Source of the DNA: Pararhodobacter aggregans
GTDB taxonomy: Bacteria; Pseudomonadota; Alphaproteobacteria; Rhodobacterales; Rhodobacteraceae
DNA: 64,000 nt
Direction: 5' to 3'
NCBI RefSeq assembly: GCF_003075525.1
Contig: NZ_QDDR01000011.1
Coordinates: forward strand, 62,001 to 126,000
Shown piece by piece: positions 1-64,000 of this stretch. Each line of letters starts with the position of its first letter. Positions within the stretch are counted from its first letter, which is position 1. The notes under the pieces were generated by a model that was not told where the DNA came from, did no database searches, and saw only the letters and a program-made list of their open reading frames with translations. Position numbers and translations under genes: made by a program.

Positions 1-399
1 CTGGGCGGCGCGGCGCTGGACCAGCTGATCGTCGAAGGCTTCACCGGAGCCCAGGACGCGGCGCTGGAACTGAAGCTCTTCGAGATGCTGACGCAGATGC
101 CGCTGACCTTCATCGCCTCGCTCTTGTCCATCGTGCTGGTGATCGTGTTCTTCGTCACCTCGTCGGACTCGGGTTCGCTGGTGATCGACACGATCACCGC
201 GGGCGGCAAGGTCGATGCGCCGGTGGCGCAGCGGGTCTTCTGGGCCACGTTCGAGGGGCTGGTTGCGGCGGCGCTGTTGATCGGCGGCGGGCTGGGCGCG
301 TTGCAGGCGATGGCGGTTTCGACCGGCTTCCCCTTCGCCATCGTGCTGCTTCTGGCCTGTTACGCCCTCATCAAGGGCCTGATGGACGAGCCTCGCTGA
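1..399 (+). CDS. BCCT family transporter, C-terminal part (5' end outside window)
   Basis: The open frame runs from the first base, so only about 132 C-terminal residues are present. The visible part has hydrophobic membrane segments, and the stretch FFVTSSDSGSLVIDT is characteristic of the late helices of betaine/carnitine/choline (BCCT) transporters, which import quaternary ammonium solutes by ion-coupled transport across the inner membrane. The protein ends shortly after the last helix with a short polar tail (LMDEPR). A strong hairpin with a short T run follows the stop. The substrate cannot be told from this fragment. Family call is fairly firm. Confidence 0.82.
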   Translation: MGGAALDQLIVEGFTGAQDAALELKLFEMLTQMPLTFIASLLSIVLVIVFFVTSSDSGSLVIDTITAGGKVDAPVAQRVFWATFEGLVAAALLIGGGLGALQAMAVSTGFPFAIVLLLACYALIKGLMDEPR

Positions 400-422
400 A
401 GCAGGCCACGCTGAAACTGGAT

Positions 423-451
423 CGGGCGGCAGGGGAACCTGCCGCCCGTTT
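423..451 (+). terminator. Rho-independent terminator after the BCCT gene
   Basis: An 11-bp perfect stem (CGGGCGGCAGG / CCTGCCGCCCG) with a GGAA loop is followed by TTT, 24 nt after the transporter stop and just before the end of the convergent DUF6455 gene. Confidence 0.7.
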
Positions 452-467
452 CGTCACGGGGAAAGTC

Positions 468-839
468 TCAGCCCGCCAGCGACCGTGACAGATGGTCGAA
501 GGTCGCCCGGTTCGGGCAGAAGGCCAGCGCCGCCGGATCGACCGGCGCCTCGGGCTCGGCCCGGGCCATGAAGCGGTGGCAGGTGGCCAGATCCGTGCAA
601 TGGTTGCAGCCGTGCAAAAGCTCGTGCCAGACGCGGCGGTCGGCCAGCAGATCATCCACCTCAAGCCCGTAGATCCGTGCCATGGCGCCGACCCGTACGG
701 GCACATCGTCGGGCAGCACCGCCAGCGACAGCGCCTCGGTCCGGCTGACGCCCAGATCGGCGAGTTCGGTGTCGGTCATCGCCTCGATCTCATGCATGTC
801 GCGACTGAGCCGGAACATGCGCAGGAACCGTTCCATCAT
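468..839 (-). CDS. DUF6455 family protein with DUF1127-like N-terminus
   Basis: This 123-residue protein begins with a short basic/hydrophobic helix (MERFLRMFRLSRD) and the segment MTDTELADLGVSR, which resembles the DUF1127 motif of small alphaproteobacterial proteins. The C-terminal half has a cysteine cluster, CNHCTDLATC plus a later FCPNRATF, that could bind a metal. This arrangement matches the DUF6455 family, common in Rhodobacteraceae, with no established function known to me. It is divergent from thpR, and the shared intergenic region holds an FnrL-like palindrome, which suggests oxygen-linked control. Function is unknown. Confidence 0.75.
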   Translation of the reverse strand: MMERFLRMFRLSRDMHEIEAMTDTELADLGVSRTEALSLAVLPDDVPVRVGAMARIYGLEVDDLLADRRVWHELLHGCNHCTDLATCHRFMARAEPEAPVDPAALAFCPNRATFDHLSRSLAG

Positions 840-903
840 CAGGAGCCTCCCTTGCGGCTGCGGATCTTCGCCCCTTTCCTAGCCGCCCCTGCCCCGCCGC
901 GCC

Positions 904-917
904 TTGATCTGGCTCAA
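904..917. promoter_or_regulatory. FNR/FnrL-type box
   Basis: TTGATCTGGCTCAA matches the FNR-family consensus TTGAT-N4-ATCAA in all but one defined position. It lies between the divergent DUF6455 gene and thpR, 65 bp upstream of the former's start. Regulation of the DUF6455 gene is the likelier role, because the box is only 20 bp from the thpR start codon. Confidence 0.5.
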
Positions 918-937
918 GGCGCCCGTTACGCAGGGAC

Positions 938-1477
938 ATGATCCGCGCTTTTCTCGCCCTGCCGCTGCCCGAGCCGATCCTCGACCGGCTGACCATCGCG
1001 CAGCATCGCCTGCCCCTGCCCCGCCCGCTGGAGCCCGAGACCTTCCATATCACGCTGGTCTTTCTGGACCGGCAGCCCGAACCGGTGCTGGAGGACTTCC
1101 ACAATGCGCTGGAGGCGATGGCCCGGTATGCGCCCCTGCTCAGGCTGGACGGTCTGGGCAGTTTCGGCGGCAATGACCCCGACGCGGTCTTTGCCCGGAT
1201 CGCCGGCGACGCGCGGCTGAGCGCGCTGCACATGAAGAGCGCCCGCGCCGCGCGCGAGGTCGGGATCGAGGTGCCGGGACGCAAATACGTCCCCCATGTG
1301 ACGCTGGGCCGCTTCCGCAAGGGCGAGGCCCAGCCCGAAGCGCTGGCCCGCGCCATGCAGGCGGTCGAGCCCCTGACCTCGGACCTGTGGCTGGCCGAGG
1401 AAATGGTGCTCTACCGCTCCACCCTGCGCCCCGAGGGGCCGGTCTACGACCCGCTCGCCCGCTACAAGCTCGGCTGA
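938..1477 (+). CDS. thpR: RNA 2',3'-cyclic phosphodiesterase ThpR (2H family)
   Basis: This 179-residue protein has the two histidine motifs that define 2H phosphoesterases: FHITLVF near residue 40 and HVTLGRF near residue 123, spaced as in LigT/ThpR enzymes. The N-terminus MIRAFLALPLPEP is typical of the family. These enzymes open 2',3'-cyclic phosphates on RNA ends to 2'-phosphates. Length is normal for the family. It is followed closely by a RAM-domain gene on the same strand, with no obvious functional link. Confidence 0.88.
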   Translation: MIRAFLALPLPEPILDRLTIAQHRLPLPRPLEPETFHITLVFLDRQPEPVLEDFHNALEAMARYAPLLRLDGLGSFGGNDPDAVFARIAGDARLSALHMKSARAAREVGIEVPGRKYVPHVTLGRFRKGEAQPEALARAMQAVEPLTSDLWLAEEMVLYRSTLRPEGPVYDPLARYKLG

Positions 1478-1530
1478 CCTTGCGCCGCCCGCGCCCTCTG
1501 CCTAACCTGCCCCGAAATCAGGAGGCCCCC

Positions 1531-1767
1531 ATGCATTGCGTCTTCGTCCAGTTCCGCTGCACCCCCGGCAAGACCTACGAGGTGGCCCGCGCCATCTATG
1601 ACCGCGAGATCGTGTCGGAATTGTTCTCGACCTCGGGCGATTGGGATCTGATCGCCAAGGTCTATATCCCGGCCGACGAGGATGTCGGCCATTACCTCAG
1701 CGAGAACCTGTTCGGCGTGCCCGATATCGTGCGCACGCTGACCACCATGACCTTCAAGGCGTTCTGA
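1531..1767 (+). CDS. Stand-alone Lrp/AsnC ligand-binding (RAM) domain protein
   Basis: This 78-residue protein starts at the ATG preceded by an AGGAGG ribosome site. It contains only the alpha/beta RAM domain of Lrp/AsnC regulators (TSGDWDLIAKVYIP and a VRTLTTMTF end) with no DNA-binding domain. Stand-alone RAM proteins occur widely and may bind amino acids or partner with full-length Lrp proteins; here the ligand is unknown. The stop is 3 nt before the next ATG, so it is probably co-transcribed with the following SDR gene. Confidence 0.85.
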   Translation: MHCVFVQFRCTPGKTYEVARAIYDREIVSELFSTSGDWDLIAKVYIPADEDVGHYLSENLFGVPDIVRTLTTMTFKAF

Positions 1768-1770
1768 GCC

Positions 1771-2505
1771 ATGCCGGTCATCGTCATCACCGGGGCCAGC
1801 GCCGGGATCGGGCGCGCCACGGCCGAACGCTTTCTGGCCGAGGGTTGGCAGGTCGCGCTGCTGGCTCGCAGCGCAGGCAAACTGGCCGAACTGGCGGGCG
1901 ACAATCCGGACGCGCTGGCGCTGGAATGCGACGTGACCGATGCGGCGGCGGTCGATGCGGCCTTTGCCGCGACCATCGCGCGTTTCGGCCGGGTCGATGT
2001 GCTGTTCAACAATGCCGGCAAGGCGATCCTCGGCACGCTGATCGACGATCTGTCGGTCGAGGATTGGCGGGCCATGGTCGACGTGAACCTGACCGGCATG
2101 TTCCTCTGCGCCCGCGCCGCCTTTCGCCAGATGCGGCGGCAGGCGCCGATGGGCGGGCGGATCATCAACAACGGCTCGGTCAGCGCCCATGCCCCGCGCC
2201 CGGGCTCGGTGGCCTATACCGCGACCAAGCACGCGGTGACCGGGCTGACCAAGACGCTGGCGCTGGACGGGCGCCCCTTCGACATCGCCGCCGGGCAGAT
2301 CGACATCGGCAATGTGCGCACCGCGCTGGCCGACCAGATCGCCAGGGGCGTCACCCAGGCCGATGGCAGGCTGATGGCCGAGCCGATTATGGAACTGCCC
2401 GAGGTGGCCTCGGCGGTGCTGCACATGGCCAGCCTGCCCAAGGGGGCCAACATTCCCTTCCTGTCGATCATGGCCACCAACATGCCCTGGCTGGGTCGCG
2501 GCTGA
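1771..2505 (+). CDS. SDR family NAD(P)-dependent oxidoreductase
   Basis: This 244-residue protein is a classical short-chain dehydrogenase. It has the cofactor motif TGASAGIG at residues 7-14, NNAG near residue 89, a catalytic Ser in INNGSVSAH, and the catalytic YTATK motif. The C-terminal part (LPEVASAVLHMASLPKGANI) is typical of the family. The substrate cannot be inferred. The gene starts 3 nt after the RAM-domain gene and probably shares its transcript. Confidence 0.88.
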   Translation: MPVIVITGASAGIGRATAERFLAEGWQVALLARSAGKLAELAGDNPDALALECDVTDAAAVDAAFAATIARFGRVDVLFNNAGKAILGTLIDDLSVEDWRAMVDVNLTGMFLCARAAFRQMRRQAPMGGRIINNGSVSAHAPRPGSVAYTATKHAVTGLTKTLALDGRPFDIAAGQIDIGNVRTALADQIARGVTQADGRLMAEPIMELPEVASAVLHMASLPKGANIPFLSIMATNMPWLGRG

Positions 2506-2525
2506 GGTTGGGCGGAAAAGGCGTC

Positions 2526-2556
2526 ACGCGCGGGAACCGGAGACGGTGCCGCGCGT
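2526..2556 (+). terminator. Possible terminator hairpin after the SDR gene
   Basis: An 8-bp perfect stem (ACGCGCGG / CCGCGCGT) with a 15-nt loop is followed by TTTCCCTTTCCCC. It lies between the SDR stop and the small lipoprotein gene. The loop is long, so this is tentative. Confidence 0.4.
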
Positions 2557-2587
2557 TTCCCTTTCCCCAACAAGCAATGAGACAATC

Positions 2588-2731
2588 ATGAAACCGCTGA
2601 TCCTCGTTCTGACCCTTGCCGCTGTCACCGCCGTTGCCGGTTGCGAAACCGTCGAAGGCGCGGGCCGCGACGTCCAGGCTGCCGGCCAGGCCGTCTCCAG
2701 CACCGCCCGTCAGGTCCAGTCGGATATCTGA
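2588..2731 (+). CDS. Entericidin A/B-like small lipoprotein
   Basis: This 47-residue protein has a hydrophobic signal segment and a lipobox AVAGC that makes residue 19 the lipidated cysteine. The mature part, CETVEGAGRDVQAAG followed by a Gln/Ser/Ala-rich helix, closely resembles the entericidin EcnA/EcnB family of small membrane lipoproteins. Entericidins in enterics form an antidote/toxin pair; only one such gene is seen here. The role in alphaproteobacteria is unclear. The ribosome site upstream is weak. Confidence 0.75.
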   Translation: MKPLILVLTLAAVTAVAGCETVEGAGRDVQAAGQAVSSTARQVQSDI

Positions 2732-2734
2732 CGG

Positions 2735-3523
2735 CTATTGCTGGCGGATCAGCCGGAACAGGGCCGAGGCGCCCCAGCCGGCGACGATGGCGATGGCCAG
2801 CGCGAGAAAGCCGTAGAGCAGGGGTTGCTCATAGGCCAGCTCGTGCAGCCAGCGCTCCAGCCCGTCCTTGCGCACGAAGATCGCCGTGCGGAACTGGTTC
2901 ACCACCTCGCCATCCTGCACCAGATACATGCGCGTCGTATAGGCGCCCTCGGTCAGGTTGGCGGGGAGCCGGACATTGGCGCGAAACAGGATGTCGCGGT
3001 CGAGATGCACGAACCGGTCAAGCGCCATGTAATGCGCCGAGCGTTCGCGGATCCTGAGCAGCGCCTCGGCGAAGAGCAGCGCCTGCGGCGAGCCGTCGCC
3101 CACCTGTTCCGCCCGGATCGCCTGCCGGGCCGAAATGCGGTATGCCGCATCCGCCTCGGGCGAGAGGATCTGGTTCAAGGGACCCGAGGTCGCCACGGCA
3201 TAGAACGACGGGACCGAGGCCATGGTCACCGAATCCACGTTCATCCAGATCCCGGCGCGGCGGTCCTTGCGCCAGACGGCGATCGGCTGGCGCGGCCCCT
3301 CGATGACGATGATGACGTCGTAATCCACCCCGCCGGCCGCCTCGGCCTCGGCTTCGGCCAGCAGATCCTCGGCCGTGCGGCGGATGGCGCCGAAGATCAG
3401 GATCTCGGAACCCGAGAAGCTGGCGGTCAGGGCGACTCGGTTCTGGCTCAGCGCGCCGACGATCTCGCCCGCCCGCGCGGGCAGCGCGACGAGGAGCAGC
3501 AGAACCAGCCAGAGCGCCCGCAT
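2735..3523 (-). CDS. TIGR02186 family membrane-anchored protein
   Basis: This 262-residue protein has an N-terminal signal peptide (LWLVLLLLVALPARA), a large extracytoplasmic domain and a C-terminal membrane helix (LYGFLALAIAIVAGWGASALF). The pattern and phrases such as VDYDVIIVIEGP match TIGR02186, an alphaproteobacterial family (PF09608-like) usually encoded beside TauE/SafE exporters. Here its ATG overlaps the stop of the TauE gene (TGATG), so the two are translationally coupled. It is likely an accessory subunit of the exporter, but its biochemical role is unknown. Confidence 0.85.
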   Translation of the reverse strand: MRALWLVLLLLVALPARAGEIVGALSQNRVALTASFSGSEILIFGAIRRTAEDLLAEAEAEAAGGVDYDVIIVIEGPRQPIAVWRKDRRAGIWMNVDSVTMASVPSFYAVATSGPLNQILSPEADAAYRISARQAIRAEQVGDGSPQALLFAEALLRIRERSAHYMALDRFVHLDRDILFRANVRLPANLTEGAYTTRMYLVQDGEVVNQFRTAIFVRKDGLERWLHELAYEQPLLYGFLALAIAIVAGWGASALFRLIRQQ

Positions 3524-4443
3524 CAGAAGCCCCCCAGAACGCGGACCGAATACAGCTCGTCCGGGCGGATCAGCAGGTCGGTCGCCACCTTCAGGCAGAC
3601 CAGGATCACCAGCAGCGCCAGCAGGATGCGCAATTGCTCGGCCTTGAGCCTTGTGCCGATCTGGGTGCCGAATTGCGCGCCGATCACGCCGCCAAGGATC
3701 AGGAAGAAGGCCAGCATCACATCGACCGAATGGCCGGTAACGGCGTGCATGACCGTGGTGTAGGCGGTGGTAAAGATGATCTGGAACAGCGAGGTCCCGA
3801 CCACGACCTTGGTCGGCATCCCCAGCAGATAGATCATCGCGGGGACCATGATGAACCCGCCGCCGACGCCCATGACCGCCGACAGGACACCCACCGCCGC
3901 CCCGACCAGCAGGGGCGGGATCACGCTGATATAGAGGCCCGAGACGCGGAACTTCATCTTGAAGGGCAGCGCGTGGACCCAGGTGTGCTGGTGCAGCTTG
4001 CGCCGGGGCGAGCCGGATTTCTTGGTCCGATACCAGGCGCGCAGGCTCTCTTGCAGCATGAGGCCGCCGACGATGCCCAGGAAGATGACATAGGACAGCT
4101 GCACCGCCAGGTCGATCTGGCCCAGGGCGCTGAGCCAGCGGAAGACGATGATCCCCAGCGACGAGCCTATGAGGCCGCCGATCAGCAGCACGGTTCCCAT
4201 CTTCAGATCCACCGTCTTGCGCCGCAGATGCGCCAGCACGCCCGAGATGGACGAGGCCACCACCTGATTGGCGCCCGTGGCCACGGCCACGGCGGGGGGA
4301 ATGCCGATGAAGAACAGCAGGGGCGTGATCAGAAAGCCGCCGCCCACCCCGAACATGCCCGACAGCATGCCGACCCCGGCGCCAACGCCCAGGAGGGTGA
4401 AGAGGTTCGTCGAGACCTCGGCAATGGGAAGATAGACCAACAT
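3523..4443 (-). CDS. Sulfite exporter TauE/SafE family protein
   Basis: This 306-residue polytopic membrane protein contains the two internal repeats typical of TauE/SafE carriers: GVGGGFLITPLLFFIG near residue 32 and the matching GVGGGFIMVPAMIYLLG in the second half. Members export sulfite, sulfoacetate or other organosulfur anions. A polar loop (YRTKKSGSPRRKLHQ) separates the halves. The partner TIGR02186 gene follows and overlaps by one base. The exact anion is not known; sulfite or thiosulfate-type anions are plausible from family knowledge. Confidence 0.87.
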   Translation of the reverse strand: MLVYLPIAEVSTNLFTLLGVGAGVGMLSGMFGVGGGFLITPLLFFIGIPPAVAVATGANQVVASSISGVLAHLRRKTVDLKMGTVLLIGGLIGSSLGIIVFRWLSALGQIDLAVQLSYVIFLGIVGGLMLQESLRAWYRTKKSGSPRRKLHQHTWVHALPFKMKFRVSGLYISVIPPLLVGAAVGVLSAVMGVGGGFIMVPAMIYLLGMPTKVVVGTSLFQIIFTTAYTTVMHAVTGHSVDVMLAFFLILGGVIGAQFGTQIGTRLKAEQLRILLALLVILVCLKVATDLLIRPDELYSVRVLGGF

Positions 4444-4529
4444 GAGTCTGAATAGGACAAGAACCCCGCCGGTTACAGGGGCTTTGCCATGAAATTTACC
4501 GGTTGGGGGATACCAAATTATTATCGCGG

Positions 4530-4560
4530 GCAGGCCGGTCCCATCGGGGCACCGGCCTGC
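4530..4560 (-). terminator. Hairpin after the nucleoside ABC operon
   Basis: A perfect 10-bp inverted repeat (GCAGGCCGGT / ACCGGCCTGC) with an 11-nt loop lies immediately downstream of the last gene of the leftward ABC operon. On the minus strand it is followed by an AT-rich segment (GATAATAATTT) rather than a clean T run, so it may terminate or protect the 3' end. Confidence 0.5.
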
Positions 4561-4566
4561 TGCGCG

Positions 4567-5532
4567 TCATCGTTCCTTGACGTAGGGTTCGCCACCGGCG
4601 CGGGGCGGGATCGCCTTGCCGACAAAGCCCGCCAGAATGACCACGGTCAGGATATAGGGCAGCGCCGTCATGAACTGGTTGGGCAGGGTGATGATCCCCA
4701 GATCGAGGTTCGGCCAGCGGTTGGCGATGGCCTCGAGCATGCCGAACAGCAGCACCGCCCCCAGCGCATGCCATGGCCGCCACTTGGCGAAGATCAGCGC
4801 CGCCAGCGCGATATAGCCGCGACCGGCCGACATGTCCTTGACGAAGCCCGCCGCCAGCGCCGTCGAGAGATACGCGCCGCCGATGCCGCACAGAACCCCG
4901 GCGATGACGATGGCCGCATAGCGCAGCCGCACGACCGAGATGCCCGCCGTATCGACCGCGGCCGGGTTCTCGCCCACCGCGCGCAGCCTCAGGCCAAAGC
5001 GCGTGCGATAGAGCACCCACCAGGTCAGCGGCACGCAGAGAAGGCCGAAATAGACCAGAATCGAATGCTGGTTCAGGATCTGGCCATAGATCTGCCCGAC
5101 CACCGGCACGTCATGCAGCGCATTGGCGAAAGGCAGGGACAGCCGGTCGAAGCGCGCGTCTCCCACGAGGGGCGGCGTGCGGCCGCCCTGCTGGAACCAG
5201 CTCTGCGCCACGACCACGGTCATCCCCGCGGCCAGGAAGTTGATCGCCACGCCCGAGATCAGCTGGTTGCCCCGGAAGGTGATCGAGGCCACGCCATGGA
5301 TCAGCGAGAAGACGACCGAAGCCCCGATCCCCGCCGCCAGCCCCAGCCAGGCCGAGCCCGTGACATAGGCGATGGAGGCCGAAAAGAAGGCCGCGACCAG
5401 CAGTTTCCCCTCGAGCCCGATGTCGAAGATCCCGGCCCGTTCGGAAAACAGCCCGGCGAGGCAGGCGAACAGAAGGGGCGTGGCCAGCCGCAACGTCGAT
5501 TCGAAGATCTGGACGAAGGTTGCGATATCCAT
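4567..5532 (-). CDS. ABC transporter permease, BMP/nucleoside type (second permease)
   Basis: This 321-residue integral membrane protein belongs to the BPD_transp_2 permease family used by BMP-dependent nucleoside importers. Recognisable stretches are LATPLLFACLAGLFSERAG near the N-terminus, the EG/GK turn DIGLEGKLLVAA, and GENPAAVDTAGI, a typical cytoplasmic ATPase-contact loop. It is the last gene of a four-gene operon (binding protein, ATPase, two permeases) and starts 1 nt after the previous permease. It forms the channel with that permease. Substrate is probably purine or other nucleosides, by family analogy. Confidence 0.88.
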   Translation of the reverse strand: MDIATFVQIFESTLRLATPLLFACLAGLFSERAGIFDIGLEGKLLVAAFFSASIAYVTGSAWLGLAAGIGASVVFSLIHGVASITFRGNQLISGVAINFLAAGMTVVVAQSWFQQGGRTPPLVGDARFDRLSLPFANALHDVPVVGQIYGQILNQHSILVYFGLLCVPLTWWVLYRTRFGLRLRAVGENPAAVDTAGISVVRLRYAAIVIAGVLCGIGGAYLSTALAAGFVKDMSAGRGYIALAALIFAKWRPWHALGAVLLFGMLEAIANRWPNLDLGIITLPNQFMTALPYILTVVILAGFVGKAIPPRAGGEPYVKER

Positions 5533-5533
5533 G

Positions 5534-6625
5534 TCAGGCCCTCCGCCGCAGCGCGAGGAACAGAAGTTCGAGCGGTCGGCGCACCATATTGTCCAGCGCC
5601 CCGGTGAACATGATGACCAGCGCCTGGATGATGACGATCATATCGCGCGGGATCGAGGTCTCGATCGCCAGTTCCGAGCCGCCCTGGAACAGGAAGCCGA
5701 ACAGCAGCGCCGGGGCGATGATCCCGATCGGATGCGAACGGCCCATCAGCGCCACGGCGATGCCGATGAAGCCCGCGCCTTCGACCGCGTTCATCACCAG
5801 CCGCTGCGGCCCGCCCATCACCGAATTGACCGCCATCGTGCCGGCCAGCGCGCCCGAGATCAGCATGGCGACCATGATGATCTTGAAGCTGGAGATGCCG
5901 GCGTAATGCGCCGCGGCCTCGGACTGGCCGAAGGCGCGGATCTCGAACCCGAGGCGCGTGCGCCAGAGCAGGACATAGGCCAGCACGCAGAAGGCCAGCG
6001 CCACGAACAGCATGATGTTGGCCGGACCCGAGCGGGAAAAGTCGATCCCCACCAGCCCCAGGATGTCATGCAGCCGCGGCAGCCTCAGTACGTTGTCGAA
6101 GCGCGCCGTCGCCGGGTCCATCGAGGTCGTCGGCCGCAGCACATGGCTGAGCAGGTAGTTCATCAGCGAGGCGGCGATGAAGTTGAACATGATCGTCGTG
6201 ATGACGATATGGCTGCCCGCCTTGGCCTGAAGCCAGGCCGGGATCGCCGCCCACATCGCCCCGAACAGCGCCGAGGCCAGGATCGCCGCGATCATCGCCA
6301 GCCACCAGTTGGGCCAGGGGATGAACAGGCACACCAGCGCCACGCCCAGCCCGCCGATCATCGCCTGCCCCTCGCCCCCGATGTTGAAGAGCTTGGCCTG
6401 GAAGGCGATCGACACGGCCAGGCCGGTCAGCAGGAAGTTGGTCGTATAGTAAAGCGTGTAGCCCCAGCCATAGGTGGAGCCCAGCGACCCCGTCACCATC
6501 AGCTCCATGGCGCGGACCGGGTCCTCTCCGATGGCCAGGATCACCAGCGCCGAGAGCGCGAAGGCGATGACAAGCGAAATCAGCGGGACCAGCAGGACGT
6601 CGGCCCATTTCGGCATGGTTTTCAT
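5534..6625 (-). CDS. ABC transporter permease, BMP/nucleoside type (first permease)
   Basis: This 363-residue membrane protein is the larger BPD_transp_2 permease of the importer. It has the motif FNIGGEGQAMIGGLG typical of this family and the cytoplasmic contact loop GQSEAAAHYAGI. Length is typical (about 350-370 residues, longer than its partner). Its start overlaps the ATPase stop by 4 bp, which implies translational coupling. It works with the neighbouring permease as a heterodimer in the inner membrane. Confidence 0.88.
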   Translation of the reverse strand: MKTMPKWADVLLVPLISLVIAFALSALVILAIGEDPVRAMELMVTGSLGSTYGWGYTLYYTTNFLLTGLAVSIAFQAKLFNIGGEGQAMIGGLGVALVCLFIPWPNWWLAMIAAILASALFGAMWAAIPAWLQAKAGSHIVITTIMFNFIAASLMNYLLSHVLRPTTSMDPATARFDNVLRLPRLHDILGLVGIDFSRSGPANIMLFVALAFCVLAYVLLWRTRLGFEIRAFGQSEAAAHYAGISSFKIIMVAMLISGALAGTMAVNSVMGGPQRLVMNAVEGAGFIGIAVALMGRSHPIGIIAPALLFGFLFQGGSELAIETSIPRDMIVIIQALVIMFTGALDNMVRRPLELLFLALRRRA

Positions 6626-8184
6626 GCGGCCTCTCCCGTCACGCCGGCCATCAGAAGGCCCAGTTCCTGCGCATTGGTCTGTTCGGGGTCGCGCTCGCCC
6701 ATGATGCGGCCGTCGAACATGACCACGATCCGGTCGGAAAGCGACAGGATCTCATCCAGTTCGACCGAGACCAGCAGGATCGCCTTGCCCTGATCGCGAA
6801 GCTCGATCAGCCGCTTGTGGATGAACTCGATGGCGCCGATATCGACGCCCCTTGTGGGCTGGCCGACCAGCAGCAGGTCGGGGTTGCGCTCGATCTCGCG
6901 CGCCAGGACGATCTTCTGCTGGTTCCCGCCCGAGAAACTCTCGGCCGTCAGCATCGGATTGGGCGGGCGCACGTCGAAACGCTCGATCTTGCCCTTGGCG
7001 TCCTCAAGGATCGCGTGGTTGTCCATCAGCAGCGCGTTCTTCTGGTATTCCGGCGCGTTGTGATAGCCGAAGGCCACGTTTTCCCAGGCCATGAAATCGA
7101 GGATCAGCCCGCAGCGGTGCCGGTCCTCATGCACATGGGCGATGCTGTCCTCGCGCCGGGTCCGGGCATTGTCGCGCCTGAGCGTGAGGTCCATCTCTTC
7201 GCCGAGCATGGTCATGGTGCCGGTCCCGGCCATCATCCCCGCCAGAACCTCCAGCAGTTCCGACTGGCCGTTGCCCGCGACCCCGGCGATGCCCAGGATC
7301 TCGCCCCGGCGGATGTCGAGGTCGATGCCGCGCAGCTTCTCGACCCCGTGGCGGTCGGTGACGGTCAGCCCGCGGGCCGACATCACCACCTCGCCGGGCT
7401 GGGCCGGGGTCTTCTGCACGTCGAGCAGCACCTTGCGGCCGACCATCAGCTCGGCCAGCTCGGCCGGGCTGGTCTCGGCCGTGGTGACGGTCGCCACCAT
7501 CTCGCCCCGGCGCATGACCGACACCTCGTCGGTCACTTCCATGATCTCGCGCAGCTTGTGGGTAATCAGGACGATGGTCTTGCCCTGCTCACGCAACCCC
7601 TTGAGGATACGGAACAAATGGTCAGCCTCGGCCGGGGTCAGCACGCCGGTCGGCTCGTCCAGGATCTGGATATTGGCCTCGCGGTAAAGGGCCTTGAGGA
7701 TCTCGACCCGCTGCTGGTGGCCGACCGAGAGATCCTCGATCAGCGCATCGGGGTCGACATGCATCTCGTAATCATGGGCCAGCTGCGTCAGCAATTTGCG
7801 CGCCCTGGCCTTCGAGGGCTTGAGCAGCGCCCCCCCTTCGGAGCCGAGAATGACATTCTCCAGCACCGTGAAATTCTCGACCAGCTTGAAATGCTGGAAC
7901 ACCATGCCGATCCCGGCACGGATCGCGGCCAGGGAATCGGCGATCTGCGTGGGCTTGCCGTCGATCAGGATCTCGCCCGAATCGGCCTTGTAGAACCCGT
8001 AGAGGATCGACATCAGCGTCGACTTGCCCGCGCCATTCTCGCCGATGATGCCGTGGATGGTGCCCTTGCGCACCCGGATGTTGATGTCCTTGTTCGCCTG
8101 GACCGGGCCGAAGGCCTTGGAAATCCCGCGAAGCTCGATGGCGGGGGCGGCGTCAGCCGCCCCCCCGGTCACGTCAGCGACCAT
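6622..8184 (-). CDS. ABC transporter ATP-binding protein, tandem ATPase of BMP/nucleoside importer
   Basis: This 520-residue protein carries two ABC ATPase cassettes. The first has a full Walker A (GENGAGKST), a divergent signature LSVGHQQRVEI and a Walker B near QILDEPTG. The second has the degenerate P-loop GVAGNGQSE and a good signature FSGGNQQKIVLARE. That asymmetric layout is the hallmark of sugar and nucleoside importer ATPases (RbsA/NupO-like). The gene lies 12 nt after the BMP binding-protein gene and overlaps the next permease by 4 bp. Confidence 0.92.
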   Translation of the reverse strand: MVADVTGGAADAAPAIELRGISKAFGPVQANKDINIRVRKGTIHGIIGENGAGKSTLMSILYGFYKADSGEILIDGKPTQIADSLAAIRAGIGMVFQHFKLVENFTVLENVILGSEGGALLKPSKARARKLLTQLAHDYEMHVDPDALIEDLSVGHQQRVEILKALYREANIQILDEPTGVLTPAEADHLFRILKGLREQGKTIVLITHKLREIMEVTDEVSVMRRGEMVATVTTAETSPAELAELMVGRKVLLDVQKTPAQPGEVVMSARGLTVTDRHGVEKLRGIDLDIRRGEILGIAGVAGNGQSELLEVLAGMMAGTGTMTMLGEEMDLTLRRDNARTRREDSIAHVHEDRHRCGLILDFMAWENVAFGYHNAPEYQKNALLMDNHAILEDAKGKIERFDVRPPNPMLTAESFSGGNQQKIVLAREIERNPDLLLVGQPTRGVDIGAIEFIHKRLIELRDQGKAILLVSVELDEILSLSDRIVVMFDGRIMGERDPEQTNAQELGLLMAGVTGEAA

Positions 8185-8196
8185 CGACCTCGGGCC

Positions 8197-9192
8197 TCAC
8201 TCGACCGAATAGGGGCAGGTGTTGTCCGAGCGGTAATCGTGCACCGCCAGCTCGCCGGACGAGATCGAGGCCTCGGCCGCCGCCAGCGCATCGCGCATCT
8301 CCTGGGTGATCAGCGCGTCGTTGTGCTCGTCCAGAGCCCAGCCCACGCCCCCCGATTGCAGGTTCATCACGTGAACGCCGGTTTCCATCTCCGGACCGGC
8401 GGTGAAAGCGTCGAACACGGCATTGTCGACGCGCTTCATCATCGAGGTCAGGACCTGGCCCGGGTGCAGGTAGTTCTGGTTCGAATCGACGCCGATCGAC
8501 AGGATGCCGTCATCGACCGCCCGCTGCAGGACGCCGACGCCCGTGCCGCCCGCCGCCGCGAAGACCACGTCCGAGCCCTGGCTGATCTGCGCCGCGGTGA
8601 TCTCGCTGCCGCGCACCGGGTCGTTCCAGGCGGCGGGGGTGGTGCCGGTGTAGTTGACGATCACGTTGATGTCGGCATTGGCCGCATGCGCGCCCTGGGC
8701 ATAGCCGCAGGCAAAGGCGCGGATCAGCGGCACGTCCATGCCACCGACGAAGCTGACGGTGTTGCTCTCGGTGGCCATGCCCGCGGCCATGCCGACCAGA
8801 TACGACCCTTCCTGCTCGGAGAAGAGCACCGAGCGGACGTTCGGCAGATCGACCACGCCGTCGATGATGACGAAGGTGGTGTCCGGATAATCGGCGGCGA
8901 CGACTTCAAGCGGCGTCGCCATCGAGAAGCCCGTCATGACGACCGGGTTGTAGCCCGCCTCGGCGAAGCGGCGGATCGCCTGCTCGCGCTGGGTCTCGGA
9001 CTGCAGCTCGATGTCGCGGAACTCCATGCCGGTCTCTTCGGCCCAGCGCATCGCCCCGGTATAGGCCATCTCGTTGAAGGATTTGTCGAACTTGCCGCCA
9101 AGGTCATAGATCAGCGCGGGCTCGGCCCAGGCAGCACCAGCCGTCAGCGCAGCCACGGCGGTCGCGCCGAGAAGGGTACGGGTGAGTTTCAT
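8197..9192 (-). CDS. BMP family substrate-binding protein
   Basis: This 331-residue periplasmic protein has an N-terminal signal peptide (LLGATAVAALTAGAAWA) without a lipobox cysteine. Family features follow: DLGGKFDKSFNEMAYTG, a central ADYPDTTFVIIDG strand, VSFVGGMDVPLIRAF, and GVDSNQNYL. BMP (PnrA-like) proteins bind purine nucleosides or related ligands and feed the ABC permeases encoded just downstream. Two cysteines in the mature part (FACGYAQG and NTCPYS) could form a disulfide. It is the first gene of the operon, with a good sigma70-like promoter about 90 bp upstream. Confidence 0.9.
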   Translation of the reverse strand: MKLTRTLLGATAVAALTAGAAWAEPALIYDLGGKFDKSFNEMAYTGAMRWAEETGMEFRDIELQSETQREQAIRRFAEAGYNPVVMTGFSMATPLEVVAADYPDTTFVIIDGVVDLPNVRSVLFSEQEGSYLVGMAAGMATESNTVSFVGGMDVPLIRAFACGYAQGAHAANADINVIVNYTGTTPAAWNDPVRGSEITAAQISQGSDVVFAAAGGTGVGVLQRAVDDGILSIGVDSNQNYLHPGQVLTSMMKRVDNAVFDAFTAGPEMETGVHVMNLQSGGVGWALDEHNDALITQEMRDALAAAEASISSGELAVHDYRSDNTCPYSVE

Positions 9193-9274
9193 GGTTTTTG
9201 TCTCCCAGTTGGGTCGTCAATGGCCGCAGGCTGTCGGCCCGTCGCGGCTGAGCCGAAGTTTCGGATCATGGGCA

Positions 9275-9304
9275 ATCTAGGTCCACGCGCGTATGGCCCG
9301 TCAA
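9275..9304 (-). promoter_or_regulatory. Promoter of the BMP/nucleoside ABC operon
   Basis: On the minus strand a -35 box TTGACG (9304-9299) and a -10 box CTAGAT (9280-9275) are separated by 18 bp, about 80 bp before the ATG of the binding-protein gene. I looked for a purine riboswitch in the leader and saw none. Confidence 0.5.
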
Positions 9305-9361
9305 GCGAATTTTACCAAACGGACAAGGAAGGGAATCGTCTGGCCATCAGCAGGTTAATTC

Positions 9362-9781
9362 TCAGGCGAGCGACTTGCAAAGGATCAATGCGGCGATCTT
9401 TTCGCCCCCTGGCGCGACGTAATAGCCGGGCCGCCGCCCCTGCCGGGTCCAGCCACAGGCGGCATAGAGGGCCCGTGCCGCAGCGTTATCCTCGGCCACC
9501 TCGAGGAAGGCGCAGAGCGCCCCCCGCTCCCGGGCCGCACGGTCGAATCCCGCCAGACAGGCCCGCGCCAGACCCTGCCGCCGCGCGCCCGGATCGGTGG
9601 CCAGCGTCAGAAGCTCCGCCTCGCCGGCCACCACCCGTCCAAGCGCAAAGGCCCGCCCCCCCGGATCGGCCAAGAGGGACACGGTGGGACTGGCCAGCAA
9701 CCCGGCAAAGGAGGCCGCACTCCAGGGCGGAGGCGCGGTGAAGGCGGCGGCATGGAGGGCGGCGAGGTCTTCAGGGCTCAT
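9362..9781 (-). CDS. rimI: Ribosomal-protein-alanine N-acetyltransferase-like GNAT protein
   Basis: This 139-residue protein has the GNAT fold: ELLTLATDPGARRQGLARACL contains the acetyl-CoA pyrophosphate loop (R/Q-x-x-G-x-A near residues 67-72), then LEVAEDNAAARALYAACGW, the strand-helix typical of RimI. RimI acetylates the N-terminus of ribosomal protein S18. The start at 9781 was chosen because MSPEDLAALHAAAF is the normal RimI beginning; in-frame sequence further upstream is repeat DNA. RimI usually lies directly after tsaB, but here a GC-rich intergenic repeat separates them. Confidence 0.8.
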   Translation of the reverse strand: MSPEDLAALHAAAFTAPPPWSAASFAGLLASPTVSLLADPGGRAFALGRVVAGEAELLTLATDPGARRQGLARACLAGFDRAARERGALCAFLEVAEDNAAARALYAACGWTRQGRRPGYYVAPGGEKIAALILCKSLA

Positions 9782-9860
9782 GCGCCTGACTAGCCCGCCC
9801 CGCGCAGCCCGGCAACGGGGGAGGTGTTTCGCCCTCCTCCCCCGCTGGCGCGGGCTCGTC

Positions 9861-10123
9861 GGGCGACCAACGGCGCGGCGTGCCGCCGCGCCGAAACAGA
9901 AAGGGGGGCCGTCTGCCCCCCCTCTTGGCCTGACGGCCAATTCACCCCCCGAGGATATTTGCAGAACGAAGATGTGAGTTAGGAAGGCGCTAATCCGCCA
10001 TCTCCGTTCCTTAAATATCCTCGGGGGTCCGGGGGCAGAAGGCCCCCGGGGCTGCCACAATCGCTGCCCTCTCCGCGGCGGGAGGCGCGCGGGGTGGGCG
10101 GGTGGGAGCGTGCCTCCCGCCGC
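9861..10123. repeat. Modular GC-rich intergenic repeat, copy A (fills the 9782-10133 gap)
   Basis: The 352-bp gap between tsaB and rimI holds a composite element and no gene. The left module (9861-9950) contains CGGCGCGGCGTGCCGCCGCG and CTCTTGGCCTGACGGCCAAT; then comes a 24-bp core GAGGATATTTGC... at 9951-9974. About 40 unique bases separate this from a partial inverted core (AAATATCCTCGGGGG, 10013-10027) and a right module with a perfect 12-bp inverted repeat GCGGCGGGAGGC / GCCTCCCGCCGC (10075-10086 and 10112-10123). Copy C at 24974-25243 has the same module order. Confidence 0.8.
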
Positions 10124-10133
10124 GGGGCGCCAG

Positions 10134-10715
10134 TCAGCCGATCAAGACCGGCGGCGGCTCGGAGGACGGGGCGGCATCGGCGTCGCGCAGATAGAGCGGG
10201 GCCGGGCGCGGTTGCGGGGTTCCCTGACGGGCGCGCGCGAGTTGGGCGATCGCCAGGGCGAGGGGATGCGCGGGCGGAGTCAGGCCCTCGCCAATTGCCT
10301 CGGCCGGGGGCGTATCGGTCTGGACCGGCGCCTCACCCGGCATGGCCATCCAGGAGCGGCCGCGCAGCGCGGGCACGATCACCGGCAGCAGCGGGCCGCC
10401 CAGCGCCATCGCCTCGAACCGGGTCACGCCGATGGCCGGAATGCCCAGCCCCAGCGCCAGCCCCCGGGCCATCGCCGTGGCGATGCGGATGCCGGTGAAA
10501 TTGCCGGGGCCGGTGCCGACGCCCAGCGCGCTGAGGTCCTGCCAGCCCAATCCGGCCTCGGCCAGGGCGCCCGCCAGCACCCCGGGCAGCGCCTCGCCCT
10601 GCCCTTTCGCCATCTCGATCCGCCGCAGCGCCAGGGTCTCGTCACCCCGGATCACCGCGGCCTCGATCCAGGGTCCCGAGCTGTCGAAGCCCAGGATCAC
10701 CGGGTCAGACAGCAA
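10134..10715 (-). CDS. tsaB: tRNA threonylcarbamoyladenosine biosynthesis protein TsaB
   Basis: This 193-residue protein is TsaB, the inactive Kae1-like partner of TsaD in t6A37 tRNA modification. It has ILGFDSSGPWIEAAV at the N-terminus and the family signature VGTGPGNFTGIRIATAMARG near residue 66. The start is a TTG at 10715, supported by GAGGTG 7 nt upstream; the next in-frame option is a GTG at 10700 without a ribosome site. It overlaps the 3' end of the NifU-like gene by 11 bp, so the two are coupled. The C-terminus is Pro-rich. Confidence 0.87.
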   Translation of the reverse strand: MLSDPVILGFDSSGPWIEAAVIRGDETLALRRIEMAKGQGEALPGVLAGALAEAGLGWQDLSALGVGTGPGNFTGIRIATAMARGLALGLGIPAIGVTRFEAMALGGPLLPVIVPALRGRSWMAMPGEAPVQTDTPPAEAIGEGLTPPAHPLALAIAQLARARQGTPQPRPAPLYLRDADAAPSSEPPPVLIG

Positions 10716-11262
10716 CCTGGCGCACCTCGGTCACTTCGGGGATGTAGTGCCGCAGCAGGTTCTCGATGCCCATCTTCAGCGTCATCGTCGACGAGGGGCA
10801 TCCGGCGCAGGCGCCCTTCATGTGCAGATAGACCACCCCCCGGTCAAAACCGTGGAAGGTGATGTCGCCGCCATCCTGCGCCACCGCCGGGCGGACCCGC
10901 GTGTCGAGGAGTTCCTTGATCTGCTCGACCACCACCCCGTCGGGGCCTTCCTGCACGGCATGCGCCGCCTCGGCCTCGCCTTCCAGCGCCGGGCGCCCGG
11001 ATTGGTAATGCTCCAGGATCGCGCCCAGGATCGCCGGCTTGGCATGGGCCCAGTCGGTGGCCTCGGCCTTGGTCACGGTGATGAAATCGGCGCCCAGGAA
11101 CACGCCGGTCACGCCGGGCGCGGCAAAGATCGCCCGGGCCAGCGGCGAGGTTGCGGCGCTGGCGGCATCGGGGAAATCGGCCGTGCCCTGGCCCAGGACG
11201 TCCTGTCCGGGCAGGAACTTCAATGTGGCGGGGTTGGGAGTGGATTCGGTTTGAATGAACAT
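10705..11262 (-). CDS. NifU family Fe-S scaffold protein (Nfu type)
   Basis: This 185-residue protein has an N-terminal Nfu_N domain (MFIQTESTPNPATLKFLPG) and a C-terminal NifU domain with the cluster-binding motif GACAGCPSS (CxxC at about residues 152-155). Nfu proteins carry Fe-S clusters to target apoproteins in the cytoplasm. The start at 11262 follows GGAGG and matches the conserved family beginning. The gene leads an operon with tsaB, which it overlaps by 11 bp. Confidence 0.92.
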   Translation of the reverse strand: MFIQTESTPNPATLKFLPGQDVLGQGTADFPDAASAATSPLARAIFAAPGVTGVFLGADFITVTKAEATDWAHAKPAILGAILEHYQSGRPALEGEAEAAHAVQEGPDGVVVEQIKELLDTRVRPAVAQDGGDITFHGFDRGVVYLHMKGACAGCPSSTMTLKMGIENLLRHYIPEVTEVRQVAV

Positions 11263-11991
11263 GGCGCGCGCCTCCGTTTGAGGGGATATGCGGTCGCGCT
11301 CGGCACGAGTCAAGGAAGGGCGGCTGCGGCCCGGGAGCGCAGCACTCGTTTCGGGGCTTGCCCGGGAGGCAAAGGCGCGGAAGGCCGGCCACCGTCGGCG
11401 TCCCCGTTCTTCGTTTCGCTGTCGCCGGCAGGACAGCCTCCGATGCCTTTGCCCTTTGTCCAATCGGCCGGCCGCAGCCAAGGCGGTCCGCCGCTCCGAG
11501 CGAGCGTTTCCGGGCGCGGGTCCTGGGGCCGGCTCCCGCTGCCCCGGTTGCTCACGGGGCGTCGCGCAGGGTGACGCCTGAACGCGGGGCATCCGAAGCG
11601 ATGCACGATCACGCCCCGCTCTGAAGTCCCCCAGTACGATTTCGGTCGGCGAAAGGAAGAACCCGCCAGCCGCCTGCCCCCCCGGACTCGCCAGAGCGTC
11701 ATCGCCTGCGCTACCGAGGACGGCAGCCGCCGACGTCAGGAGACGGGCACTTCAGGAGACAGTCACCTTGATCGACGCAGGTCAAAAGGCAGTGGCCGCG
11801 ACCGGTTGGAGGGATGCGCAGCCCGAGCCCGGGACCGACACACGGCATCGTGGGCCGAGTGGCGCTGCGCTTCAAGGAACAGGCAACGAGCCGAAGGTCC
11901 AGGAACAAGGCGGTGCCATCCCTGGCACGCGGCAGTGGACAAACCCCGTCTGATCCGCGCTCAAGGCATGACCCGAGACACGCCTTTGTCC
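11263..11991. other. Gene-poor stretch upstream of the NifU-like gene
   Basis: Apart from the leader of the NifU-like gene (good GGAGG just before its ATG) I find no convincing gene in these 729 bases. Open frames on both strands have skewed Arg/Pro/Gly composition, no ribosome site and no family likeness. The sequence still has ordinary high GC. A TTGA and a TCAA half site occur at 11768-11785 but with FNR-incompatible spacing. It may be a decayed gene or a long untranslated region. Confidence 0.5.
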
Positions 11992-12115
11992 CATCTTTGT
12001 TCTGCAAATATCCTCGGGGGTATCCAAAGGGGGTGGAAAACCCCCTTTGGCGGGGGGTGCGGGGGGCTGGCCCCCCGCCATGGTCGCCCGCAGGCCGAAG
12101 GCCCAGGGCGAAACC
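11992..12115. repeat. Modular GC-rich intergenic repeat, copy B
   Basis: An inverted core CATCTTTGTTCTGCAAATAT (continuing TCCTC, 11992-12015) is followed by a module with a hairpin AAAGGGGG / CCCCCTTT, then GGGGGGCTGGCCCCCC, and it ends with AGGGCGAAACC. It lies directly after the stop of the leftward PilZ operon. The same module order recurs in the right half of copy E (35432-35555). Confidence 0.75.
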
Positions 12116-12122
12116 GCTCCCC

Positions 12123-12470
12123 CTACCGCCACTCCCGGGCGCCGGCGGCGCGGGGGGACCAGGGGCGGGCCGGTGCGGCACCGGCTACGCCGCGCAGACG
12201 GGCGATCATCGCGGGCCCGAGCGGCCGGGCGAAGCGCAGCCCGGCGAGGGGGCCGCGGACCCAGCGGACCTCGGCCTTCAGCGGCTCCATCCCCGCCATG
12301 ATCTCCAGCCGCAGGGTCGCGCCCTCTTCCAGCCCCGCCGCCCCGGACAGCCGCGCGCCGGTGCTGCTGACGTTGACGATCTCGGCCCGCTGCCGCCCCT
12401 CTCCGGTCAACGCCACCACCGAGGCGGCGCAGGGGCAGCGGTATTCCCGGTAGCGCGGCGCCGCGCTCAA
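12123..12470 (-). CDS. PilZ domain protein
   Basis: This 115-residue protein has the PilZ c-di-GMP-binding fold: an N-terminal RYREYRCPC segment supplies arginines, and the beta-strand motif IVNVSSTGARLSG matches the (D/N)xSxxG element. PilZ proteins sense cyclic di-GMP. The first arginines are spaced slightly unlike the canonical RxxxR, so ligand binding is not certain. The C-terminus is an Arg/Ala/Pro-rich tail that could be partly spurious. It overlaps the upstream PilZ gene by 4 bp. Confidence 0.72.
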   Translation of the reverse strand: MSAAPRYREYRCPCAASVVALTGEGRQRAEIVNVSSTGARLSGAAGLEEGATLRLEIMAGMEPLKAEVRWVRGPLAGLRFARPLGPAMIARLRGVAGAAPARPWSPRAAGAREWR

Positions 12471-12754
12471 TACAGCACCCGCGAGCCCAGGATCGCCTCG
12501 ATCTCATACTCGCTGAGCGGCTCCTCGAACATCAGGCCGCAGGTATCGTCGAAATGCCAGCGGACCTCGGCCGGGTGCTGGTGGCCGACGCAGAGGATCG
12601 CCACGAAATCCCCGATCCGCAGCATCCGGTCGGGCACGCCCAGTAGCCGTGCCCCGTTCGCGGACACATTCCCCAGCGTCGCATCGAAAAGCCCCATCGG
12701 GGCCCGCACCTGGACCAATGCCCGCGTCGGCAACCGCAGAGCGCGATTCGGCAT
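12467..12754 (-). CDS. PilZ domain protein
   Basis: This 95-residue protein starts at the ATG preceded by GGGAGA. It has RLPTRALVQVRAPMG and LGNVSANGARLLG, again the PilZ element NxSxxG, followed by strands AEVRWHFDDTCGLMFEEPL. Such small PilZ proteins are common in Rhodobacteraceae and are presumed c-di-GMP effectors. It is translationally coupled to a second PilZ gene (4-bp overlap), so the two may work as a pair. It is divergent from clpB, and the heat-shock promoter of clpB lies just upstream. Confidence 0.75.
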   Translation of the reverse strand: MPNRALRLPTRALVQVRAPMGLFDATLGNVSANGARLLGVPDRMLRIGDFVAILCVGHQHPAEVRWHFDDTCGLMFEEPLSEYEIEAILGSRVLY

Positions 12755-12820
12755 ATTCCATCTCCCATCCGGTTTTCGTTCAGCCTGCGGGCATAAGATT
12801 GCCTCGCGGTTAACAGCTCT

Positions 12821-12849
12821 CTTGATCGGCGGTTTTGCGCCCCCCACAT
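12821..12849 (+). promoter_or_regulatory. Heat-shock (sigma32/RpoH) promoter of clpB
   Basis: A CTTGAT -35 element (12821-12826) and a CCCCACAT -10 element (12842-12849), 15 bp apart, fit the RpoH consensus CTTGAA - CCCCAT. They sit about 80 bp upstream of the clpB ATG. Confidence 0.65.
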
Positions 12850-12929
12850 AGGCATCGAGGCCCGCAAGGGGGGATGCGCCGATGGTCGGGCATGCCTCGA
12901 CGGACGGGCGCTTGGAGATGGAGACGACG

Positions 12930-15545
12930 ATGAACCTTGAAAAGTTCACGGAACGCGCTCGCGGGTTCCTTCAGGCCGCGAACACCATTGCCGCGCGGGA
13001 GACCCACCAGCGGCTGACCCCCGAACACCTGCTCAAGGCCCTGATGGACGACGATCAGGGCATGGCCGCCAACCTGATCCGCCGCGCCGGTGGCAACCCC
13101 GAGCGGGTGCGTCAGGCCGTCGATCTGGCGGTGGGCAAGCATCCGAAGGTCTCGGGCGATGCGGGTCAGGTCTATACCGACAGCGCGCTGGTGCGGGTGC
13201 TGGATGAGGCCGAGAAACTGGCCCAGAAGGCGGGCGACAGCTATGTCCCCGTGGAACGCATCCTGATGGCGCTGGCGATGGTGAAATCGCCCGCGAAAGA
13301 GGCGCTGGACGCGGGCGCGGTCACCGCGCAGGGGCTGAACACGGCGATCAACGATGTCCGCAAGGGCCGGACCGCCGACAGCGCCAATGCCGAGGACAGT
13401 TTCGAGGCGTTGAAGAAATACGCCCGCGACCTGACGCAGGCGGCGCGCGACGGCAAGATCGACCCCATCATCGGCCGCGACGAGGAAATCCGCCGCGCCA
13501 TGCAGGTGCTGAGCCGCCGGTCGAAGAACAACCCGGTGCTGATCGGCGAACCGGGCGTGGGCAAGACCGCGATCGCGGAAGGCCTCGCGCTGAGGATCGT
13601 CAACGGCGACGTGCCCGAAAGCCTGCGCGACAAGACCCTGATGGCGCTCGACATGGGCTCGCTGATCGCGGGCGCCAAGTACCGCGGCGAGTTCGAGGAG
13701 CGGCTGAAAGGCGTGCTCAACGAAATCACCGCCGCGGCGGGCGAGATCATCCTCTTCATCGACGAAATGCACACGCTCGTCGGCGCGGGCAAATCCGAGG
13801 GGGCGATGGACGCCGCCAACCTCATCAAACCGGCGCTGGCGCGGGGCGAGCTGCATTGCATCGGCGCCACCACGCTCGATGAATACCGCAAGCATGTGGA
13901 GAAGGACGCGGCGCTGGCCCGTCGCTTCCAGCCGGTGTTCATCGCCGAGCCGACGGTCGAGGACACGATCTCGATCCTGCGGGGCATCAAGGAGAAATAC
14001 GAACTCCACCACGGGATCCGCATCAGCGACTCGGCGCTGGTGGCGGCGGCGACGCTCAGTCATCGCTACATCACTGACCGCTTCCTGCCGGACAAGGCCA
14101 TCGACCTGATGGACGAGGCCGCCGCGCGGCTGCGGATGCAGATCGACTCGAAGCCCGAGGAACTGGACGCGCTGGACCGCGACATCCTGCAAAAGCAGAT
14201 CGAGGTCGAGGCGCTGAAAAAGGAAGACGACGCGGCCAGCCGTGACCGTCTGGCCAAGCTGGAAGTGGAACTGTCGGACCTGCAACAGCAATCTTCGGAA
14301 CTGACCACCGCCTGGCAATCCGAGCGCGACGCGCTGGAAGCCGCGCGGGGGCTGAAAGAGAAGCTGGAGAAGGCGCGCGCCGATCTGGACGGGGCCAAGC
14401 GGACCGGCGATTTCGCCAAGGCCGGGCAGCTGCAATACGGCACGATCCCGGAACTGGAGCGGGCGCTGGCCGAGGCCGAGGCGCGCGATGCGCAGAAGCT
14501 GGTGGGCGACGCCGTCCGGCCCGAGCAGATCGCCGAGGTGGTCGAACGCTGGACCGGCATCCCGACCACGCGGATGCTGGAGGGCGAGCGCGACAAGCTC
14601 CTGCGCATGGAAGAGGGTCTGCACAAGCGGGTCATCGGCCAGAACCACGCGGTCCATGCGGTGGCCAATGCCGTCCGCCGGGCCCGCGCCGGGCTGAACG
14701 ATGAAAACCGCCCGCTGGGCAGCTTCCTGTTCCTGGGCCCGACCGGGGTGGGCAAGACCGAACTGACCAAGGCCGTCGCCGAATTCCTGTTCGACGACGA
14801 TCAGGCGATGGTGCGCATCGACATGTCGGAATACATGGAGAAGCACTCGGTCGCCCGGCTGATCGGCGCGCCGCCCGGCTATGTCGGCTATGACGAAGGC
14901 GGCGTGCTGACCGAAGCGGTGCGGCGCAGGCCCTATCAGGTCGTCTTGTTCGACGAGGTGGAAAAGGCCCATCCCGACGTCTTCAACGTGCTGTTGCAGG
15001 TGCTGGACGACGGGATGCTGACCGACAGCCAGGGCCGGACGGTCGACTTCAAGCAGACGCTCATCATCCTGACCTCGAACCTGGGCTCGCAGGCGCTGAG
15101 CCATCTGCCGGAAGGCGTCGATGCGGCCGAGGCCAAGGAGCATGTGATGGAGGCGGTCCGGGCCCATTTCCGGCCCGAGTTCCTGAACCGTCTGGACGAG
15201 ACGATCATCTTCGACCGCCTGCGTCGGCCGGATATGGACGGGATCGTCAAGATCCAGCTCAAGCGGCTGGAGAAACGGCTGGAATCGCGCAAGATCGTGC
15301 TGGAACTGGACGATGCGGCGCGGGTCTGGCTGGCCGACAAGGGCTATGACCCGGTCTATGGCGCGCGGCCCCTGAAGCGGGTGATCCAGCGCACGTTGCA
15401 GGACCCTCTGGCGCAGATGCTGCTGGCGGGCGACGTGCTGGACGGCTCGACCGTGCCGGTGACGGCAGGGCCCGAAGGGCTGGTGATCGCCGGGCAGGCC
15501 CATGGCGATGCCGGGGACCAGCCGCGGATGAAAGTGGTCCACTGA
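12930..15545 (+). CDS. clpB: ATP-dependent chaperone ClpB
   Basis: This 871-residue AAA+ disaggregase has the ClpB layout: N-domain ([15 protein letters not shown]), first ATPase domain with Walker [10 protein letters not shown] near residue 206 and Walker [15 protein letters not shown], a coiled-coil middle domain at about 410-525, and a second ATPase domain with Walker [10 protein letters not shown] near residue 603. It works with DnaK/DnaJ to dissolve protein aggregates in the cytoplasm. The ATG at 12930 was chosen because the family starts at MNLEKFT and GGAG precedes it. An RpoH-type promoter lies upstream and a strong terminator follows. Confidence 0.96.
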
Positions 15546-15575
15546 CAGGCCACGCCGGCCTGACGACACAGAGAG

Positions 15576-15602
15576 GGGCGCCGGGAAACCGGCGCCCTTT
15601 TT
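15576..15602 (+). terminator. Rho-independent terminator of clpB
   Basis: A perfect 9-bp stem GGGCGCCGG / CCGGCGCCC with a GAAA tetraloop is followed by TTTTT, 30 nt after the clpB stop. Confidence 0.88.
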
Positions 15603-15733
15603 CCATGCCGCGCCTCGTCTTCCCTGACTCGCCCCCCGCCGCCCCTGCCCCATGCAGATATTCAAAAGTGATGCCGAGTTTTTTAGCGTTTGACTATTTT
15701 TCCATCACATGCGTAAGTTTCGAAAATAATCAT

Positions 15734-15743
15734 ATCATATGAT
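15734..15743. promoter_or_regulatory. Palindrome in the AT-rich region before the amidohydrolase
   Basis: ATCATATGAT is a perfect 10-bp palindrome inside an AT-rich stretch (15660-15760) that contrasts with the GC-rich surroundings. A related TTATGATAT follows. It is a candidate operator for the amidohydrolase gene that starts 53 bp downstream. Confidence 0.35.
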
Positions 15744-15795
15744 TCTCTTATGATATTCGGATCAGAAAGCCATCACCGTCACAGGGAGAGAGACG

Positions 15796-17286
15796 ATGAG
15801 CGACACCAATTCGACCGCGCCGAAAGGCCTCAGCCGCCGGGGGCTTCTGATGGGGAGTGCGGGCCTCGTCGGCGCGGGCCTCGTGGCCGCGCGCGCCAAG
15901 GCGCAGGAGACCGGCGCCAGTGCCATCCCCTCGGGCGGGAACTACCTGCTGAAGGGCGGCATGATCGCCACCATGGACCCGGAGCTGGGCAATCTGCGCG
16001 CGGGCGATATCCATGTGCAGGACGGCCGCATCGTCGCCGTGGCCGCCAGCCTCGATGTGCCGGGCGCCGAGGTGATCGACTGCTCGACCATGCTGGTGAT
16101 GCCCGGCATGGTCGAGACGCATTGGCACATGTGGAACTCGCTGTTCAAGAACATGATCGTCCCCGGCCGGGGCTATGTCGATCTGAAGCGCGGCCTCGGC
16201 CATCACCACCAGCCCGAGGATTACTACAACGCCGTGCGCCTGTGCATGGCCGAGGCGATCGACGCGGGCATCACCACGGTGATGAACTACGCCCATAACA
16301 CCCTCTCGGGCGCCCATGTCGATGCCGAGATCCGCGCCATGGTCGAAAGCGGGCTGCGCGGGCGCTATGCCTATGGCGGTGCCGATCCGACGCCCTCCGA
16401 GCAGACGATGGACCTGCAAGACGCGCTGCGGGCCAACCGCGACTGGTTCGGCGGCGGCAACGAATGGGACGGCCGCGTTGACTACGGCTTTTCGGTCCGC
16501 GCCCCGGGCGGCCTGCCGCTGGTCTGGCGCGAGGAGCTGGGCGTGGCGCGCGACAACAACCTGCCGGTCATCCTGCACGGCGGCCAGTCGCCCGCCGCCA
16601 AGGTCGATGTGGTCGAGATGGACCGCGAGGGCTGGGTGACCGAGCGCATGATCTTCGTGCATTCGCTGCTCTTCACCGCCGAGGACCGCGCGGTTCTGGC
16701 CCGCACCGGGGCCTCGAACTCGATCTCGCTGGGCAATGAATTCGCCCATATCCACCGCACGCGCGAGGCCGATGTCGTGCAGCAGATGATGTTGCAGATG
16801 AACGAGGGGGTGAACGTCTGCCTGTCGTTCGACGCCACCTCGCTCAACCGCGTGTCGATGTTCGAGCAGATGCGGCTGTGCTATGCCACCCTGATCGGCG
16901 AGGCCGAAAGCCCCACCGCCGGGTTCGAGCGCGCAACGCCGACGCAATGCCTGGAGATGGCGACGATCAACGGCGCCCGGGCCTTCGGCTTTGGCGGGCA
17001 CAGCGGCTCGATCACCCCCGGCAAGCAGGCGGATATCATCCTGATCCGCGGCAATGACCTGGGCATGGCGCCGGTCGCCGACCTGCATTCGACGCTGGTC
17101 CATTCGCCCGACAACCGCAACGTCGACACGGTGATCGTCGACGGCAAGTTCCTCAAGCGCGGCGGCCGTCTGCTGTCGGTCGACGCCGAAGAGGTCCGCG
17201 CCCGGGCGGTTGAATCGCTCTACAATGTGCGGATGCGCGCCGGCGGCGATTTCGCCCCGGACGAGGGCGGCCTGCCCCGCATGTGA
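15796..17286 (+). CDS. Tat-exported amidohydrolase (TrzN/cytosine-deaminase-like superfamily)
   Basis: This 496-residue protein begins with a twin-arginine signal (SRRGLLMGSAGLVGAGLV, then AKAQ), so it is probably folded with its metal and exported to the periplasm. The mature part is a metal-dependent amidohydrolase: MPGMVETHWHMWNSL supplies the first HxH, VILHGG and IFVHSLLF later histidines, and LSFDATSL the catalytic Asp. The C-terminal GSITPGKQADIILI closes the beta-sandwich. Most relatives that deaminate or dechlorinate heterocycles are cytoplasmic, so the Tat signal is notable. Substrate is unknown. A terminator follows. Confidence 0.82.
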   Translation: MSDTNSTAPKGLSRRGLLMGSAGLVGAGLVAARAKAQETGASAIPSGGNYLLKGGMIATMDPELGNLRAGDIHVQDGRIVAVAASLDVPGAEVIDCSTMLVMPGMVETHWHMWNSLFKNMIVPGRGYVDLKRGLGHHHQPEDYYNAVRLCMAEAIDAGITTVMNYAHNTLSGAHVDAEIRAMVESGLRGRYAYGGADPTPSEQTMDLQDALRANRDWFGGGNEWDGRVDYGFSVRAPGGLPLVWREELGVARDNNLPVILHGGQSPAAKVDVVEMDREGWVTERMIFVHSLLFTAEDRAVLARTGASNSISLGNEFAHIHRTREADVVQQMMLQMNEGVNVCLSFDATSLNRVSMFEQMRLCYATLIGEAESPTAGFERATPTQCLEMATINGARAFGFGGHSGSITPGKQADIILIRGNDLGMAPVADLHSTLVHSPDNRNVDTVIVDGKFLKRGGRLLSVDAEEVRARAVESLYNVRMRAGGDFAPDEGGLPRM

Positions 17287-17299
17287 GCGGCGCAACCAG

Positions 17300-17327
17300 G
17301 GGGGCGCCGGGCGACGGCGCCCCCTTT
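17300..17327 (+). terminator. Rho-independent terminator after the amidohydrolase
   Basis: A perfect 10-bp stem GGGGGCGCCG / CGGCGCCCCC with a GGCGA loop is followed by TTT, between the convergent amidohydrolase and Crp/Fnr genes. Confidence 0.75.
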
Positions 17328-17339
17328 CCGGTCCGGGGG

Positions 17340-18071
17340 CTACATCAACGGCCGCGCCTGGGGTCGTTCCAGGTCTATCATGGCGAGCGAGGCCAGATCC
17401 TCGACCTTCAGGAGTTCCAGCTGCCCCTCGCTCCATTGCGCCAGACCGATGTCGCGCAGCGCCTTCAGGGTCTTGTTGGTATGGACCAGCGACAGGCCCA
17501 GCGCGTCCGCCAGATCCTGCTGGCGGAAGGGCAAGGGCACGAACCCGTCCTTTTCCAGCCCCGCCGCCTTGAGCCGCTCGTAGATCCTGACCAGCGCCCA
17601 GGCGATCCGCTGCGTGGCGTCGCGCTGGCCCAGCGAGGCGATGGTCTCGCCCAGGAAATGCTCCTCGACTGCGCCGATCCAGGTCAGGTCATAGGCCCGT
17701 TCGGGATAGCGGCGGAACACTTCCCACAGATCGTCCCGGCGAAAAACGCAGAGCGTCATATGCGTCGAGGCTTCGACCGAATGCTTCATCTCGCCCATGA
17801 TCCCGGCCTGCAACCCGGCGAAATCACCGGGAAAGAGGAAGTTGATGACCTGCCGCTTGCCGTTTTCGAGCGTGGTGTAGCGGGTGCCCATCCCGTCCAG
17901 CACGGTATAGAGCTGGGGCGAGTTCGATCCTTCCAGAAGGATCGTGGTGCGCGGATCGACCTTCAGCTCTCCGGTCTTGAAGGTCTCCATGAAAGCAAGC
18001 TCTTCCTCTGTGAACGGCAAGAACATCGACCGTTTGCGCAAAGGGCAGTTCTTGCAGGATGTGCCGGGCAT
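17340..18071 (-). CDS. Crp/Fnr family transcriptional regulator
   Basis: This 243-residue protein has an N-terminal cyclic-nucleotide-binding-like beta barrel (VDPRTTILLEGSNSPQLYTV ... FPGDFAGLQAGIMGEM) and a C-terminal Crp helix-turn-helix (PFRQQDLADALGLSLVHTNKTLKAL). Near the N-terminus it has CKNCPLRK, the first pair of the FnrL cysteine pattern, but the further cysteine expected after it is absent, so a 4Fe-4S oxygen sensor is unlikely. Similar proteins regulate stress or nitrogen-oxide responses. It is divergent from the degenerate receiver gene, with 80 bp between the start codons. Confidence 0.85.
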   Translation of the reverse strand: MPGTSCKNCPLRKRSMFLPFTEEELAFMETFKTGELKVDPRTTILLEGSNSPQLYTVLDGMGTRYTTLENGKRQVINFLFPGDFAGLQAGIMGEMKHSVEASTHMTLCVFRRDDLWEVFRRYPERAYDLTWIGAVEEHFLGETIASLGQRDATQRIAWALVRIYERLKAAGLEKDGFVPLPFRQQDLADALGLSLVHTNKTLKALRDIGLAQWSEGQLELLKVEDLASLAMIDLERPQARPLM

Positions 18072-18151
18072 AGAAACCTCTCTGGCTATGTCGCAGTTAA
18101 ATGCGCAACCGGCGGATTCGTTCCATGGTCCCTTTCCTTCGGAGGAAATGG

Positions 18152-18541
18152 ATGGACGATACCGACTCGATGAACGGCGAGGTCTACGTGCTGATGCTGC
18201 GTGACTTCGTCGTGCTCAAGGATCTTGAGGATACGGTGCGGGATTATGCCCCCGCGGCCGTCGTTCTCACGGCCAGCGAATGCGATCAGGCCCTGGCGCT
18301 GATCGAGGGGCTGGACCGCATCTCCATCGCCTTTGTCGAGGCGGGGGCCAAAGCCGTGGCCGCCGCACGGATCGACACTCTGGTCGCGGCGCGGGGCGGG
18401 CGGATCGTCCTTCTTGGCGACGATGCCGAGGACGAATGGGAGGCGGGCAACCAGACCAGCGTCCTGCCGATCCTGCTGCGCCCCTTCTCCTCGCAGACCG
18501 TGGAAAGGCTGCTGGTCGATCTGCTCGGCCGGCCGGCCTGA
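18152..18541 (+). CDS. Degenerate response-regulator receiver-like protein
   Basis: This 129-residue protein starts at the ATG 7 nt after GGAGG. Its pattern follows a REC domain: a first helix LKDLEDTVRDYAPAAVVLTA, a strand where the phospho-acceptor Asp normally ends (ISIAFVEAGA), a strand GRIVLLGDDAEDEW and a final LLRPFSSQTVERLLVDLL corresponding to the KPF region. The phosphorylation Asp is missing and the conserved Lys is Arg, so it cannot work by normal phosphorylation. It is divergent from the Crp/Fnr gene. Function is unknown. Confidence 0.6.
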   Translation: MDDTDSMNGEVYVLMLRDFVVLKDLEDTVRDYAPAAVVLTASECDQALALIEGLDRISIAFVEAGAKAVAAARIDTLVAARGGRIVLLGDDAEDEWEAGNQTSVLPILLRPFSSQTVERLLVDLLGRPA

Positions 18542-18613
18542 CCGCGCGCAATCCCCCTTCCCCCTGCCGGGCCCATCACCGATACTGCGCTGATCTTGCA
18601 GGGAAGGGCCCGG

Positions 18614-19516
18614 ATGGACAGGCTTGCCGCCGACCGCATGTTCATCGCCGTGATGGAGACCGGCAGCTTCGCCGCGGCGGCCCGCAAGCTCGGGACCAGC
18701 GCCGGGCAGGCCTCGAAGCTCATTTCGGCGCTCGAGGGGGAACTGGGCACCCGGCTTCTGAACCGCACGACCCGGGCGCTGGCCCCGACCGAGCTGGGGC
18801 AGAGCTATTTCGCCCAGATCCGCAACATCCTGGGCGATCTCGACACCCTGGATCAGAGCCTGCGCGACGCGGGCGAGGCCCCGCGCGGGCGGCTGAGGCT
18901 GACGGCGCCCATGTCGCTGGGCACGATGCAGCTGGCCCGGGCGCTCAATGATTTCGCCGCCGCCTATCCGGGGATCGAGCTGGATGTCTCGTTCACCGAC
19001 CGTTTCGTCAATCTGGTGGACGAGGGCATGGATGCGGCGATCCGCGTCGGCCATCCGGCCGACAGTTCGCTGATCGCCCGGCGGCTGGGACAGACGCGGA
19101 TCCTGATGGTGGCGAGCCCCGCCTATCTGACCCGGCACGGCCGCCCCGAGACGCTGGAGGCGCTGGCGGGCCATGAATGCATCCTGGACACGACGCTGCG
19201 CGACCCGGCGCTCTGGCGGTTTGGCGAGCGGACGCTCACGGTACGCGGTCGCATCCGTTACAGCAGCGCGCTGGCCTGCCTGCTGGCCGCCGAGCACGGG
19301 CTGGGCATCGCCCGGGTGCCCGGCTTCACCGCCCAGGCCAGCCTGGCCGCCGGGCGGGTCGAGGTCCTGCTGCCCGCGACGGAACCCCCGCCGTCAGGGA
19401 TTTTCGCCCTCTACCCGGCCGGGCGGCACCTGCCGGTCAAGGTGCGGGTGCTCATCGACTTCCTCAGCCGGGAATTCGGCGATGTCGATCCATTCCTTCC
19501 AGATCGGAACGAATGA
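18614..19516 (+). CDS. LysR family transcriptional regulator
   Basis: This 300-residue LysR protein has the winged helix at residues 1-60 (FAAAARKLGTSAGQASKLIS, LGTRLLNRTTRALAPTELG) and a two-lobe effector domain. The ATG at 18614 was chosen because it gives the standard LysR beginning. It is transcribed in the same direction as the DoxX and ring-cleavage dioxygenase genes that follow, rather than divergently as LysR regulators often are. Those genes are its likeliest targets, but the effector is unknown. Confidence 0.9.
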   Translation: MDRLAADRMFIAVMETGSFAAAARKLGTSAGQASKLISALEGELGTRLLNRTTRALAPTELGQSYFAQIRNILGDLDTLDQSLRDAGEAPRGRLRLTAPMSLGTMQLARALNDFAAAYPGIELDVSFTDRFVNLVDEGMDAAIRVGHPADSSLIARRLGQTRILMVASPAYLTRHGRPETLEALAGHECILDTTLRDPALWRFGERTLTVRGRIRYSSALACLLAAEHGLGIARVPGFTAQASLAAGRVEVLLPATEPPPSGIFALYPAGRHLPVKVRVLIDFLSREFGDVDPFLPDRNE

Positions 19517-19612
19517 ACTGCCAAGGCAGCGGATTATCACCGCAGGGGCCGGGTGGCATATGAGGGGCACGCATCGCCGCAGCCTGCGGCCAAGCCTTTC
19601 CCGGAGACCCTC

Positions 19613-20041
19613 ATGACCACCACCACCGCGCCGACTTCGGCCACCCGCCCCGCCAATGCCGACATTGCCGCGCTGATCCTGCGCGTGTCGATGGGCGTCC
19701 TGTTCATCGCCCATGGCTGGATGAAATATTCCGTCTTCACCCCGGCCGGGACCGCCGGCTATTTCGCCTCGATCGGCCTGCCGCCCTTCCTGGCCTATGT
19801 CACCATCGCCGTGGAAATCCTCGGCGGCCTGATGCTGATCGCCGGTCTGTGGACCCGCTGGGTCTCGATCGTGCTGATCCCGGTCATGGTGGGCGCCGCC
19901 TATTTCGGCCATGGCTCGAACGGCTTCTTCTTCTCGGTCGAGGGCGGTGGCTGGGAATATCCCGCCTTCTGGACCGTCGCTTTGGTGGTGCAGGCCCTGA
20001 TCGGCGGCGGCGCCTATGCGCTGCGCGACGACCGCGCCTGA
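19613..20041 (+). CDS. DoxX family membrane protein
   Basis: This 142-residue protein has four predicted membrane helices and the DoxX signature LRVSMGVLFIAHGWMKY, then TIAVEILGGLMLIAGLWTRW. Start chosen at 19613 after GGAG. DoxX proteins are small membrane oxidoreductase-like subunits often encoded beside dioxygenases or pirins. It lies 54 bp before the class III dioxygenase gene, which suggests a shared role in redox or aromatic-compound response. Biochemical activity is not established. Confidence 0.85.
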   Translation: MTTTTAPTSATRPANADIAALILRVSMGVLFIAHGWMKYSVFTPAGTAGYFASIGLPPFLAYVTIAVEILGGLMLIAGLWTRWVSIVLIPVMVGAAYFGHGSNGFFFSVEGGGWEYPAFWTVALVVQALIGGGAYALRDDRA

Positions 20042-20095
20042 GCTATCCTTCCCCGGGGCGGCCCCGCCGGCCGCCCCTACCCCCCGGAGGTTCCG

Positions 20096-20896
20096 ATGAC
20101 CCGACGTATGCCCACCTATTTCATCTCGCACGGCGGTGGCCCCTGGCCCTGGCTGCCGCAGATGCGCGCGCAGTTCCGCAACCTCGAAGCCAGCCTCAAG
20201 GCGATGGTCGCCGAGCTGCCCGACCTGCCGAAGGCGGTGCTGGTCATCTCGGGCCATTGGGAGACCGAGGATTTCGCCGTGATGAGCGCGGCCCATCCGC
20301 CGATGCTCTATGATTACTACGGCTTCCCGCAGGAAACCTATTCCATCACCTACCCCGCGCCCGGCGCCCCGGGCGATCTGGCCCAGCGCACCGCGAGCCT
20401 GCTGCGCGAGGCGGGGCTGCCCACCCGGCTTGACGCCAGGCAGGGTTTCGACCACGGCACCTTCGCGCCGCTCTACATCATGTTCCCCGAGGCCAATGTG
20501 CCAGTCTATCAGGTCTCCATGCGCCACGGCTATTCGCCCGAGGAACATTTCGCCCTGGGCCGCGCCCTGGCCCCCCTGCGGGACGAAGGCGTGATGATCG
20601 TGGGCTCGGGGCTGAGTTTCCATAACCTCAGGATGTTCGGACCCGCCGCCAAGGTCCCGTCCGAGGCCTTCGACACCTGGCTGGACGACGTGCTGCACGA
20701 GGCACCGGCCCGGCGCACCCAGTCGCTGATCGAATGGGAAAAGGCGCCCTATGCCCGCGTCTGCCACCGCGAGGAGGACCATTTCGTGCCACTCTTCGCA
20801 GCCCTGGGCGCGGCCGAAGGCGAGACGGCGACGCGGATCTACCACGATGTCGGGCTGATGGGCGGCGTCACCGCCTCGAGCTATCGCTTCGGCTGA
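20096..20896 (+). CDS. Class III extradiol ring-cleavage dioxygenase (DODA/LigB type)
   Basis: This 266-residue protein has the LigB-superfamily histidines: YFISHGGGPWPW near residue 12, VISGHWETEDF near residue 58, and a later FDHGTFAPLYIMFPE, which together bind one non-heme metal ion and supply the catalytic His. Members open catechol-type rings (DOPA dioxygenase, YgiD). It is the last gene of a LysR-DoxX-dioxygenase group. Many relatives have unknown physiological substrates. A bidirectional terminator follows. Confidence 0.87.
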   Translation: MTRRMPTYFISHGGGPWPWLPQMRAQFRNLEASLKAMVAELPDLPKAVLVISGHWETEDFAVMSAAHPPMLYDYYGFPQETYSITYPAPGAPGDLAQRTASLLREAGLPTRLDARQGFDHGTFAPLYIMFPEANVPVYQVSMRHGYSPEEHFALGRALAPLRDEGVMIVGSGLSFHNLRMFGPAAKVPSEAFDTWLDDVLHEAPARRTQSLIEWEKAPYARVCHREEDHFVPLFAALGAAEGETATRIYHDVGLMGGVTASSYRFG

Positions 20897-20913
20897 AGGC
20901 ACCCCTCACACGA

Positions 20914-20947
20914 CAAACGGCCGCCGGGAAACCCGGCGGCCGTTTTC
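20914..20947. terminator. Bidirectional terminator between dioxygenase and DUF4139 genes
   Basis: A perfect 12-bp stem ACGGCCGCCGGG / CCCGGCGGCCGT with an AAA loop is flanked by ACAAA on the left and TTTT on the right, so it can serve both convergent genes. Confidence 0.85.
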
Positions 20948-20964
20948 CTGCGTGGAGGGTGGCC

Positions 20965-22893
20965 TCAGCGCGGCTGCAGCAGCGCCGAGATCCGGGCCCG
21001 CAGATTGACCGCGCTTTGCGCCGCGGCCTCGCTCGCCGCCTGCGCCTCGGCAATGGCGCCGTCGATGGCATCGACCCGGGCGCGGCGGTCGCGGTTGGCC
21101 TGGCTGTCGTCGCCCAGCTGCACGATCAGGCTGACCAGCCGCTGCTGCTCGCGCTCCAGCGTCTGCACCTCGCCCGCCTGACGGCGCTGCTCGTTCTCGG
21201 CGTCCAGGATCTCGCGCCGCAGCTGGCCGACCTGGGCCAGCAGCTCGCGCACCTGCGCATCCTCGGCCCGGCCTTCCCAATAGGCCAGCGTGTTGAGGTC
21301 CATGTCGATGACCCCCATCCGGCGCAGCCGCGGCTGGCGCTCGGTCACCGTCAGGCTGGCGCGCTCACCCGCGCCGACCGCCACCACCCAGCGCCAGGCA
21401 TCGGGGCGTTCCTCGGCCCCGGTGGTGCTGCTGACGTTCCAGCCCGGGTTGCGGGGATGGTCGATGGTCACCTCGCGCTCGGCATCGGGGGCGCCTTCGA
21501 TGCGATAGGTGACGCGGCGCTCCAGATCCTCGGTCACGGTCAGGATGCCGTCGACGATCCGCATCTCGCGCAGGGTTTCGGTATTGGTCGATTCCTCGCG
21601 CACCTCGACCGCCGTGTCGCGGGCGAAATCGACGACCTCGGTCGCGCCGGGCGCCAGTTCCGGGATCATCGCATCGCCGGCATGGCCTCGCCCGTCCTCA
21701 TAAAGGGTCAGCACACCGGCCGGCAGCCGCAGCGGCAGCGGGTTTTCCAGCGACAGCGCGATCACCGGATTGCGGTCGCCCTGCCCGCCGCGATAGAGCA
21801 CCAGCCGCGCATCGGGCAGGAGTTCCGACAGGAACGGCACGCTCATCATCTGGCCCGCGGGCAGCGAGACCGGCGTGTCCAGCGTGAAGCGGCTGAAGCT
21901 GTCGCCATCGTCGGCGGTGACCTGAACCGAGGCCATGCTGTCCTGCATGGCGATGGAGGGGGCGCCCGCCGCCTCGGCCATGGCGCCGATCGCACCCCGG
22001 TAGAGGGGCGCCGCAGCAGTCACCATCGGCGGCGCCGCCTGCGGCTCCAGCGCCTGTTCGCGCCGGGCATAGGTACGGGCATAGAGCTGCGCCTCGATGG
22101 CCCGGACCGAGCCGGTGGCCAGCGTCAGCTGCACATCCTGCCAGTCGATCCCGGTGGTGTTCTCGACCACCGCCCAGCCGATCAGACGGATCCCCTCGGG
22201 CGTGTCGACCGCGCGCCAGGCGGTGCGCCAGAGCGGCGCGTTCTGGAGGTACACAAGCCCCACCTCGCGCGGGGTCTCGTTGTCGCTGTCGAGCGTCAGC
22301 TCGATCCGGCGCGGGTTGGCCGCGCCACGCCAGGCCCTGAGCGCCTCGGTCAGGGTCGCCTGATCGGCAGCCTCGGCGAAACGCACGCCCAGCGCATCAT
22401 CCATGACGAAGGAATGCATCACCCCGTCATCGCCCTGCAGGTTCAGGACGTTGATCGTGCCATGCTCGCCCGGGCGCTGAGTCACGCCCATGTTGAGCCC
22501 CTGCCAGCTTTCGCCCCGACGCTCGACCACCAGCGGCGCACCGACCATCGTGCCGAACAGACGCACCGGATCGGTCACATCCTCGGGGCCGAAGGGGAAA
22601 TGCGCGAAAGCATCCTCGAAACTGCCGGGGCCGGTCATGGTGACGTAAGGCACCCCGCCCGCCGGATCGAGAACCCAGAGGCTTTTCAGGAAATCGTCGA
22701 TATCGCCCCGCGCCACCGACAGGCGCATCGGCTCGACGCCCAGCTGGCCCTCGGCCTCGATCATGGCGAGCCCGGCGGTGGACAGGGTGACCGCGTTGAT
22801 CGAGGTCTCGGCGGCCAGCGGAAAGGCCAGAACGAGGCCGCTGAGCGACAGGATCAGGGCACGGCGCAGGCGACGGGGGACGGGCAAGGACAT
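20965..22893 (-). CDS. DUF4139 domain-containing secreted protein
   Basis: This 642-residue protein has a signal peptide (ILSLSGLVLAFPLAAE) and the DUF4139 fold: WRTAWRAVDTPEGIRLIGWAV, VVENTTGIDWQDVQLTL and later HPRNPGW. The last 100 residues form a coiled coil (REILDAENEQRRQAGEVQTL and following). DUF4139 proteins are widespread and presumed exported, with no firm function known to me. It is monocistronic between two divergent or convergent neighbours. Confidence 0.85.
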   Translation of the reverse strand: MSLPVPRRLRRALILSLSGLVLAFPLAAETSINAVTLSTAGLAMIEAEGQLGVEPMRLSVARGDIDDFLKSLWVLDPAGGVPYVTMTGPGSFEDAFAHFPFGPEDVTDPVRLFGTMVGAPLVVERRGESWQGLNMGVTQRPGEHGTINVLNLQGDDGVMHSFVMDDALGVRFAEAADQATLTEALRAWRGAANPRRIELTLDSDNETPREVGLVYLQNAPLWRTAWRAVDTPEGIRLIGWAVVENTTGIDWQDVQLTLATGSVRAIEAQLYARTYARREQALEPQAAPPMVTAAAPLYRGAIGAMAEAAGAPSIAMQDSMASVQVTADDGDSFSRFTLDTPVSLPAGQMMSVPFLSELLPDARLVLYRGGQGDRNPVIALSLENPLPLRLPAGVLTLYEDGRGHAGDAMIPELAPGATEVVDFARDTAVEVREESTNTETLREMRIVDGILTVTEDLERRVTYRIEGAPDAEREVTIDHPRNPGWNVSSTTGAEERPDAWRWVVAVGAGERASLTVTERQPRLRRMGVIDMDLNTLAYWEGRAEDAQVRELLAQVGQLRREILDAENEQRRQAGEVQTLEREQQRLVSLIVQLGDDSQANRDRRARVDAIDGAIAEAQAASEAAAQSAVNLRARISALLQPR

Positions 22894-23105
22894 GGGTGAA
22901 CTCCGGGGGGATGAATTGAGCGCACCTTGCCCAATGCGCGGTCACAGGCCAAGGGGGGAGCCGATCACCTGTTCGCAACCTTGCCGTGAACGGCACCCTC
23001 CCGCCCGGCCCACGCCCGGCACCGCAGAGGGGTGCGACCGCCTTGCGCTTGCCCCAGGCCCGTGAGTGACCTAAACGCAAACTCCCAAGGGCCGTGGAGG
23101 GCACG

Positions 23106-24902
23106 ATGACCGACATCTCCAAGACCGAGACGCGCGCGACCTCGCGCCGGATCGGCTCGCTGGCCGGGCTCTGGCCCTTCCTCAGCGTCTACAAGGGGCT
23201 GCTGGGCGGCGCGCTGCTGGCGCTGGTGCTGACCGCCTCGGTCTCGCTGGCGCTGCCTCTGGCGGTGCGCCGGGTGGTCGATGGCTTCGGCGCGGGCGAG
23301 CTGCAACTCCTCAACGAATATTTCGTGGCGGCGCTGGCGCTGGCCGGGCTCCTCGCCTTCGGCACCGGCGCGCGCTATTACATGGTGACGCGGCTGGGTG
23401 AACGGGTTGTGGCCGATATCCGCAAGGCGCTTTTCGCCCGGACCATCGGCATGTCGCCCGCCTTCTTCGAGAAGATCCTGTCGGGCGAGGTGCTGTCGCG
23501 CATCACCACCGACACCACGCTGATCCAGTCGATCGTCGGCTCCTCGATCTCGATCGCGCTGAGGAACCTGCTGATGCTGGTCGGCGGCCTGGCACTGCTG
23601 GCGCTGACCTCGCCCAAGCTGACCGGCCTCGTGCTGCTGCTGGTCCCGGCCGTCATCGTGCCCATCGTCACGCTGGGCCGCCGCCTGCGCCGCCTCTCGC
23701 GTGAGAACCAGGACTGGATCGCCGCCTCCTCGGGCAACGCGTCCGAGGCGCTGGGGGCAGCCCAGACCGTGCAGGCCTATACGCACGAACCCCTGTCCAT
23801 CGCCGCCTTCGACCGGGTGACGGAGAAGAGCTTCGACATCGCCCTGATCCGCATCGCCACCCGGGCGGCGATGACCGTGGTCATCATCGCGCTGGTCTTC
23901 TCGGGCATCGTGGGTGTGCTGTGGATCGGCGCGCTGGACGTCCGCGCCGGCACCATGTCGATCGGCGAACTGGTGCAATTCGTGATCTATTCGGTGCTGG
24001 TCGCGGGCTCGGTCGGCGCCCTGTCCGAGATCTGGGGCGAGCTGCAACGGGCCGCCGGAGCCACCGAACGGCTGGTCGAGCTGATGGACACCATCGACAC
24101 GGTGCGCGACCCCGATGCGCCGGTCGCCCTGCCCGCCCCGGTGCGCGGCGCGGTGAGCTTCGAGGCGGTGCGCTTCCACTACCCCTCGCGCCCGACGCAA
24201 TCGGCGCTGGACGGGGTGACGCTGCATGTTCGGCCCGGCGAAACGGTGGCGCTGGTCGGCCCCTCGGGCGCGGGGAAATCGACGATGATCCAGCTGCTGC
24301 TGCGGTTCTACGACCCGCAGCAGGGGGTGGTGCGGCTCGATGGCGTGGACCTGCGCGACATGAACCGCGCATCGCTGCGCGGCGCGCTGGCGCTGGTGCC
24401 GCAGGACCCGGCGATCTTCGCCCTGAGCGCGCGCGAGAACATCCGCTTCGGCCGCCCCGGGGCCACGGACGCCGAGATCGAGGACGCCGCCCGCGCAGCG
24501 GCCGCGCATGACTTCATCGCCGCCCTGCCCGAGGGCTACGACACCCAGCTGGGCGAACGCGGCGTGATGCTGTCGGGCGGCCAGAAACAGCGCATCGCCA
24601 TCGCCCGCGCCATCCTGCGCGACGCGCCGGTGCTGCTGCTGGACGAAGCGACCTCGGCGCTCGACGCGGAAAGCGAGCGGCTGGTGCAACAGGCGGTCGA
24701 ACGGCTCTCCGAGGGCCGCACGACGCTGGTCGTGGCCCACCGGCTGGCGACGGTGCGCAAGGCGGACCGGATCGTGGTCTTCGAAGGCGGCCGCATCGTC
24801 GCCGAGGGCACCCATGCCGAACTGGTAGCGCAAGGCGGCCTCTACGCCCGGCTGGCCCGGCTGCAATTCACCGAGCATGCGGAAGACAGCGCGGCAGGGT
24901 GA
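23106..24902 (+). CDS. ABC exporter, fused permease-ATPase (MsbA-like half transporter)
   Basis: This 598-residue protein joins a six-helix exporter domain (residues about 20-310) to one ABC ATPase domain with Walker A GPSGAGKST, signature LSGGQKQRIAIARA, Walker B VLLLDEATSALD and the H-loop VVAHRLAT. It should work as a homodimer in the inner membrane. Start set at 23106 after GGAGGG. Relatives include MsbA-type lipid flippases and multidrug exporters; the cargo here cannot be named. Repeat copy C follows the gene. Confidence 0.9.
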   Translation: MTDISKTETRATSRRIGSLAGLWPFLSVYKGLLGGALLALVLTASVSLALPLAVRRVVDGFGAGELQLLNEYFVAALALAGLLAFGTGARYYMVTRLGERVVADIRKALFARTIGMSPAFFEKILSGEVLSRITTDTTLIQSIVGSSISIALRNLLMLVGGLALLALTSPKLTGLVLLLVPAVIVPIVTLGRRLRRLSRENQDWIAASSGNASEALGAAQTVQAYTHEPLSIAAFDRVTEKSFDIALIRIATRAAMTVVIIALVFSGIVGVLWIGALDVRAGTMSIGELVQFVIYSVLVAGSVGALSEIWGELQRAAGATERLVELMDTIDTVRDPDAPVALPAPVRGAVSFEAVRFHYPSRPTQSALDGVTLHVRPGETVALVGPSGAGKSTMIQLLLRFYDPQQGVVRLDGVDLRDMNRASLRGALALVPQDPAIFALSARENIRFGRPGATDAEIEDAARAAAAHDFIAALPEGYDTQLGERGVMLSGGQKQRIAIARAILRDAPVLLLDEATSALDAESERLVQQAVERLSEGRTTLVVAHRLATVRKADRIVVFEGGRIVAEGTHAELVAQGGLYARLARLQFTEHAEDSAAG

Positions 24903-24973
24903 GGCGGCCGGACGAGGGGTTTCGCCGTCGGCCCCGACGCCTCCGGCGCCGAGGCCGCGAGAGCCGAAACGGC

Positions 24974-25243
24974 GGGCGACCAGCGGCGCGGCGTGCCGCC
25001 GCACCGAAGGAAGGGGGGCTTTCTGCCCCCCTCTTGGCCTGACGGCCAATTCACCCCCGGAGGATATTTGCAGAACGAAGATGTGCGGATGGCGCCCCGA
25101 CCAGACGCCCCGCCCTTCTCATCACTTTGCCGAAAATACGCCGGGGGGTCCGGGGGGCTGGCCCCCCGGGGCCAACCCCAAGCGCTGCCCTCTCCGCGGC
25201 GGGAGGCGCGCGGGGTGGGCGGGCGGGAGCGCGCCTCCCGCCG
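24974..25243. repeat. Modular GC-rich intergenic repeat, copy C (fills the 24903-25251 gap)
   Basis: The 349-bp gap between the convergent exporter and M20 genes carries the same element as copy A in the same order: GGGCGACCAGCGGCGCGGCG, CTCTTGGCCTGACGGCCAAT, core GAGGATATTTGC... at 25060-25083, a unique spacer, CCGGGGGGCTGGCCCCCCGG, and the perfect GCGGCGGGAGGC / GCCTCCCGCCGC inverted repeat near 25198-25243. No gene is seen in the gap. Confidence 0.8.
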
Positions 25244-25251
25244 CTTCCGCC

Positions 25252-26406
25252 TCAGGCCGCGCCGCGCGTCTCGATCATCCGGGCCATCAGCGCGGCACCG
25301 AGGGGGAGCGAGGCATCGTCAATGACATAGCCCGGGTTGTGCAGCGCCACGCCCGAGCCATGCCCCAGCGTGCAATAGGCACCCGGGACGACCTGCAGCA
25401 TGTCGGCGAAATCCTCGGAGCCCATGACCAGCTCACTCTTCTCCTGCGCCTGTTCTCCGACCAGCCCGGCCGCGGCCTCAAGCATGGCCTGCGAGAGCGT
25501 CGGATCATTCTCCAGCACGTCGAAGACATTGCGCATCTCCAGCGTGATCTGGCAGCCATAGGCCGCCGCCGCCCCGTCGCAAAGCGCCTGCATCCGCGCG
25601 GTCACCAGTGCCGCCGTCTCGCGGTTGAAGTAGCGCACCGTTCCGGCCAGCGCCGCGGTCTCGGGGATCACGTTGTAAGCCGCGCCCGCGTGGATCTGGG
25701 TAACCGAGACCACGATCCGCTCGGCCGAGGCGACGTTGCGGGCCTTGATCGTCTGGATCTGCCCGACCAGCCCCGCCGCCACCATCAGCGCATCGACCGA
25801 GGCCTCCGGCATCGCCGCATGGGCGCCCTTCCCGGTCACCCGGATGTCGAAGAAATTCGCCCCCGCCATCGCCGGACCCGGCTTCACGCCGACCTCGCCC
25901 GGGGCGTGGAACGGGGAATTGTGCAGCCCGTAGATCTCGTCGCAGGGGAAGCGCCGGAAGAGGCCGTCGGCGATCATCGCCCGGGCGCCGCCGAGGCCTT
26001 CCTCGGCCGGCTGGAAGATGAACACCGCGGTGCCGGCAAAATCGCGTGTCTCGGCCAGGTAACGGGCCGCGCCCAGCAGCATCGTCGTATGGGCGTCATG
26101 GCCGCAGGCATGCATCACGCCGGGGGTTTTCGAGGCATAGGGCAGGTTGGTCTGCTCGTGGATCGGCAGCGCGTCCATGTCGGCCCTGAGCCCGATGGTG
26201 CGGCCGGGGCGGTTGCCCTTCAGGACCCCCACCACGCCGGTCTTGCCGATCCCGGTCGTGACCTCGATCCCGAGGCGCTCCAGCTCGGCGGCGACCACGC
26301 CCGCGGTGCGGACCTCCTGGAACCCGAGTTCGGGATGTTCGTGCAGGTCGCGGCGGATGGCGGTGAGATCGGCGGCGAAATCCTGGATACGGGTCGGGAT
26401 GGTCAT
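25252..26406 (-). CDS. M20 family amidohydrolase (hippurate hydrolase-like)
   Basis: This 384-residue metallopeptidase has the M20D metal and catalytic motifs: RRDLHEHPELGFQE at the N-terminus, GLRADMDALPI, HACGHDAHTTM, FQPAEEGLGGA with the catalytic Glu, and ELVMGSEDFADM. Relatives hydrolyse N-acyl or N-aroyl amino acids such as hippurate or N-acetyl amino acids in the cytoplasm. Start chosen at the ATG following GGAGAG. No partner genes are nearby. Confidence 0.9.
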   Translation of the reverse strand: MTIPTRIQDFAADLTAIRRDLHEHPELGFQEVRTAGVVAAELERLGIEVTTGIGKTGVVGVLKGNRPGRTIGLRADMDALPIHEQTNLPYASKTPGVMHACGHDAHTTMLLGAARYLAETRDFAGTAVFIFQPAEEGLGGARAMIADGLFRRFPCDEIYGLHNSPFHAPGEVGVKPGPAMAGANFFDIRVTGKGAHAAMPEASVDALMVAAGLVGQIQTIKARNVASAERIVVSVTQIHAGAAYNVIPETAALAGTVRYFNRETAALVTARMQALCDGAAAAYGCQITLEMRNVFDVLENDPTLSQAMLEAAAGLVGEQAQEKSELVMGSEDFADMLQVVPGAYCTLGHGSGVALHNPGYVIDDASLPLGAALMARMIETRGAA

Positions 26407-26561
26407 GGGGCTCTCCTGCTGCCGCGTCAGGCTGACCCCGGGCGGGCGGTTTGGCAAGGGGGAGGGATGTCCCGCGCGTGGGACAGCGGCAGGGATGCTG
26501 GAAAGTCAAGCGCTTGGCGGGGCGGGTCACCCTTCTGGCAGGAAAGTCCCACGGGTGCGGG

Positions 26562-27011
26562 TCAGTCCCGAGGCATGATCCCCAGGGCCAGCGCGGCCCG
26601 GACCGCCGCGGGCGGACAGGGCTGGGGCCAGGTGACGACGGGCTGGCCACTCTGCCCCTCGACCCTGGTTTCCAGCCGGAGCGCGCCGTCCTCGGTGCTG
26701 GCGCTGGTGCTGTGGCGGCTGGCCTCCGGCCCCGCGCCATTGTCGACCCAGCCCTCGCAGGTCCAGGCATCGGCGCCGTCCGGGACACAGGTCATCGCCG
26801 AATCCTGCCAGAGCGCCCCGCCCTCGCCCGGCAGGTAGCTCAGGCTGCCGCCGTCGCTCAGCACCAGCGAGAAACCGGTGACACAGAGCGCGGCAAGCTC
26901 GGCCTCGGGCAGGGTCGGCTGGCCGGGGAAGGACCAGAACCCGGGCTGAAGCTGGGCGACGGCGGGGAGCGGGAGAAGGAAGGCGGCGGCGAGGAGGAGG
27001 GGCTGGCGCAT
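26562..27011 (-). CDS. Small secreted protein of unknown function
   Basis: This 149-residue protein has a clear signal peptide (MRQPLLLAAAFLLPLPAVAQ). The mature part has four cysteines (LCVTGF, TCVPDG, TCEGW, PCPPA), probably paired by disulfides, and no motif I can name with confidence. The layout of a short exported domain starting QPGFWSF slightly resembles DUF3617 proteins (which begin with GxW), but that is only a suggestion. It is the last gene before the AT-richer stretch. Confidence 0.6.
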   Translation of the reverse strand: MRQPLLLAAAFLLPLPAVAQLQPGFWSFPGQPTLPEAELAALCVTGFSLVLSDGGSLSYLPGEGGALWQDSAMTCVPDGADAWTCEGWVDNGAGPEASRHSTSASTEDGALRLETRVEGQSGQPVVTWPQPCPPAAVRAALALGIMPRD

Positions 27012-27762
27012 GGGGGGTCTCCGCGATGGGGTGGAGTGAGGGTGCCTGAGGGAGGTGGGGGGTGTCTAGGTGGGAGTTTTTTTGGGGCAGAAGCGACCAT
27101 GGGCGGGTAACGGAAGTTTGCCGCGCCCGGCCCCTAGGTCTGGTCTGCGCAGATGAATCCCACACGGGACATGTGAAAAAGGGCCGGTCGGGACTCGTTC
27201 TCGTGTCATAGCCAGAACATGACGCGAGAACGCGCCCTGACCCTAGCGAGCCGGATCATGGTCAATGCACGGTGACCTTTCGGCCCCTGGAGCAAAAAAG
27301 CTATTTGCTGCGCCTGCTCTGATTGCTAGCGTCAAGCCGTAGTGCGTTTCACCGCTTGGGGTACAGGCTATGGTTTGGTTCGGAACCTGGACGGAGGTAG
27401 AACTCAGGTGCCGGTATGCGCGAATTCAGGTCGCCCAAGCGACTAGCCGGCTCAAGTGAGCAAGCATGAGCCGTGAGTTGAAGAACAGCGCCCAGGTCAG
27501 TTTAGGAGTCACTCTCGGTGCTATCCGTCTACTCAGGTGGCGTCCCAAATGGGAAAAGGGAGCGCATCCGGCGCTCTCTGTTGGCTCTGTCGCTTGGGCG
27601 GCGGTACAACGGTTTTTCGTAAACCAAAAAATTGATGGTGCCCCGCTTTGGGCCGAATTGCCCTACGAAGGATCCGACCTAGTAGACCAGACTACCTGAG
27701 CGTTTGCTGCGCAATCCTCCAAGAGAATTTTTCCTGGCAGCGTGAATACATGGAAGGCCAAA
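27012..27762. other. Left part of an AT-richer, gene-poor region
   Basis: These 751 bases have visibly lower GC than the rest of the window and no gene that I can support. An open frame at 27466-27699 (77 codons) has no ribosome site and no recognisable feature. A 14-bp near-perfect inverted repeat stands at 27196-27232. No tRNA, integrase or IS element was seen to explain the change in composition. Confidence 0.55.
27196..27232. repeat. Inverted repeat, 14-bp arms
   Basis: CGTTCTCGTGTCAT and ATGACGCGAGAACG form arms with a single G-T type mismatch around the 9-nt spacer AGCCAGAAC. There is no T run. It could be an operator or a structured RNA element at the left side of the AT-richer region. 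Confidence 0.5.
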
Positions 27763-28452
27763 ATGAAGCGCATGATAAGAAGAACTCGGAAAGAAGGCCG
27801 CCCCATCCTCACAATGCTGTTGCTGGTTGCAACCGCGACCTTGTTGCCTTCGGAAGGAAGTGCTTGGGAAGCTGATGCAGCGGGATGTACTTCTGATGTG
27901 GGTCTTCTTGAGTATGAAGTTGATTCATCAGCGGTTCCGAATCCTTGCTCATATCTTGGATACTACTTTGCCTGGGCAAGCTGGGGAAAGGCGTTCACAG
28001 ATGTTCACCCCCCAACATTCACCCCAGACCTTGAATCATGGACAAACAACCACAATCCTGAAGAAGTCTCTGCATATTTCAATGGAAAGCTATATCTAAT
28101 TCGAGCACATCAGCGCGATGGCGGCTCTCCCTCCTATAATTCTCTGCCCGATGAAAGCCCGGAAGGACTGATTTCGTACCTGCTGGTGGCTGCGCATTTG
28201 CTGGAAATTTCGGGGAACAACAAGGCCCCTTTCTATAATGGGTTTCTTTTGCAGGCATTCGCATCGTTAGAGTCGGTTCGATTTGAAGAAGCGGCAAGGT
28301 CTCTTTCAGCCGTTGCCATCGACTTGAGCGCCCAAACCGGCATCAGGAGGCTCTCTGACTTTGCCTGTTTTGTGGCAAGTGACCTCCCATCTGTAAGCGT
28401 CGATGAAATTCTAAGCTCAAACTTCTATCTTTCGTGCACAGGACTGCGATAA
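27763..28452 (+). CDS. Unrecognised secreted protein in AT-richer region
   Basis: I do not recognise this 229-residue protein. The ATG at 27763 is preceded by GGAAGG with good spacing. The N-terminus is basic (MKRMIRRTRKEGR) followed by a hydrophobic core and SEGSA, a plausible signal peptide ending near residue 34. The mature part has four cysteines (GCTSD, NPCSY, FACFV, LSCTG), suitable for two disulfides, and an aromatic-rich segment YYFAWASWGK. Codon choice is AT-rich (many TCT, AAT, GAA, TAT), unlike its neighbours, which suggests recent transfer. Confidence 0.6.
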   Translation: MKRMIRRTRKEGRPILTMLLLVATATLLPSEGSAWEADAAGCTSDVGLLEYEVDSSAVPNPCSYLGYYFAWASWGKAFTDVHPPTFTPDLESWTNNHNPEEVSAYFNGKLYLIRAHQRDGGSPSYNSLPDESPEGLISYLLVAAHLLEISGNNKAPFYNGFLLQAFASLESVRFEEAARSLSAVAIDLSAQTGIRRLSDFACFVASDLPSVSVDEILSSNFYLSCTGLR

Positions 28453-29608
28453 ATGTCACAGTGCAGTTGAACAAATGACAGTCTCCGTGACGGGAAGACG
28501 GACGGGTTCCACCCCGCCCGTTTGAGTTACGACAGAAGTCCAACGCGGAAAAGTTTACGAGCCGCCTCCAGGTTATGCGCCTTTGAGTGACGGTGGGTAG
28601 CGTTTGCACCAGTGAGGAAGTGCGAGTTCTCGAGGCCATAGTCGGCGCGCGCCCCAGGCGAAGGTCCCTTCGCATTGATTGGACGAAGGCAAGGGTGAGA
28701 CGCGCTGTAATAGTGGTTCGGTCAATTCGAGAGCGTCGGCCGCTTGCGTGCGACGGAGGCAGCTGGCGCCCGATGACGGCCAAGCTAGACTTAGTTTCGC
28801 AGGTCTTTGCCCCTCCTGAAACGAAACAAATCTTTGCGACACCCGCACAGGTCGATAACGCCCATCCTAAGTACGACACGGGCCCGATATTTTTTTGACA
28901 GGTGCGTGTGGTCGACGAGATACCCGAAGAAACGGCTCTTCTAGGATGATTTTGTCAACTCTTGACAGTACCAGCTTCTGTGCGAAGGGATAGTTCTTTG
29001 GCAAGAAATTTCTGCAAATCGATTATTGTGCAAGTCTATTTCTCGTGCTTCTCAATCGGGTTGAGTGGCCAGAATTTTGGGGACTCATATTTTAGGTAGC
29101 CAACGCCTCAAGATCTCTTTGGCGTTAGGTTTCTCACTGAAAACTCGTGATTCACCTCAATTAGTATCGTCGCTCTTTGCGCATGCCCACTTCTTATTTT
29201 AAGATCGAATCTGGTGATTTCAGACAATGCCTCAAAGATCACATCCAGGAAACGGCAGCATCGGCGGCCTGACCAGCAATGTTGACATAAGCCCTGCCGC
29301 GTTCTCGTTTGGCGTGATATTCCATGAGGGGAATCTATGCTCTGTCCAATCCCACGGTGCTACGTTTGGTTTGAACCTTCCTGTTGAAGTGTCGATGGCC
29401 TACGCTCACAACTTCACGTCTCTGCGCATTGCTGCCACTACTTGCAGCCAGCGCTGCACGGGACTGCGGATGGCCGGTTTGATGAGGCTGCGCCGTCGCG
29501 GGGCCAGCTTGGCGACTGTCCGCTCAGGGCCGAACACCCTCCCCCTTCCCTTCCCCCATATCAGGTGCTCATATACCCCCGACCAGACCACCGGAGGGGG
29601 AGCCCGTC
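28453..29608. other. Right part of the AT-richer, gene-poor region
   Basis: These 1156 bases between the unrecognised secreted gene and the MetE-like gene hold no gene I can support. Open frames at 28587-28898, 28343-28879 and 29227-29700 lack ribosome sites, have shuffled composition and resemble nothing I know. A weak terminator-like repeat (ACGGACGGG ... CCCGCCCGTTT, 28498-28524) follows the secreted gene. Composition returns to high GC at about 29450. Decayed mobile DNA is a possible explanation. Confidence 0.5.
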
Positions 29609-30730
29609 ATGACCATTGCCACCACCCATGTGGGGAGCCTGCCGCGGGGGGAAAAGCTCTCGGCTTTGCTGATCGCCAAGGACAAGCACGAGGCCTATGA
29701 TCCGGCCGAGTTCGAGGCCACCGTCGAGGCCGCCATTGTCGAGGCGATCCGGCGCCAGCGCGAGGCGGGGGTGAGCATCGTCTCGGATGGCGAGCTCGGC
29801 AAGGTCGGCTATTCGACCTATATGCAGGAGCGCCTCTCGGGCTTCGGCGGCCATATCGACCGGAAGCCCGCCAAGGACATGGCCGCCCACCCCGCGCTGG
29901 CCAAGAAGCTGAGCGCGATCATGGGCAGCCAGGAATTCACCCGGGCCTCCTGCATCGGCGAGGTCAAGCTGGTCAATCTGCAGCCCGCGCTCGACGATAT
30001 CCGGCGCTTCAAGGAGGCGCTGGCGGCGCGGGGCGATACCGGGCGGGCCTTCATGAACGCGGCCTCGCCGGGGCTGATTACCGCCTTTCAGGTGAACAAG
30101 TATTACCCCAGCCATGAGGCCTATCTGGCCGACCTCGCCACCGCCATGCGGCCGGAATACGAGGCGATTCTGGACGCGGGCTTCGACATCCAGTTCGATT
30201 GCCCCGACCTCGCCATGTCGGCGCATACCGGCTATCAGGACCTGAGCCAGGACGAATTCGTCAAGGTGGCGGCGGCGAATGTCGAGGCGCTGAATGCGGC
30301 GACCGAGGGGCTGCCGAAGGACCGCATGCGGATGCATCTGTGCTGGGGCAATTACGAGGGGCCGCATGACCACGACATCCCGCTGGAGAAGGTGATCGAC
30401 GTGGTGCTGGGGGCCAATCCCTCGACCATCCTGTTCGAGAGCGCCAATCCCTGCCACGAGCATGAATGGACGGTCTGGCGGGATGCGAAGATCCCCGAGG
30501 ACAAGGTGCTGGCGCCGGGGGTCATCGACACCTGCTCGAATTACGTCGAACACCCGCAGCTGATCGCCCAGCGCCTGCAGCGGTTCATCGATATCGTGGG
30601 ACAGGATCGCGTCATCGCCTCGACCGATTGCGGCTTCGGCACTTTCGCGGGCTATGGCAAGATCGACCCCGAGGTGACGTGGAAGAAGCTCAGGAACCTG
30701 CGCGCGGGGGCGGATCTGGCCTCGGCGTGA
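29609..30730 (+). CDS. Cobalamin-independent methionine synthase II (MetE C-terminal-like) family protein
   Basis: This 373-residue protein corresponds to the catalytic C-terminal barrel of MetE only. It starts TTHVGSLPRGEKL, as MetE-like stand-alone proteins do, and keeps the zinc ligands: HLCWGNYEG with His and Cys, a Glu in LFESANPCHE and Cys in STDCGFGTF. Such short homologues transfer methyl groups from non-folate donors or degrade related thioethers rather than make methionine from methyl-tetrahydrofolate. Good GGAGGGGG ribosome site. It stands alone; repeat copy D follows. Confidence 0.85.
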   Translation: MTIATTHVGSLPRGEKLSALLIAKDKHEAYDPAEFEATVEAAIVEAIRRQREAGVSIVSDGELGKVGYSTYMQERLSGFGGHIDRKPAKDMAAHPALAKKLSAIMGSQEFTRASCIGEVKLVNLQPALDDIRRFKEALAARGDTGRAFMNAASPGLITAFQVNKYYPSHEAYLADLATAMRPEYEAILDAGFDIQFDCPDLAMSAHTGYQDLSQDEFVKVAAANVEALNAATEGLPKDRMRMHLCWGNYEGPHDHDIPLEKVIDVVLGANPSTILFESANPCHEHEWTVWRDAKIPEDKVLAPGVIDTCSNYVEHPQLIAQRLQRFIDIVGQDRVIASTDCGFGTFAGYGKIDPEVTWKKLRNLRAGADLASA

Positions 30731-30732
30731 CG

Positions 30733-30825
30733 GTGGGTGCGAGCACGCACCCTACGGGCGCTTGGGGGGCGCTGCCCCCCGGCCTGCGGCCTCCCCCCGG
30801 GATATTTGAGGAACAAAGAAGCGCG
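30733..30825. repeat. Modular GC-rich intergenic repeat, copy D (short form)
   Basis: Between the convergent MetE-like and guanine deaminase genes: GGTGGGTGCGAGCACGCACCC hairpin region (GGGTGCG / CGCACCC), then GGGGGGCGCTGCCCCCC, then a diverged core GGATATTTGAGGAACAAAGA (30800-30819). It is shorter than copies A, C and E. Confidence 0.65.
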
Positions 30826-30827
30826 GG

Positions 30828-32114
30828 TCAGGCGGGCTTCGACGCTTTCCCCGCGACATAGGTTTCCGCCACCACGCGGTCGTCGCCGAGGATCAGGAGG
30901 GCGAAGAGTTCGTCCTTGAGGTCGCGGGCGGCCTCCATCCTGAGCGCGAGGTCCGGGGTGGCATGGCTGTTCAGCACCACCAGATCGGCCTCGCTGCCCG
31001 GTTGCAGGGTGCCGATGCGGTCGGCGAGGCCCAGCACCTCGGCATTGCCCCGGGTGATCCACCAGAAGGCGGTGAAAGGGTCGAGGCTGCGTTTCTGCAG
31101 CTGGGCCACGGCATAGGCCGCGCCGCCGGTTCTGAGCATCGACCAGCTCATCCCGGCGCCGATGTCGGTGGCGATGGCCGAGGTGGCGCCGCGGGCCGCC
31201 AGCGCGGCCTCGTCGAAAAGTCCCGATCCCAGGAAGAAGTTCGAGGTCGGGCAATGGACCGCGTGCGAGCCGGTTTCGGCGATGCGGTCGCGCTCGGCCT
31301 CGGTCAGGTGGATGGCGTGACCCAAGAGCGCCTTCGGACCCAGCATGCCGTAGCGGTCGTAGATGTCGAGATAGCCCCTGGCCTCTGGGTAAAGCGCGCA
31401 GGCCAAGGCGATTTCGTCGGTGTTTTCCGACAGATGGGTCTGGACGTGGCACTCGGGATGCGCGGCGATCAGGGCCCCGGCCGCCTCCATCTGCGCGGGC
31501 GTCGAGGTGAGGGCGAAACGGGGCGAGATGGCATAGAGCGCGCGGCCCCTTCCATGCCAGCGGGCGATCAGCGCCGCGCTGTCGTCATGGGCGGTTTGCG
31601 GCGTGTCGAGCAGCGCTGCGGGCGCGTTGCGGTCCATCAGCACCTTGCCGCCCAGCATGCGCATCCCCCGCTTCTGGCCTTCGGCGAAATACGCCTCGAC
31701 CGAGGCGGGATGCACCGAGCAGAAGGCCGAGGCCGTGGTGGTACCGTTCCGGAGCAAGAGGTCGTAGAAGGCCGTCGCCATCCGCGCGGCATGGGCGGGA
31801 TCGGCGAAGGCTGTCTCGGCCGGGAAGGTATAGGTGTTCAGCCAATCCAAGAGCTGCGCGCCCCATGACGCGGTGATCTGGCCCTGCGGGAAATGGATAT
31901 GGGCGTCGATGAAACCGGCGGTGATCAGATGCGGGCGGTGGTCGGTCACGGCGATCCCCGCCGGGGCCTGCGCAAAATCGCCGACCCAGGCGATCAGCCC
32001 GTCGCGGACATGCACCGCGCCATCGTCGAAAAGCTCGAAGGCGGCGGTATCGCCGACCCCCTCGGGCCGCCGCAGGAAGCGCAGCACGCGCCCGCGCAAG
32101 ATGCGTTCATCCAT
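30828..32114 (-). CDS. guaD: Guanine deaminase
   Basis: This 428-residue enzyme hydrolyses guanine to xanthine and ammonia. It shows the guanine deaminase signature AGFIDAHIHFPQ with the first HxH, THLSENTDEI, LLGHAIHLTE, CPTSNFFLGSGLF and ATDIGAGMSWSMLRT with the catalytic Asp. Two ATG codons are 6 nt apart; the second (32114) has proper spacing from AAAGGAG, so it was chosen. It is divergent from a LysR regulator and may serve purine salvage together with the nucleoside importer elsewhere in the window. Confidence 0.92.
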   Translation of the reverse strand: MDERILRGRVLRFLRRPEGVGDTAAFELFDDGAVHVRDGLIAWVGDFAQAPAGIAVTDHRPHLITAGFIDAHIHFPQGQITASWGAQLLDWLNTYTFPAETAFADPAHAARMATAFYDLLLRNGTTTASAFCSVHPASVEAYFAEGQKRGMRMLGGKVLMDRNAPAALLDTPQTAHDDSAALIARWHGRGRALYAISPRFALTSTPAQMEAAGALIAAHPECHVQTHLSENTDEIALACALYPEARGYLDIYDRYGMLGPKALLGHAIHLTEAERDRIAETGSHAVHCPTSNFFLGSGLFDEAALAARGATSAIATDIGAGMSWSMLRTGGAAYAVAQLQKRSLDPFTAFWWITRGNAEVLGLADRIGTLQPGSEADLVVLNSHATPDLALRMEAARDLKDELFALLILGDDRVVAETYVAGKASKPA

Positions 32115-32138
32115 GTCCATGCTCCTTTGACCGGCGCC

Positions 32139-32160
32139 GCAGGATAGGGCCGCATCCTGC
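32139..32160. promoter_or_regulatory. Inverted repeat in the guaD leader
   Basis: GCAGGAT and ATCCTGC form a perfect 7-bp inverted repeat with an 8-nt centre, 25 bp before the guaD start and inside the guaD-LysR divergent region. It could be an operator half-site pair or a leader hairpin. Confidence 0.35.
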
Positions 32161-32273
32161 CACGACAATCCGGCAAAAGCGTTTGACTGTTTGGCGTGAG
32201 CGTTGAAAATCGCCGGGGAAACACCTGCTATTGTCAACGGAATGGGCGGATAGCACGGGAGGAACGCCAGCAA

Positions 32274-33176
32274 TTGCCCTATCTGGAAAGCCTCAAGGTC
32301 TTTGTGCGGGTGGTCGAGCTGGGCTCGATCACCTCGGGCGGGCGCGACCTGCGGCTGACGCCGGCCGTGGCCTCGAAGCGGATCAAGGAGCTGGAGGCGC
32401 GGCTGGGCACCCGGCTTTTGAACCGCACGACGCGCAAGCTGGTGCCGACCGAGGCGGGGCGGCTGTTCTATGAACATGTGCGGGGTGTCGTCGCCTCGCT
32501 GGAGGAGGCCGAAGCCTCGCTTGCCGGGTTCGAGGGGCGGCCGCGCGGCACGGTGCGGGTGACGGCGCCGCTGGGGGTCGGGCGGCGGCTGGTGGCGCCG
32601 CTCGTGCCGCGGTTTTGCGACCTCTTCCCCGAGGTCGACGTGCGGCTCAGGCTGTCGGACCGGCGGGTCGATCTGTTCGAGGAAGAGCTGGACGTGGCCT
32701 TCTTTCTGGGCACGCCGCCCGATTCCGCGCTGAAACTGCGCAAGGTGGCGGATTGCCCGCGGCTGTTGTGCGCCGCGCCGGAGTATCTGGCGCGCGAGGG
32801 CCTTCCCGAGGCGCCGGACGACCTGCTGGCGCATAATTGCCTGCTGCTGCGCTATCCCCGCTCGCCCGAATATTACTGGCAGCTGGAGACGCCCGAGGGG
32901 CTGGTCAAGCTGGAGGTGCGGGGCCGCTACGACGCCGACGAGGGCGATGTGCTGCTGAGCTGGGCGCTCGATGGCCGCGGCATCGTCATGAAGCCGCGGT
33001 TCGAGGTGGCGGGGCATCTGGCCTCGGGCCGGCTGGTCGAGGTACTGCCCCTGACCCCGCCGCCCCCGGCGATCCTGGGCTGCCTCTATCCGCACCGCAA
33101 GCTGCAGGACCCCAAGGTGCAGCGCTTCATCGACTTCCTGCTCAGGCACATGCGGCTGGCGCTGGAACACCCCTGA
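32274..33176 (+). CDS. LysR family transcriptional regulator, divergent from guaD
   Basis: This 300-residue protein has a LysR winged helix (VFVRVVELGSITSGGRDL, LGTRLLNRTTRKLVPTEAG) and effector-binding domain. The start is probably the TTG at 32274, placed 10 nt after GGGAGGA and yielding the usual LysR beginning (LPYLESLKVF); no ATG or GTG fits as well. Divergent placement to guaD makes it the likely regulator of that gene; the inducer would be a purine by inference. Confidence 0.85.
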   Translation: MPYLESLKVFVRVVELGSITSGGRDLRLTPAVASKRIKELEARLGTRLLNRTTRKLVPTEAGRLFYEHVRGVVASLEEAEASLAGFEGRPRGTVRVTAPLGVGRRLVAPLVPRFCDLFPEVDVRLRLSDRRVDLFEEELDVAFFLGTPPDSALKLRKVADCPRLLCAAPEYLAREGLPEAPDDLLAHNCLLLRYPRSPEYYWQLETPEGLVKLEVRGRYDADEGDVLLSWALDGRGIVMKPRFEVAGHLASGRLVEVLPLTPPPPAILGCLYPHRKLQDPKVQRFIDFLLRHMRLALEHP

Positions 33177-33183
33177 CGATCGG

Positions 33184-33212
33184 TTGACACCTTGTTTCCC
33201 GGTGCCCAACAA
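33184..33212 (+). promoter_or_regulatory. Possible promoter of the RTX-Hint gene
   Basis: TTGACA at 33184-33189 is a perfect -35 box, but the -10 region 17 bp downstream (CAACAA) is poor. It starts 8 bp after the LysR stop and lies about 90 bp before the RTX-Hint ATG. Confidence 0.35.
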
Positions 33213-33298
33213 TTGCCCCGTTTCCGGCCGAGAATTCGCACATTCCCCGCCTAGACCAGCGACCTACCGAGTATGCGTTCCCGCTGGAGATTGCCCCC

Positions 33299-35215
33299 AT
33301 GGCCAATACGCTCAACGACCTGATCCTCACCGATGTGGCGGGCTTCGCCCCGGGCGATACGCTGTCGCTGGGCAGCGGGTTGACCGGGATCACCGATTCC
33401 GCGGTGGCGACCGCCTGGGGCGACCCGTCACGGATCGCGGTGGGCGACAATTTCTACAGCGACCGGGGGATCGGCTCGATCACCGGCCTGTCGACGGTCA
33501 CCGCCGATGTCAGCTCCCTCGACGCGCTGGGCAACCCGGTGACCAGCCCGCAGACGCTGCTGGTCGTCTCGGTCACCGATTCGGTCAGCGGGCTGACCAG
33601 CCAGATGCTGCTGCCGCTCGATGCGGCGGGCGATCTGGTGCATATCACCCAGATCTCGATCACCGCGGTCGATACCACGCCCGGCATGACCGAAATCGCC
33701 TTCGCCGATCTGGCGCAGGACGACACCGTGACGCTGGCCAGCCCCGGCACGGTCGACGGTGCCGCGACGGGCGAGGTGATGAACACCGGTTATACCGATG
33801 GCGACGGCGACGCGATGGACGAAAGCGGAAACGCGATCGAGGCCAATGGCGGCGACGACACGGTCTATGGCGGCGCGGGCGATGACACGATTTCCGGCGG
33901 CGACGGCGCCGACTGGCTCTTCGGGCGCGAAGGCAATGACCTGCTGTCGGGCAATGCGGGCGACGATTCGCTCTGGGGCGATGCGGGCGACGACACGCTC
34001 TTCGGCAACGAGGGCGACGACAAGCTGATCGGCGGCGAGGGCAATGACCTCATCATCGGGGGTGAAGGCAACAACCTGATGTACGGCGACGATGCCTTCG
34101 GCGACACCGGCGGGCGCGAGCCGGGCGATGCGACCGAACCGGGCTATGGCAACGACACGCTGGTCATGGGCAATGGCGACGACACCGCTTACGGCGGCTC
34201 GGGCGACGATTCCTTCCGCGTCTTCGACGGCTTCGGCAATCATGTGATTGTCGGCGGCGAGACGGGCGAGACCGATGGCGACAAGATCGAAGCCACGCTG
34301 ATGACCGAAAGCACCACCGTCACCTATACCGGCGACGAAGAGGGCACGATGGCCTCGGGCGGCAATACCGCCAGCTTCACCGAGATCGAGCGCATCCAGC
34401 TGGGCTCGGGCGACGACCGGGCCGAGGTGCAGGCCTTCACCAACGGCTTCGTGCACGGCGGTTCGGGCTTCGACCAACTGGTGCTGCCCGATCCCCTGCC
34501 GGGCGAGACCCCGCCGCAGGTGACGATCACCGACGATATCGACAACGGCGACGGGACCCATTCCTACTCCGGCTACGTGATCTTCGACGACGGCTCGAAA
34601 CTGCAGTTCAAGAGCTTCGAAGAGATCATCTGCTTCACCCCCGGCACGCTGATCGACACCACCCGCGGCCGGGTCGCGGTCGAGGAATTGGTGGCCGGTG
34701 ACAAGGTGCTGACCCGCGACCATGGTTACCAGCCGCTGACCTGGACCGGGCGGCGCGACCTAACGATGGCCGATCTCGCCGGCAGCCCCGAGGTCGGGCC
34801 GGTGCGGATCGCCGCAGGCTCCCTCGGCCGCGGCCTGCCCGAGCGCGACCTCGTGGTCTCGCCCCGCCACCGGATGCTGGTCACCGGCGCCCGGGCCGAG
34901 CTGATGTTCGGCGAGCGCGAGGTGCTGGTCGCGGCGCAGGATCTGCTGGGCCTGCCGGGTGTCAACCGCGCCGGGCTGGAAGCCGTCAGCTACATCCACG
35001 TCATGTGCGAGCGCCACGAGATCATCCGCGCCGAAGGCTCCTGGACCGAAAGCTTCCAGCCCGCGGAAGCCGTGGTCGACGCGCTGGAGGACGGCACCCG
35101 GGCCGAGCTGCTGGCGCTCTTCCCGGCGCTCGCCACCGAAGCCGGCCGCGCCGGTTTCGCCGCCGCCCGCCCGGTCCTGTCCGGCGCCGAGGCCAAGACC
35201 CTCTTCGCCGCCTGA
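33299..35215 (+). CDS. RTX repeat protein with C-terminal Hint domain
   Basis: This 638-residue protein has three parts. Residues 1-175 form an unrecognised beta-rich region without signal peptide. Residues about 180-275 carry GGxGxD-type calcium-binding RTX nonapeptides (GGAGDDTISGGDGADWLFG and more), as in type I secreted proteins. From Cys445 (CFTPGTLIDTTRGRVAVEEL) to about 590 it is a Hint (hedgehog/intein) domain with ending block SYIHVMCERHEIIRAEG. In Rhodobacteraceae such RTX-Hint proteins are common and probably secreted; self-cleavage at the Cys is possible but not shown. A terminator follows. Confidence 0.88.
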   Translation: MANTLNDLILTDVAGFAPGDTLSLGSGLTGITDSAVATAWGDPSRIAVGDNFYSDRGIGSITGLSTVTADVSSLDALGNPVTSPQTLLVVSVTDSVSGLTSQMLLPLDAAGDLVHITQISITAVDTTPGMTEIAFADLAQDDTVTLASPGTVDGAATGEVMNTGYTDGDGDAMDESGNAIEANGGDDTVYGGAGDDTISGGDGADWLFGREGNDLLSGNAGDDSLWGDAGDDTLFGNEGDDKLIGGEGNDLIIGGEGNNLMYGDDAFGDTGGREPGDATEPGYGNDTLVMGNGDDTAYGGSGDDSFRVFDGFGNHVIVGGETGETDGDKIEATLMTESTTVTYTGDEEGTMASGGNTASFTEIERIQLGSGDDRAEVQAFTNGFVHGGSGFDQLVLPDPLPGETPPQVTITDDIDNGDGTHSYSGYVIFDDGSKLQFKSFEEIICFTPGTLIDTTRGRVAVEELVAGDKVLTRDHGYQPLTWTGRRDLTMADLAGSPEVGPVRIAAGSLGRGLPERDLVVSPRHRMLVTGARAELMFGEREVLVAAQDLLGLPGVNRAGLEAVSYIHVMCERHEIIRAEGSWTESFQPAEAVVDALEDGTRAELLALFPALATEAGRAGFAAARPVLSGAEAKTLFAA

Positions 35216-35240
35216 CCCCATCGAAGACCCGCCGACAACC

Positions 35241-35275
35241 AAGGGCCGCCCCTCAAAGGCGGCCCTTCCTCTTTC
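35241..35275 (+). terminator. Terminator after the RTX-Hint gene
   Basis: A perfect 10-bp stem AAGGGCCGCC / GGCGGCCCTT with a 7-nt loop is followed by CCTCTTT, 25 nt after the stop. Confidence 0.75.
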
Positions 35276-35283
35276 AGCCCAAG

Positions 35284-35555
35284 GCGGCGGGAGGCACGCT
35301 CCCACCCGCCCACCCCGCGCGCCTCCCGCCGCGGAGAGGGCAGCGCTTGGGGCGACCCCGGGGGCCTTCTGCCCCCGGACCCCCGAGGATATTTGCAGAA
35401 CGAAGATGAGGGTCAAGCGCCCTCTGTTCCCCATCTTTGTTCTGAAAATATCCTCGGGAGGATTTTCAAGGAGGGTGGAAAACCCTCCTTGAAGCAGGGG
35501 GTGCGGGGGGCGGCAGCCCCACGCCTCCGGTCGCCCGAGGCACGAGGGCGAAACC
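35284..35555. repeat. Modular GC-rich intergenic repeat, copy E (two modules in tandem)
   Basis: The first half (35284-35408) is the inverted form of the right module of copies A and C (GCGGCGGGAGGC / GCCTCCCGCCGC arms, then CCGGGGGCCTTCTGCCCCCGG) and ends in the core GAGGATATTTGC... at 35385-35408. The second half starts with an inverted core (35432-35455) and continues with the copy B module (AAGGAGGGTGGAAAACCCTCCTT hairpin region ... GAGGGCGAAACC). The two cores face each other over 23 unique bases. It lies between convergent genes. Confidence 0.8.
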
Positions 35556-35566
35556 CAGATAGGGCC

Positions 35567-36100
35567 TCAGTCGAGGCTGGTCTCGGTCGGTGCAGGCGCG
35601 GGACCGGTCGGTTCGGCCCAGCGGGCGGCGAGGTGGATGAGGATGATGATCATCGACACCGGCACGATCACCGCGATCCAGACCATGGCGATGCCCAGCG
35701 TGTCCATGGTCAGCGCCGCCTGCCGGGCCAGGTAGCCGCGGGAAAAGCCGCCCCGCAGGCCGATGAAGCAGAACCAGACCACCGGCAGCACGAAGGTCAG
35801 CACCGCGGCGCTGTGGATCGCCGCGGCCAGCCAGCCCAGCCAATGCGGGCGGGGTGGAAAGACGCTGGCCATCAGCACCGCATCGGCGCGGGTCTTGAAG
35901 GACAGCGTGGCGCCCAGAAGCCCGGTCCAGACCATCATGTAGCGCGCAACATCCTCGGTCCAGACCGGCGGCGAGGCAAAGCCGTAGCGCGCGACGACCT
36001 GGATTATCACGGTGACGAACATCCCCGCGACCGCCGCGACCGCGACGCTGCGGGCCAGGGCATGGAGGGCGTTGCTGAGGCCGAGGATGGCGTTGCGCAT
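35567..36100 (-). CDS. TRAP transporter small permease (DctQ type), TRAP system 1
   Basis: This 177-residue protein has four membrane helices and typical DctQ features: VIIQVVARYGFASPPVWTED near residues 30-50 and RYMMVWTGLLGATLSFKTRAD. It anchors the large permease in tripartite uptake. It is the last gene of a leftward operon amidase - large permease - binding protein - small permease, an unusual order in which the small permease comes last. Repeat copy E follows within 12 bp. Confidence 0.85.
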   Translation of the reverse strand: MRNAILGLSNALHALARSVAVAAVAGMFVTVIIQVVARYGFASPPVWTEDVARYMMVWTGLLGATLSFKTRADAVLMASVFPPRPHWLGWLAAAIHSAAVLTFVLPVVWFCFIGLRGGFSRGYLARQAALTMDTLGIAMVWIAVIVPVSMIIILIHLAARWAEPTGPAPAPTETSLD

Positions 36101-36124
36101 GGGGATCTCTGTCGAAAGGCAGGG

Positions 36125-36150
36125 GCGCGCGCCGCGTTTCAGGCGCGCGC
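36125..36150 (-). promoter_or_regulatory. Hairpin between the binding-protein and small-permease genes, TRAP system 1
   Basis: A perfect 9-bp stem GCGCGCGCC / GGCGCGCGC with an 8-nt loop lies 11 bp after the binding-protein stop. There is no T run. Similar hairpins occur at the same place in the other two TRAP operons, so it may stabilise the upstream mRNA and set subunit ratios. Confidence 0.55.
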
Positions 36151-36160
36151 GGGGCCGGGG

Positions 36161-37135
36161 TCAGCGGCTGGCGGCGGCGATGGCCTGCCAGCGGGCCACG
36201 GCGTCCGAGGGCATGAGGCCCGAATCGTAGACCGCCAGCGAGCGGCTGCGGAAGGCCTCGCGTTCCTCGGCGGTCAGGCGCTGAACGGTCACGCCCGCCG
36301 CCTCCAGCGCGGTGAGCGAGCTTTCGGCGACCTCGGCCAGCCAGTCGGCGGTCGCGGCATTGGCGGTTTCGACCGCGGCATCGACGGCGGCGCGTTCCGC
36401 GTCGCTGAGCCCGTCATACCAATAGCGCGAGGCGAGGATCGCCCGCGCCGGGATGATTACCCCCGCATCGGCGTAATTCCTGACGAAATCGGTCTGGCCG
36501 AAGCTGATCGGCACGAAGGGCGAGTTCAGATAGCCGTCGATCACCCCGGTCTGCAGCCCGGCCGGGACCTCGCCCCAGGGCACGATGGTGCCGGCGCTGC
36601 CCCAGGCCTCGTACATGGCGATCTGCGCGTCATCGAGGGCGCGCATCCTGAGGCCTGCCATATCCTCCGGCCGGCGGATGGCGGTGGTGGTGGTGATGAT
36701 GCCCGAGGAGGGCCCCAGCGGCGCGATGGCCAGCAGCATCGCGTCCTCGGCGCCCAGCGCCTCGTTCACCTGATCGAAGACCTGCCCCTCGGTCAGGGCG
36801 CGCTGCAGATGGGCGGCGTCGTCGAAGAGATAGGGCAGCCGCAGGCCGTAGATGAAGGGATCGAGCTGCGCCACGACGCGGATGTCCGAAAGCGAGACTT
36901 CCAGCAGGCCGGTGGTGATCTGGTCGAATTTCTCGGCCTCGTTGCCGACCGCGTCGCGCGGCATCTCGCGGACCTCGAAGCCGGCCTCGGTCAGCGCCTG
37001 GCCAAAGGCATGGGCCCAGTTGTAGGAGCCCGAAGTGGCGAGGTCGGGCGCGGTGTCGAGGGCGATCTTCACCTCGGCGGCGACCGGGGCGGCCGATGCC
37101 ATCAGGGCCGCGAGGGCCAAAGCCTTGATTTTCAT
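36161..37135 (-). CDS. TRAP transporter solute-binding protein (DctP type), TRAP system 1
   Basis: This 324-residue periplasmic protein has a signal peptide (LALAALMASAAPVAA) and DctP features: NEAEKFDQITTGLLEVSLSD, LPYLFDDAAHLQRALTEGQ, AGLRMRALDDAQI and the substrate-site region PAGLQTGVIDGYLNSPF. The usual Arg that binds carboxylates is probably in AGLRMRA. The amidase gene in the same operon suggests an amide or amide-derived acid as substrate, but this is only inference. Confidence 0.88.
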   Translation of the reverse strand: MKIKALALAALMASAAPVAAEVKIALDTAPDLATSGSYNWAHAFGQALTEAGFEVREMPRDAVGNEAEKFDQITTGLLEVSLSDIRVVAQLDPFIYGLRLPYLFDDAAHLQRALTEGQVFDQVNEALGAEDAMLLAIAPLGPSSGIITTTTAIRRPEDMAGLRMRALDDAQIAMYEAWGSAGTIVPWGEVPAGLQTGVIDGYLNSPFVPISFGQTDFVRNYADAGVIIPARAILASRYWYDGLSDAERAAVDAAVETANAATADWLAEVAESSLTALEAAGVTVQRLTAEEREAFRSRSLAVYDSGLMPSDAVARWQAIAAASR

Positions 37136-37158
37136 GTCTTCTCCTCCCAAAAAAGCGT

Positions 37159-38442
37159 TCAGTTGACGGAAAACCCGGCCAGTCGCGGCAGGGCGAGGCT
37201 CAGTTCGGGCCAATAGCCCAGCGCCAGCAGCAGCAGGATCTGCACAGCGATGAAGGGCAGCGCGGCGTAGGCGAGGCGCCAGTAATTGAGGTCGGTCAGC
37301 GCGGCGACCACGACCAGGCATTTGCCCAAGGGCGGCGTGATAAGCCCGACGCAGAGGTTGAAGCACAGCACGATCCCCAGATGCACCGGGTCGATCCCCT
37401 GGGCCACGGCCTGCGGCACGAAGAGCGGGATCAGCAGGGTCATGGCCACCGGCGTGTCCATGAACATCCCGGCCACCAGGAAGATGGCGATCAGGAAGAA
37501 CAGGTAGCGGTTGCCGGTCAGGCCGATGGACTCGACCCAATCGGCCAGCGCCTCGGACCAGCCCATCTGCCCGGCGAGGAAACCCAGCACCGAGATGGCG
37601 GCGAGGATGATGAAGATCGTGCCGGTCATGCGGGCGGTGGTTTCCAGCGCCTCGACCAGCATCTTGCGTGAAAGGCCGTTGTAGAAATGCCCGGCGATCA
37701 GGGCGAAGAGGACGGCGATGGCCGAGCCCTCGGTCGGCGTGGCGAGGCCCAGCACCAGCGAGCCCAGGATCACCACCGGCAGCAGCAGCGCCGGGGCGGC
37801 GCGTTTCAGGCTGGGCCAGAAGCGCGGCAGGTCGGGCGAGGCGCCGCCCGGGTGCTTGCCGATCCGCGCCAGAACCGAATTCAGGACCAGCAGCGCCAGT
37901 GCCAGCAGGATCCCGGGCACGATCCCCGCGGTGAAGAGCGCCGCGACCGAGGCGCCGGTCAGCCCGCCGTAGAGGATCATGATGATCGAGGGCGGGATGA
38001 TCGGGCCGATCATCGACGAGGCGGCGGTGATGGCGCCCGCGTAATAGGGGTTATAGCCGCGCTCGACCATCTCGGGGACGAAGGTGCGCGACAGCGCCGC
38101 GCTGTCGGCGATGGCCGAGCCCGAGATACCGGCGAAGAACACCGAGGTCAGGATGTTGACATGCCCCAGCCCGCCGCGGAACCGGCCGACCATCGACAGC
38201 GCGAAGTCGATCAGGCTGCGGGTGACGCCCGCGCGGGTCATGATCTCGGCCGTGAGGATGAAGAGCGGCATCGCCATGAAGGCGAAGACATCGAGCTGGG
38301 CGAAGATCCGTTGCGGCAGGATCGACAGGAATTGCGCCTTGCCGACCATCAGGAACGAGACGACCGAGACCGCGCCCATCAGATAGGCAAAGGCGGTCCC
38401 GCTTATCAGGAGGAGGACAAAGACGAAGGGGGTCAGCCACAT
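37159..38442 (-). CDS. TRAP transporter large permease (DctM type), TRAP system 1
   Basis: This 427-residue protein has 12 or more membrane helices and DctM signature sequences: FAMPLFILTAEIMTRAG-like loop, GGLGHVNILTSVFFAGISGS, SSMIGPIIPPSIIMILYG and VGLITPPLGKCL. It forms the sodium-driven translocation path. It begins 12 nt after the amidase stop and is followed by the binding-protein gene after 23 nt. Confidence 0.9.
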   Translation of the reverse strand: MWLTPFVFVLLLISGTAFAYLMGAVSVVSFLMVGKAQFLSILPQRIFAQLDVFAFMAMPLFILTAEIMTRAGVTRSLIDFALSMVGRFRGGLGHVNILTSVFFAGISGSAIADSAALSRTFVPEMVERGYNPYYAGAITAASSMIGPIIPPSIIMILYGGLTGASVAALFTAGIVPGILLALALLVLNSVLARIGKHPGGASPDLPRFWPSLKRAAPALLLPVVILGSLVLGLATPTEGSAIAVLFALIAGHFYNGLSRKMLVEALETTARMTGTIFIILAAISVLGFLAGQMGWSEALADWVESIGLTGNRYLFFLIAIFLVAGMFMDTPVAMTLLIPLFVPQAVAQGIDPVHLGIVLCFNLCVGLITPPLGKCLVVVAALTDLNYWRLAYAALPFIAVQILLLLALGYWPELSLALPRLAGFSVN

Positions 38443-38454
38443 ATCCGCATTCTC

Positions 38455-39972
38455 TCAGACGGCGGTGGAGATCGGCGGGGTGAACCGCACGGCATGGAGG
38501 GGCGGATGCGTCACGATGGAGCGCAGATCGACCCGGCTTTGGGCGAGGCGCGCCTCGTCGGGGCGCGGGCGCGCGGTCTCGGGCGCGCGGGCGAGCGCGG
38601 CCTCAAGGGTGCGGGCGACGCCCAGCAGCGCCCCGTCGCCCCGCACCGGCCCCAGCACCTGCAGGCCGAAGGGCAGGCCCTGTCCGTCGCGGCCCGAGGG
38701 CAGGACGATGGACGGGCCGCCGGTCAGCGAGCCGCGATAGGTCAGCGCCAGCCAGCGGTAATAGATGTCCATCTCCTGCCCGTCGATGCGTTCGGCATGG
38801 CCCTGCGTCCAGGGAAAGGCCGAGACCGGCGCGGTGGGCAGCAGGATGGCGTCCAGTCCCGCGATCCGGGCGTTGAAGGCGCGCAGGATGCGGGTCTGTT
38901 CGGCATGGGCCCAGGCGCGGTCTGCCAGCGAGAAGGTGAGGCCCAGTTCCACGTTGCGGTGGATGAAGGGACCGAAATCCTCGGGCGCCTCGCGGATCGC
39001 CTGACCGAAACCGGCCAGGAAACTCTCGGCGCGCAGGATGTCGAAGGTGCGGTCCATCTGGCCGAGGTCCAGATCGACCGGGCGGCATTCGGCGACCTGC
39101 GGGGAAAGCGCGGCGATCCGGGCGCGGAAGGTGGCGCGGATGTCGGGATCGACGGGGGCGCCGCCGAAATCCTCGCTGAAACCCAGCCGCAATTCATGCA
39201 GCGGCTTCGCGACCAGCCGGTCGAAACGCGCGGGGTCGGAGGGCACGGACAGCGGGTCATCCGGGTCGCCGCCATGGCAGGCGCGCAGCATCAGGATCAG
39301 GTCGTCCATGGTCCGCGCCATCGGTCCCAGCACCGAGATCCCCGACCAGCCCAGCGGCCGGGTCGGATGGGCGATCACATCGACCGAGGGGCGGAAGCCG
39401 ACGATGCCGCAGAGCGCCGCGGGCAGGCGCAGCGAACCGCCGGTGTCGGAACCGGTGCACAGCGGCACGAGATCCGCCGCCAGCGCCGCGGCCGAGCCGC
39501 CGGACGAGCCGCCCGCCGTCAGCCGCGGGTCGAAGGGATTGCCGGTCGCGCCCCAGACCGGGTTGCGGGTGTTGCCGCCCGCGCCCAGCTCGGGGACATT
39601 GGTCTTGGCCAGCACGATGGCCCCCGCGGCCCTGAGCCGGGCCACCATCGGCAGGTCACGGGTCGGCACATGGCCGCGCGCCCGGGGGCTGCCGTGGGTG
39701 GTCAGCAGATTGGCGGTGTCCTGCAGGTCCTTGACGCCGATGGGCAGACCGTCGAGCAGACCCATCGGCCTGCCATCCCGCCAGCGCCGGGTCGATTGCG
39801 CCGCCTGCGCCACGGCGCTTTCGCTGTCGAAGGCGGTCAGCGCGTTGATCCGGGGATTGAACGCCGAGATACGCGCCAGGCAGGCCTCGAGAAAGGCGCT
39901 GGGCGTCAGCGATTGATCCGCGAACCGGGCGACAATCTCGGTCGCCGGCCATGATGACGGGCCACTGGCCAT
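38455..39972 (-). CDS. Amidase (amidase signature family)
   Basis: This 505-residue enzyme carries the amidase-signature triad: Lys in LPIGVKDLQDT, the cis-Ser in TAGGSSGGSAAALAA and the nucleophilic Ser in TGSDTGGSLRLPA. It hydrolyses carboxamides to acids and ammonia in the cytoplasm. The ATG at 39972 was chosen; an upstream TTG would add 14 unconserved residues. It is the first gene of the TRAP system 1 operon and is probably fed by that importer. A LysR gene lies immediately upstream on the same strand. Confidence 0.9.
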   Translation of the reverse strand: MASGPSSWPATEIVARFADQSLTPSAFLEACLARISAFNPRINALTAFDSESAVAQAAQSTRRWRDGRPMGLLDGLPIGVKDLQDTANLLTTHGSPRARGHVPTRDLPMVARLRAAGAIVLAKTNVPELGAGGNTRNPVWGATGNPFDPRLTAGGSSGGSAAALAADLVPLCTGSDTGGSLRLPAALCGIVGFRPSVDVIAHPTRPLGWSGISVLGPMARTMDDLILMLRACHGGDPDDPLSVPSDPARFDRLVAKPLHELRLGFSEDFGGAPVDPDIRATFRARIAALSPQVAECRPVDLDLGQMDRTFDILRAESFLAGFGQAIREAPEDFGPFIHRNVELGLTFSLADRAWAHAEQTRILRAFNARIAGLDAILLPTAPVSAFPWTQGHAERIDGQEMDIYYRWLALTYRGSLTGGPSIVLPSGRDGQGLPFGLQVLGPVRGDGALLGVARTLEAALARAPETARPRPDEARLAQSRVDLRSIVTHPPLHAVRFTPPISTAV

Positions 39973-40074
39973 CGTTCCCCGCTTTGCAGACCGGGTGGTC
40001 TGCGCCTCCTCCAAACCTGAGGTTTTGATAGGCGGGATCGGCGGGCAGGAATAATGAAACTTCCTGCCGAAACC

Positions 40075-40941
40075 TTAACCAAAGGGAATGGTCTTGCCCC
40101 GGGCGACCTGCAGCAGGCAGCGGCGGAACAGGTCGACGCTGCCATTGGTCTCGACCGCTTCGGGTTTCCAGAAGCAGCGGGCCTGCGACAGAAGACCCGC
40201 GGTATCCAGCGGCAGGATCACCAGATCGCCGCGCGCGGCATGGGCGTTGGCCTGGCTGCGCGGAAAGAGGCCCAGCACCGGCATCTGGCGCAGCACCTCC
40301 AGATTGAGCGACAGCGAGGAGGAGGCGACGACATTGGTCGGCGGGACCAACCCGTGGCCGGCGAACATCGCATCGACCGCCCGGCGCGCCACGGAATTGG
40401 CCTGCGGCAGGATCCAGGGGCAGGTCGCCGCCTGTGCCCAGGTGACACGCTCCTGATGCGCAAGGGCATGGTCGCGGCCGGTGACGACGACGATCGGTTC
40501 CTCGAAGAGCACGGCCTGCGCGACCTCGGCAATCTCGGTCGGGTGCCAGATCCGGGCGATCAGCAGGTCGATCTGGCCCGTCTCCAGCAGCGGATAGAGC
40601 GAGACGAAATGCCCCTCGGTGATCGAGACGCTGGACTGCGGGGCGCTGGATTTGAAAAGCGCGATGGCGCCGGGCAACAGGCTGGGCGCGACCGAGGACA
40701 CCGCCCCCACCTGCACCGAGCCCGAGACGCCGCTGGCCATGGCCTCGATATCGAAGGCGGCGCGGTCGATCTGGGCGAGGACGGCGCGGGCATGATCGGC
40801 CAGACGCTCGCCGATCGGGGTCAGGAACAGGCGGTTGCGGTCGCGGGTGACGATGGGCTGGGCGACGATCTCTTCAAGTTCGGTGATCTGCTTCGAGATG
40901 GCGGGCTGGGTGACGTTCAGCGCCTGCGCCACCCGCGCCAC
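40075..40941 (-). CDS. LysR family regulator with unclear start codon
   Basis: The visible 288 residues form most of a LysR protein (ARVAQALNVTQPAISKQITE recognition helix, then effector domain). The first canonical in-frame start is the GTG at 40941, but that removes the first helix of the DNA-binding domain. Reading upstream in frame gives SFKRQLSLRHLRVIAGLAEL, a proper LysR beginning, after an ATC codon at 41019 that stands 4 nt behind GGAGGG. So the true start may be the rare ATC, or the start codon is mutated. It is the likely regulator of the amidase/TRAP operon downstream. Confidence 0.78.
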   Translation of the reverse strand: MARVAQALNVTQPAISKQITELEEIVAQPIVTRDRNRLFLTPIGERLADHARAVLAQIDRAAFDIEAMASGVSGSVQVGAVSSVAPSLLPGAIALFKSSAPQSSVSITEGHFVSLYPLLETGQIDLLIARIWHPTEIAEVAQAVLFEEPIVVVTGRDHALAHQERVTWAQAATCPWILPQANSVARRAVDAMFAGHGLVPPTNVVASSSLSLNLEVLRQMPVLGLFPRSQANAHAARGDLVILPLDTAGLLSQARCFWKPEAVETNGSVDLFRRCLLQVARGKTIPFG

Positions 40942-41113
40942 CAGCTTCAGCTCCGCCAGACCGGCGATGACCCGCAGGTGGCGCAGGCTGAGCTGCCTTT
41001 TGAAACTGTCCTGTTGGATGGCGCCCTCCGCACCCCGTGCCGGGGTTCGCGGCCGATGAAAGCGAAAACCGGGGCCGGGCGCAATCGGGTAATCCCGGCC
41101 CCCTGCCCCGCTT

Positions 41114-41782
41114 TCAGGGCCGGGGCGTGTCGCGCGGCCGGACCTCGGCCAGAAGCGAATCGACGATCTGGCGGCGCAGGGCCTTCTGCCCCTCCTCCGA
41201 GAAGAAGCCTTCGCCGAAGAGCGCGGAAAAGGTCGGCCGGTTCGAGACGTTGAAGAAGCTCAGCGCGCTGATCTGCCAATGCAGCGCCACCGGGTCCAGC
41301 CCCTGGCGGAACAGGCCCTCGGCCTCGCCCCGGCGGCAGATGTCGCGCAGCTTCTCGATGGCCGAGACGTTCATGTTGCGGATCACCTCGGAGGCGGCGA
41401 GGGTCTCGGCGTTGTGGATGTTCTCGATCATCACCATGCGGATGAAATCGGGATTGCTGCGGTGGTGGTCGAAGGTGAAGGCGACGAGCCGCGCCAGCGC
41501 CTCGTCCGGCGGCAGCGTGCCGAGGTCCAGCTGATCCTCGCCCGCGCGGACCTTGGCATAGGCGGCTTCGAGCGCCCGCATGTAGAGGCCCATCTTGTCC
41601 CCGAAGTAATAGTAGATCATCCGCTTCGAGGTCTGGGTCCGCGCCGCGATCTCGTCGATGCGGGCACCCGACAGGCCGCTTTCGGAAAAAACCGCCACGG
41701 CGACGCGCAGGATGTCCTCCTGCACGGCCTCGGGGTTCTGTTTCCAGCGTCTCCTCGCCCCCTCGGCGGCCTCTGAAGTCAC
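41114..41782 (-). CDS. TetR/AcrR family regulator of the quinate/shikimate cluster
   Basis: This 222-residue protein has a TetR DNA-binding domain (VFSESGLSGARIDEIAARTQ then TSKRMIYYYFGDKMGLY) and an all-helical effector domain with TetR_C features (FTFDHHRSNPDFIRMVMIEN). The GTG at 41782 is preceded by GGAGGG with 6-nt spacing and gives a normal TetR N-terminus. It is divergent from the aroE-like gene; the inverted repeat between them is its likely operator. A shikimate-pathway intermediate such as quinate, shikimate or protocatechuate is a plausible ligand. Confidence 0.87.
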   Translation of the reverse strand: MTSEAAEGARRRWKQNPEAVQEDILRVAVAVFSESGLSGARIDEIAARTQTSKRMIYYYFGDKMGLYMRALEAAYAKVRAGEDQLDLGTLPPDEALARLVAFTFDHHRSNPDFIRMVMIENIHNAETLAASEVIRNMNVSAIEKLRDICRRGEAEGLFRQGLDPVALHWQISALSFFNVSNRPTFSALFGEGFFSEEGQKALRRQIVDSLLAEVRPRDTPRP

Positions 41783-41860
41783 GGATTTCCCTCCTCTATC
41801 CCGACCCGGACGCGAGACTAGCACAGGGCGCAGGGCGCGGACAGGCGGCAAATTAACCGG

Positions 41861-41890
41861 CTGGTATATTCGCTTGCAAAATTGTACCAG
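41861..41890. promoter_or_regulatory. Candidate TetR operator between tetR and aroE-like genes
   Basis: CTGGTA and TACCAG are inverted halves 18 bp apart within an AT-rich stretch (TATATTCGCTTGCAAAATTG). The region holds the start signals of the divergent genes. Confidence 0.45.
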
Positions 41891-41930
41891 TTGTTACATT
41901 AAGGGGGAAAGCAGCTGGGAGGAGACCCGC

Positions 41931-42803
41931 GTGCATCGTCAGCAAGACCCGGCCAGCACGACGGTCCGCGTGGGCCTGATCGGACGCGGCATCCAGAAAT
42001 CGCGTACCCCCGGCATGCACGAGGCCGAGGGACAGGCGCAGGGGATGACCTATCGCTATGACCTCTTCGACACCGCCGCGGGCACGCCGGACGATCTGGC
42101 CGGGATCCTCGACCGGGCCGAGGCCGGGGGTTATGCGGGCCTGAACGTGACCTATCCCTACAAGCGCGCGGTGATGGCGTTGCTCGACACGCTCTCGCCC
42201 AATGCCGAGCGGGTCGGCGCGGTCAATACCGTGGTCTTCCGGAACGGGCGGCGGCAGGGGCACAACACCGATGCCTGGGGCTTCGCCGAAGGGTTCCGGC
42301 GCGGCCTGCCGGGGGCGGGGCTGGACAGGGTGCTGCTGCTGGGGGCGGGGGGCGCGGGCGGGGCGGTGGCGCATGCGCTGGTGGATCTGGGTGCGCGGCA
42401 GCTGTTGATCCGGGACACGGCGCGCCCCGCGGCCGAGGCGCTGGTGGCCTCGATCAACGCCCATGCCGGGGCCGAGACCGCCCGGGTCACCGAGGACGGG
42501 GTTGCCGAGGCGGACGGCATCGTCAACGCCACCCCCGTCGGCATGCTGGCCCTGCCCGGCACGCCGCTGGACCCCTCGGCGCTGAGCCCGCGCCACTGGG
42601 TCGCCGATATCGTCTATGTGCCGCTGGCGACCGCGCTTCTGACCGCGGCGGCGGCGCGTGGCTGCCGGGTGCTGAGCGGCGAGGGCATGGCGGTGTTCCA
42701 GGCGGTCCGGGCCTTCGAGCTGTTCACCGGCCGCCCCGCCGATCCCGAGCGGATGCGCGCCACCTTCCACCGGCTGGGCGCGGCCGGGGAGGTGCAGGCA
42801 TGA
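41931..42803 (+). CDS. Shikimate/quinate dehydrogenase (AroE family, catabolic type)
   Basis: This 290-residue NAD(P)-dependent dehydrogenase belongs to the AroE family. Substrate residues are recognisable: KSRTPGMHE replaces the usual HSxSPxxHN, NVTYPYK holds the catalytic Lys, and NTDAWGF the catalytic Asp. GAGGAGGAVAHAL binds the nucleotide and GMAVFQAVRAFELFTG closes the fold. The GTG start follows GGGAGGAG. The second substrate Ser is Thr and HN is HE, unlike biosynthetic AroE. The 4-bp overlap with a dehydroshikimate dehydratase gene makes a catabolic role on quinate or shikimate likely. Confidence 0.87.
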   Translation: MHRQQDPASTTVRVGLIGRGIQKSRTPGMHEAEGQAQGMTYRYDLFDTAAGTPDDLAGILDRAEAGGYAGLNVTYPYKRAVMALLDTLSPNAERVGAVNTVVFRNGRRQGHNTDAWGFAEGFRRGLPGAGLDRVLLLGAGGAGGAVAHALVDLGARQLLIRDTARPAAEALVASINAHAGAETARVTEDGVAEADGIVNATPVGMLALPGTPLDPSALSPRHWVADIVYVPLATALLTAAAARGCRVLSGEGMAVFQAVRAFELFTGRPADPERMRATFHRLGAAGEVQA

Positions 42804-44689
42804 GGACCGGCATCGCCACCGTCTCCATCTCGGGCACTCTGGAGGAAAAGATCGTCGCCATCGCCGCGGCGGGTTTCGACGGGATCGAGATCTTCGAGCA
42901 GGATTTCATCGCCGACACCCGCTCGCCGCGCGAGGTCGGGCGGCGGATCCGCGACGCCGGGCTGGAGCTGCTGCTGTTCCAGCCGTTCCGCGATTTCGAG
43001 GGGCTGCCGGGGGATCTGCGGCGCCGGGCCTTTGACCGGGCGGAGCGCAAGTTCGACCTGATGCAGGAGCTGGGGACCGATCTGGTGCTGGTCTGCTCCT
43101 CGGTCCATCCCGAGGCGCAGGGCGGCATCGACCGCTCGGCCGAGGATTTCGCCGAACTCGGCGTCCGGGCGGCCAAGCGCGGGCTGCGGGTCGGCTACGA
43201 GGCGCTGGCCTGGGGCCGCCATGTCAACGACCACCGCGACGCCTGGGAGATCGTGCGCCGCGCGGATCATCCGAATGTCGGGCTGATCCTGGACAGTTTC
43301 CACACGCTGGCCCGCGGCACCGATCCCGACACGATCCGCCGCATCCCCGGCGACCGGATCTTTTTCGTCCAGCTGGCCGATGCGCCGCGGATCGAGATGG
43401 ATCTGCTCTATTGGTCGCGGCATTTCCGCGCGATGCCCGGCGAGGGCGATCTGGATGTGCAGGGGTTCATGCGGGCGGTGATGGCGACGGGCTATGCCGG
43501 GCCGATCAGCCTCGAGATCTTCAACGACCAGTTCCGCGGCGGCAAGACCAAGCAGCTGGCCCGCGACGGCCACCGCTCGCTGGTCGATCTGATGGACGCG
43601 GTACGGCGGGCCGAGCCGGGGCTGACGGTCGATCTGCCGCCGATGCCCGCGCCGACCCCGCCGCAGGACACGGCCTATGTCGAATTCGCCACCCGCGGCG
43701 CCGAGGCCGAGGCGCTGGCGGCGACGCTGTCGGGCCTCGGTTTCGTGCAGACCGGGCGGCATGTCGGCAAGGATCTGACGCTCTGGCAACAGGGCGGGAT
43801 CCGGCTGGTGCTGAACCACGAACGGTCCGGCCACGCCGAGGCGATCTTCACCACGCATGGCACCAGTGTCTGCGATCTGGGGCTGAGCGTCGCCTCGGCC
43901 GCGGACACGCTGGACCGGGCCCGGGCGCTGGGGGCCGAGGTCTTTGCCCAGCCGCGCGGCCCGGCCGAGATGGAGATCCCGGGCATCCGGGGCCTCGGCG
44001 GGTCGGTGCTGCATTTCCTCGACGAGGGCAGCGGGCTGGACGGGGTCTGGGCGCGGGAATTCGGCGCCGGGTCCGAGCCGGTGCCCGGCGTCGGGCTGCG
44101 CCGCGTCGACCACATCGCCCAGACCATGAGCTATGACGAAATGCTGTCGTGGTCGCTGTTCTACACCTCGCTCTTTGCGATGAAGAAGGCGCCGATGGTC
44201 GATGTCATCGACCCCGACGGGCTGGTGCGCAGTCAGGCGGTGGCGGCGCCCGGCGGGGAGTTCCGCATCACGCTGAACGGGGCCGAGACGCATCGCACGC
44301 TGGCCGGCGCCTTTCTGGCCGAGAGTTTCGGCGCCATCGTCCAGCATCTGGCCTTCGCCACCGACGACATCCTCGCCACCGCCGAGGCGCTGGCGGCGCG
44401 CGGGTTCGAGCCCTTGCCGGTCTCGGCCAATTACTACGACGACCTCGCCGCCCGCTTCGACCTGCCGCAGACCGAGATCGCGCGGCTCAGGGCGCTGAAC
44501 CTGTTCTACGACGCGGACGGGCGCGGCGGGGAGTTCCTGCAGCTCTATTCGCGGCCCTTCGCGCATGGGCTCTTCTTCGAGATCGTCGAGCGGCGCGGTG
44601 GTTACGACGGCTATGGCGCGGCCAATGCGCCGGTCCGCATCGCCGCGCAGAAGCGGCTGGGGCGGCCCAAGGGGATGCCGTCTACCTGA
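42800..44689 (+). CDS. quiC1: 3-dehydroshikimate dehydratase, QuiC1-type fusion with HPPD-like domain
   Basis: This 629-residue protein fuses two domains. Residues 1-270 are an AP-endonuclease/sugar-isomerase-type TIM barrel with likely metal ligands in GIEIFEQDF, LILDSFHTLA and ISLEIFNDQF. Residues about 290-620 are a VOC/4-hydroxyphenylpyruvate dioxygenase-like half with HIAQTMSYDEM, QHLAFATDDI and GEFLQLYSRPF carrying candidate iron ligands. This is the known layout of QuiC1 dehydratases, which turn 3-dehydroshikimate into protocatechuate. It is coupled to the AroE-like gene by an ATGA overlap. Confidence 0.88.
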   Translation: MRTGIATVSISGTLEEKIVAIAAAGFDGIEIFEQDFIADTRSPREVGRRIRDAGLELLLFQPFRDFEGLPGDLRRRAFDRAERKFDLMQELGTDLVLVCSSVHPEAQGGIDRSAEDFAELGVRAAKRGLRVGYEALAWGRHVNDHRDAWEIVRRADHPNVGLILDSFHTLARGTDPDTIRRIPGDRIFFVQLADAPRIEMDLLYWSRHFRAMPGEGDLDVQGFMRAVMATGYAGPISLEIFNDQFRGGKTKQLARDGHRSLVDLMDAVRRAEPGLTVDLPPMPAPTPPQDTAYVEFATRGAEAEALAATLSGLGFVQTGRHVGKDLTLWQQGGIRLVLNHERSGHAEAIFTTHGTSVCDLGLSVASAADTLDRARALGAEVFAQPRGPAEMEIPGIRGLGGSVLHFLDEGSGLDGVWAREFGAGSEPVPGVGLRRVDHIAQTMSYDEMLSWSLFYTSLFAMKKAPMVDVIDPDGLVRSQAVAAPGGEFRITLNGAETHRTLAGAFLAESFGAIVQHLAFATDDILATAEALAARGFEPLPVSANYYDDLAARFDLPQTEIARLRALNLFYDADGRGGEFLQLYSRPFAHGLFFEIVERRGGYDGYGAANAPVRIAAQKRLGRPKGMPST

Positions 44690-44710
44690 AGCGGCGACAT
44701 GAAGGGATGG

Positions 44711-44727
44711 ATAATCTCTGAGATTAT
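44711..44727. promoter_or_regulatory. Perfect 17-bp palindrome before TRAP system 2
   Basis: ATAATCTC-T-GAGATTAT is a perfect palindrome with a one-base centre, 76 bp before the next gene. A TTGATA and TAGAAT pair (44727-44732 and 44748-44753) just downstream could be a promoter, so the palindrome would act as an operator for the TRAP-aroQ operon. Confidence 0.6.
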
Positions 44728-44802
44728 TGATATTGACCTATAGATCATAGAATGCGGAACTGAGAACGACCGAATCTGAACCGACGTCAAAGGGAGGAAA
44801 CC

Positions 44803-45792
44803 ATGACGCCCATTACCCGCCGCGCGGCCCTTGCCACCGGGCTTGCCCTCACCACGGCCCTGACGGCCGCGCCGCTCTTCGCCCAGAACCGGCCGGTGCT
44901 GCGCCTGTCGTCGGTGGTGTCGAACAACGACATCCGGGCCGAGGCCTTCGCCGCGATCTCGGAAGCGGTCGCGGCCGAGTTCGACCTGCAGGTGTTCAAC
45001 GGCGCCACGCTGGTGTCGCAGGGGACCGAACTGATCGCCCTGCAGCGCGGCAACCTGGAAATCGGGCTGGTGGCGCCGCAGACCATCGCCGAACAGGTGC
45101 CGGAATGGTCGATCGTCACCTCGGCCTATCTGTTCAACGACGTCGACCACCTGCAGCGGACATTCGACAGCGAAGTCGGCGAGCAGCTGCTGGCGCTGAC
45201 CGAGGGGATCGGCATCCATGTGCTGGCGCCGGTCTATTTCGGCACCCGTCAGGTCAACCTGAAGCCCGAGATCGAGGTGCAGACCCCCGCCGATCTGAAC
45301 GGGCTGACCCTGCGCATGCCCGGCGGCGACGCCTGGCAGTTCCTGGGCTCGGCCATTGGTGCCAACCCGACGCCGCTGGCCTATGCCGAGGTCTATACCG
45401 CGCTGCAGACCGGGGCCATCGACGGCCAGGACAACCCCCTGCCCAACGATTACAACATGCGGTTCTACGAGGTCACCTCGCAGATCGTCATGACCGGGCA
45501 TCTGATCGGCTTCGACGTGCTGGCCATCGCCAATGACACCTGGAACGGCATGACACCCGAACAGCAGCAGCTGCTGCAATCGGCCGTCGACACCGCCATC
45601 GCCGAAAGCACCGAGCGTCACCTGGCGCGCGAGGCCGAGCTGGTGCAGTTCTTCCAGGACCAGGGGCTGCGGGTCTATGAGCCCGACCGCGCGGCGTTCC
45701 GCGACTATGCCCAGGCGCGCTATCTGGAAAGCGAGTTTGCCGCCAGCTGGCCCGAGGGCATGCTGGAAGCGATCAACGCCCTGGCCGAGTAA
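44803..45792 (+). CDS. TRAP transporter solute-binding protein (DctP type), TRAP system 2
   Basis: This 329-residue periplasmic protein has a signal peptide (ALATGLALTTALTAAPLFAQ) and DctP hallmarks: LVSQGTELIALQRGNLEIGLV, SAYLFNDVDHLQRTFDSEVG, NGLTLRMPGGDAWQFLGS with the expected substrate Arg, and TALQTGAIDGQDNPLP. It starts after AAAGGGAGG. Placement between the dehydroshikimate dehydratase gene and an AroQ homologue points to quinate, shikimate or a related hydroxylated cyclohexane acid as ligand. Confidence 0.9.
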   Translation: MTPITRRAALATGLALTTALTAAPLFAQNRPVLRLSSVVSNNDIRAEAFAAISEAVAAEFDLQVFNGATLVSQGTELIALQRGNLEIGLVAPQTIAEQVPEWSIVTSAYLFNDVDHLQRTFDSEVGEQLLALTEGIGIHVLAPVYFGTRQVNLKPEIEVQTPADLNGLTLRMPGGDAWQFLGSAIGANPTPLAYAEVYTALQTGAIDGQDNPLPNDYNMRFYEVTSQIVMTGHLIGFDVLAIANDTWNGMTPEQQQLLQSAVDTAIAESTERHLAREAELVQFFQDQGLRVYEPDRAAFRDYAQARYLESEFAASWPEGMLEAINALAE

Positions 45793-45805
45793 CACCGCCC
45801 GCGGC

Positions 45806-45847
45806 AGGCGGGGCGGCGGGCGGCAGCGCCTGCCCGCCGCCCCGCCT
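45806..45847 (+). promoter_or_regulatory. Long hairpin between binding-protein and small-permease genes, TRAP system 2
   Basis: A perfect 16-bp stem (AGGCGGGGCGGCGGGC at 45806-45821, GCCCGCCGCCCCGCCT at 45832-45847) with a 10-nt loop starts 14 nt after the binding-protein stop. There is no T run, so partial termination or 3'-end protection is likelier than full termination. Confidence 0.65.
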
Positions 45848-45864
45848 TCATCGGAGATGCCCGA

Positions 45865-46398
45865 ATGCCCCCCCCTGCCCGCAGCTGGACCCGACTTGCC
45901 GCGACCCTGGCCGATACCGTGCCCGGGATCCTGCTGGCGATCATGTTCCTGTGCTTCATCCTTCAGGTCTTCATGCGCTACGTCATGGGCAGCCCGGTCG
46001 GCTGGACCGTCGAGGTCTGCGTCATCGCCTGGCTTTGGGTGATCCTCTGGGGCCAGTCGGTCTCGGCCCGGGAAGAGGACGAGATCCGCTTCGACATCGT
46101 CTATGGCGCGGTCTCGCCGCGGGTGCGGCGGGTCTTCCGGGTGATCTTTGCCACGGCGCTGGTGGCGATCTATGCCATCGCCATCCCGGCCAACTGGGAT
46201 TTCGTGACCTTCATGAAGATCCAGGACACCGCCTATTTCGACATTCCCTTCAGCTGGGTCTTCTCGATCCTGATGGTGTTCCTGGTGGTCTCGATCCTGC
46301 GCTACGCCTGGATCGGCTGGAGCGCGCTGACCGGGCGCGGGGTGCCGTCGGGCGAGGCCGGCCCCCATGAGGCGACACGCAAGGATTTCACCGAATGA
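45865..46398 (+). CDS. TRAP transporter small permease (DctQ type), TRAP system 2
   Basis: This 177-residue protein has four membrane helices with DctQ features: LCFILQVFMRYVMGSPVGWT and EDEIRFDIVYGAVSPRVRR. It is the small integral subunit partnering the next gene, whose start it overlaps by 4 bp. The gene follows GGAGATG. Confidence 0.88.
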   Translation: MPPPARSWTRLAATLADTVPGILLAIMFLCFILQVFMRYVMGSPVGWTVEVCVIAWLWVILWGQSVSAREEDEIRFDIVYGAVSPRVRRVFRVIFATALVAIYAIAIPANWDFVTFMKIQDTAYFDIPFSWVFSILMVFLVVSILRYAWIGWSALTGRGVPSGEAGPHEATRKDFTE

Positions 46399-47690
46399 GC
46401 TGGCAGTTCGACCTTATCGTGGCGGTGATCGTGCTCACCGCCGTCCTCGGCCTGCCCATCGGCCATGCCATGCTGGGCTCGTCGATCCTGTATCTGCTGC
46501 TGATGGGCCGCGACATGTCCATCGCCACCGAGCAGATGCTGAACGGGCTCTATGGCTCGTACGTGCTGCTGGCGATCCCGCTCTTCATCTTCGCCGCCGA
46601 CCTGATGAATGTGGGATCCCTGTCCGACCGTCTGCTTGATTTCTGCAAGGCGCTGGTCGGGCGGTTCCGGGGCGGGCTGGGCCATGTCAACGTCGTCTCG
46701 TCGCTGATCTTTTCCGGCATGTCGGGCTCGGCCATCGCCGATGCGGTGGGCATGGGGCGGATCATCATCAACCTGATGACGCGGGACGGAAAATACCCCG
46801 GCGCCTATGCCGGGGCGATCACCGCCGCCTCGGCCATTATCGGGCCGATCATCCCCCCCTCGATCCCGATGGTGCTGTTCGCGCTCGTCTCGGATACCTC
46901 GATCGGCTACCTGTTCCTGGGCGGCGTGATGCCGGGGCTGATCCTGGGCGTCCTGCTGATGATGGTGAACGCCTGGCAGGCGCGGGTCCACAATTACCCG
47001 GTCGAGGAACCCGTGCCGCTGCGCGAGATGCCGCGCGTCACGCTGCGCGCCCTGCCCGCCCTACTGATGCCGGTGATCCTGCTGGTCGGCATCTATGGCG
47101 GCATCACCACGCCCACCGAGGCCGCCGCGCTGGCCGCGCTCTATGCCTTCGTCGTCTCGACGGTGTTCTACCGCTCGGTCAGCCTGCGGCAGGCCTTCGA
47201 CACCGTGCGCCAGAGCGCGCGCTCGACCGCCAGCGTCGGCTTCCTGATCGCCGGGGCGCTGGCCTTCAACTATGTCGTCACGGTCGAGCAGGTCCCCAAT
47301 GTGATCCGCGACTCGCTGGGCGACACCCAGCTCACCTGGTTCTCGTTCCTGCTGATGGTCAACGTGATCCTGCTTCTGTTGGGCTGCGTGCTCGAGGCCA
47401 ATGCGATCCTGCTGGTCATCGTGCCGATCTTCCTGCCGACCGCCATCTCGCTGGGCGTGGACCCGGTGCATTTCGGCGTCATCGTCGTGGTCAACACGAT
47501 GATCGGCCTCGCCACCCCACCCTATGGGCTTTTGCTGTTCGTCGTCTCGTCGATCACCAAGGCCCCGACCGGCGCCACCATCCGCCACCTGCTGCCGTTC
47601 CTGGCGGTCATGGTGCTGGGATTGGCGATCATCACCTTCGTTCCCGACCTCATCCTCTGGCTGCCTCGGCTTTACGGCTACAGCGGCTGA
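46395..47690 (+). CDS. TRAP transporter large permease (DctM type), TRAP system 2
   Basis: This 431-residue polytopic protein has DctM signatures: AIPLFIFAADLMNVG, GGLGHVNVVSSLIFSGMSGS, SAIIGPIIPPSIPMVLFA and IGLATPPYGLLLFVVSS. It forms the translocation channel of TRAP system 2 and is coupled to the small-permease gene. The AroQ-like gene follows after 16 nt in the same operon. Confidence 0.92.
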   Translation: MSWQFDLIVAVIVLTAVLGLPIGHAMLGSSILYLLLMGRDMSIATEQMLNGLYGSYVLLAIPLFIFAADLMNVGSLSDRLLDFCKALVGRFRGGLGHVNVVSSLIFSGMSGSAIADAVGMGRIIINLMTRDGKYPGAYAGAITAASAIIGPIIPPSIPMVLFALVSDTSIGYLFLGGVMPGLILGVLLMMVNAWQARVHNYPVEEPVPLREMPRVTLRALPALLMPVILLVGIYGGITTPTEAAALAALYAFVVSTVFYRSVSLRQAFDTVRQSARSTASVGFLIAGALAFNYVVTVEQVPNVIRDSLGDTQLTWFSFLLMVNVILLLLGCVLEANAILLVIVPIFLPTAISLGVDPVHFGVIVVVNTMIGLATPPYGLLLFVVSSITKAPTGATIRHLLPFLAVMVLGLAIITFVPDLILWLPRLYGYSG

Positions 47691-47706
47691 TCCCCCGGAG
47701 ACCTGA

Positions 47707-48156
47707 ATGTCCGACCTGAAAACCATCCTCGTCATCAACGGCCCCAATCTGGACATGCTGGGCACCCGCCAGCCCGAGGTCTATGGCCACGACACGCTCG
47801 CCGATGTCGAGGCGCTCTGCCGCCAGACGGCCGAGGCGCAGGGCATCGCCGTCGATTTCCGCCAGAGCGACAGCGAGGCCGAGATCATGGGCTGGATCAA
47901 GCGCGCGCGGGGCACCGCGGCGGGCATCCTCATCAACCCGGCCGGCTTCACCTCGACCTCGATCGCCATTCTGGACGCGCTGCTGATCTACGATGGCCCG
48001 ATCATCGAGGTGCATATCTCGCCGCTGTTCCGGCGCGACGAATTCCGGCACCTGTCTTACGTGTCGAAGGCCGCGACCGCCAAGATCGAGGGGTTCGGCA
48101 TCCAGGGCTATGCCTTTGCCCTGACCCGGCTGGCCCAGCTGTCGCGCGCCGCCTAG
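47707..48156 (+). CDS. aroQ: Type II 3-dehydroquinate dehydratase homologue (AroQ family)
   Basis: This 149-residue protein has the AroQ fold and the opening INGPNLDMLGTRQPEVYG with catalytic Arg21 and Tyr26, Asn77 and the EVH pair Glu101/His103. However, the residue six after Asn77, normally the catalytic His (NPxxxTHTS), is Ser83, and the Asn of HISN is Pro (HISPLF). The enzyme family dehydrates 3-dehydroquinate to 3-dehydroshikimate, which would link quinate to the QuiC1 step encoded upstream. The substitutions make ordinary activity uncertain. It ends 4 bp inside the convergent GntR gene. Confidence 0.82.
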   Translation: MSDLKTILVINGPNLDMLGTRQPEVYGHDTLADVEALCRQTAEAQGIAVDFRQSDSEAEIMGWIKRARGTAAGILINPAGFTSTSIAILDALLIYDGPIIEVHISPLFRRDEFRHLSYVSKAATAKIEGFGIQGYAFALTRLAQLSRAA

Positions 48157-48842
48157 GAGGGGATCATCCCCGTCGCCAGCACGTAATCCATGCCCGCCTG
48201 CACGTGATCGACCAGAAGCGCGCAGGCGGCATCGGCGTCGCGCGCCAGCACCAGATCGCGCAATTCGCGGTGCTGCTGCGCCACGCCTTCGCCGCGGAAA
48301 TCCAGCACCAGCATGTGATAGCGCGCGTAGCGGTCGAAGACCGAGGCATGGGTCTGCATCAGCGCCTCTTGCCGGCAGGCGGCGATGGTGGCGTGGTGAA
48401 AGCCCCAGTCGTGGCGCACCCAACGCTCGACCGAGGCGCGGTTGCCAGCCATCAATTCGGCCTCGATCACCGACAGCGTGTAATGCGCGGCGACGACCGC
48501 GCCCTGCCATTCAAGGTCGCCCTCGGCAATCGAGCGTCTGAGCGCGGTGGTTTCCAGCAGGATGCGCAGATCGGCCAGTTCGCGCAGATCGGCCCGGCTG
48601 ATCGCGGCGACGCGAAAGCCGCGCTGGCCTTCGGCGGTGACCAGCCCCTCGGCCGCCAGACGGCTCAGGATCTCGCGCAGGGTCGAGACGCTGGCACCAT
48701 AATCGCCGCGCAGCAGATCCGGCTTCAGCTTGGCAAGCGGTTTGAGCCGCCCGTTGACGATATCCGCCCTGAGCCGACGATAGGCCAGATCGCCGATGGT
48801 CTCGCCTTCGCGGGCAACGGTTTCGAATCTGAGAAATTCCAT
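48153..48842 (-). CDS. GntR family transcriptional regulator (FCD type)
   Basis: This 229-residue protein has a GntR winged helix (GDLAYRRLRADIVNGRLKPL, YGASVSTLREILSRLAAEGLV) and a helical FCD effector domain with metal/ligand residues in RHDWGFHHATIAA and EHRELRDL-like HRELRDLVLARD. The ATG at 48842 was chosen as the usual FCD-GntR start. It is convergent with the AroQ-like gene and follows the ali/bad operon on the same strand, so it may control either half of the island. The AT-rich leader TTGTCGGATATAAAGTCGAA may carry its own operator. Confidence 0.87.
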   Translation of the reverse strand: MEFLRFETVAREGETIGDLAYRRLRADIVNGRLKPLAKLKPDLLRGDYGASVSTLREILSRLAAEGLVTAEGQRGFRVAAISRADLRELADLRILLETTALRRSIAEGDLEWQGAVVAAHYTLSVIEAELMAGNRASVERWVRHDWGFHHATIAACRQEALMQTHASVFDRYARYHMLVLDFRGEGVAQQHRELRDLVLARDADAACALLVDHVQAGMDYVLATGMIPS

Positions 48843-48918
48843 AGGTTCGACTTTATATCCGACAAACCCGGCGAAGAAGCCGAAACTCGGCGGGAAAGTC
48901 AATCGGGCTTCGGTCGGG

Positions 48919-49677
48919 TCACAGATGCGGATGCACACCGCCCGAGACGGCCAGAACCTCGCCCGTGACGAAAGCCGCCTCGTCGCGCAGGAAAAAGGCG
49001 ACGGCGGCGGCGGTTTCCTCGGGCTCGGCCAGCCGCGGGATGAAGCTGCCCGCGACCAGGCGCGCGACTTCGGCCGGGGGCATGTTGCGCGTAACCGAGG
49101 TGTTGGTCAGGCCGGGCGCCACGCAATTGACCGTGACATGGGGCGCGAATTCGGCGGCGAGCGTGCGGGTGAGCGAGGCGACGGCGGCCTTGGCGGCGGC
49201 GTAATCGGCCTGCCCCCTTTCGCCACCGAAAACGATGGAGGCGGTGTTGACCACCCGGCCGAAGCCCCGGTCGATCATCCCCGGCACCAGCGCCTGCATC
49301 AGGTGGAAACCGCCCATCAGGTTCAGATCGAAGGTCTGCCGCCAGCGGCTCTCGTCCATGGTCAGGAAGGGCTGGTAGAGGTCGGGCGAGCGCAGGCCGC
49401 CGACCAGATTGACCAGCAGGTCCACCCGGCCGAAGGCCGCGAGCGCCGCGCCCGCGACCGACCGCGCCTCGGGCGCGAGGGTCACGTCGGCGCGCTCGGC
49501 CGCCACCACGGGCGCATCGGGGAGGGCGCGCAACAGGGTGACGGTCTCGTCCAGGCGGCGGGCGGAGATGTCGGTCAGCATCAGCCCCGCCACCCCCTCG
49601 GCCGCGAGCCTCAGCGCCACGGCCCGGCCCATCGGCCCGCCCGCGCCCGAGATCAGGGCGATCCGGCCCCGGCTCAC
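48919..49677 (-). CDS. SDR family oxidoreductase of the ali/bad operon
   Basis: This 252-residue short-chain dehydrogenase has a variant cofactor motif SGAGGPMGRAVA, NLVGG in place of NNAG, a catalytic Ser in NTASIVFGG and YAAAK. The C-terminal FVTGEVLAVSGG is typical. Its start overlaps the AliA stop by 4 bp, so it is part of the badHI-aliBA operon. It may oxidise a hydroxylated cyclohexanecarboxyl-CoA; this is inferred from position only. Confidence 0.85.
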   Translation of the reverse strand: MSRGRIALISGAGGPMGRAVALRLAAEGVAGLMLTDISARRLDETVTLLRALPDAPVVAAERADVTLAPEARSVAGAALAAFGRVDLLVNLVGGLRSPDLYQPFLTMDESRWRQTFDLNLMGGFHLMQALVPGMIDRGFGRVVNTASIVFGGERGQADYAAAKAAVASLTRTLAAEFAPHVTVNCVAPGLTNTSVTRNMPPAEVARLVAGSFIPRLAEPEETAAAVAFFLRDEAAFVTGEVLAVSGGVHPHL

Positions 49678-51317
49678 AGCCCCATCTCGTCGCGCAGAAG
49701 CTGCCTCAGCGCGAATTTCTGCACCTTGCCCGAGGCGGTCGCGGGCAGCGCCTCGCGCAGTTCCAGCCGTTCGGGCCAGTATTGCGTGGCGAAATTATGC
49801 GCTTTCAGATGCGCCTGCATCGCCTCGAAGCTCAGCGTCTGGCCGGGTTTCGGCACAACGAAGGCGCAGGCGCGCTCGCCCAGACGGTCGTCAGGATAGC
49901 CGACGATGGCGACGCTCTGGACCGCGGGATGCTTGAAGAGCGCGGCCTCGACCTCGACCACCGGGATATTCTCGGCACCCCGGATGATGATGTCCTTCGA
50001 GCGCCCGCAGATGCGGATATAGCCCGCCGCGTCCATCCGGGCGATGTCGCCGGTATCGAACCAGCCGTCCGCATCGACGTTGTTCCATTGCGGCCGCTTC
50101 AGGTAGCCGCCGAAATTCGAACATCCCCGAACGAATAGCCCGCCCTCGATCCCCGGGCCGCTGACCGGCCGCCCCTCGCGGTCGCGGATCTGCAACTCGA
50201 TCCCCGGCAGCGGCACGCCATCGGTTTCCGCCGCGCGCTGGGCTGGATCCTCTGGCAGGACGGTCGTCACCGCGCCATTCTCGGTCATGCCCCAGGCCGA
50301 GATGACCCGCGCCCCCAGCACCCGCTGCGCGCGCTCGACCACCGGGCCCGGGATCACAGTCCCGGCGCAGAGGAAGATCCTGAGCGAGGCCGGATCGGTG
50401 CCCAGATCCTCGACCGCGCCCGAGAGGTCGATCAGGAACGGGGTGGAGGCCATGGTCCAGGTCACGCCGTCGCCCTCGATGATGCGGGCCGCCAGCGCCT
50501 TGTCCCAGCTGTCCATCAGCACGAAGCGCGCTTTCAGCATCAGGGGCAGCAGCAGGCCGTACATGAACCCGGTCTGGTGGGCCATGGGCGAGAACATGAG
50601 GATCACGTCCTCGCCGCCCATGTGCAGCCGCTCGGCGAAGGGCGCGAGATTGGCATACATCGTATTGGCGGTATGCATCACGCCCTTGGGCTCGCCCGTG
50701 GTGCCCGAGGTATAGATCAGCTGGCAGACGTCATCGGGGCCCAGCCGGGTGTCGCGGGTGATGGTCGCGCGCTGGCTGTCGAAGGCGGGGTTCGAAAGGA
50801 GCGCGTCGAAGCTATTCGCGCCCGCGCCCCCCGCGACAACGATCTGGCGCAGGGCGGGGAGACCCGGTTTCAGCCCCTCCGCCATCGCCTCGTGATCGAA
50901 GCCGCGGAAGGTCTTGGGGACGAGGAACACCTTGCTTTCGCCATGCTTCAGCATGAAGCCAAGTTCGTGTTCGCGGAAGATCGGCATGACCGGGTTGAAG
51001 ACGGCACCGATCCGCGAGCAGCCGAGGTAGCTCGCGACGAATTCCCAGCCGTTCGGCAATTGGCAGGTCACCACATCGCCCCGCCCGACGCCCAGCGCCC
51101 GCAGGCCCAGCGCCGCGCGGTCGGCCAGCAGGTCCAGCTCTGCCCAGCTCAGATCCCGCCGGGCGCCCGTCGCGGCATGGATCGCCGACAGGGCAAGCGC
51201 GTCGGGATGCGCGGCGAGGCAGGCGTCGAAGTAATCGTCGGCGGTCTTGTCCAGCCAGAGGCCGGCGGCGATCATCGCGGCCCGGCGGGGCTCGATGAGA
51301 ACGGCGTCGAATTCCAT
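49674..51317 (-). CDS. aliA: Cyclohexanecarboxylate-CoA ligase (AliA-like acyl-CoA synthetase)
   Basis: This 547-residue adenylate-forming enzyme has the AMP-binding loop YTSGTTGEPKG at residues 202-212, SAWGMTENG, the hinge WFDTGDIARMDAAG and the C-terminal catalytic Lys in LPATASGKVQKF. The beginning MEFDAVLIEPRRAAMIAAG and the neighbours AliB, BadI and BadH match the cyclohexanecarboxylate ligase AliA of Rhodopseudomonas palustris. It would activate cyclohexanecarboxylate to its CoA ester at the cost of ATP. Good GGAGG ribosome site. Confidence 0.87.
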   Translation of the reverse strand: MEFDAVLIEPRRAAMIAAGLWLDKTADDYFDACLAAHPDALALSAIHAATGARRDLSWAELDLLADRAALGLRALGVGRGDVVTCQLPNGWEFVASYLGCSRIGAVFNPVMPIFREHELGFMLKHGESKVFLVPKTFRGFDHEAMAEGLKPGLPALRQIVVAGGAGANSFDALLSNPAFDSQRATITRDTRLGPDDVCQLIYTSGTTGEPKGVMHTANTMYANLAPFAERLHMGGEDVILMFSPMAHQTGFMYGLLLPLMLKARFVLMDSWDKALAARIIEGDGVTWTMASTPFLIDLSGAVEDLGTDPASLRIFLCAGTVIPGPVVERAQRVLGARVISAWGMTENGAVTTVLPEDPAQRAAETDGVPLPGIELQIRDREGRPVSGPGIEGGLFVRGCSNFGGYLKRPQWNNVDADGWFDTGDIARMDAAGYIRICGRSKDIIIRGAENIPVVEVEAALFKHPAVQSVAIVGYPDDRLGERACAFVVPKPGQTLSFEAMQAHLKAHNFATQYWPERLELREALPATASGKVQKFALRQLLRDEMGL

Positions 51318-51393
51318 GGTTTTCCTCCCGAAAACGAGGGGTTGTCCCCTGATTGATCCGGGCGCCCTCCCCGACGCCCGGGCTCGGCGGGCC

Positions 51394-52551
51394 TCAGCCC
51401 GCGACGGCCTGACGGCCTGCCCGTTCCCGGGCGATGATGTTCTTCATGATGTGGGCGGTGCCGTCGCCGATCTGCAGGCCCAGCACATCCCGCAACCGCT
51501 GCTGGAAAGGCAGCGTGTCGGAATAGCCGGCATGGCCGTGGATCAGCAGGCAGGCATGGATCGCCTCATAGGCCAGAAGCGGCGGCCACCATTTGGTCAT
51601 CGCCGCCTCGGCGGTGTGCGGCAGGCCCTGATCCTTGAGCCACAGCGCGTTGTAGGACATGAGCCGCGCGGCCTCGACCCGTGTATCGAAATCGGCCAGC
51701 TGATGCGTCACGCCCTGATAGGCTGCCAGCGGCTTGCCGAAGGCCTGACGCTCGCGGATATAGGCCCAGGTTTCATCGAGACTGGCGCGGGCGGTGCCCA
51801 AGCATTGCAACCCGATCAGGCTGCGCGAGAAGTCGAACCCCTGCATGACCTGGGCAAAGCCCTTGCCCTCGTCACCCAGCAGATGGTCGGCCGGAACCTT
51901 GACGTTATCGAACCAGATCGAGCCATGGCCGATGGAATTCTGACCCATGTTCGAGAATTTCGAGGTGGTGATGCCCGGCAGATCCAGCGGGATCAGGATC
52001 GCCGAGACGCCATGCGCGCGATCCTCGGCCCTTCCGGTGCGGGCGAAGGTGATGACGCCCCTTGCCAGCTGGTTGGCGGAAATCGAGGTCTTTTCGCCGT
52101 TGATGATATAGTGATCGCCGACCCGCTCCATCTTCAGGCCCAGATTGGCGGCGTCCGAGCCGCCCTTGGGTTCGGTCAGCGCGATGGCCAGCATGTGCTC
52201 GCCCGCGATGAGCCCGGGCAGCCAGGCCTCGGCCACGTGCTTTTGCGCGAAGCTGGCGAGGATATGCCCGTTCAGCGAGGCCAGAAGCGAGACATAGCCG
52301 AAGGTGAAATCGGCCTTGCCCAATTCCTCGATGATGGCGCCGGAATAGAGATAGGGCGCCCCCATCCCGCCATAGGCCTCGGACAGTTCCGGCGCGATAA
52401 GGCCCAGTTCGCCCATCTCGCGCAAGAGCGCGCTGTCGAAACGCCCCTCGCGTTCGCGGGCCAGATAGCCGGGCGCCACGCGGTCCTGCGCGAATTTGCG
52501 GGCAAGATCGCGGATCTGGTCCAGTTCCTCGGTATCGAAAATCGTTCTCAT
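51394..52551 (-). CDS. aliB: Cyclohexanecarboxyl-CoA dehydrogenase (AliB-like)
   Basis: This 385-residue acyl-CoA dehydrogenase has the FAD/substrate motifs ALTEPKGGSDAANL and YIINGEKTSISAN, the C-terminal helix region RERQAFGKPLAAYQGVTHQL and a QIGDGTAHIMKNIIARE end. In the ali/bad context it should be AliB, which desaturates cyclohexanecarboxyl-CoA to cyclohex-1-ene-1-carboxyl-CoA and passes electrons to ETF (ETF genes are not in the window). It sits between badI and aliA, all transcribed leftward. Confidence 0.88.
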   Translation of the reverse strand: MRTIFDTEELDQIRDLARKFAQDRVAPGYLAREREGRFDSALLREMGELGLIAPELSEAYGGMGAPYLYSGAIIEELGKADFTFGYVSLLASLNGHILASFAQKHVAEAWLPGLIAGEHMLAIALTEPKGGSDAANLGLKMERVGDHYIINGEKTSISANQLARGVITFARTGRAEDRAHGVSAILIPLDLPGITTSKFSNMGQNSIGHGSIWFDNVKVPADHLLGDEGKGFAQVMQGFDFSRSLIGLQCLGTARASLDETWAYIRERQAFGKPLAAYQGVTHQLADFDTRVEAARLMSYNALWLKDQGLPHTAEAAMTKWWPPLLAYEAIHACLLIHGHAGYSDTLPFQQRLRDVLGLQIGDGTAHIMKNIIARERAGRQAVAG

Positions 52552-52597
52552 GCGGTCCTCCCAGAACCGGGGGGCGCGGCGGGCGCCCCCCGTCGCC

Positions 52598-53380
52598 TCA
52601 ACGGTGGAACTTGCGGAAATCAGGCTTGCGCTTTTCCTTGAAGGCGATGCCGCCTTCCTTGCTCTCGTCGGTGTCGTAATAGAGCGAGAGCCCCAGCATC
52701 CCCAGCCCGGCGATGCCGCGCTGATGCTCGGTGTCCATGTTGAAGCTGCGCTTGGCCAAGGCGATGGCGGTCGGCGATTTCTCCATGATCTCGGCGCACC
52801 ATTTCTCGACTTCGGCGTCGAGTTGGTCATCCGGCACCACGGCGTTGACGAGCCCCATGGCCAAAGCCTCGGGGGCCTTGTAGCGGCGGCAGAGATACCA
52901 GATCTCGCGCGCCTTCTTCTCGCCCACCACCCGGGCGAGGAAGGCCGTGCCATAGCCCGGATCGACCGAGCCGACCTTGGGCCCGACCTGCCCGAATTGC
53001 GCGCTTTCCCCGGCGATGGTGAAATCGCAGATCGTGCACAGCACATTGCCGCCGCCGATGGCGAAGCCGCGGACCTTGGCGATGACCGGCTTCGGCACGT
53101 CGCGGATGATCGTGTGCAGATCCTCCATCGGCAGACCGATGGTGCCGCGCCCGTCGTATTGCCCCTCATGCGCCGATTGGTCGCCGCCGGTGCAGAAGGC
53201 CTTGTCGCCCGCGCCGGTCAGCACGATGACGCCCACCGACTTGTCCCAGCCCGCCTTGTTGAAGGCGTGGATCAACTCCTCGCAGGTCTGGCCGCGGAAG
53301 GCGTTGTACTTGTCGGGGCGGTTGATGGTGATGGTGGCCGCGCCATCCTTCACCGAATAGAGGATGTCCTGATAGTCCAT
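52598..53380 (-). CDS. badI: 2-ketocyclohexanecarboxyl-CoA hydrolase BadI
   Basis: This 260-residue crotonase-fold protein matches BadI through its length: INRPDKYNAFRGQTCEELI, AFCTGGDQSAHEGQYDGRGT, FGQVGPKVGSVDPGYGTAFL and YYDTDESKEGGIAFKEKRKP. BadI cleaves the ring of 2-ketocyclohexanecarboxyl-CoA to pimelyl-CoA. The SVDPGYGTAF stretch is typical of the MenB/BadI branch. The ATG at 53380 gives the BadI length; an ATG four codons upstream overlaps the end of badH and is possible. Key ring-cleaving step of the island. Confidence 0.93.
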   Translation of the reverse strand: MDYQDILYSVKDGAATITINRPDKYNAFRGQTCEELIHAFNKAGWDKSVGVIVLTGAGDKAFCTGGDQSAHEGQYDGRGTIGLPMEDLHTIIRDVPKPVIAKVRGFAIGGGNVLCTICDFTIAGESAQFGQVGPKVGSVDPGYGTAFLARVVGEKKAREIWYLCRRYKAPEALAMGLVNAVVPDDQLDAEVEKWCAEIMEKSPTAIALAKRSFNMDTEHQRGIAGLGMLGLSLYYDTDESKEGGIAFKEKRKPDFRKFHR

Positions 53381-53384
53381 GATC

Positions 53385-54152
53385 TTATCCATGCATGGTC
53401 AGGCCGCCGGAGACGGAAATCACCTGGCCCGTGATGAAGGAAGCCTCGTCCGAGGCGAGAAAGGCGATGGCGCCGGGCAGGTCCTCGGGCTTGCCCAGAC
53501 GGCCCAGCGGAACGGCGCGGGTGAAGGCCTCGCGCAGCTTTTCCTTGTTGCCGGCGCTGTCCATGAAATTCTCCAGCATGCCGGTCTCGGTCACCCCGGG
53601 GCAGACGCAGTTGAAGGTGATGCCATGGCGCGAATGCTCGCGCGCCAGCGTCTTGGAAAAGGCGATCACCCCGGCCTTGCAGGCGGCATAGACGCTTTCG
53701 CCCGACGACCCGCCGCGCCCGGCATCCGAGGCGATGGAGACGACACGGCCCGATTTGCGCCCGACCATCTTCGTCAGCACCGGATGGGTGATGTTCAGCA
53801 CCGCGCGCAGGTTGATGTCGATGATCTTCGACCAGAAATCGGGGGTGGATTTCAGGAACGGGACAAACAGGTCCCAGCCCGCGTTGTTCACCAGGATCTC
53901 GATGGGGCCGAACTCGGCCTCGATCCGCTCGACGGCCTGCTGGCAGGCGGCGAGGTCGGTCAGATCGAAAGCCAGCGCCAGCGCCTCGCCCCCCTGCCCG
54001 CGGATGCTGTCCGCCACGGCCTCGGCCGCGCTGTGGTTGATGTCGGCGACGACGAGTTTCGCGCCATCCTCGGCGAAGCGCAGGCAGGTGGCCGAGCCGA
54101 TCCCCCCGCCGCCGCCGGTTACGACAACAACTTTCCCTTTCAGACCCTTCAC
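53385..54152 (-). CDS. badH: 2-hydroxycyclohexanecarboxyl-CoA dehydrogenase BadH
   Basis: This 255-residue SDR has TGGGGGIGSATC, NNAGWDLFVPF, the catalytic Ser in IASDAGRGGSSGESVYAACK with YAACK, and ends ITGQVISVSGGLTMHG. These stretches, especially the NNAGWD and SSGE(S/A)VYAACK pieces, match BadH of R. palustris, which oxidises 2-hydroxycyclohexanecarboxyl-CoA to the 2-keto ester that BadI cleaves. The GTG at 54152 follows GGAGAG. It is the first gene of the leftward badHI-aliBA operon. Confidence 0.92.
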   Translation of the reverse strand: MKGLKGKVVVVTGGGGGIGSATCLRFAEDGAKLVVADINHSAAEAVADSIRGQGGEALALAFDLTDLAACQQAVERIEAEFGPIEILVNNAGWDLFVPFLKSTPDFWSKIIDINLRAVLNITHPVLTKMVGRKSGRVVSIASDAGRGGSSGESVYAACKAGVIAFSKTLAREHSRHGITFNCVCPGVTETGMLENFMDSAGNKEKLREAFTRAVPLGRLGKPEDLPGAIAFLASDEASFITGQVISVSGGLTMHG

Positions 54153-54271
54153 GGCGATCTCTCCTGTTCGCGAAGTCAGTGGCGCAGGCCCGGATCCGCG
54201 CCTGCCCGCTCGTTGCGCGGCACGCAAAGCCGGTGAAACCGGTGCGAATCCCTCCCTGTCCTCGGGGTCCA

Positions 54272-54300
54272 TGGTTAGGGGAGGGCTGATTTTATGTCAA
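54272..54300 (-). promoter_or_regulatory. Promoter of the badHI-aliBA operon
   Basis: On the minus strand a perfect TTGACA (54300-54295) and TAACCA (54277-54272) are 17 bp apart. The -35 box overlaps the palindrome proposed as the BadR operator. Confidence 0.6.
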
Positions 54301-54312
54301 CTACTTTACATA
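54293..54312. promoter_or_regulatory. Candidate BadR (MarR) operator
   Basis: TATGT and ACATA are inverted halves 10 bp apart. The site covers the -35 box of the badH promoter and touches a perfect TATAAT -10 box of the divergent badR gene at 54311-54316, so one bound dimer could block both. Confidence 0.55.
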
Positions 54313-54379
54313 TAATCCCGCAAGTCACGAGGCACGACGACGCCTTGACGTTGCGATGCAGCGCGGGGATAGTGGGAAA

Positions 54380-54874
54380 ATGAAGCAAGACATTGACCAA
54401 TCCGGCTCGTTGACTGCGGATCTGCAGAACCGTCTCGCGTTCCGGCTCTATCAATGCGCCAACCAGCTGAACAAGACCGGCACCCGCTGGCTGGACCGCC
54501 ATGACGTGACCACCCAGCAATGGGCGGTGCTGGGCGCACTGGTGCGCGAACGCTGGGTCAACGGCATTGCCGTGCGGGATCTGGCGAAGCTGCTGATGGT
54601 CAGCCGCCAGAACCTGACCGGCGTGCTGTCGCGGCTGGAAGCGCGGGGCTGGATCGAGCGGGTGGTCGACGTGAACGACAACCGCTCGCGGCTCATCAAG
54701 CTGACGCCGGTCGGCTGGCAGCGCTGGGCCGACATGCAGGAGGACATCGCCTCGTTCTACAAGGAATCCATGGGGAACCTGTCGAACAACGACATGATCC
54801 ACATGCTGCATTACCTCGACATCCTGCGCGAGAATTTCCGCGCCATCGACGAGGCGCAGGGCGGCGAGGAATAG
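54380..54874 (+). CDS. badR: MarR family regulator, BadR-like
   Basis: This 164-residue MarR protein has the winged helix VRDLAKLLMVSRQNLTGVLS RLEARGWIERV (residues about 65-95) with the wing DVNDNRSRLIKLT. It is divergent from badH, as badR is in R. palustris, where BadR is the MarR repressor of the badHI and aliAB genes and is relieved by 2-ketocyclohexane-1-carboxyl-CoA. The ATG at 54380 gives the normal length. It ends 20 bp from a convergent SDR gene. Confidence 0.82.
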   Translation: MKQDIDQSGSLTADLQNRLAFRLYQCANQLNKTGTRWLDRHDVTTQQWAVLGALVRERWVNGIAVRDLAKLLMVSRQNLTGVLSRLEARGWIERVVDVNDNRSRLIKLTPVGWQRWADMQEDIASFYKESMGNLSNNDMIHMLHYLDILRENFRAIDEAQGGEE

Positions 54875-54894
54875 ACCCGCCGCCCCGCCCCGGT

Positions 54895-55647
54895 TCAGCC
54901 CGCGTAGCCCGGGCGCGGCACCATGCCCATCAGCGCCTGTGACAGGCCCCCGTCCACCACGATCTCCTGCCCGGTGACATAGGCGGCGCGGGGCGAGGCG
55001 AGGAAGAGCACGGCCTCGGCCATGTCGAGGGGCGTGCCGATCCGGCGCAGCGGCACCACGGCCTCGCGCCGGGATTTCACCGCGGGGTCGTCGTAGAAGC
55101 GCTGCGACAGCGGCGTCAGCACCAGCCCGGGGCTGACCACGTTCGAGCGGATCCCCTCGGGCCCCAGCTCAAAGGCCAGTTGCCGCGACAGCATCGCCAT
55201 CGCCGCCTTGCCGGGGCTGTAGGCGCCGGAAAAGGGCTGCGGGTTGCTGGCCGAGATCGAGGCGACATGCACCAATGCCCCGCCGCCCCGCGCCCGCATC
55301 TGCGGCACCAGCGCTTGCACCATACGCAGGGCGCCGGTCAGGTTGATGTCCAGCATCGCCTGCCAATCGGCGATGGGCACGCTCTCCAGCCCGCCGGGCT
55401 TGAGGATGCCCGCGTTGTTGACGAGGATATCAGCGCCGCCGTGGCGCTGGGCGATGGCCGCCGCCGCCGCCGCGACCGCCGCGGCGTCGCCTAGATCGCA
55501 GGCGATCCCCTCGGGGTCGCTGGCGCTGCGGTCGACGGGAATGGCGATGGCGCCCGCCTCGCGGAAGGCCTGAACACAGGCCATGCCGATCCCGCCCGAG
55601 CCGCCGGTGATAACCGCGACCTTGCCCTGAAGTCCCAGCCATTCCAT
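54895..55647 (-). CDS. SDR family oxidoreductase beside the KstD-like gene
   Basis: This 250-residue classical SDR has TGGSGGIGMACV, NNAG, a catalytic Ser in VASISASNPQPF and YSPGK. It starts one base after the stop of the flavoprotein gene, so both are surely on one transcript. This pairing suggests that it makes or uses the ketone that the KstD-like enzyme desaturates, for example oxidising 4-hydroxycyclohexanecarboxylate to the 4-oxo acid. The substrate is inferred from context. Confidence 0.85.
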   Translation of the reverse strand: MEWLGLQGKVAVITGGSGGIGMACVQAFREAGAIAIPVDRSASDPEGIACDLGDAAAVAAAAAAIAQRHGGADILVNNAGILKPGGLESVPIADWQAMLDINLTGALRMVQALVPQMRARGGGALVHVASISASNPQPFSGAYSPGKAAMAMLSRQLAFELGPEGIRSNVVSPGLVLTPLSQRFYDDPAVKSRREAVVPLRRIGTPLDMAEAVLFLASPRAAYVTGQEIVVDGGLSQALMGMVPRPGYAG

Positions 55648-55648
55648 C

Positions 55649-57322
55649 TCAGGCCACCCCGGCGATATGGCGGGCGGTGACATAACCGAAGGTCATGGCA
55701 GGCCCCAGCGTGATCCCGGCGCCGGGGTAATTCCCCCCCATGACCGAGGCGCGGTCGTTGCCCACGGCATAGAGCCCCGGGATCGGCTGGCCCGACATAT
55801 CCAGCACCTGCCCCTTCGGCGTGCACTCCAGCCCGTCGAAGGTGCCGAGATCGCCCATCACCATCTTCACGGCATAGAACGGCCCCTGCCGGATCGGCGC
55901 CACGCAGGGGTTGGGCTTGTGCTCGGGATCGGCGAGGTAGCGGTTGAAGGCGGTGGAGCCCCGGTGGAATTCCGGGTCCTCGCCGCGGTCGGCACCCGCG
56001 TTGAAGCGGCTCACCGTCGCCTCGAAAGCGGCCGGGTCGATGCCGCAGGCCCGGGCCAGTTCGCCCAACGTGCGGCCCGATTTCAGATAGCCGTTCCTGA
56101 GGAAACGCCCGATCGGCATCGGCGCCGGTTTCACGAAACCGAGCCCGTATTTGCGCAAGGCGTCGCGGTCGGCGATCAGCCAGCAGGCGGTCTCGGCCTG
56201 ACCGGCGCAGGCGGCGATCATCGCCGCGCCCACGTCGTGGTAGCTGTTGCTTTCATTGGTGAAGCGCTTGCCATTGGCCAGAACCGCGATGATCCCCGGC
56301 TTGTAGCGGTCGATCAGATGCGGGAAGGGCGCGTGCTTGCCGCCGCCCAGGGGCACCTGCGACACCGGGATCCAGGCCGAGGTGGCGGGCAGCCGCGTCT
56401 CGAAACGGGCGCCTGCGCCCTGCCCCAAAGTGATGCCATCGCCGGTGTTGTCCTCGGGCACCGGGGACAGGTGCTCGCCCCCCTGCCGCAGATGCGGATA
56501 GGCCGCACGGATCCGCGTGAGGTCCTGCGCGAAGCCGCCCGCGGCCAGCACCACGCCCTTGCGCGCCGTCACCGTGACGGGGCCTTGCGGCGTGGCGACC
56601 TCGGCCCCCGTCACGCCCTGTGCCCCGTGGATCAGGCGCAGGGCGGGGGTGTCGGTGTGGATCTCGACGCCAAGATCGAAGCAGCTTTTCGCCAGCCGCG
56701 CCGCCAGCGCATTGCCCGAGGTCACGTTGACGCCCCGCCCGTAGCGCGCCAGTTCGACGAAATGCGCGGCGAGGCGTTTGGCGACATAGACGAAGGACCG
56801 CGCCGATTTCGTCGCGTTGAAGAAGTGTTTGATGTCGGCGTTCGAGGAATTGAACATCATCCCCATGAAGGTGATGGTCTTGAGCGGCGGGCGCAGCCGT
56901 TTCAGGTTCGCGCCCAGCGCCGAGGCGTTGAACGGCGCGGCGAGGACCGAGCGGCCGACCTCGACGCCGCCCGGCGCGTCGGGGTGGTAATCGGGATAGA
57001 GCGTCGGCACGAAGGCCACCGCCGTCTCGCGCTCGAAGAAATCCAGCATCTTCGGCGCCTGATCGAGGTACAGCTCGACCGCGTCCTCATCGTAGAAATT
57101 GCCGGTTTCGGATTTCATGTAGGTCCGCGCGGCCTCGCGGGTGCTGGGGTCACGCGGATTGCCGGGGATCCACAGCACGCCGCCGGAAAAGGCCGTCGTG
57201 CCGCCGAAGACCGGCGCCTTCTCGATGATCGTGACCTTGAGACCCAGCTTGGCCGCGGTAATGGCCGTGGCCATCCCCCCGGCGCCCGCGCCCACCACCA
57301 GGACGTCGCATTCGCGCTCCAT
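55649..57322 (-). CDS. FAD-dependent oxidoreductase, 3-ketosteroid delta1-dehydrogenase-like
   Basis: This 557-residue flavoprotein has a Rossmann motif VVGAGAGGMATAITAAK at the N-terminus, GGTTAFSGGVLWIPGN as in KstD enzymes, and the C-terminal GGNYPGAGITLGPAMTFGY, whose Tyr and second Gly match the KstD catalytic Tyr487/Gly491 pair of Rhodococcus. Such enzymes desaturate a ring next to a ketone. No steroid genes are nearby, and the alicyclic-acid context suggests a smaller oxo-ring such as 4-oxocyclohexanecarboxylate. Strong GGAGGAGAG ribosome site. Divergent from an AraC gene. Confidence 0.85.
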   Translation of the reverse strand: MERECDVLVVGAGAGGMATAITAAKLGLKVTIIEKAPVFGGTTAFSGGVLWIPGNPRDPSTREAARTYMKSETGNFYDEDAVELYLDQAPKMLDFFERETAVAFVPTLYPDYHPDAPGGVEVGRSVLAAPFNASALGANLKRLRPPLKTITFMGMMFNSSNADIKHFFNATKSARSFVYVAKRLAAHFVELARYGRGVNVTSGNALAARLAKSCFDLGVEIHTDTPALRLIHGAQGVTGAEVATPQGPVTVTARKGVVLAAGGFAQDLTRIRAAYPHLRQGGEHLSPVPEDNTGDGITLGQGAGARFETRLPATSAWIPVSQVPLGGGKHAPFPHLIDRYKPGIIAVLANGKRFTNESNSYHDVGAAMIAACAGQAETACWLIADRDALRKYGLGFVKPAPMPIGRFLRNGYLKSGRTLGELARACGIDPAAFEATVSRFNAGADRGEDPEFHRGSTAFNRYLADPEHKPNPCVAPIRQGPFYAVKMVMGDLGTFDGLECTPKGQVLDMSGQPIPGLYAVGNDRASVMGGNYPGAGITLGPAMTFGYVTARHIAGVA

Positions 57323-57364
57323 GCCCTCTCCTCCGAAGCAGATTTCGGTCAAGGAACACCACGA

Positions 57365-57389
57365 TCCGTCCAAGGACAGAATGGACGGA
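57365..57389. promoter_or_regulatory. Candidate AraC-regulator operator
   Basis: TCCGTCCA and TGGACGGA are perfect 8-bp inverted halves around a 9-nt spacer in the middle of the 119-bp region between the divergent KstD-like and AraC genes. Confidence 0.55.
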
Positions 57390-57441
57390 AATCGGCATTT
57401 ATTGCACGATGCACCAAAGCCCCGAGGGAGGAGGCAAAGCG

Positions 57442-58356
57442 ATGGACTGGACCGGCACCGGGATACCGAGTTGTTTTCTTTACGGAGATTCCGCGCCCGA
57501 TGTGGAAATGGATTTCCTGCATATCGAGAGGATCCCCGAACGCAGCGGGCGTCACGATTGGACGATTCCGCCGCATATCCACCCCGACCATGTGCAGATC
57601 CTGCTGGTCGAGAACGGCGGCGGCACTCTCAGGGTCGAGGGCGAGGATTACCCGGTGCCCCGGGGCTCGCTGGTCGTGGTCCCGGCCGGGCTGGTGCATG
57701 AATTCCACTTCGTGCCGCGCACCGACGGGGTGGTGATCAACGCCGCCATGCCCTTCATCGCCCGGCTGACGCAGGAAATGGTGGATGTGGCGCAGGCGCT
57801 GACCCAGCCCGCGGTCTACGGGCTGGAGACGCCGCCCGGGGCGCTGGACCATGCGGCGACGCTTTTTCACAGCCTGCTCGAGGAATACGTCCTGTCGGTG
57901 CCCGGCCGGGTGCGGGCCATCGAGGGCTATCTGCAACTGATCCTGATAACCGCCATGCGCCGCCACCGCGCGGCCCAGCCCGACATGCGGCCCCTGGCGC
58001 AGGACCGCGATTACGCGCTGCTCTGCCGCTATCGCAATGCGCTGGAACAGAATTTCCGTCATCAGAAGTCGATGGAATTCTACGCGGCCGATCTGGGCGT
58101 CACCGTGCAGCGCCTGACCCAGGCCTGCCGGGCGCGGACCGGGCGCACGGCGTCCGAACTCCTGCACGAGCGGCTGGTGGTCGAGGCCAAGCGCCACCTC
58201 GTCTACATGGCGCGCAGCGTGGCCGAAGTCGGGTATGAGCTGGGGTTCGAGGATCCGGCCTATTTCAGCCGCTTCTTCTCGCGTCGGGTCGGGATGGCGC
58301 CGGGCGAGTACCGCCGCTGTCGTCAGGACGAGAAAGCACAAGAAATCACCGCCTGA
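57442..58356 (+). CDS. AraC family regulator with cupin N-terminus (PobR-like)
   Basis: This 304-residue protein has an N-terminal cupin (IPPHIHPDHVQILLVENGGG, GSLVVVPAGLVHEFHF) and a C-terminal AraC DNA-binding domain with two helix-turn-helix units (YAADLGVTVQRLTQACRART and SVAEVGYELGFEDPAYFSRF). The ATG at 57442 follows GGGAGGAGG. The layout resembles AraC-type PobR proteins that respond to 4-hydroxybenzoate. It is divergent from the KstD-like/SDR pair and is their probable activator. Confidence 0.85.
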   Translation: MDWTGTGIPSCFLYGDSAPDVEMDFLHIERIPERSGRHDWTIPPHIHPDHVQILLVENGGGTLRVEGEDYPVPRGSLVVVPAGLVHEFHFVPRTDGVVINAAMPFIARLTQEMVDVAQALTQPAVYGLETPPGALDHAATLFHSLLEEYVLSVPGRVRAIEGYLQLILITAMRRHRAAQPDMRPLAQDRDYALLCRYRNALEQNFRHQKSMEFYAADLGVTVQRLTQACRARTGRTASELLHERLVVEAKRHLVYMARSVAEVGYELGFEDPAYFSRFFSRRVGMAPGEYRRCRQDEKAQEITA

Positions 58357-58416
58357 GTCCCTGTCGCTTGGGGCGCTCCCGTGCAGACTGCCGCCCGCAA
58401 CGGAAGGGGGGACACG

Positions 58417-58974
58417 ATGATCTTCGAATGGCGCAGCTATGATCTGAGTGTCGGCAAGGCGCCCGAATACCTGAGTCTTTTCAGCCGCGAGGGGGTGCAG
58501 CATGCCACCCGGCACCTGCCGATGGGCGGCTATTGGCTGGCGGAATCGGGGCCCCTGAACCGCATTCATCATCTGTGGATCTACGACTCGCTGGCCGAGC
58601 GCGACGCCTGCCGCGCCGGTCTGGCGCAGGAAACCGGCTGGGTGGAGGGCTTCATGCCGCGCGGTTTCCCCCTGATCGAGCGGCAGGAAAACCGGCTGAT
58701 GCGGCTGGAGCGCGGCTCTGACGCTTTGGAGAGGGTGGCGGCGGGGCGGCTTCGAACGCATCCGGCGCTGGCCGCCGACGCGCCCCTCTTCGCGCCGGGG
58801 TTCATGAGCCTGACCCTCGGCGCCGCGCCCGAGGGGGCGCTGGCGGTCTGGCGGGTCGAGCAGGGCGAAAACCCGGGCGAGATCCTGGCGCTGAGCCCCG
58901 GCACCCCGCCCGCCCCCGACGGTGCCCGCGCGCATCAACTGCTGCGCGCGCTCGGCGTCTCGCCCCTCAGCTAG
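58417..58974 (+). CDS. NIPSNAP family protein
   Basis: This 185-residue protein begins MIFEWRSYDLSVGKAPEYLSLF and contains HHLWIYDSLAERDACRA, the ferredoxin-like alpha/beta pattern of NIPSNAP proteins. In bacteria these are often found among catabolic genes and their role is not settled. It lies 60 bp after the AraC gene and overlaps the end of the convergent SDR gene by 8 bp. Confidence 0.78.
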   Translation: MIFEWRSYDLSVGKAPEYLSLFSREGVQHATRHLPMGGYWLAESGPLNRIHHLWIYDSLAERDACRAGLAQETGWVEGFMPRGFPLIERQENRLMRLERGSDALERVAAGRLRTHPALAADAPLFAPGFMSLTLGAAPEGALAVWRVEQGENPGEILALSPGTPPAPDGARAHQLLRALGVSPLS

Positions 58975-59716
58975 CCTCGCCCGCCGCGCCGAAGGCCATC
59001 CAGCCCGCATCGACCGACAGCGTCGCCCCGGTGATGGCCGAGGCGGCGGGCGACAGCAGGAAGGCCACCGCCGAAGCGATTTCGGCCGGTTCGATCAGGC
59101 GACCCATCGGGCAGCGCCTTTCAATGGTGCCGGGGTCGAGCAACCCGTCGGCGATCAGCTTGGCGACCAGTTCCGTGCGGACATAGCCGGGCGCCACGGC
59201 GTTGACCCGGATCCCCTGCCCCGCCCATTCGCAGGCCAGCGACCGGGTCAGCGCCACGATCCCGGCCTTGGCCGCGCCATAGCCGTTGCGCCGGGCAAGG
59301 CCGGTCAGCGCGGCGATCGAGGCCATGTTGACCATGGCCCCGCCGCCCGTCATGGCCCGCGCCGCCTCGCGCGCGACGAGGAAGGCGCCGGTCAGGTTCA
59401 CCTCGACCAGCTTGCGGAAATGGGCGCCGCTCTGGTCCAGCGTCGGCAGGTTGGCGTCACCGATGCCCGCGTTGTTGACCAGCGCGGTGACGGGGCCCAG
59501 CGCGGCGACCCGGGCCAGCGTGGCTGTGACGCCCGCCTCGTCCGTCACGTCGCAGGCAAGTCCCAGATGGCCGGGGCCCAGCACCTCGGCCCGGGCCGCG
59601 GCCTTGGCCCCGTCGAGGTCAAGGAGCGCCAGACGATACCCGGCGGCGGCAAGGGTCCGGGCGCAGGCCCAGCCGATCCCCTCGGCCCCGCCGGTGATGA
59701 TCGCGGTTCCGCTCAT
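58967..59716 (-). CDS. SDR family oxidoreductase after TRAP system 3
   Basis: This 249-residue SDR has TGGAEGIGWACART, NNAG, catalytic Ser in NMASIAALTG and YGAAK. It begins one base after the large-permease stop, so it belongs to the TRAP system 3 operon and probably acts on the imported compound, possibly a hydroxylated alicyclic acid. It is the third SDR of unknown substrate in this island. Confidence 0.86.
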   Translation of the reverse strand: MSGTAIITGGAEGIGWACARTLAAAGYRLALLDLDGAKAAARAEVLGPGHLGLACDVTDEAGVTATLARVAALGPVTALVNNAGIGDANLPTLDQSGAHFRKLVEVNLTGAFLVAREAARAMTGGGAMVNMASIAALTGLARRNGYGAAKAGIVALTRSLACEWAGQGIRVNAVAPGYVRTELVAKLIADGLLDPGTIERRCPMGRLIEPAEIASAVAFLLSPAASAITGATLSVDAGWMAFGAAGEAS

Positions 59717-59717
59717 G

Positions 59718-61016
59718 TCAGTTCATCAGGTTGGGCAGCAGCAGGATCAGGTCCGGGAAGGCCACGATCACGCCGATAATCACGATCTCGCCCAGCAGGA
59801 ACGGCGCCACGCCCTTGAAGACGCTCTCCAGCGGGATGTCCGGACGGATGCCGTTGACCACATAGCAATTGAGGCCCACGGGTGGCGTGACCACGCCCAC
59901 CTCGATCAGCTTGACCAGCAGGATCCCGAACCACACCGGGTCATAGCCCAGCGCCACGATGGAGGGGAAGACGACCGGCAGGGTCAGCAGCATCATGCCC
60001 AGCCCGTCCAGGATCATCCCCAGCAGCAGATACATGACGATGATCGCCGCGAGGATCACCCAGCGCGGCACGTCCAGATGCGTGACGCTGTCCGCGACCG
60101 AGGCGGGCAGCCCGGTAAAGGCGAGGAAGCGCACGAAGACCATGACGCCCCAGATCACCATGAAGATCATCGCGGTGGTCTGCACGGTGTCGAGCAGGCC
60201 GTGGCCGAATTCCTTCAGCTTCATGCGCTTGCGCATGGCCATCAGCAGGATGATCGCCGTCGCCACGCCCGCCGATTCCGTGGGCGTCATCCAGCCCATG
60301 TAGATGCCGACGAGGATGACGCCGACCACCGAGAAAACACCTGCGACCTGTGGCAGGGCGCGGATCTTCTCGATCATCGGGACGGCGGGCTCGATCGGGG
60401 CCAGCCCCGGGCGCAGCTTGACCACCACGGTGATGACGATCAGATAGACGACGACCGACAGGATGCCCGGCAGGAAGCCCGCCAGCAGCAATTGCGCGAC
60501 CGAGGTCTCGACGATGATGCCGTAGATGACCAGCAGCGCCGAGGGCGGGATCAGCGCGGCGAGCGTGCCGCCCACCGCCACCACGCCCGCGGCGAAGGCG
60601 CGGTCGTAGCCGCGTTTCTCCATCTCGGGCAGCGCGAGGCGGGTGAAGACGGCGGTCGAGGCGGTCGAGGCGCCCGAAACGGCGGCGAAACCGGCCGAGG
60701 CGAAGATCGTCGCGGTGGCAAGGCCGCCCGGCGCCCGGCCGACCCATTTGCGCGCCGCGTCATAGGCCGAGGTGGTGATGCCCGCATGCATGGCCAGAAA
60801 GCCGATGGCCACGAAGAGGGGCAGCACGCTCAGCGAATAGCTGGCCGAATTGGCGAAGGGGATCATCCCCGCCAGCCCCTCGCCGACCGAGGGGTTGCGG
60901 ATGTAGCTGATGCCGATGATGCCGACGAAGGCCGAGGCGAAGGCCACCGGCACGCCGAGGATGACCAGAAGCACGAGGGCGGCGATGCCCAGATAGCCGA
61001 TAGTGACAGGATCCAC
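59718..61016 (-). CDS. TRAP transporter large permease (DctM type), TRAP system 3
   Basis: This 432-residue membrane protein has DctM signatures, though somewhat diverged: VLPLFVAIGFLAMHAG, GGLATATIFASAGFAAVSGA, GTLAALIPPSALLVIYG and VGVVTPPVGLNCYVVNG. It is closer to the DctM forms used for aromatic or branched substrates than to those of systems 1 and 2, by eye. It lies between the small permease (4-nt gap) and an SDR gene. Confidence 0.9.
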   Translation of the reverse strand: MDPVTIGYLGIAALVLLVILGVPVAFASAFVGIIGISYIRNPSVGEGLAGMIPFANSASYSLSVLPLFVAIGFLAMHAGITTSAYDAARKWVGRAPGGLATATIFASAGFAAVSGASTASTAVFTRLALPEMEKRGYDRAFAAGVVAVGGTLAALIPPSALLVIYGIIVETSVAQLLLAGFLPGILSVVVYLIVITVVVKLRPGLAPIEPAVPMIEKIRALPQVAGVFSVVGVILVGIYMGWMTPTESAGVATAIILLMAMRKRMKLKEFGHGLLDTVQTTAMIFMVIWGVMVFVRFLAFTGLPASVADSVTHLDVPRWVILAAIIVMYLLLGMILDGLGMMLLTLPVVFPSIVALGYDPVWFGILLVKLIEVGVVTPPVGLNCYVVNGIRPDIPLESVFKGVAPFLLGEIVIIGVIVAFPDLILLLPNLMN

Positions 61017-61020
61017 GGGC

Positions 61021-61587
61021 TTACCCCTTGTCCGCGTTCAGGGCGGCCGTCGCGGGCCGGGTGATGCCGAAGACCAGCGACGAGGCGCGCGGCCGGGCCA
61101 GCAATCGCAGGGATTCGATCAGTTGCAGCACCAGCCGCGCCAGTAGCAGCGACAGCGAGACGGTGACGAAGCTGATGCCGATCCAGGTCGGGATATGAAT
61201 CTCGGCCGTGTCGGCGCCGCTGCGCCAGGCGCGTTCGAGAAACCCGGTCGAGCCCTGCATCAGCACCCAGACCGCCCAGGCGGCGACGGCATAGGTCAGC
61301 ACCTCGGCCAGCCAGCGGGGCCGGTTCTCGAGCCGCCCGGTCAGGATGGTCATCCGCACATTGCCGAATTTCGACTGGGTATAGGGGATGCCCCCCGCCG
61401 CAGCGATGGCCATCATCTGCGAGACGATATCGATACTGCCCCGGATCGGGTGGTTGAAGGCCGAGCGCCCGACGACCTCGGCGCAGACGACGACCATGAG
61501 GCCCATGATGACCAGGCCGGCCATCAGGCCGAAACTGCGTTCGATGAACCCCAGGATCTTGTGGATTGCCTCGATCAGCGCTTGCAT
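61021..61587 (-). CDS. TRAP transporter small permease (DctQ type), TRAP system 3
   Basis: This 188-residue protein has four membrane helices, with LMVVVCAEVVGRSAFNHPIRGS in the DctQ signature region and AEIHIPTWIGISFVTVSLSLL in the last helix. It follows the binding-protein gene after a hairpin and precedes the large-permease gene by 4 nt. Confidence 0.85.
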   Translation of the reverse strand: MQALIEAIHKILGFIERSFGLMAGLVIMGLMVVVCAEVVGRSAFNHPIRGSIDIVSQMMAIAAAGGIPYTQSKFGNVRMTILTGRLENRPRWLAEVLTYAVAAWAVWVLMQGSTGFLERAWRSGADTAEIHIPTWIGISFVTVSLSLLLARLVLQLIESLRLLARPRASSLVFGITRPATAALNADKG

Positions 61588-61607
61588 GCTTGTCTCATTC
61601 GCTGGGT

Positions 61608-61634
61608 CCGGCGGGCCGCGACCGCGCCCGCCGG
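61608..61634 (-). promoter_or_regulatory. Hairpin between binding-protein and small-permease genes, TRAP system 3
   Basis: A perfect 9-bp stem CCGGCGGGC / GCCCGCCGG with a 9-nt loop lies 13 bp after the binding-protein stop, without a T run. It parallels the hairpins of TRAP systems 1 and 2. Confidence 0.55.
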
Positions 61635-61647
61635 TTCCGGGTTCGGG

Positions 61648-62706
61648 TTACTCGGCCGTGGCGGCCGCGGCGGAAGAGAGGATCAGGTCCAGCAGCTCCT
61701 GCCCCGGGGCGCCGCGGCTGTTCATGTCCTCGACCCAGGCCTGCCAGCTGGGTTCGACCGCTGCCTGCAGCGCGGCGCGCACGTCATCGGTCATCGGGAT
61801 CCGCACCAGACCGCGGGCCTCGAAATCGGCCTCGTTCTCGGCATCCACGGTCTCGTAGGCCTCGATCTGCTGGGCGTAGGCCGTCGGGATCGCCTCGTCG
61901 ATCAGGTCGCGGTATTGCTGCGGCAGTCCGGCATAGGCGTCCTCGTTGGCCGCCAGCACGCAGTTCACCGTGCCGAGGTTCCAGCGGTCGGTGACCCAGG
62001 TCGAGAGTTCCTGCAGCGAATAGGCGGTGAAGGCATAGGTATAGGGATAGACGATGGCATCGAGCGCGCCGCGCTCCATCGAACTGTAGAGATCGGGCGC
62101 CGGGATCGTCGTCGAGACCGCGCCCAGCGCCTGCATCAGCGCCGCATGCCCGCCCGAGGCGTTGATCCTGAGGCCCGACCAGGCGGCCAGATCGGCGGGC
62201 GGGGTGCCGCGGCCCATGACCTCGTAATTGGGCATCAGCACGGACATCACCGGCACCGCGCTCCAGCCCGCCCATTCCGCGGCGACGGCCGGGTGGCGCA
62301 GGTATTCGGCATAGGTGCGGTACTGGCTTTCCAGCGTCGGCAGCGGCAGCATCGCCAGGTTCAGGCCGGTCGAGATCGGCAGCTTGCCGGGGTGGTAGAA
62401 CGAGCAGACGGTCGCCATCTCGAAAGCGCCGATCTGCAGGCCGTCGATGTTCTCGGTCGGGTCGGACAGCACCGCGCCGTATTGCAGCGACAGCTGGAAA
62501 TTGCCGTCGGTCTTCTCCGACAGATAGGCGGCCAGCGCCTCGACCCCTTCGGTGAAGCCCCGGCGGTTGCCCCAGAGCGAGACCTGCCAGGTGATCGCCG
62601 GGCCGTCGACCTCGGCGGCGCGGGCGGGGCCCGCGACCGGAAGCGTCAGGCCGCTCAGCATCAGGGCCCCAAGGGCAATGGGGGTGCTCAATACGCGCAT
62701 CGTCAT
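61648..62706 (-). CDS. TRAP transporter solute-binding protein (DctP type), TRAP system 3
   Basis: This 352-residue periplasmic protein has a signal peptide (LGALMLSGLTLPVAGPARA) and DctP-like features: LSEKTDGNFQLSLQYGAVLS, DLAAWSGLRINASGGHAALM and SMERGALDAIVYPYTYA. It is longer than the other two and resembles the C4-dicarboxylate-binding-like group with varied ligands. It starts after GGAGGAAAAC and heads the operon. A cyclic carboxylate ligand is suggested by the neighbours only. Confidence 0.87.
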   Translation of the reverse strand: MTMRVLSTPIALGALMLSGLTLPVAGPARAAEVDGPAITWQVSLWGNRRGFTEGVEALAAYLSEKTDGNFQLSLQYGAVLSDPTENIDGLQIGAFEMATVCSFYHPGKLPISTGLNLAMLPLPTLESQYRTYAEYLRHPAVAAEWAGWSAVPVMSVLMPNYEVMGRGTPPADLAAWSGLRINASGGHAALMQALGAVSTTIPAPDLYSSMERGALDAIVYPYTYAFTAYSLQELSTWVTDRWNLGTVNCVLAANEDAYAGLPQQYRDLIDEAIPTAYAQQIEAYETVDAENEADFEARGLVRIPMTDDVRAALQAAVEPSWQAWVEDMNSRGAPGQELLDLILSSAAAATAE

Positions 62707-62752
62707 GTTTTCCTCCCGTGACGTGGTTGTTTGGGCCGGGCGCGGGCTGCGC

Positions 62753-63529
62753 TCAGCGATGGGTGAAGGCGGGTTTGCGTTTCTCGGCGAAAGCGTTCAT
62801 GCCCTCGCGCCGGTCGTCGGTGGCGAAGGTCGCGTAAAGGAGGCGGCGCTCCAGATAGATCCCCTCGCTCAGATGCGTCTCATGCGCGTGGTTCACCGCT
62901 TCCTTGGCCAGCATCAGGATCGGCCGCGAGCGGGCGGCGATGTCCCCCGCCAGCGCCACGGCGGCCTCCAGATAGGCGTCGAGCGGCAGGACCCGGCTGA
63001 CGAGGCCCCGGGCCAGCGCCTCGTCGGCGGTCATGACCCGGCCGGACAGGATCATGTCCATGGCGACGGCCTTGCCGACGATCCGGGTCAGCCGCTGCGT
63101 GCCGCCCGCGCCGGGGATCACGCCGACGGCGGTTTCCGGCAGGCTGAAGCGCGCGGTCTCCGAAGCGATCACGATGTCGCACATCAAGGCCAGCTCGCAG
63201 CCGCCCCCCGCCGCATGGCCCGAGACCGCGGCGATGATCGGCTTGCGGCAGCGGGCGGGGCCCTCCCAGCTGCGGGTGATGAGTTGTTCGGCGTAGACCT
63301 CGGCGAAGGTCTTGTCCTTCAGCTCTTTCAGATCGGCCCCGGCGGCGAAGGCGCGGTCATCGCCCGTCAGGACGATGGCGCCGATGGAATCGTCCGCGTC
63401 GAAGGCCGCCAGCGCCGCCGACATCTCGGTCGTCAGCGCCAGATTCAGCGCGTTCAGCGCCTGCGGCCGGTTCAGCCGGACGATGCCGACCGCGCCCCGG
63501 GTCTCGGTCAGGATGGACGAATGGGTCAT
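62753..63529 (-). CDS. Enoyl-CoA hydratase, BadK-like
   Basis: This 258-residue crotonase has the oxyanion loops AFAAGADLKEL and GHAAGGGCELALMCDI and the catalytic Glu region LPETAVGVIPGAGGTQRL. The beginning SILTETRGAVGIVRLNRP, FDADDSIGAIV and the ending FAEKRKPAFTHR are much like BadK, the cyclohex-1-ene-1-carboxyl-CoA hydratase that would connect AliB to BadH, but general enoyl-CoA hydratases share these features. It overlaps an upstream short reading frame by ATGA and is divergent from an acyl-CoA dehydrogenase gene. Confidence 0.82.
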   Translation of the reverse strand: MTHSSILTETRGAVGIVRLNRPQALNALNLALTTEMSAALAAFDADDSIGAIVLTGDDRAFAAGADLKELKDKTFAEVYAEQLITRSWEGPARCRKPIIAAVSGHAAGGGCELALMCDIVIASETARFSLPETAVGVIPGAGGTQRLTRIVGKAVAMDMILSGRVMTADEALARGLVSRVLPLDAYLEAAVALAGDIAARSRPILMLAKEAVNHAHETHLSEGIYLERRLLYATFATDDRREGMNAFAEKRKPAFTHR

Positions 63530-63696
63530 GCGATCTCCGTGTTCCCTGCCGCGATCCCGATGATCGCGGGACGTGAAACGAGGATCCCGCCACGCCGGGC
63601 AGAGGCCCGCCGCCGCGCCCCTTTGGGGGCGAGCGGGACACCCCCCTCGGAAGCCAAGCCTCCGGGGGTGCGGGCACGCAGGACGGCCGCCGTCAT
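63526..63696 (-). CDS. Possible 56-residue leader peptide coupled to the BadK-like gene
   Basis: A short frame starts at an ATG 8 nt after GGAGGAGAA, a stronger ribosome site than that of the hydratase gene, and its TGA overlaps the hydratase ATG (ATGA). The peptide is Arg/Gly/Ala-rich (MTAAVLRARTPGG ... GNTEIA) and resembles no family I know. Hairpins such as CCGCGAT / ATCGCGG (63549-63569) lie within it. It may be a translated leader that controls the hydratase gene, or a remnant. Confidence 0.4.
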   Translation of the reverse strand: MTAAVLRARTPGGLASEGGVPLAPKGARRRASARRGGILVSRPAIIGIAAGNTEIA

Positions 63697-63927
63697 GAGA
63701 TTCTCCTCCACCTCGCAACTATGTAAACACGTTAACACAGTTACAGCAAGCCCCACGCGATCCGCGCTTCACTCAGCCTGCATTCCCCGGGAACATTACT
63801 GCAAATCACGGGAGAAAGCTGTGCACCTAGCGTGAGTTCTCTTGCACTTTGGCCGCGAGATTCAGCTTGCGCCAAGTGTCTAAAATGACAATATATTGCC
63901 TTTAAATTTGCGCAAGGGAGAGCTTCC
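63697..63927. promoter_or_regulatory. Divergent control region before the acyl-CoA dehydrogenase gene
   Basis: The region is AT-richer than its surroundings. At 63722-63737 a partly palindromic TGTAAACACGTTAACA (form TGTnAACnnGTTnACA) looks like an operator. A possible promoter for the rightward gene is TTGCGC (63867-63872) with TATATT (63892-63897). No gene is seen besides these. Confidence 0.45.
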
Positions 63928-64000
63928 ATGAGTCTCGACAAGGACATCCGCGACCAGTTGGTCGCCACCATTCGCCGCTTTGTCGATGAACGGCTGATCC
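63928..64000 (+). CDS. Acyl-CoA dehydrogenase, N-terminal part (3' end outside window)
   Basis: Only the first 24 residues are present. The ATG follows AAGGGAGAG, and the peptide MSLDKDIRDQLVATIRRFVD continuing ERLI is typical of the first helix of acyl-CoA dehydrogenases. Position opposite the BadK-like gene fits beta-oxidation-like catabolism in the island. The family call rests on a short stretch. Confidence 0.55.
   Translation, partial: MSLDKDIRDQLVATIRRFVDERLI

Follow-up and report, generated by a model that had tools for sequence, protein, structure and literature searches.

The right-hand part of the window, i.e. of the whole 64,000-nucleotide stretch of Pararhodobacter aggregans DNA analysed here, raises the question whether the genes for quinate, shikimate and cyclohexanecarboxylate catabolism that lie there beside a KstD-like flavoprotein gene form one catabolic island, and what the flavoprotein may do in it. 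The first-pass annotation had proposed a single island joining the quinate and cyclohexanecarboxylate routes. All genes that it named were recovered as open reading frames and by Pfam/NCBIfam profiles, and the third TRAP system that it counted in the window is real (Table 1). A single unit was not supported: by gene content and comparison with relatives, the region consists of three separate catabolic units side by side, for quinate/shikimate, for cyclohexanecarboxylate (bad-ali) and a third one, here called module F.

Table 1 Features of the window. Positions are those of the window; several gene starts were picked by eye.
Feature	Position	Strand	Basis
Third TRAP system	DctQ 35567-36100, DctP 36161-37540, DctM 37159-38442
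TetR regulator of quinate/shikimate unit	41114-~41782	-	NCBIfam TetR-type matches; start by eye, GTG at 41782; ORF opens 41851
AroE-type quinate/shikimate dehydrogenase	41931-42803	+	Shikimate_dh_N + SDH_C; NF009201 376.9 bits, cut-off 235
QuiC1-type 3-dehydroshikimate dehydratase	42800-44689	+	Pfam; AP_endonuc_2 + HPPD-like fusion
TRAP DctP, DctQ, DctM of quinate/shikimate unit	44803-47690	+	Pfam; putative substrate
AroQ, type II dehydroquinase	47707-48156	+	DHquinase_II 171.2 bits
GntR/FCD regulator	48153-48938	-	Pfam; GntR domain starts at residue 52
SDR1	48919-49677	-	Pfam
AliA, cyclohexanecarboxylate-CoA ligase	49674-51317	-	TIGR03208 832.3 bits, cut-off 792.3 (passed)
AliB, cyclohexanecarboxyl-CoA dehydrogenase	51394-52551	-	TIGR03207 569.9 bits, cut-off 575.35; best model; start by eye
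BadI, 2-ketocyclohexanecarboxyl-CoA hydrolase	52598-53392	-	TIGR03210 503.4 bits, cut-off 467.6 (passed)
BadH, 2-hydroxycyclohexanecarboxyl-CoA dehydrogenase	53385-54152	-	TIGR03206 376.8 bits, cut-off 431.2; next model 235; start by eye
One-mismatch BadR operator CAACTACTTT	54298-54307	.	badH-badR gap
MarR regulator in BadR position	54356-54874	+	MarR/MarR_2
SDR2	54895-55647	-	Pfam; proposed start 1 bp past flavoprotein stop
F flavoprotein, proposed 4-oxocyclohexane(ene)carboxylate desaturase	55649-57322	-	FAD_binding_2
AraC-family regulator of module F	57442-58356	+	HpaA model TIGR02297 144.5 bits, cut-off 274.65; ORF opens 57409
NIPSNAP protein of module F	58417-58974	+	PF07978 71.2 bits
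SDR3, proposed 4-hydroxycyclohexanecarboxylate dehydrogenase	58967-59716	-	NF053701 (ChcB2) 200.9 bits, cut-off 350, near general SDR models
Second TRAP: DctM 59718-61016, DctQ 61021-61587, DctP 61648-62706	59718-62706	-	DctP by NCBIfam TRAP_S1; DctM, DctQ by 50-52% and 79-81% identity to annotated permeases
BadK, cyclohex-1-enecarboxyl-CoA hydratase	62753-63529	-	ECH_1 262.3 bits
Exact BadR operator form CAATATATTG	63889-63898	.	between badK and acyl-CoA dehydrogenase ORF
Acyl-CoA dehydrogenase ORF	start at 63928		L094:1929-3083 = G000:C11:125928-127082

The segment 41114-48938 is, by its genes, a standard Rhodobacterales quinate/shikimate cluster, in which the TRAP system would import quinate or shikimate and AroE, AroQ and QuiC would convert them to protocatechuate. 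The dehydratase domain is fused to an HPPD-like domain and accompanied by AroE/AroQ and an importer. Residues 1-619 of the protein match 5hmq (584 bits), and residues 1-618 match NF042435 with 651.6 bits; since the QuiC equivalog cut-off of 1200 is not reached, we limit the name to QuiC1-type. The TRAP-AroQ-QuiC clusters of Rhodobacterales and Chelatococcus (loci L136-L139) are alike in gene kinds, TRAP type, recurrent TRAP-AroQ order and GntR/TetR regulators, but their gene order differs from that of the window. The TetR protein is 62% identical to one near the Chelatococcus cluster. Homologues of the GntR/FCD regulator lie near TRAP or QuiC genes in L136, L138 and L139, and the regulator, whose true start is probably downstream of 48938, most likely belongs to this unit as well.

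Co-occurrence of quiC1 with badHI/aliBA in related genomes, which would be expected of one joined island, was not significant: among 394 family genomes, QuiC was found in 5 of 10 with BadI versus 96 of 384 without (p = 0.083; p = 0.17 when the window's genome is left out). In the four other family genomes holding both BadI and QuiC the two were never close, lying 461 kb apart in G023 and on different contigs of draft assemblies in G137, G153 and G297. Among 80 named badI loci, a quinate cluster stood beside bad-ali in two, both from Paraburkholderia, and none of the other Rhodobacterales loci examined shows the join.

The genes badH-badI-aliB-aliA, badR and the far-right badK are, as gene content and order indicate, one bad-ali cluster split by an inversion. 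Under BadR, its AliA, AliB, BadK, BadH and BadI would take cyclohexanecarboxylate via CoA thioesters to pimelyl-CoA. Homologues of the MarR regulator (39-75% identical) lie beside badH in many relatives' loci, and an SDR 57-68% identical to SDR1 follows aliA in many Rhodobacterales bad-ali clusters. A badK-like gene 65-76% identical to the window's hydratase occurs near badR in relatives, and by this comparison the hydratase gene is the relatives' badR-side gene, moved off by the inversion; no BadK model is among the best 25 of its 73 NCBIfam matches. The cluster extends past the window edge into the acyl-CoA dehydrogenase ORF. No gene intervenes between badI and aliB in the window, whereas about 4.6 kb lie between them in L009, L011, L012 and others.

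The exact BadR operator form between badK and the acyl-CoA dehydrogenase ORF is also present in the corresponding gap of L016, and the badH-badR gaps of L015 and L016 carry CAACTACTTG. A BadR site was found in 33 of 56 badR-badH gaps of relatives; by count alone, the operator motif CAAN4TTG shows no enrichment across the window (7 sites against 6.3 expected). According to PMC9795900, the bad-ali clusters of Rhodopseudomonas palustris and Aromatoleum sp. CIB share with the window aliA, aliB, badK, badH, badI and a MarR-type badR, as well as the exact operator form and an acyl-CoA dehydrogenase gene adjoining badK. Unlike in these clusters, an inverted block of module F plus TRAP parts badK and the acyl-CoA dehydrogenase gene from badR in the window.

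This block contains SDR2-FAD / AraC-NIPSNAP / SDR3, which its distribution marks as a portable five-gene module inserted within the bad-ali cluster. Most F flavoproteins have an SDR2 homologue no more than 150 bp away, and the five genes recur, whole or in good part, next to transporter genes of TRAP, ABC or aromatic-acid MFS type; by this recurrence, we regard module F as a unit of its own. The order and annotation of the second TRAP are identical in L090 and similar in L097 and L016. The predicted structure of the NIPSNAP protein (pLDDT 65.9 from 3 sequences) has the NIPSNAP proteins 1vqy and 5ixu as nearest solved folds.

The designation of the flavoprotein as KstD-like proved right for its sequence family and catalytic residues. 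Its best solved relatives are 3-oxosteroid 1-dehydrogenases (7p18, 312 bits), and Y112, Y361, Y532 and G536 align with Y119, Y318, Y487 and G491 of KstD1, so that all four catalytic residues are kept (in the alignment to 4c3x, native numbers were taken as 20 below the chain numbers, in agreement at all four positions). A role as 3-ketosteroid or other terpenoid dehydrogenase, placed near bad-ali by chance, would agree with these data. Nevertheless, the protein stays under every KstD cut-off (443.3/789, 420.9/788 and 362.9/793 bits), and its neighbours are aromatic-acid transporters, pobA and quiC, which point to C7 ring acids; no steroid pointer was seen among the neighbourhoods read, and we consider this role very improbable.

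We slightly favour the explanation by three units in which module F, with its two SDRs, flavoprotein, NIPSNAP protein, AraC regulator and the adjoining TRAP, makes 4-hydroxybenzoate from 4-oxygenated cyclohexane(ene) acids. An oxidation would yield the 4-oxo acid from 4-hydroxycyclohexane(ene)carboxylate, and the KstD-type flavoprotein would desaturate it until it aromatises to 4-hydroxybenzoate, to be finished off by PobA together with a protocatechuate pathway encoded at another place in the genome. With the module next to bad-ali, plain ring acids and oxygenated ones would have separate exits, which fits the series of ring acids of different oxidation level suggested earlier. Every substrate is inferred here, as are the way the SDRs share the steps, the use of a single flavoprotein for both desaturations and any role of the NIPSNAP protein.

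PMC9795900 gives a precedent for this chemistry in Sinomonas cyclohexanicum, whose chc pathway (Yamamoto et al. 2021, as cited there) converts 4-hydroxy-CHC via 4-oxo-CHC to 4-hydroxybenzoate, likewise by a dehydrogenase and KstD-type desaturation. The chc route has two desaturases, whereas the window has one desaturase gene, and all Chc models fall far below cut-off in the window: this holds for SDR3 on ChcB2 (Table 1), and the flavoprotein reaches 296.2/1000 on NF053676 (ChcC1) and 557.7/900 on NF053677 (ChcC2). The latter score is not specific, because a paralogue in the window's genome, 53-55% identical to the F flavoprotein, scores 568.9. The chc route also differs in having a P450 4-hydroxylase: a motif scan gave no heme-motif ORF in the window or L094 and one in L143 only among 26 stretches (23 F loci, 3 flanks; Pfam was also used), and none was flagged among unassigned ORFs of L173-L175.

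In a midpoint-rooted tree, the F flavoproteins form a monophyletic clade of 23 tips (local support 0.999) with members in Alpha- and Betaproteobacteria. Clade members in plasmid records were seen named 'FAD-dependent oxidoreductase' or '3-oxosteroid 1-dehydrogenase'. Of 23 distinct F loci, 6 have a PobA-family gene no farther than 3 kb from the flavoprotein, against none of the 39 flavoprotein tips outside F (p = 0.0016). A later phylum sample of 388 genomes added three F loci, two of them with pobA, and one paralogue without it. Overall, pobA (4-hydroxybenzoate 3-monooxygenase) is found within 3 kb at 8 of 26 F loci and at none of 40 paralogues (p = 0.00027), three of the eight neighbours (L152, L140 and L174) being below the equivalog and above the subfamily cut-off; 18 of the 26 F loci have no pobA within this distance, and in the subclade that the window forms with Salipiger and Seohaeicola none is adjacent. 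The loci with a neighbouring pobA are scattered widely over the F tree, and in G744 the two ORFs overlap by one base. As pobA was present in all nine genomes searched for it, only its nearness is informative. This recurrence is the indirect basis for proposing 4-hydroxybenzoate as the product. CoA-transferase and thiolase genes of beta-ketoadipate look accompany module F and pobA at L106 and L173, as judged by eye and, for one L106 gene, by Pfam. Within the window's genome, LigA homologues about 2 kb from a pobA favour the proposal; against it, the better of the two pobA copies (C5) carries a TAG in frame, the other (C4, 406 bits) is below the equivalog cut-off, and pcaH was not found. Comparison with relatives shows the division into units and their conservation, the retention of the catalytic residues and the repeated association of module F with pobA.

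The wider flavoprotein family is linked more strongly to QuiC, which occurs in 21 of 25 genomes with such a flavoprotein versus 80 of 369 (p = 3.6e-10), and this counts against 4-hydroxybenzoate as the product. Instead, the substrates of module F might be C7 ring acids that carry more oxygen, such as 3,4-dihydroxycyclohexanecarboxylate or acids resembling dihydroshikimate; the module would then give protocatechuate directly, as an accessory of quinate/shikimate catabolism. Two F copies (L089, L160) adjoin quiC, several among L089, L160, L093, L100, L102 and L104 are near shikimate-dehydrogenase-like/AroQ genes with an ABC transporter, all seven family genomes with an F-class flavoprotein have QuiC (p = 6e-5), and the related class FAD_q, beside TctCBA/AroE, has QuiC 5.2-6.9 kb away in 12 of 16 loci. 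A direct route would, however, need no pobA, yet pobA adjoins F at scattered points of the tree, and neither quiC nor shikimate genes occur in the stretches read of the Burkholderiales plasmid copies; we regard the direct route as unlikely.

The expectation that bad-ali and the flavoprotein/AraC/NIPSNAP/SDR/TRAP block stay together was borne out, despite rearrangement, in three other organisms, namely Seohaeicola (L015/L097), a Rhodobacteraceae MAG (L016, with the flavoprotein outside the locus stretch examined) and Salipiger (plasmid, L090). This would suit a block that serves bad-ali itself, with the TRAP importing cyclohexanecarboxylate and the SDRs and flavoprotein turning oxo/hydroxy derivatives into the substrate of AliA, leading to ring opening and no aromatisation. 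BadI of at least 77% identity and F do co-occur (3 of 8 versus 4 of 386 genomes, p = 1.9e-4; with the window's genome left out, 2 of 7, p = 0.004), and acyl-CoA dehydrogenase-like genes adjoin NIPSNAP in L100, L102 and L104. Yet within the stretches read badI is present in only 3 of 26 F loci (window, Salipiger, Seohaeicola), L175 giving just a 28% identical hydratase-like match, and module F has its own AraC regulator, with CAAN4TTG absent from the gap between the flavoprotein and AraC genes, which makes such a service role rather improbable.

Returning to 4-hydroxybenzoate formation, the broadest form of the proposal, to which we can give tentative and less than even credence, makes module F an aromatisation cassette not described before and shared horizontally among Proteobacteria. 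Its single KstD-type flavoprotein, helped by the NIPSNAP protein, would turn 4-oxygenated cyclohexane(ene)carboxylates into 4-hydroxybenzoate, and cells with the cassette beside bad-ali would sort ring acids by oxidation level, sending the plain ring to ring opening and the oxygenated one to aromatisation. Should 4-hydroxybenzoate be what this clade makes, a group of loci on plasmids and chromosomes would gain a function, NIPSNAP proteins would gain a testable metabolic setting, and candidate Proteobacteria genes for the aerobic use of hydroxylated alicyclic acids would be at hand.

All genes named by the first-pass annotation were found in the window, where the island genes fall into three units: quinate/shikimate (unit 1), bad-ali for ring opening of cyclohexanecarboxylate (CHC; unit 2) and a set that we call module F, consisting of SDR2, a KstD-type flavoprotein, AraC, NIPSNAP and SDR3 (unit 3). 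The same annotation had proposed that the quinate and CHC routes are joined in one island, which did not hold as a conserved arrangement among relatives: quiC lay near badI in two of 80 named badI loci, these being the best 80 of 588 relatives and several of them ending at contig ends. Both loci (L038 and L064) are from Paraburkholderia, and their QuiC is 42-43% identical. The quinate unit was close to badI in none of the four other family genomes carrying both genes, and the association of BadI with QuiC across the family genomes was not significant (p = 0.083, or 0.17 without the window's genome). With linkage in this one genus and no significant association, a single quinate-plus-CHC island was rejected as a conserved unit.

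Unit 1 is ordinary. Residues 1-619 of its QuiC1-type fusion match 5hmq with 584 bits, and the fusion scores below the QuiC equivalog cut-off. Comparable gene sets are found on plasmids of Marinovum, Chelatococcus, Haematobacter and Paracoccus liaowanqingii, and 101 of 394 family genomes contain QuiC relatives (E <= 1e-120).

Location of features in the window (G000:C11:62001-126000 of the 5.08 Mb draft genome G000), elsewhere in G000 and in loci of relatives (L numbers). Plain positions are those of the window.
Feature	Position	Remarks
Region of lower G+C	28001-30000	G+C 55% vs 64-72% in remaining 2-kb steps; methionine-synthase-like ORF at right edge
Third TRAP system, amidase and LysR genes	35567-40941	Just left of island
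Unit 1	41114-48938	AroE type, QuiC1-type fusion, TRAP, AroQ, GntR, TetR
NIPSNAP gene	58417-58974	185 residues
Hydratase gene	62753-63529	Corresponds to hydratase near badR in relatives
Predicted BadR operator, CAATATATTG	63889-63898	Between badK and acyl-CoA dehydrogenase ORF
Acyl-CoA dehydrogenase ORF	63928 (start)	
Second BadI-like hydratase gene	G000:C11:184540-185316 (L095)	66% identical; same contig, ~70 kb rightward
Best pobA of G000	L149:1501-2673 = G000:C5:282734-283906	Near ligA genes; one in-frame TAG, mutation or assembly error
Fused ORF of L143	L143:6243-9032	Beside module F; BenC-like reductase, FCD domain, P450 domain
Flavoprotein/pobA pair of L152	L152:11174-12883 and 12883-14064	ORFs overlap one base

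In unit 2, AliA and BadI score above their curated cut-offs and AliB and BadH below theirs; among the named genomes scanned, a scan that may leave out the window's own genome, Gemmobacter aquatilis has the nearest BadI (94%). The gene order in the relatives L090, L097/L098 and L016 is SDR2-flavoprotein-AraC-NIPSNAP-SDR3-TRAP-badK ... badR-badH-badI-aliB-aliA-SDR1 (SDR2 and the flavoprotein gene fall outside the locus examined for L016), with an acyl-CoA dehydrogenase gene between badK and badR in L090 and L016. Compared with this order, the block that starts with SDR2 is inverted in the window relative to the block from badR to SDR1, which places badK and the acyl-CoA dehydrogenase gene at the far end. 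The BadR operator form is given as CAAN4TTG (PMC9795900), and the sequence CAATATATTG beside badK is the commonest such form among the badR-badH gaps listed, 33 of 56 of which contain a site; the window's own badH-badR gap holds a form with one mismatch. By bare motif, the window holds 7 sites where 6.3 are expected, which is no enrichment, so the weight of this predicted operator rests on its position.

Within module F, SDR2 begins 1 bp after the flavoprotein gene, AraC and NIPSNAP are divergent from both, and SDR3 is convergent. All or most of the module recurs in different company: with TRAP and bad-ali on a Salipiger plasmid, with an ABC transporter, a shikimate-dehydrogenase-like gene and quiC on plasmid records of Paracoccus sp. 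MA and P. pantotrophus, with pobA on one of Haematobacter massiliensis, and with an aromatic-acid MFS gene on one of Paraburkholderia aromaticivorans. In L100, L102 and L104, loci that also have AroQ and ABC transporter genes, it adjoins a gene resembling those of acyl-CoA dehydrogenases; a CoA-transferase-like gene stands beside it in L102 (by Pfam) and L104 (by eye). A hydroxylase was rejected as a regular neighbour, as L143 with the P450-domain ORF and L175 with a Rieske oxygenase gene are single cases. In a flavoprotein tree of 62 sequences (FastTree, midpoint root), built without a bona fide ChcC2 sequence, the module F flavoproteins form a single clade of 23 tips with support 0.999, in which the window, Salipiger and Seohaeicola cluster together. 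A related flavoprotein class, 45-49% identical to that of the window (L099, L107-L114, L117, L133, L134 and L136), occurs with a TIM-barrel gene and mostly with LysR, TctCBA and AroE, and QuiC lies at 5.2-6.9 kb in 12 of 16 of its loci. Fold comparison of NIPSNAP returned NIPSNAP proteins and then weak ferredoxin-like matches and indicated no reaction; the protein is about 110-135 residues long in L141, L143, L145 and L152, shorter than in the window, the Rhodobacterales form having a longer C-terminal part. Solved relatives of the TRAP binding proteins indicated no ligand.

The flavoprotein residues Y112, Y361, Y532 and G536 occupy the places of Tyr119, Tyr318, Tyr487 and Gly491 of KstD1, in which Tyr487 and Gly491 drive enolisation of the ring ketone, Tyr119 and Tyr318 accept the proton and the hydride goes to FAD (PMC5348764). 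Conversion of 4-oxocyclohexanecarboxylate to 4-hydroxybenzoate is known from the chc aromatisation route of Sinomonas (PMC9795900). In module F, two KstD-type steps and a tautomerisation would likewise turn 4-oxocyclohexanecarboxylate into 4-hydroxybenzoate, and SDR2 and SDR3 could oxidise hydroxy acids to the ketone, each perhaps serving one stereoisomer. The curated Chc cut-offs tested were not reached, so that module F is likened to chc in action and not called a member. Scores with the ChcC2 model were discarded as proof of flavoprotein function, as a paralogue scores equally high, and ChcB2 scores as proof for SDR3, as they are close to those of general SDR models.

Genomic neighbourhoods bear on the product. 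After removal of the duplicates L001, L002, L015 and L164 (of the window, L096, L097 and L140), 6 of 23 distinct F loci (L092, L115, L106, L145, L140 and L152) had a PobA-family gene no more than 3 kb from the flavoprotein, as against none of the 39 other tips, some of which share one locus; in one-sided short loci (L126, L128 and the edge genes of L089, L152 and L160) a pobA could be overlooked. An added sample of 388 Pseudomonadota genomes yielded three new F loci, two with pobA within 3 kb (L173 and L174), and one new paralogue, L176, with no pobA nearby. Pooled, this amounts to 8/26 F loci versus 0/40 others (p = 0.00027, or p = 0.0018 when the second flavoprotein of L152, 4.7 kb from the F-linked pobA, is scored as linked), the p values being rough because related tips and loci are not independent. 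Only the nearness of pobA is informative, since all nine genomes searched have the gene. The linked loci are scattered through the F clade, its base included, and the subclade of the window has no pobA adjacent to the F flavoprotein; three of the eight linked PobA proteins score below the equivalog and above the subfamily cut-off. Alternatively, module F could act on more oxygenated C7 ring acids and lead directly to protocatechuate. The main support for this is the strong link of the wider flavoprotein family to QuiC, which is present in 21 of 25 genomes with such a flavoprotein versus 80 of 369 others.

If 4-hydroxybenzoate is the product, the subsequent steps are uncertain in this strain, because the best pobA, on contig C5 with LigA homologues beside it, carries the in-frame TAG, the second PobA, on C4, has an open reading frame and is more distant, and a search of G000 for pcaH gave no match. 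At title and abstract level, which is no proof of absence, we found neither quinate with bad-ali nor a module-F-like set described in the open-access literature. Units 1 and 2 are of already known kinds, and module F is the part of the island for which no such description was found. We lean, with moderate confidence, towards three separate units, in which module F aromatises 4-oxygenated ring acids to 4-hydroxybenzoate.
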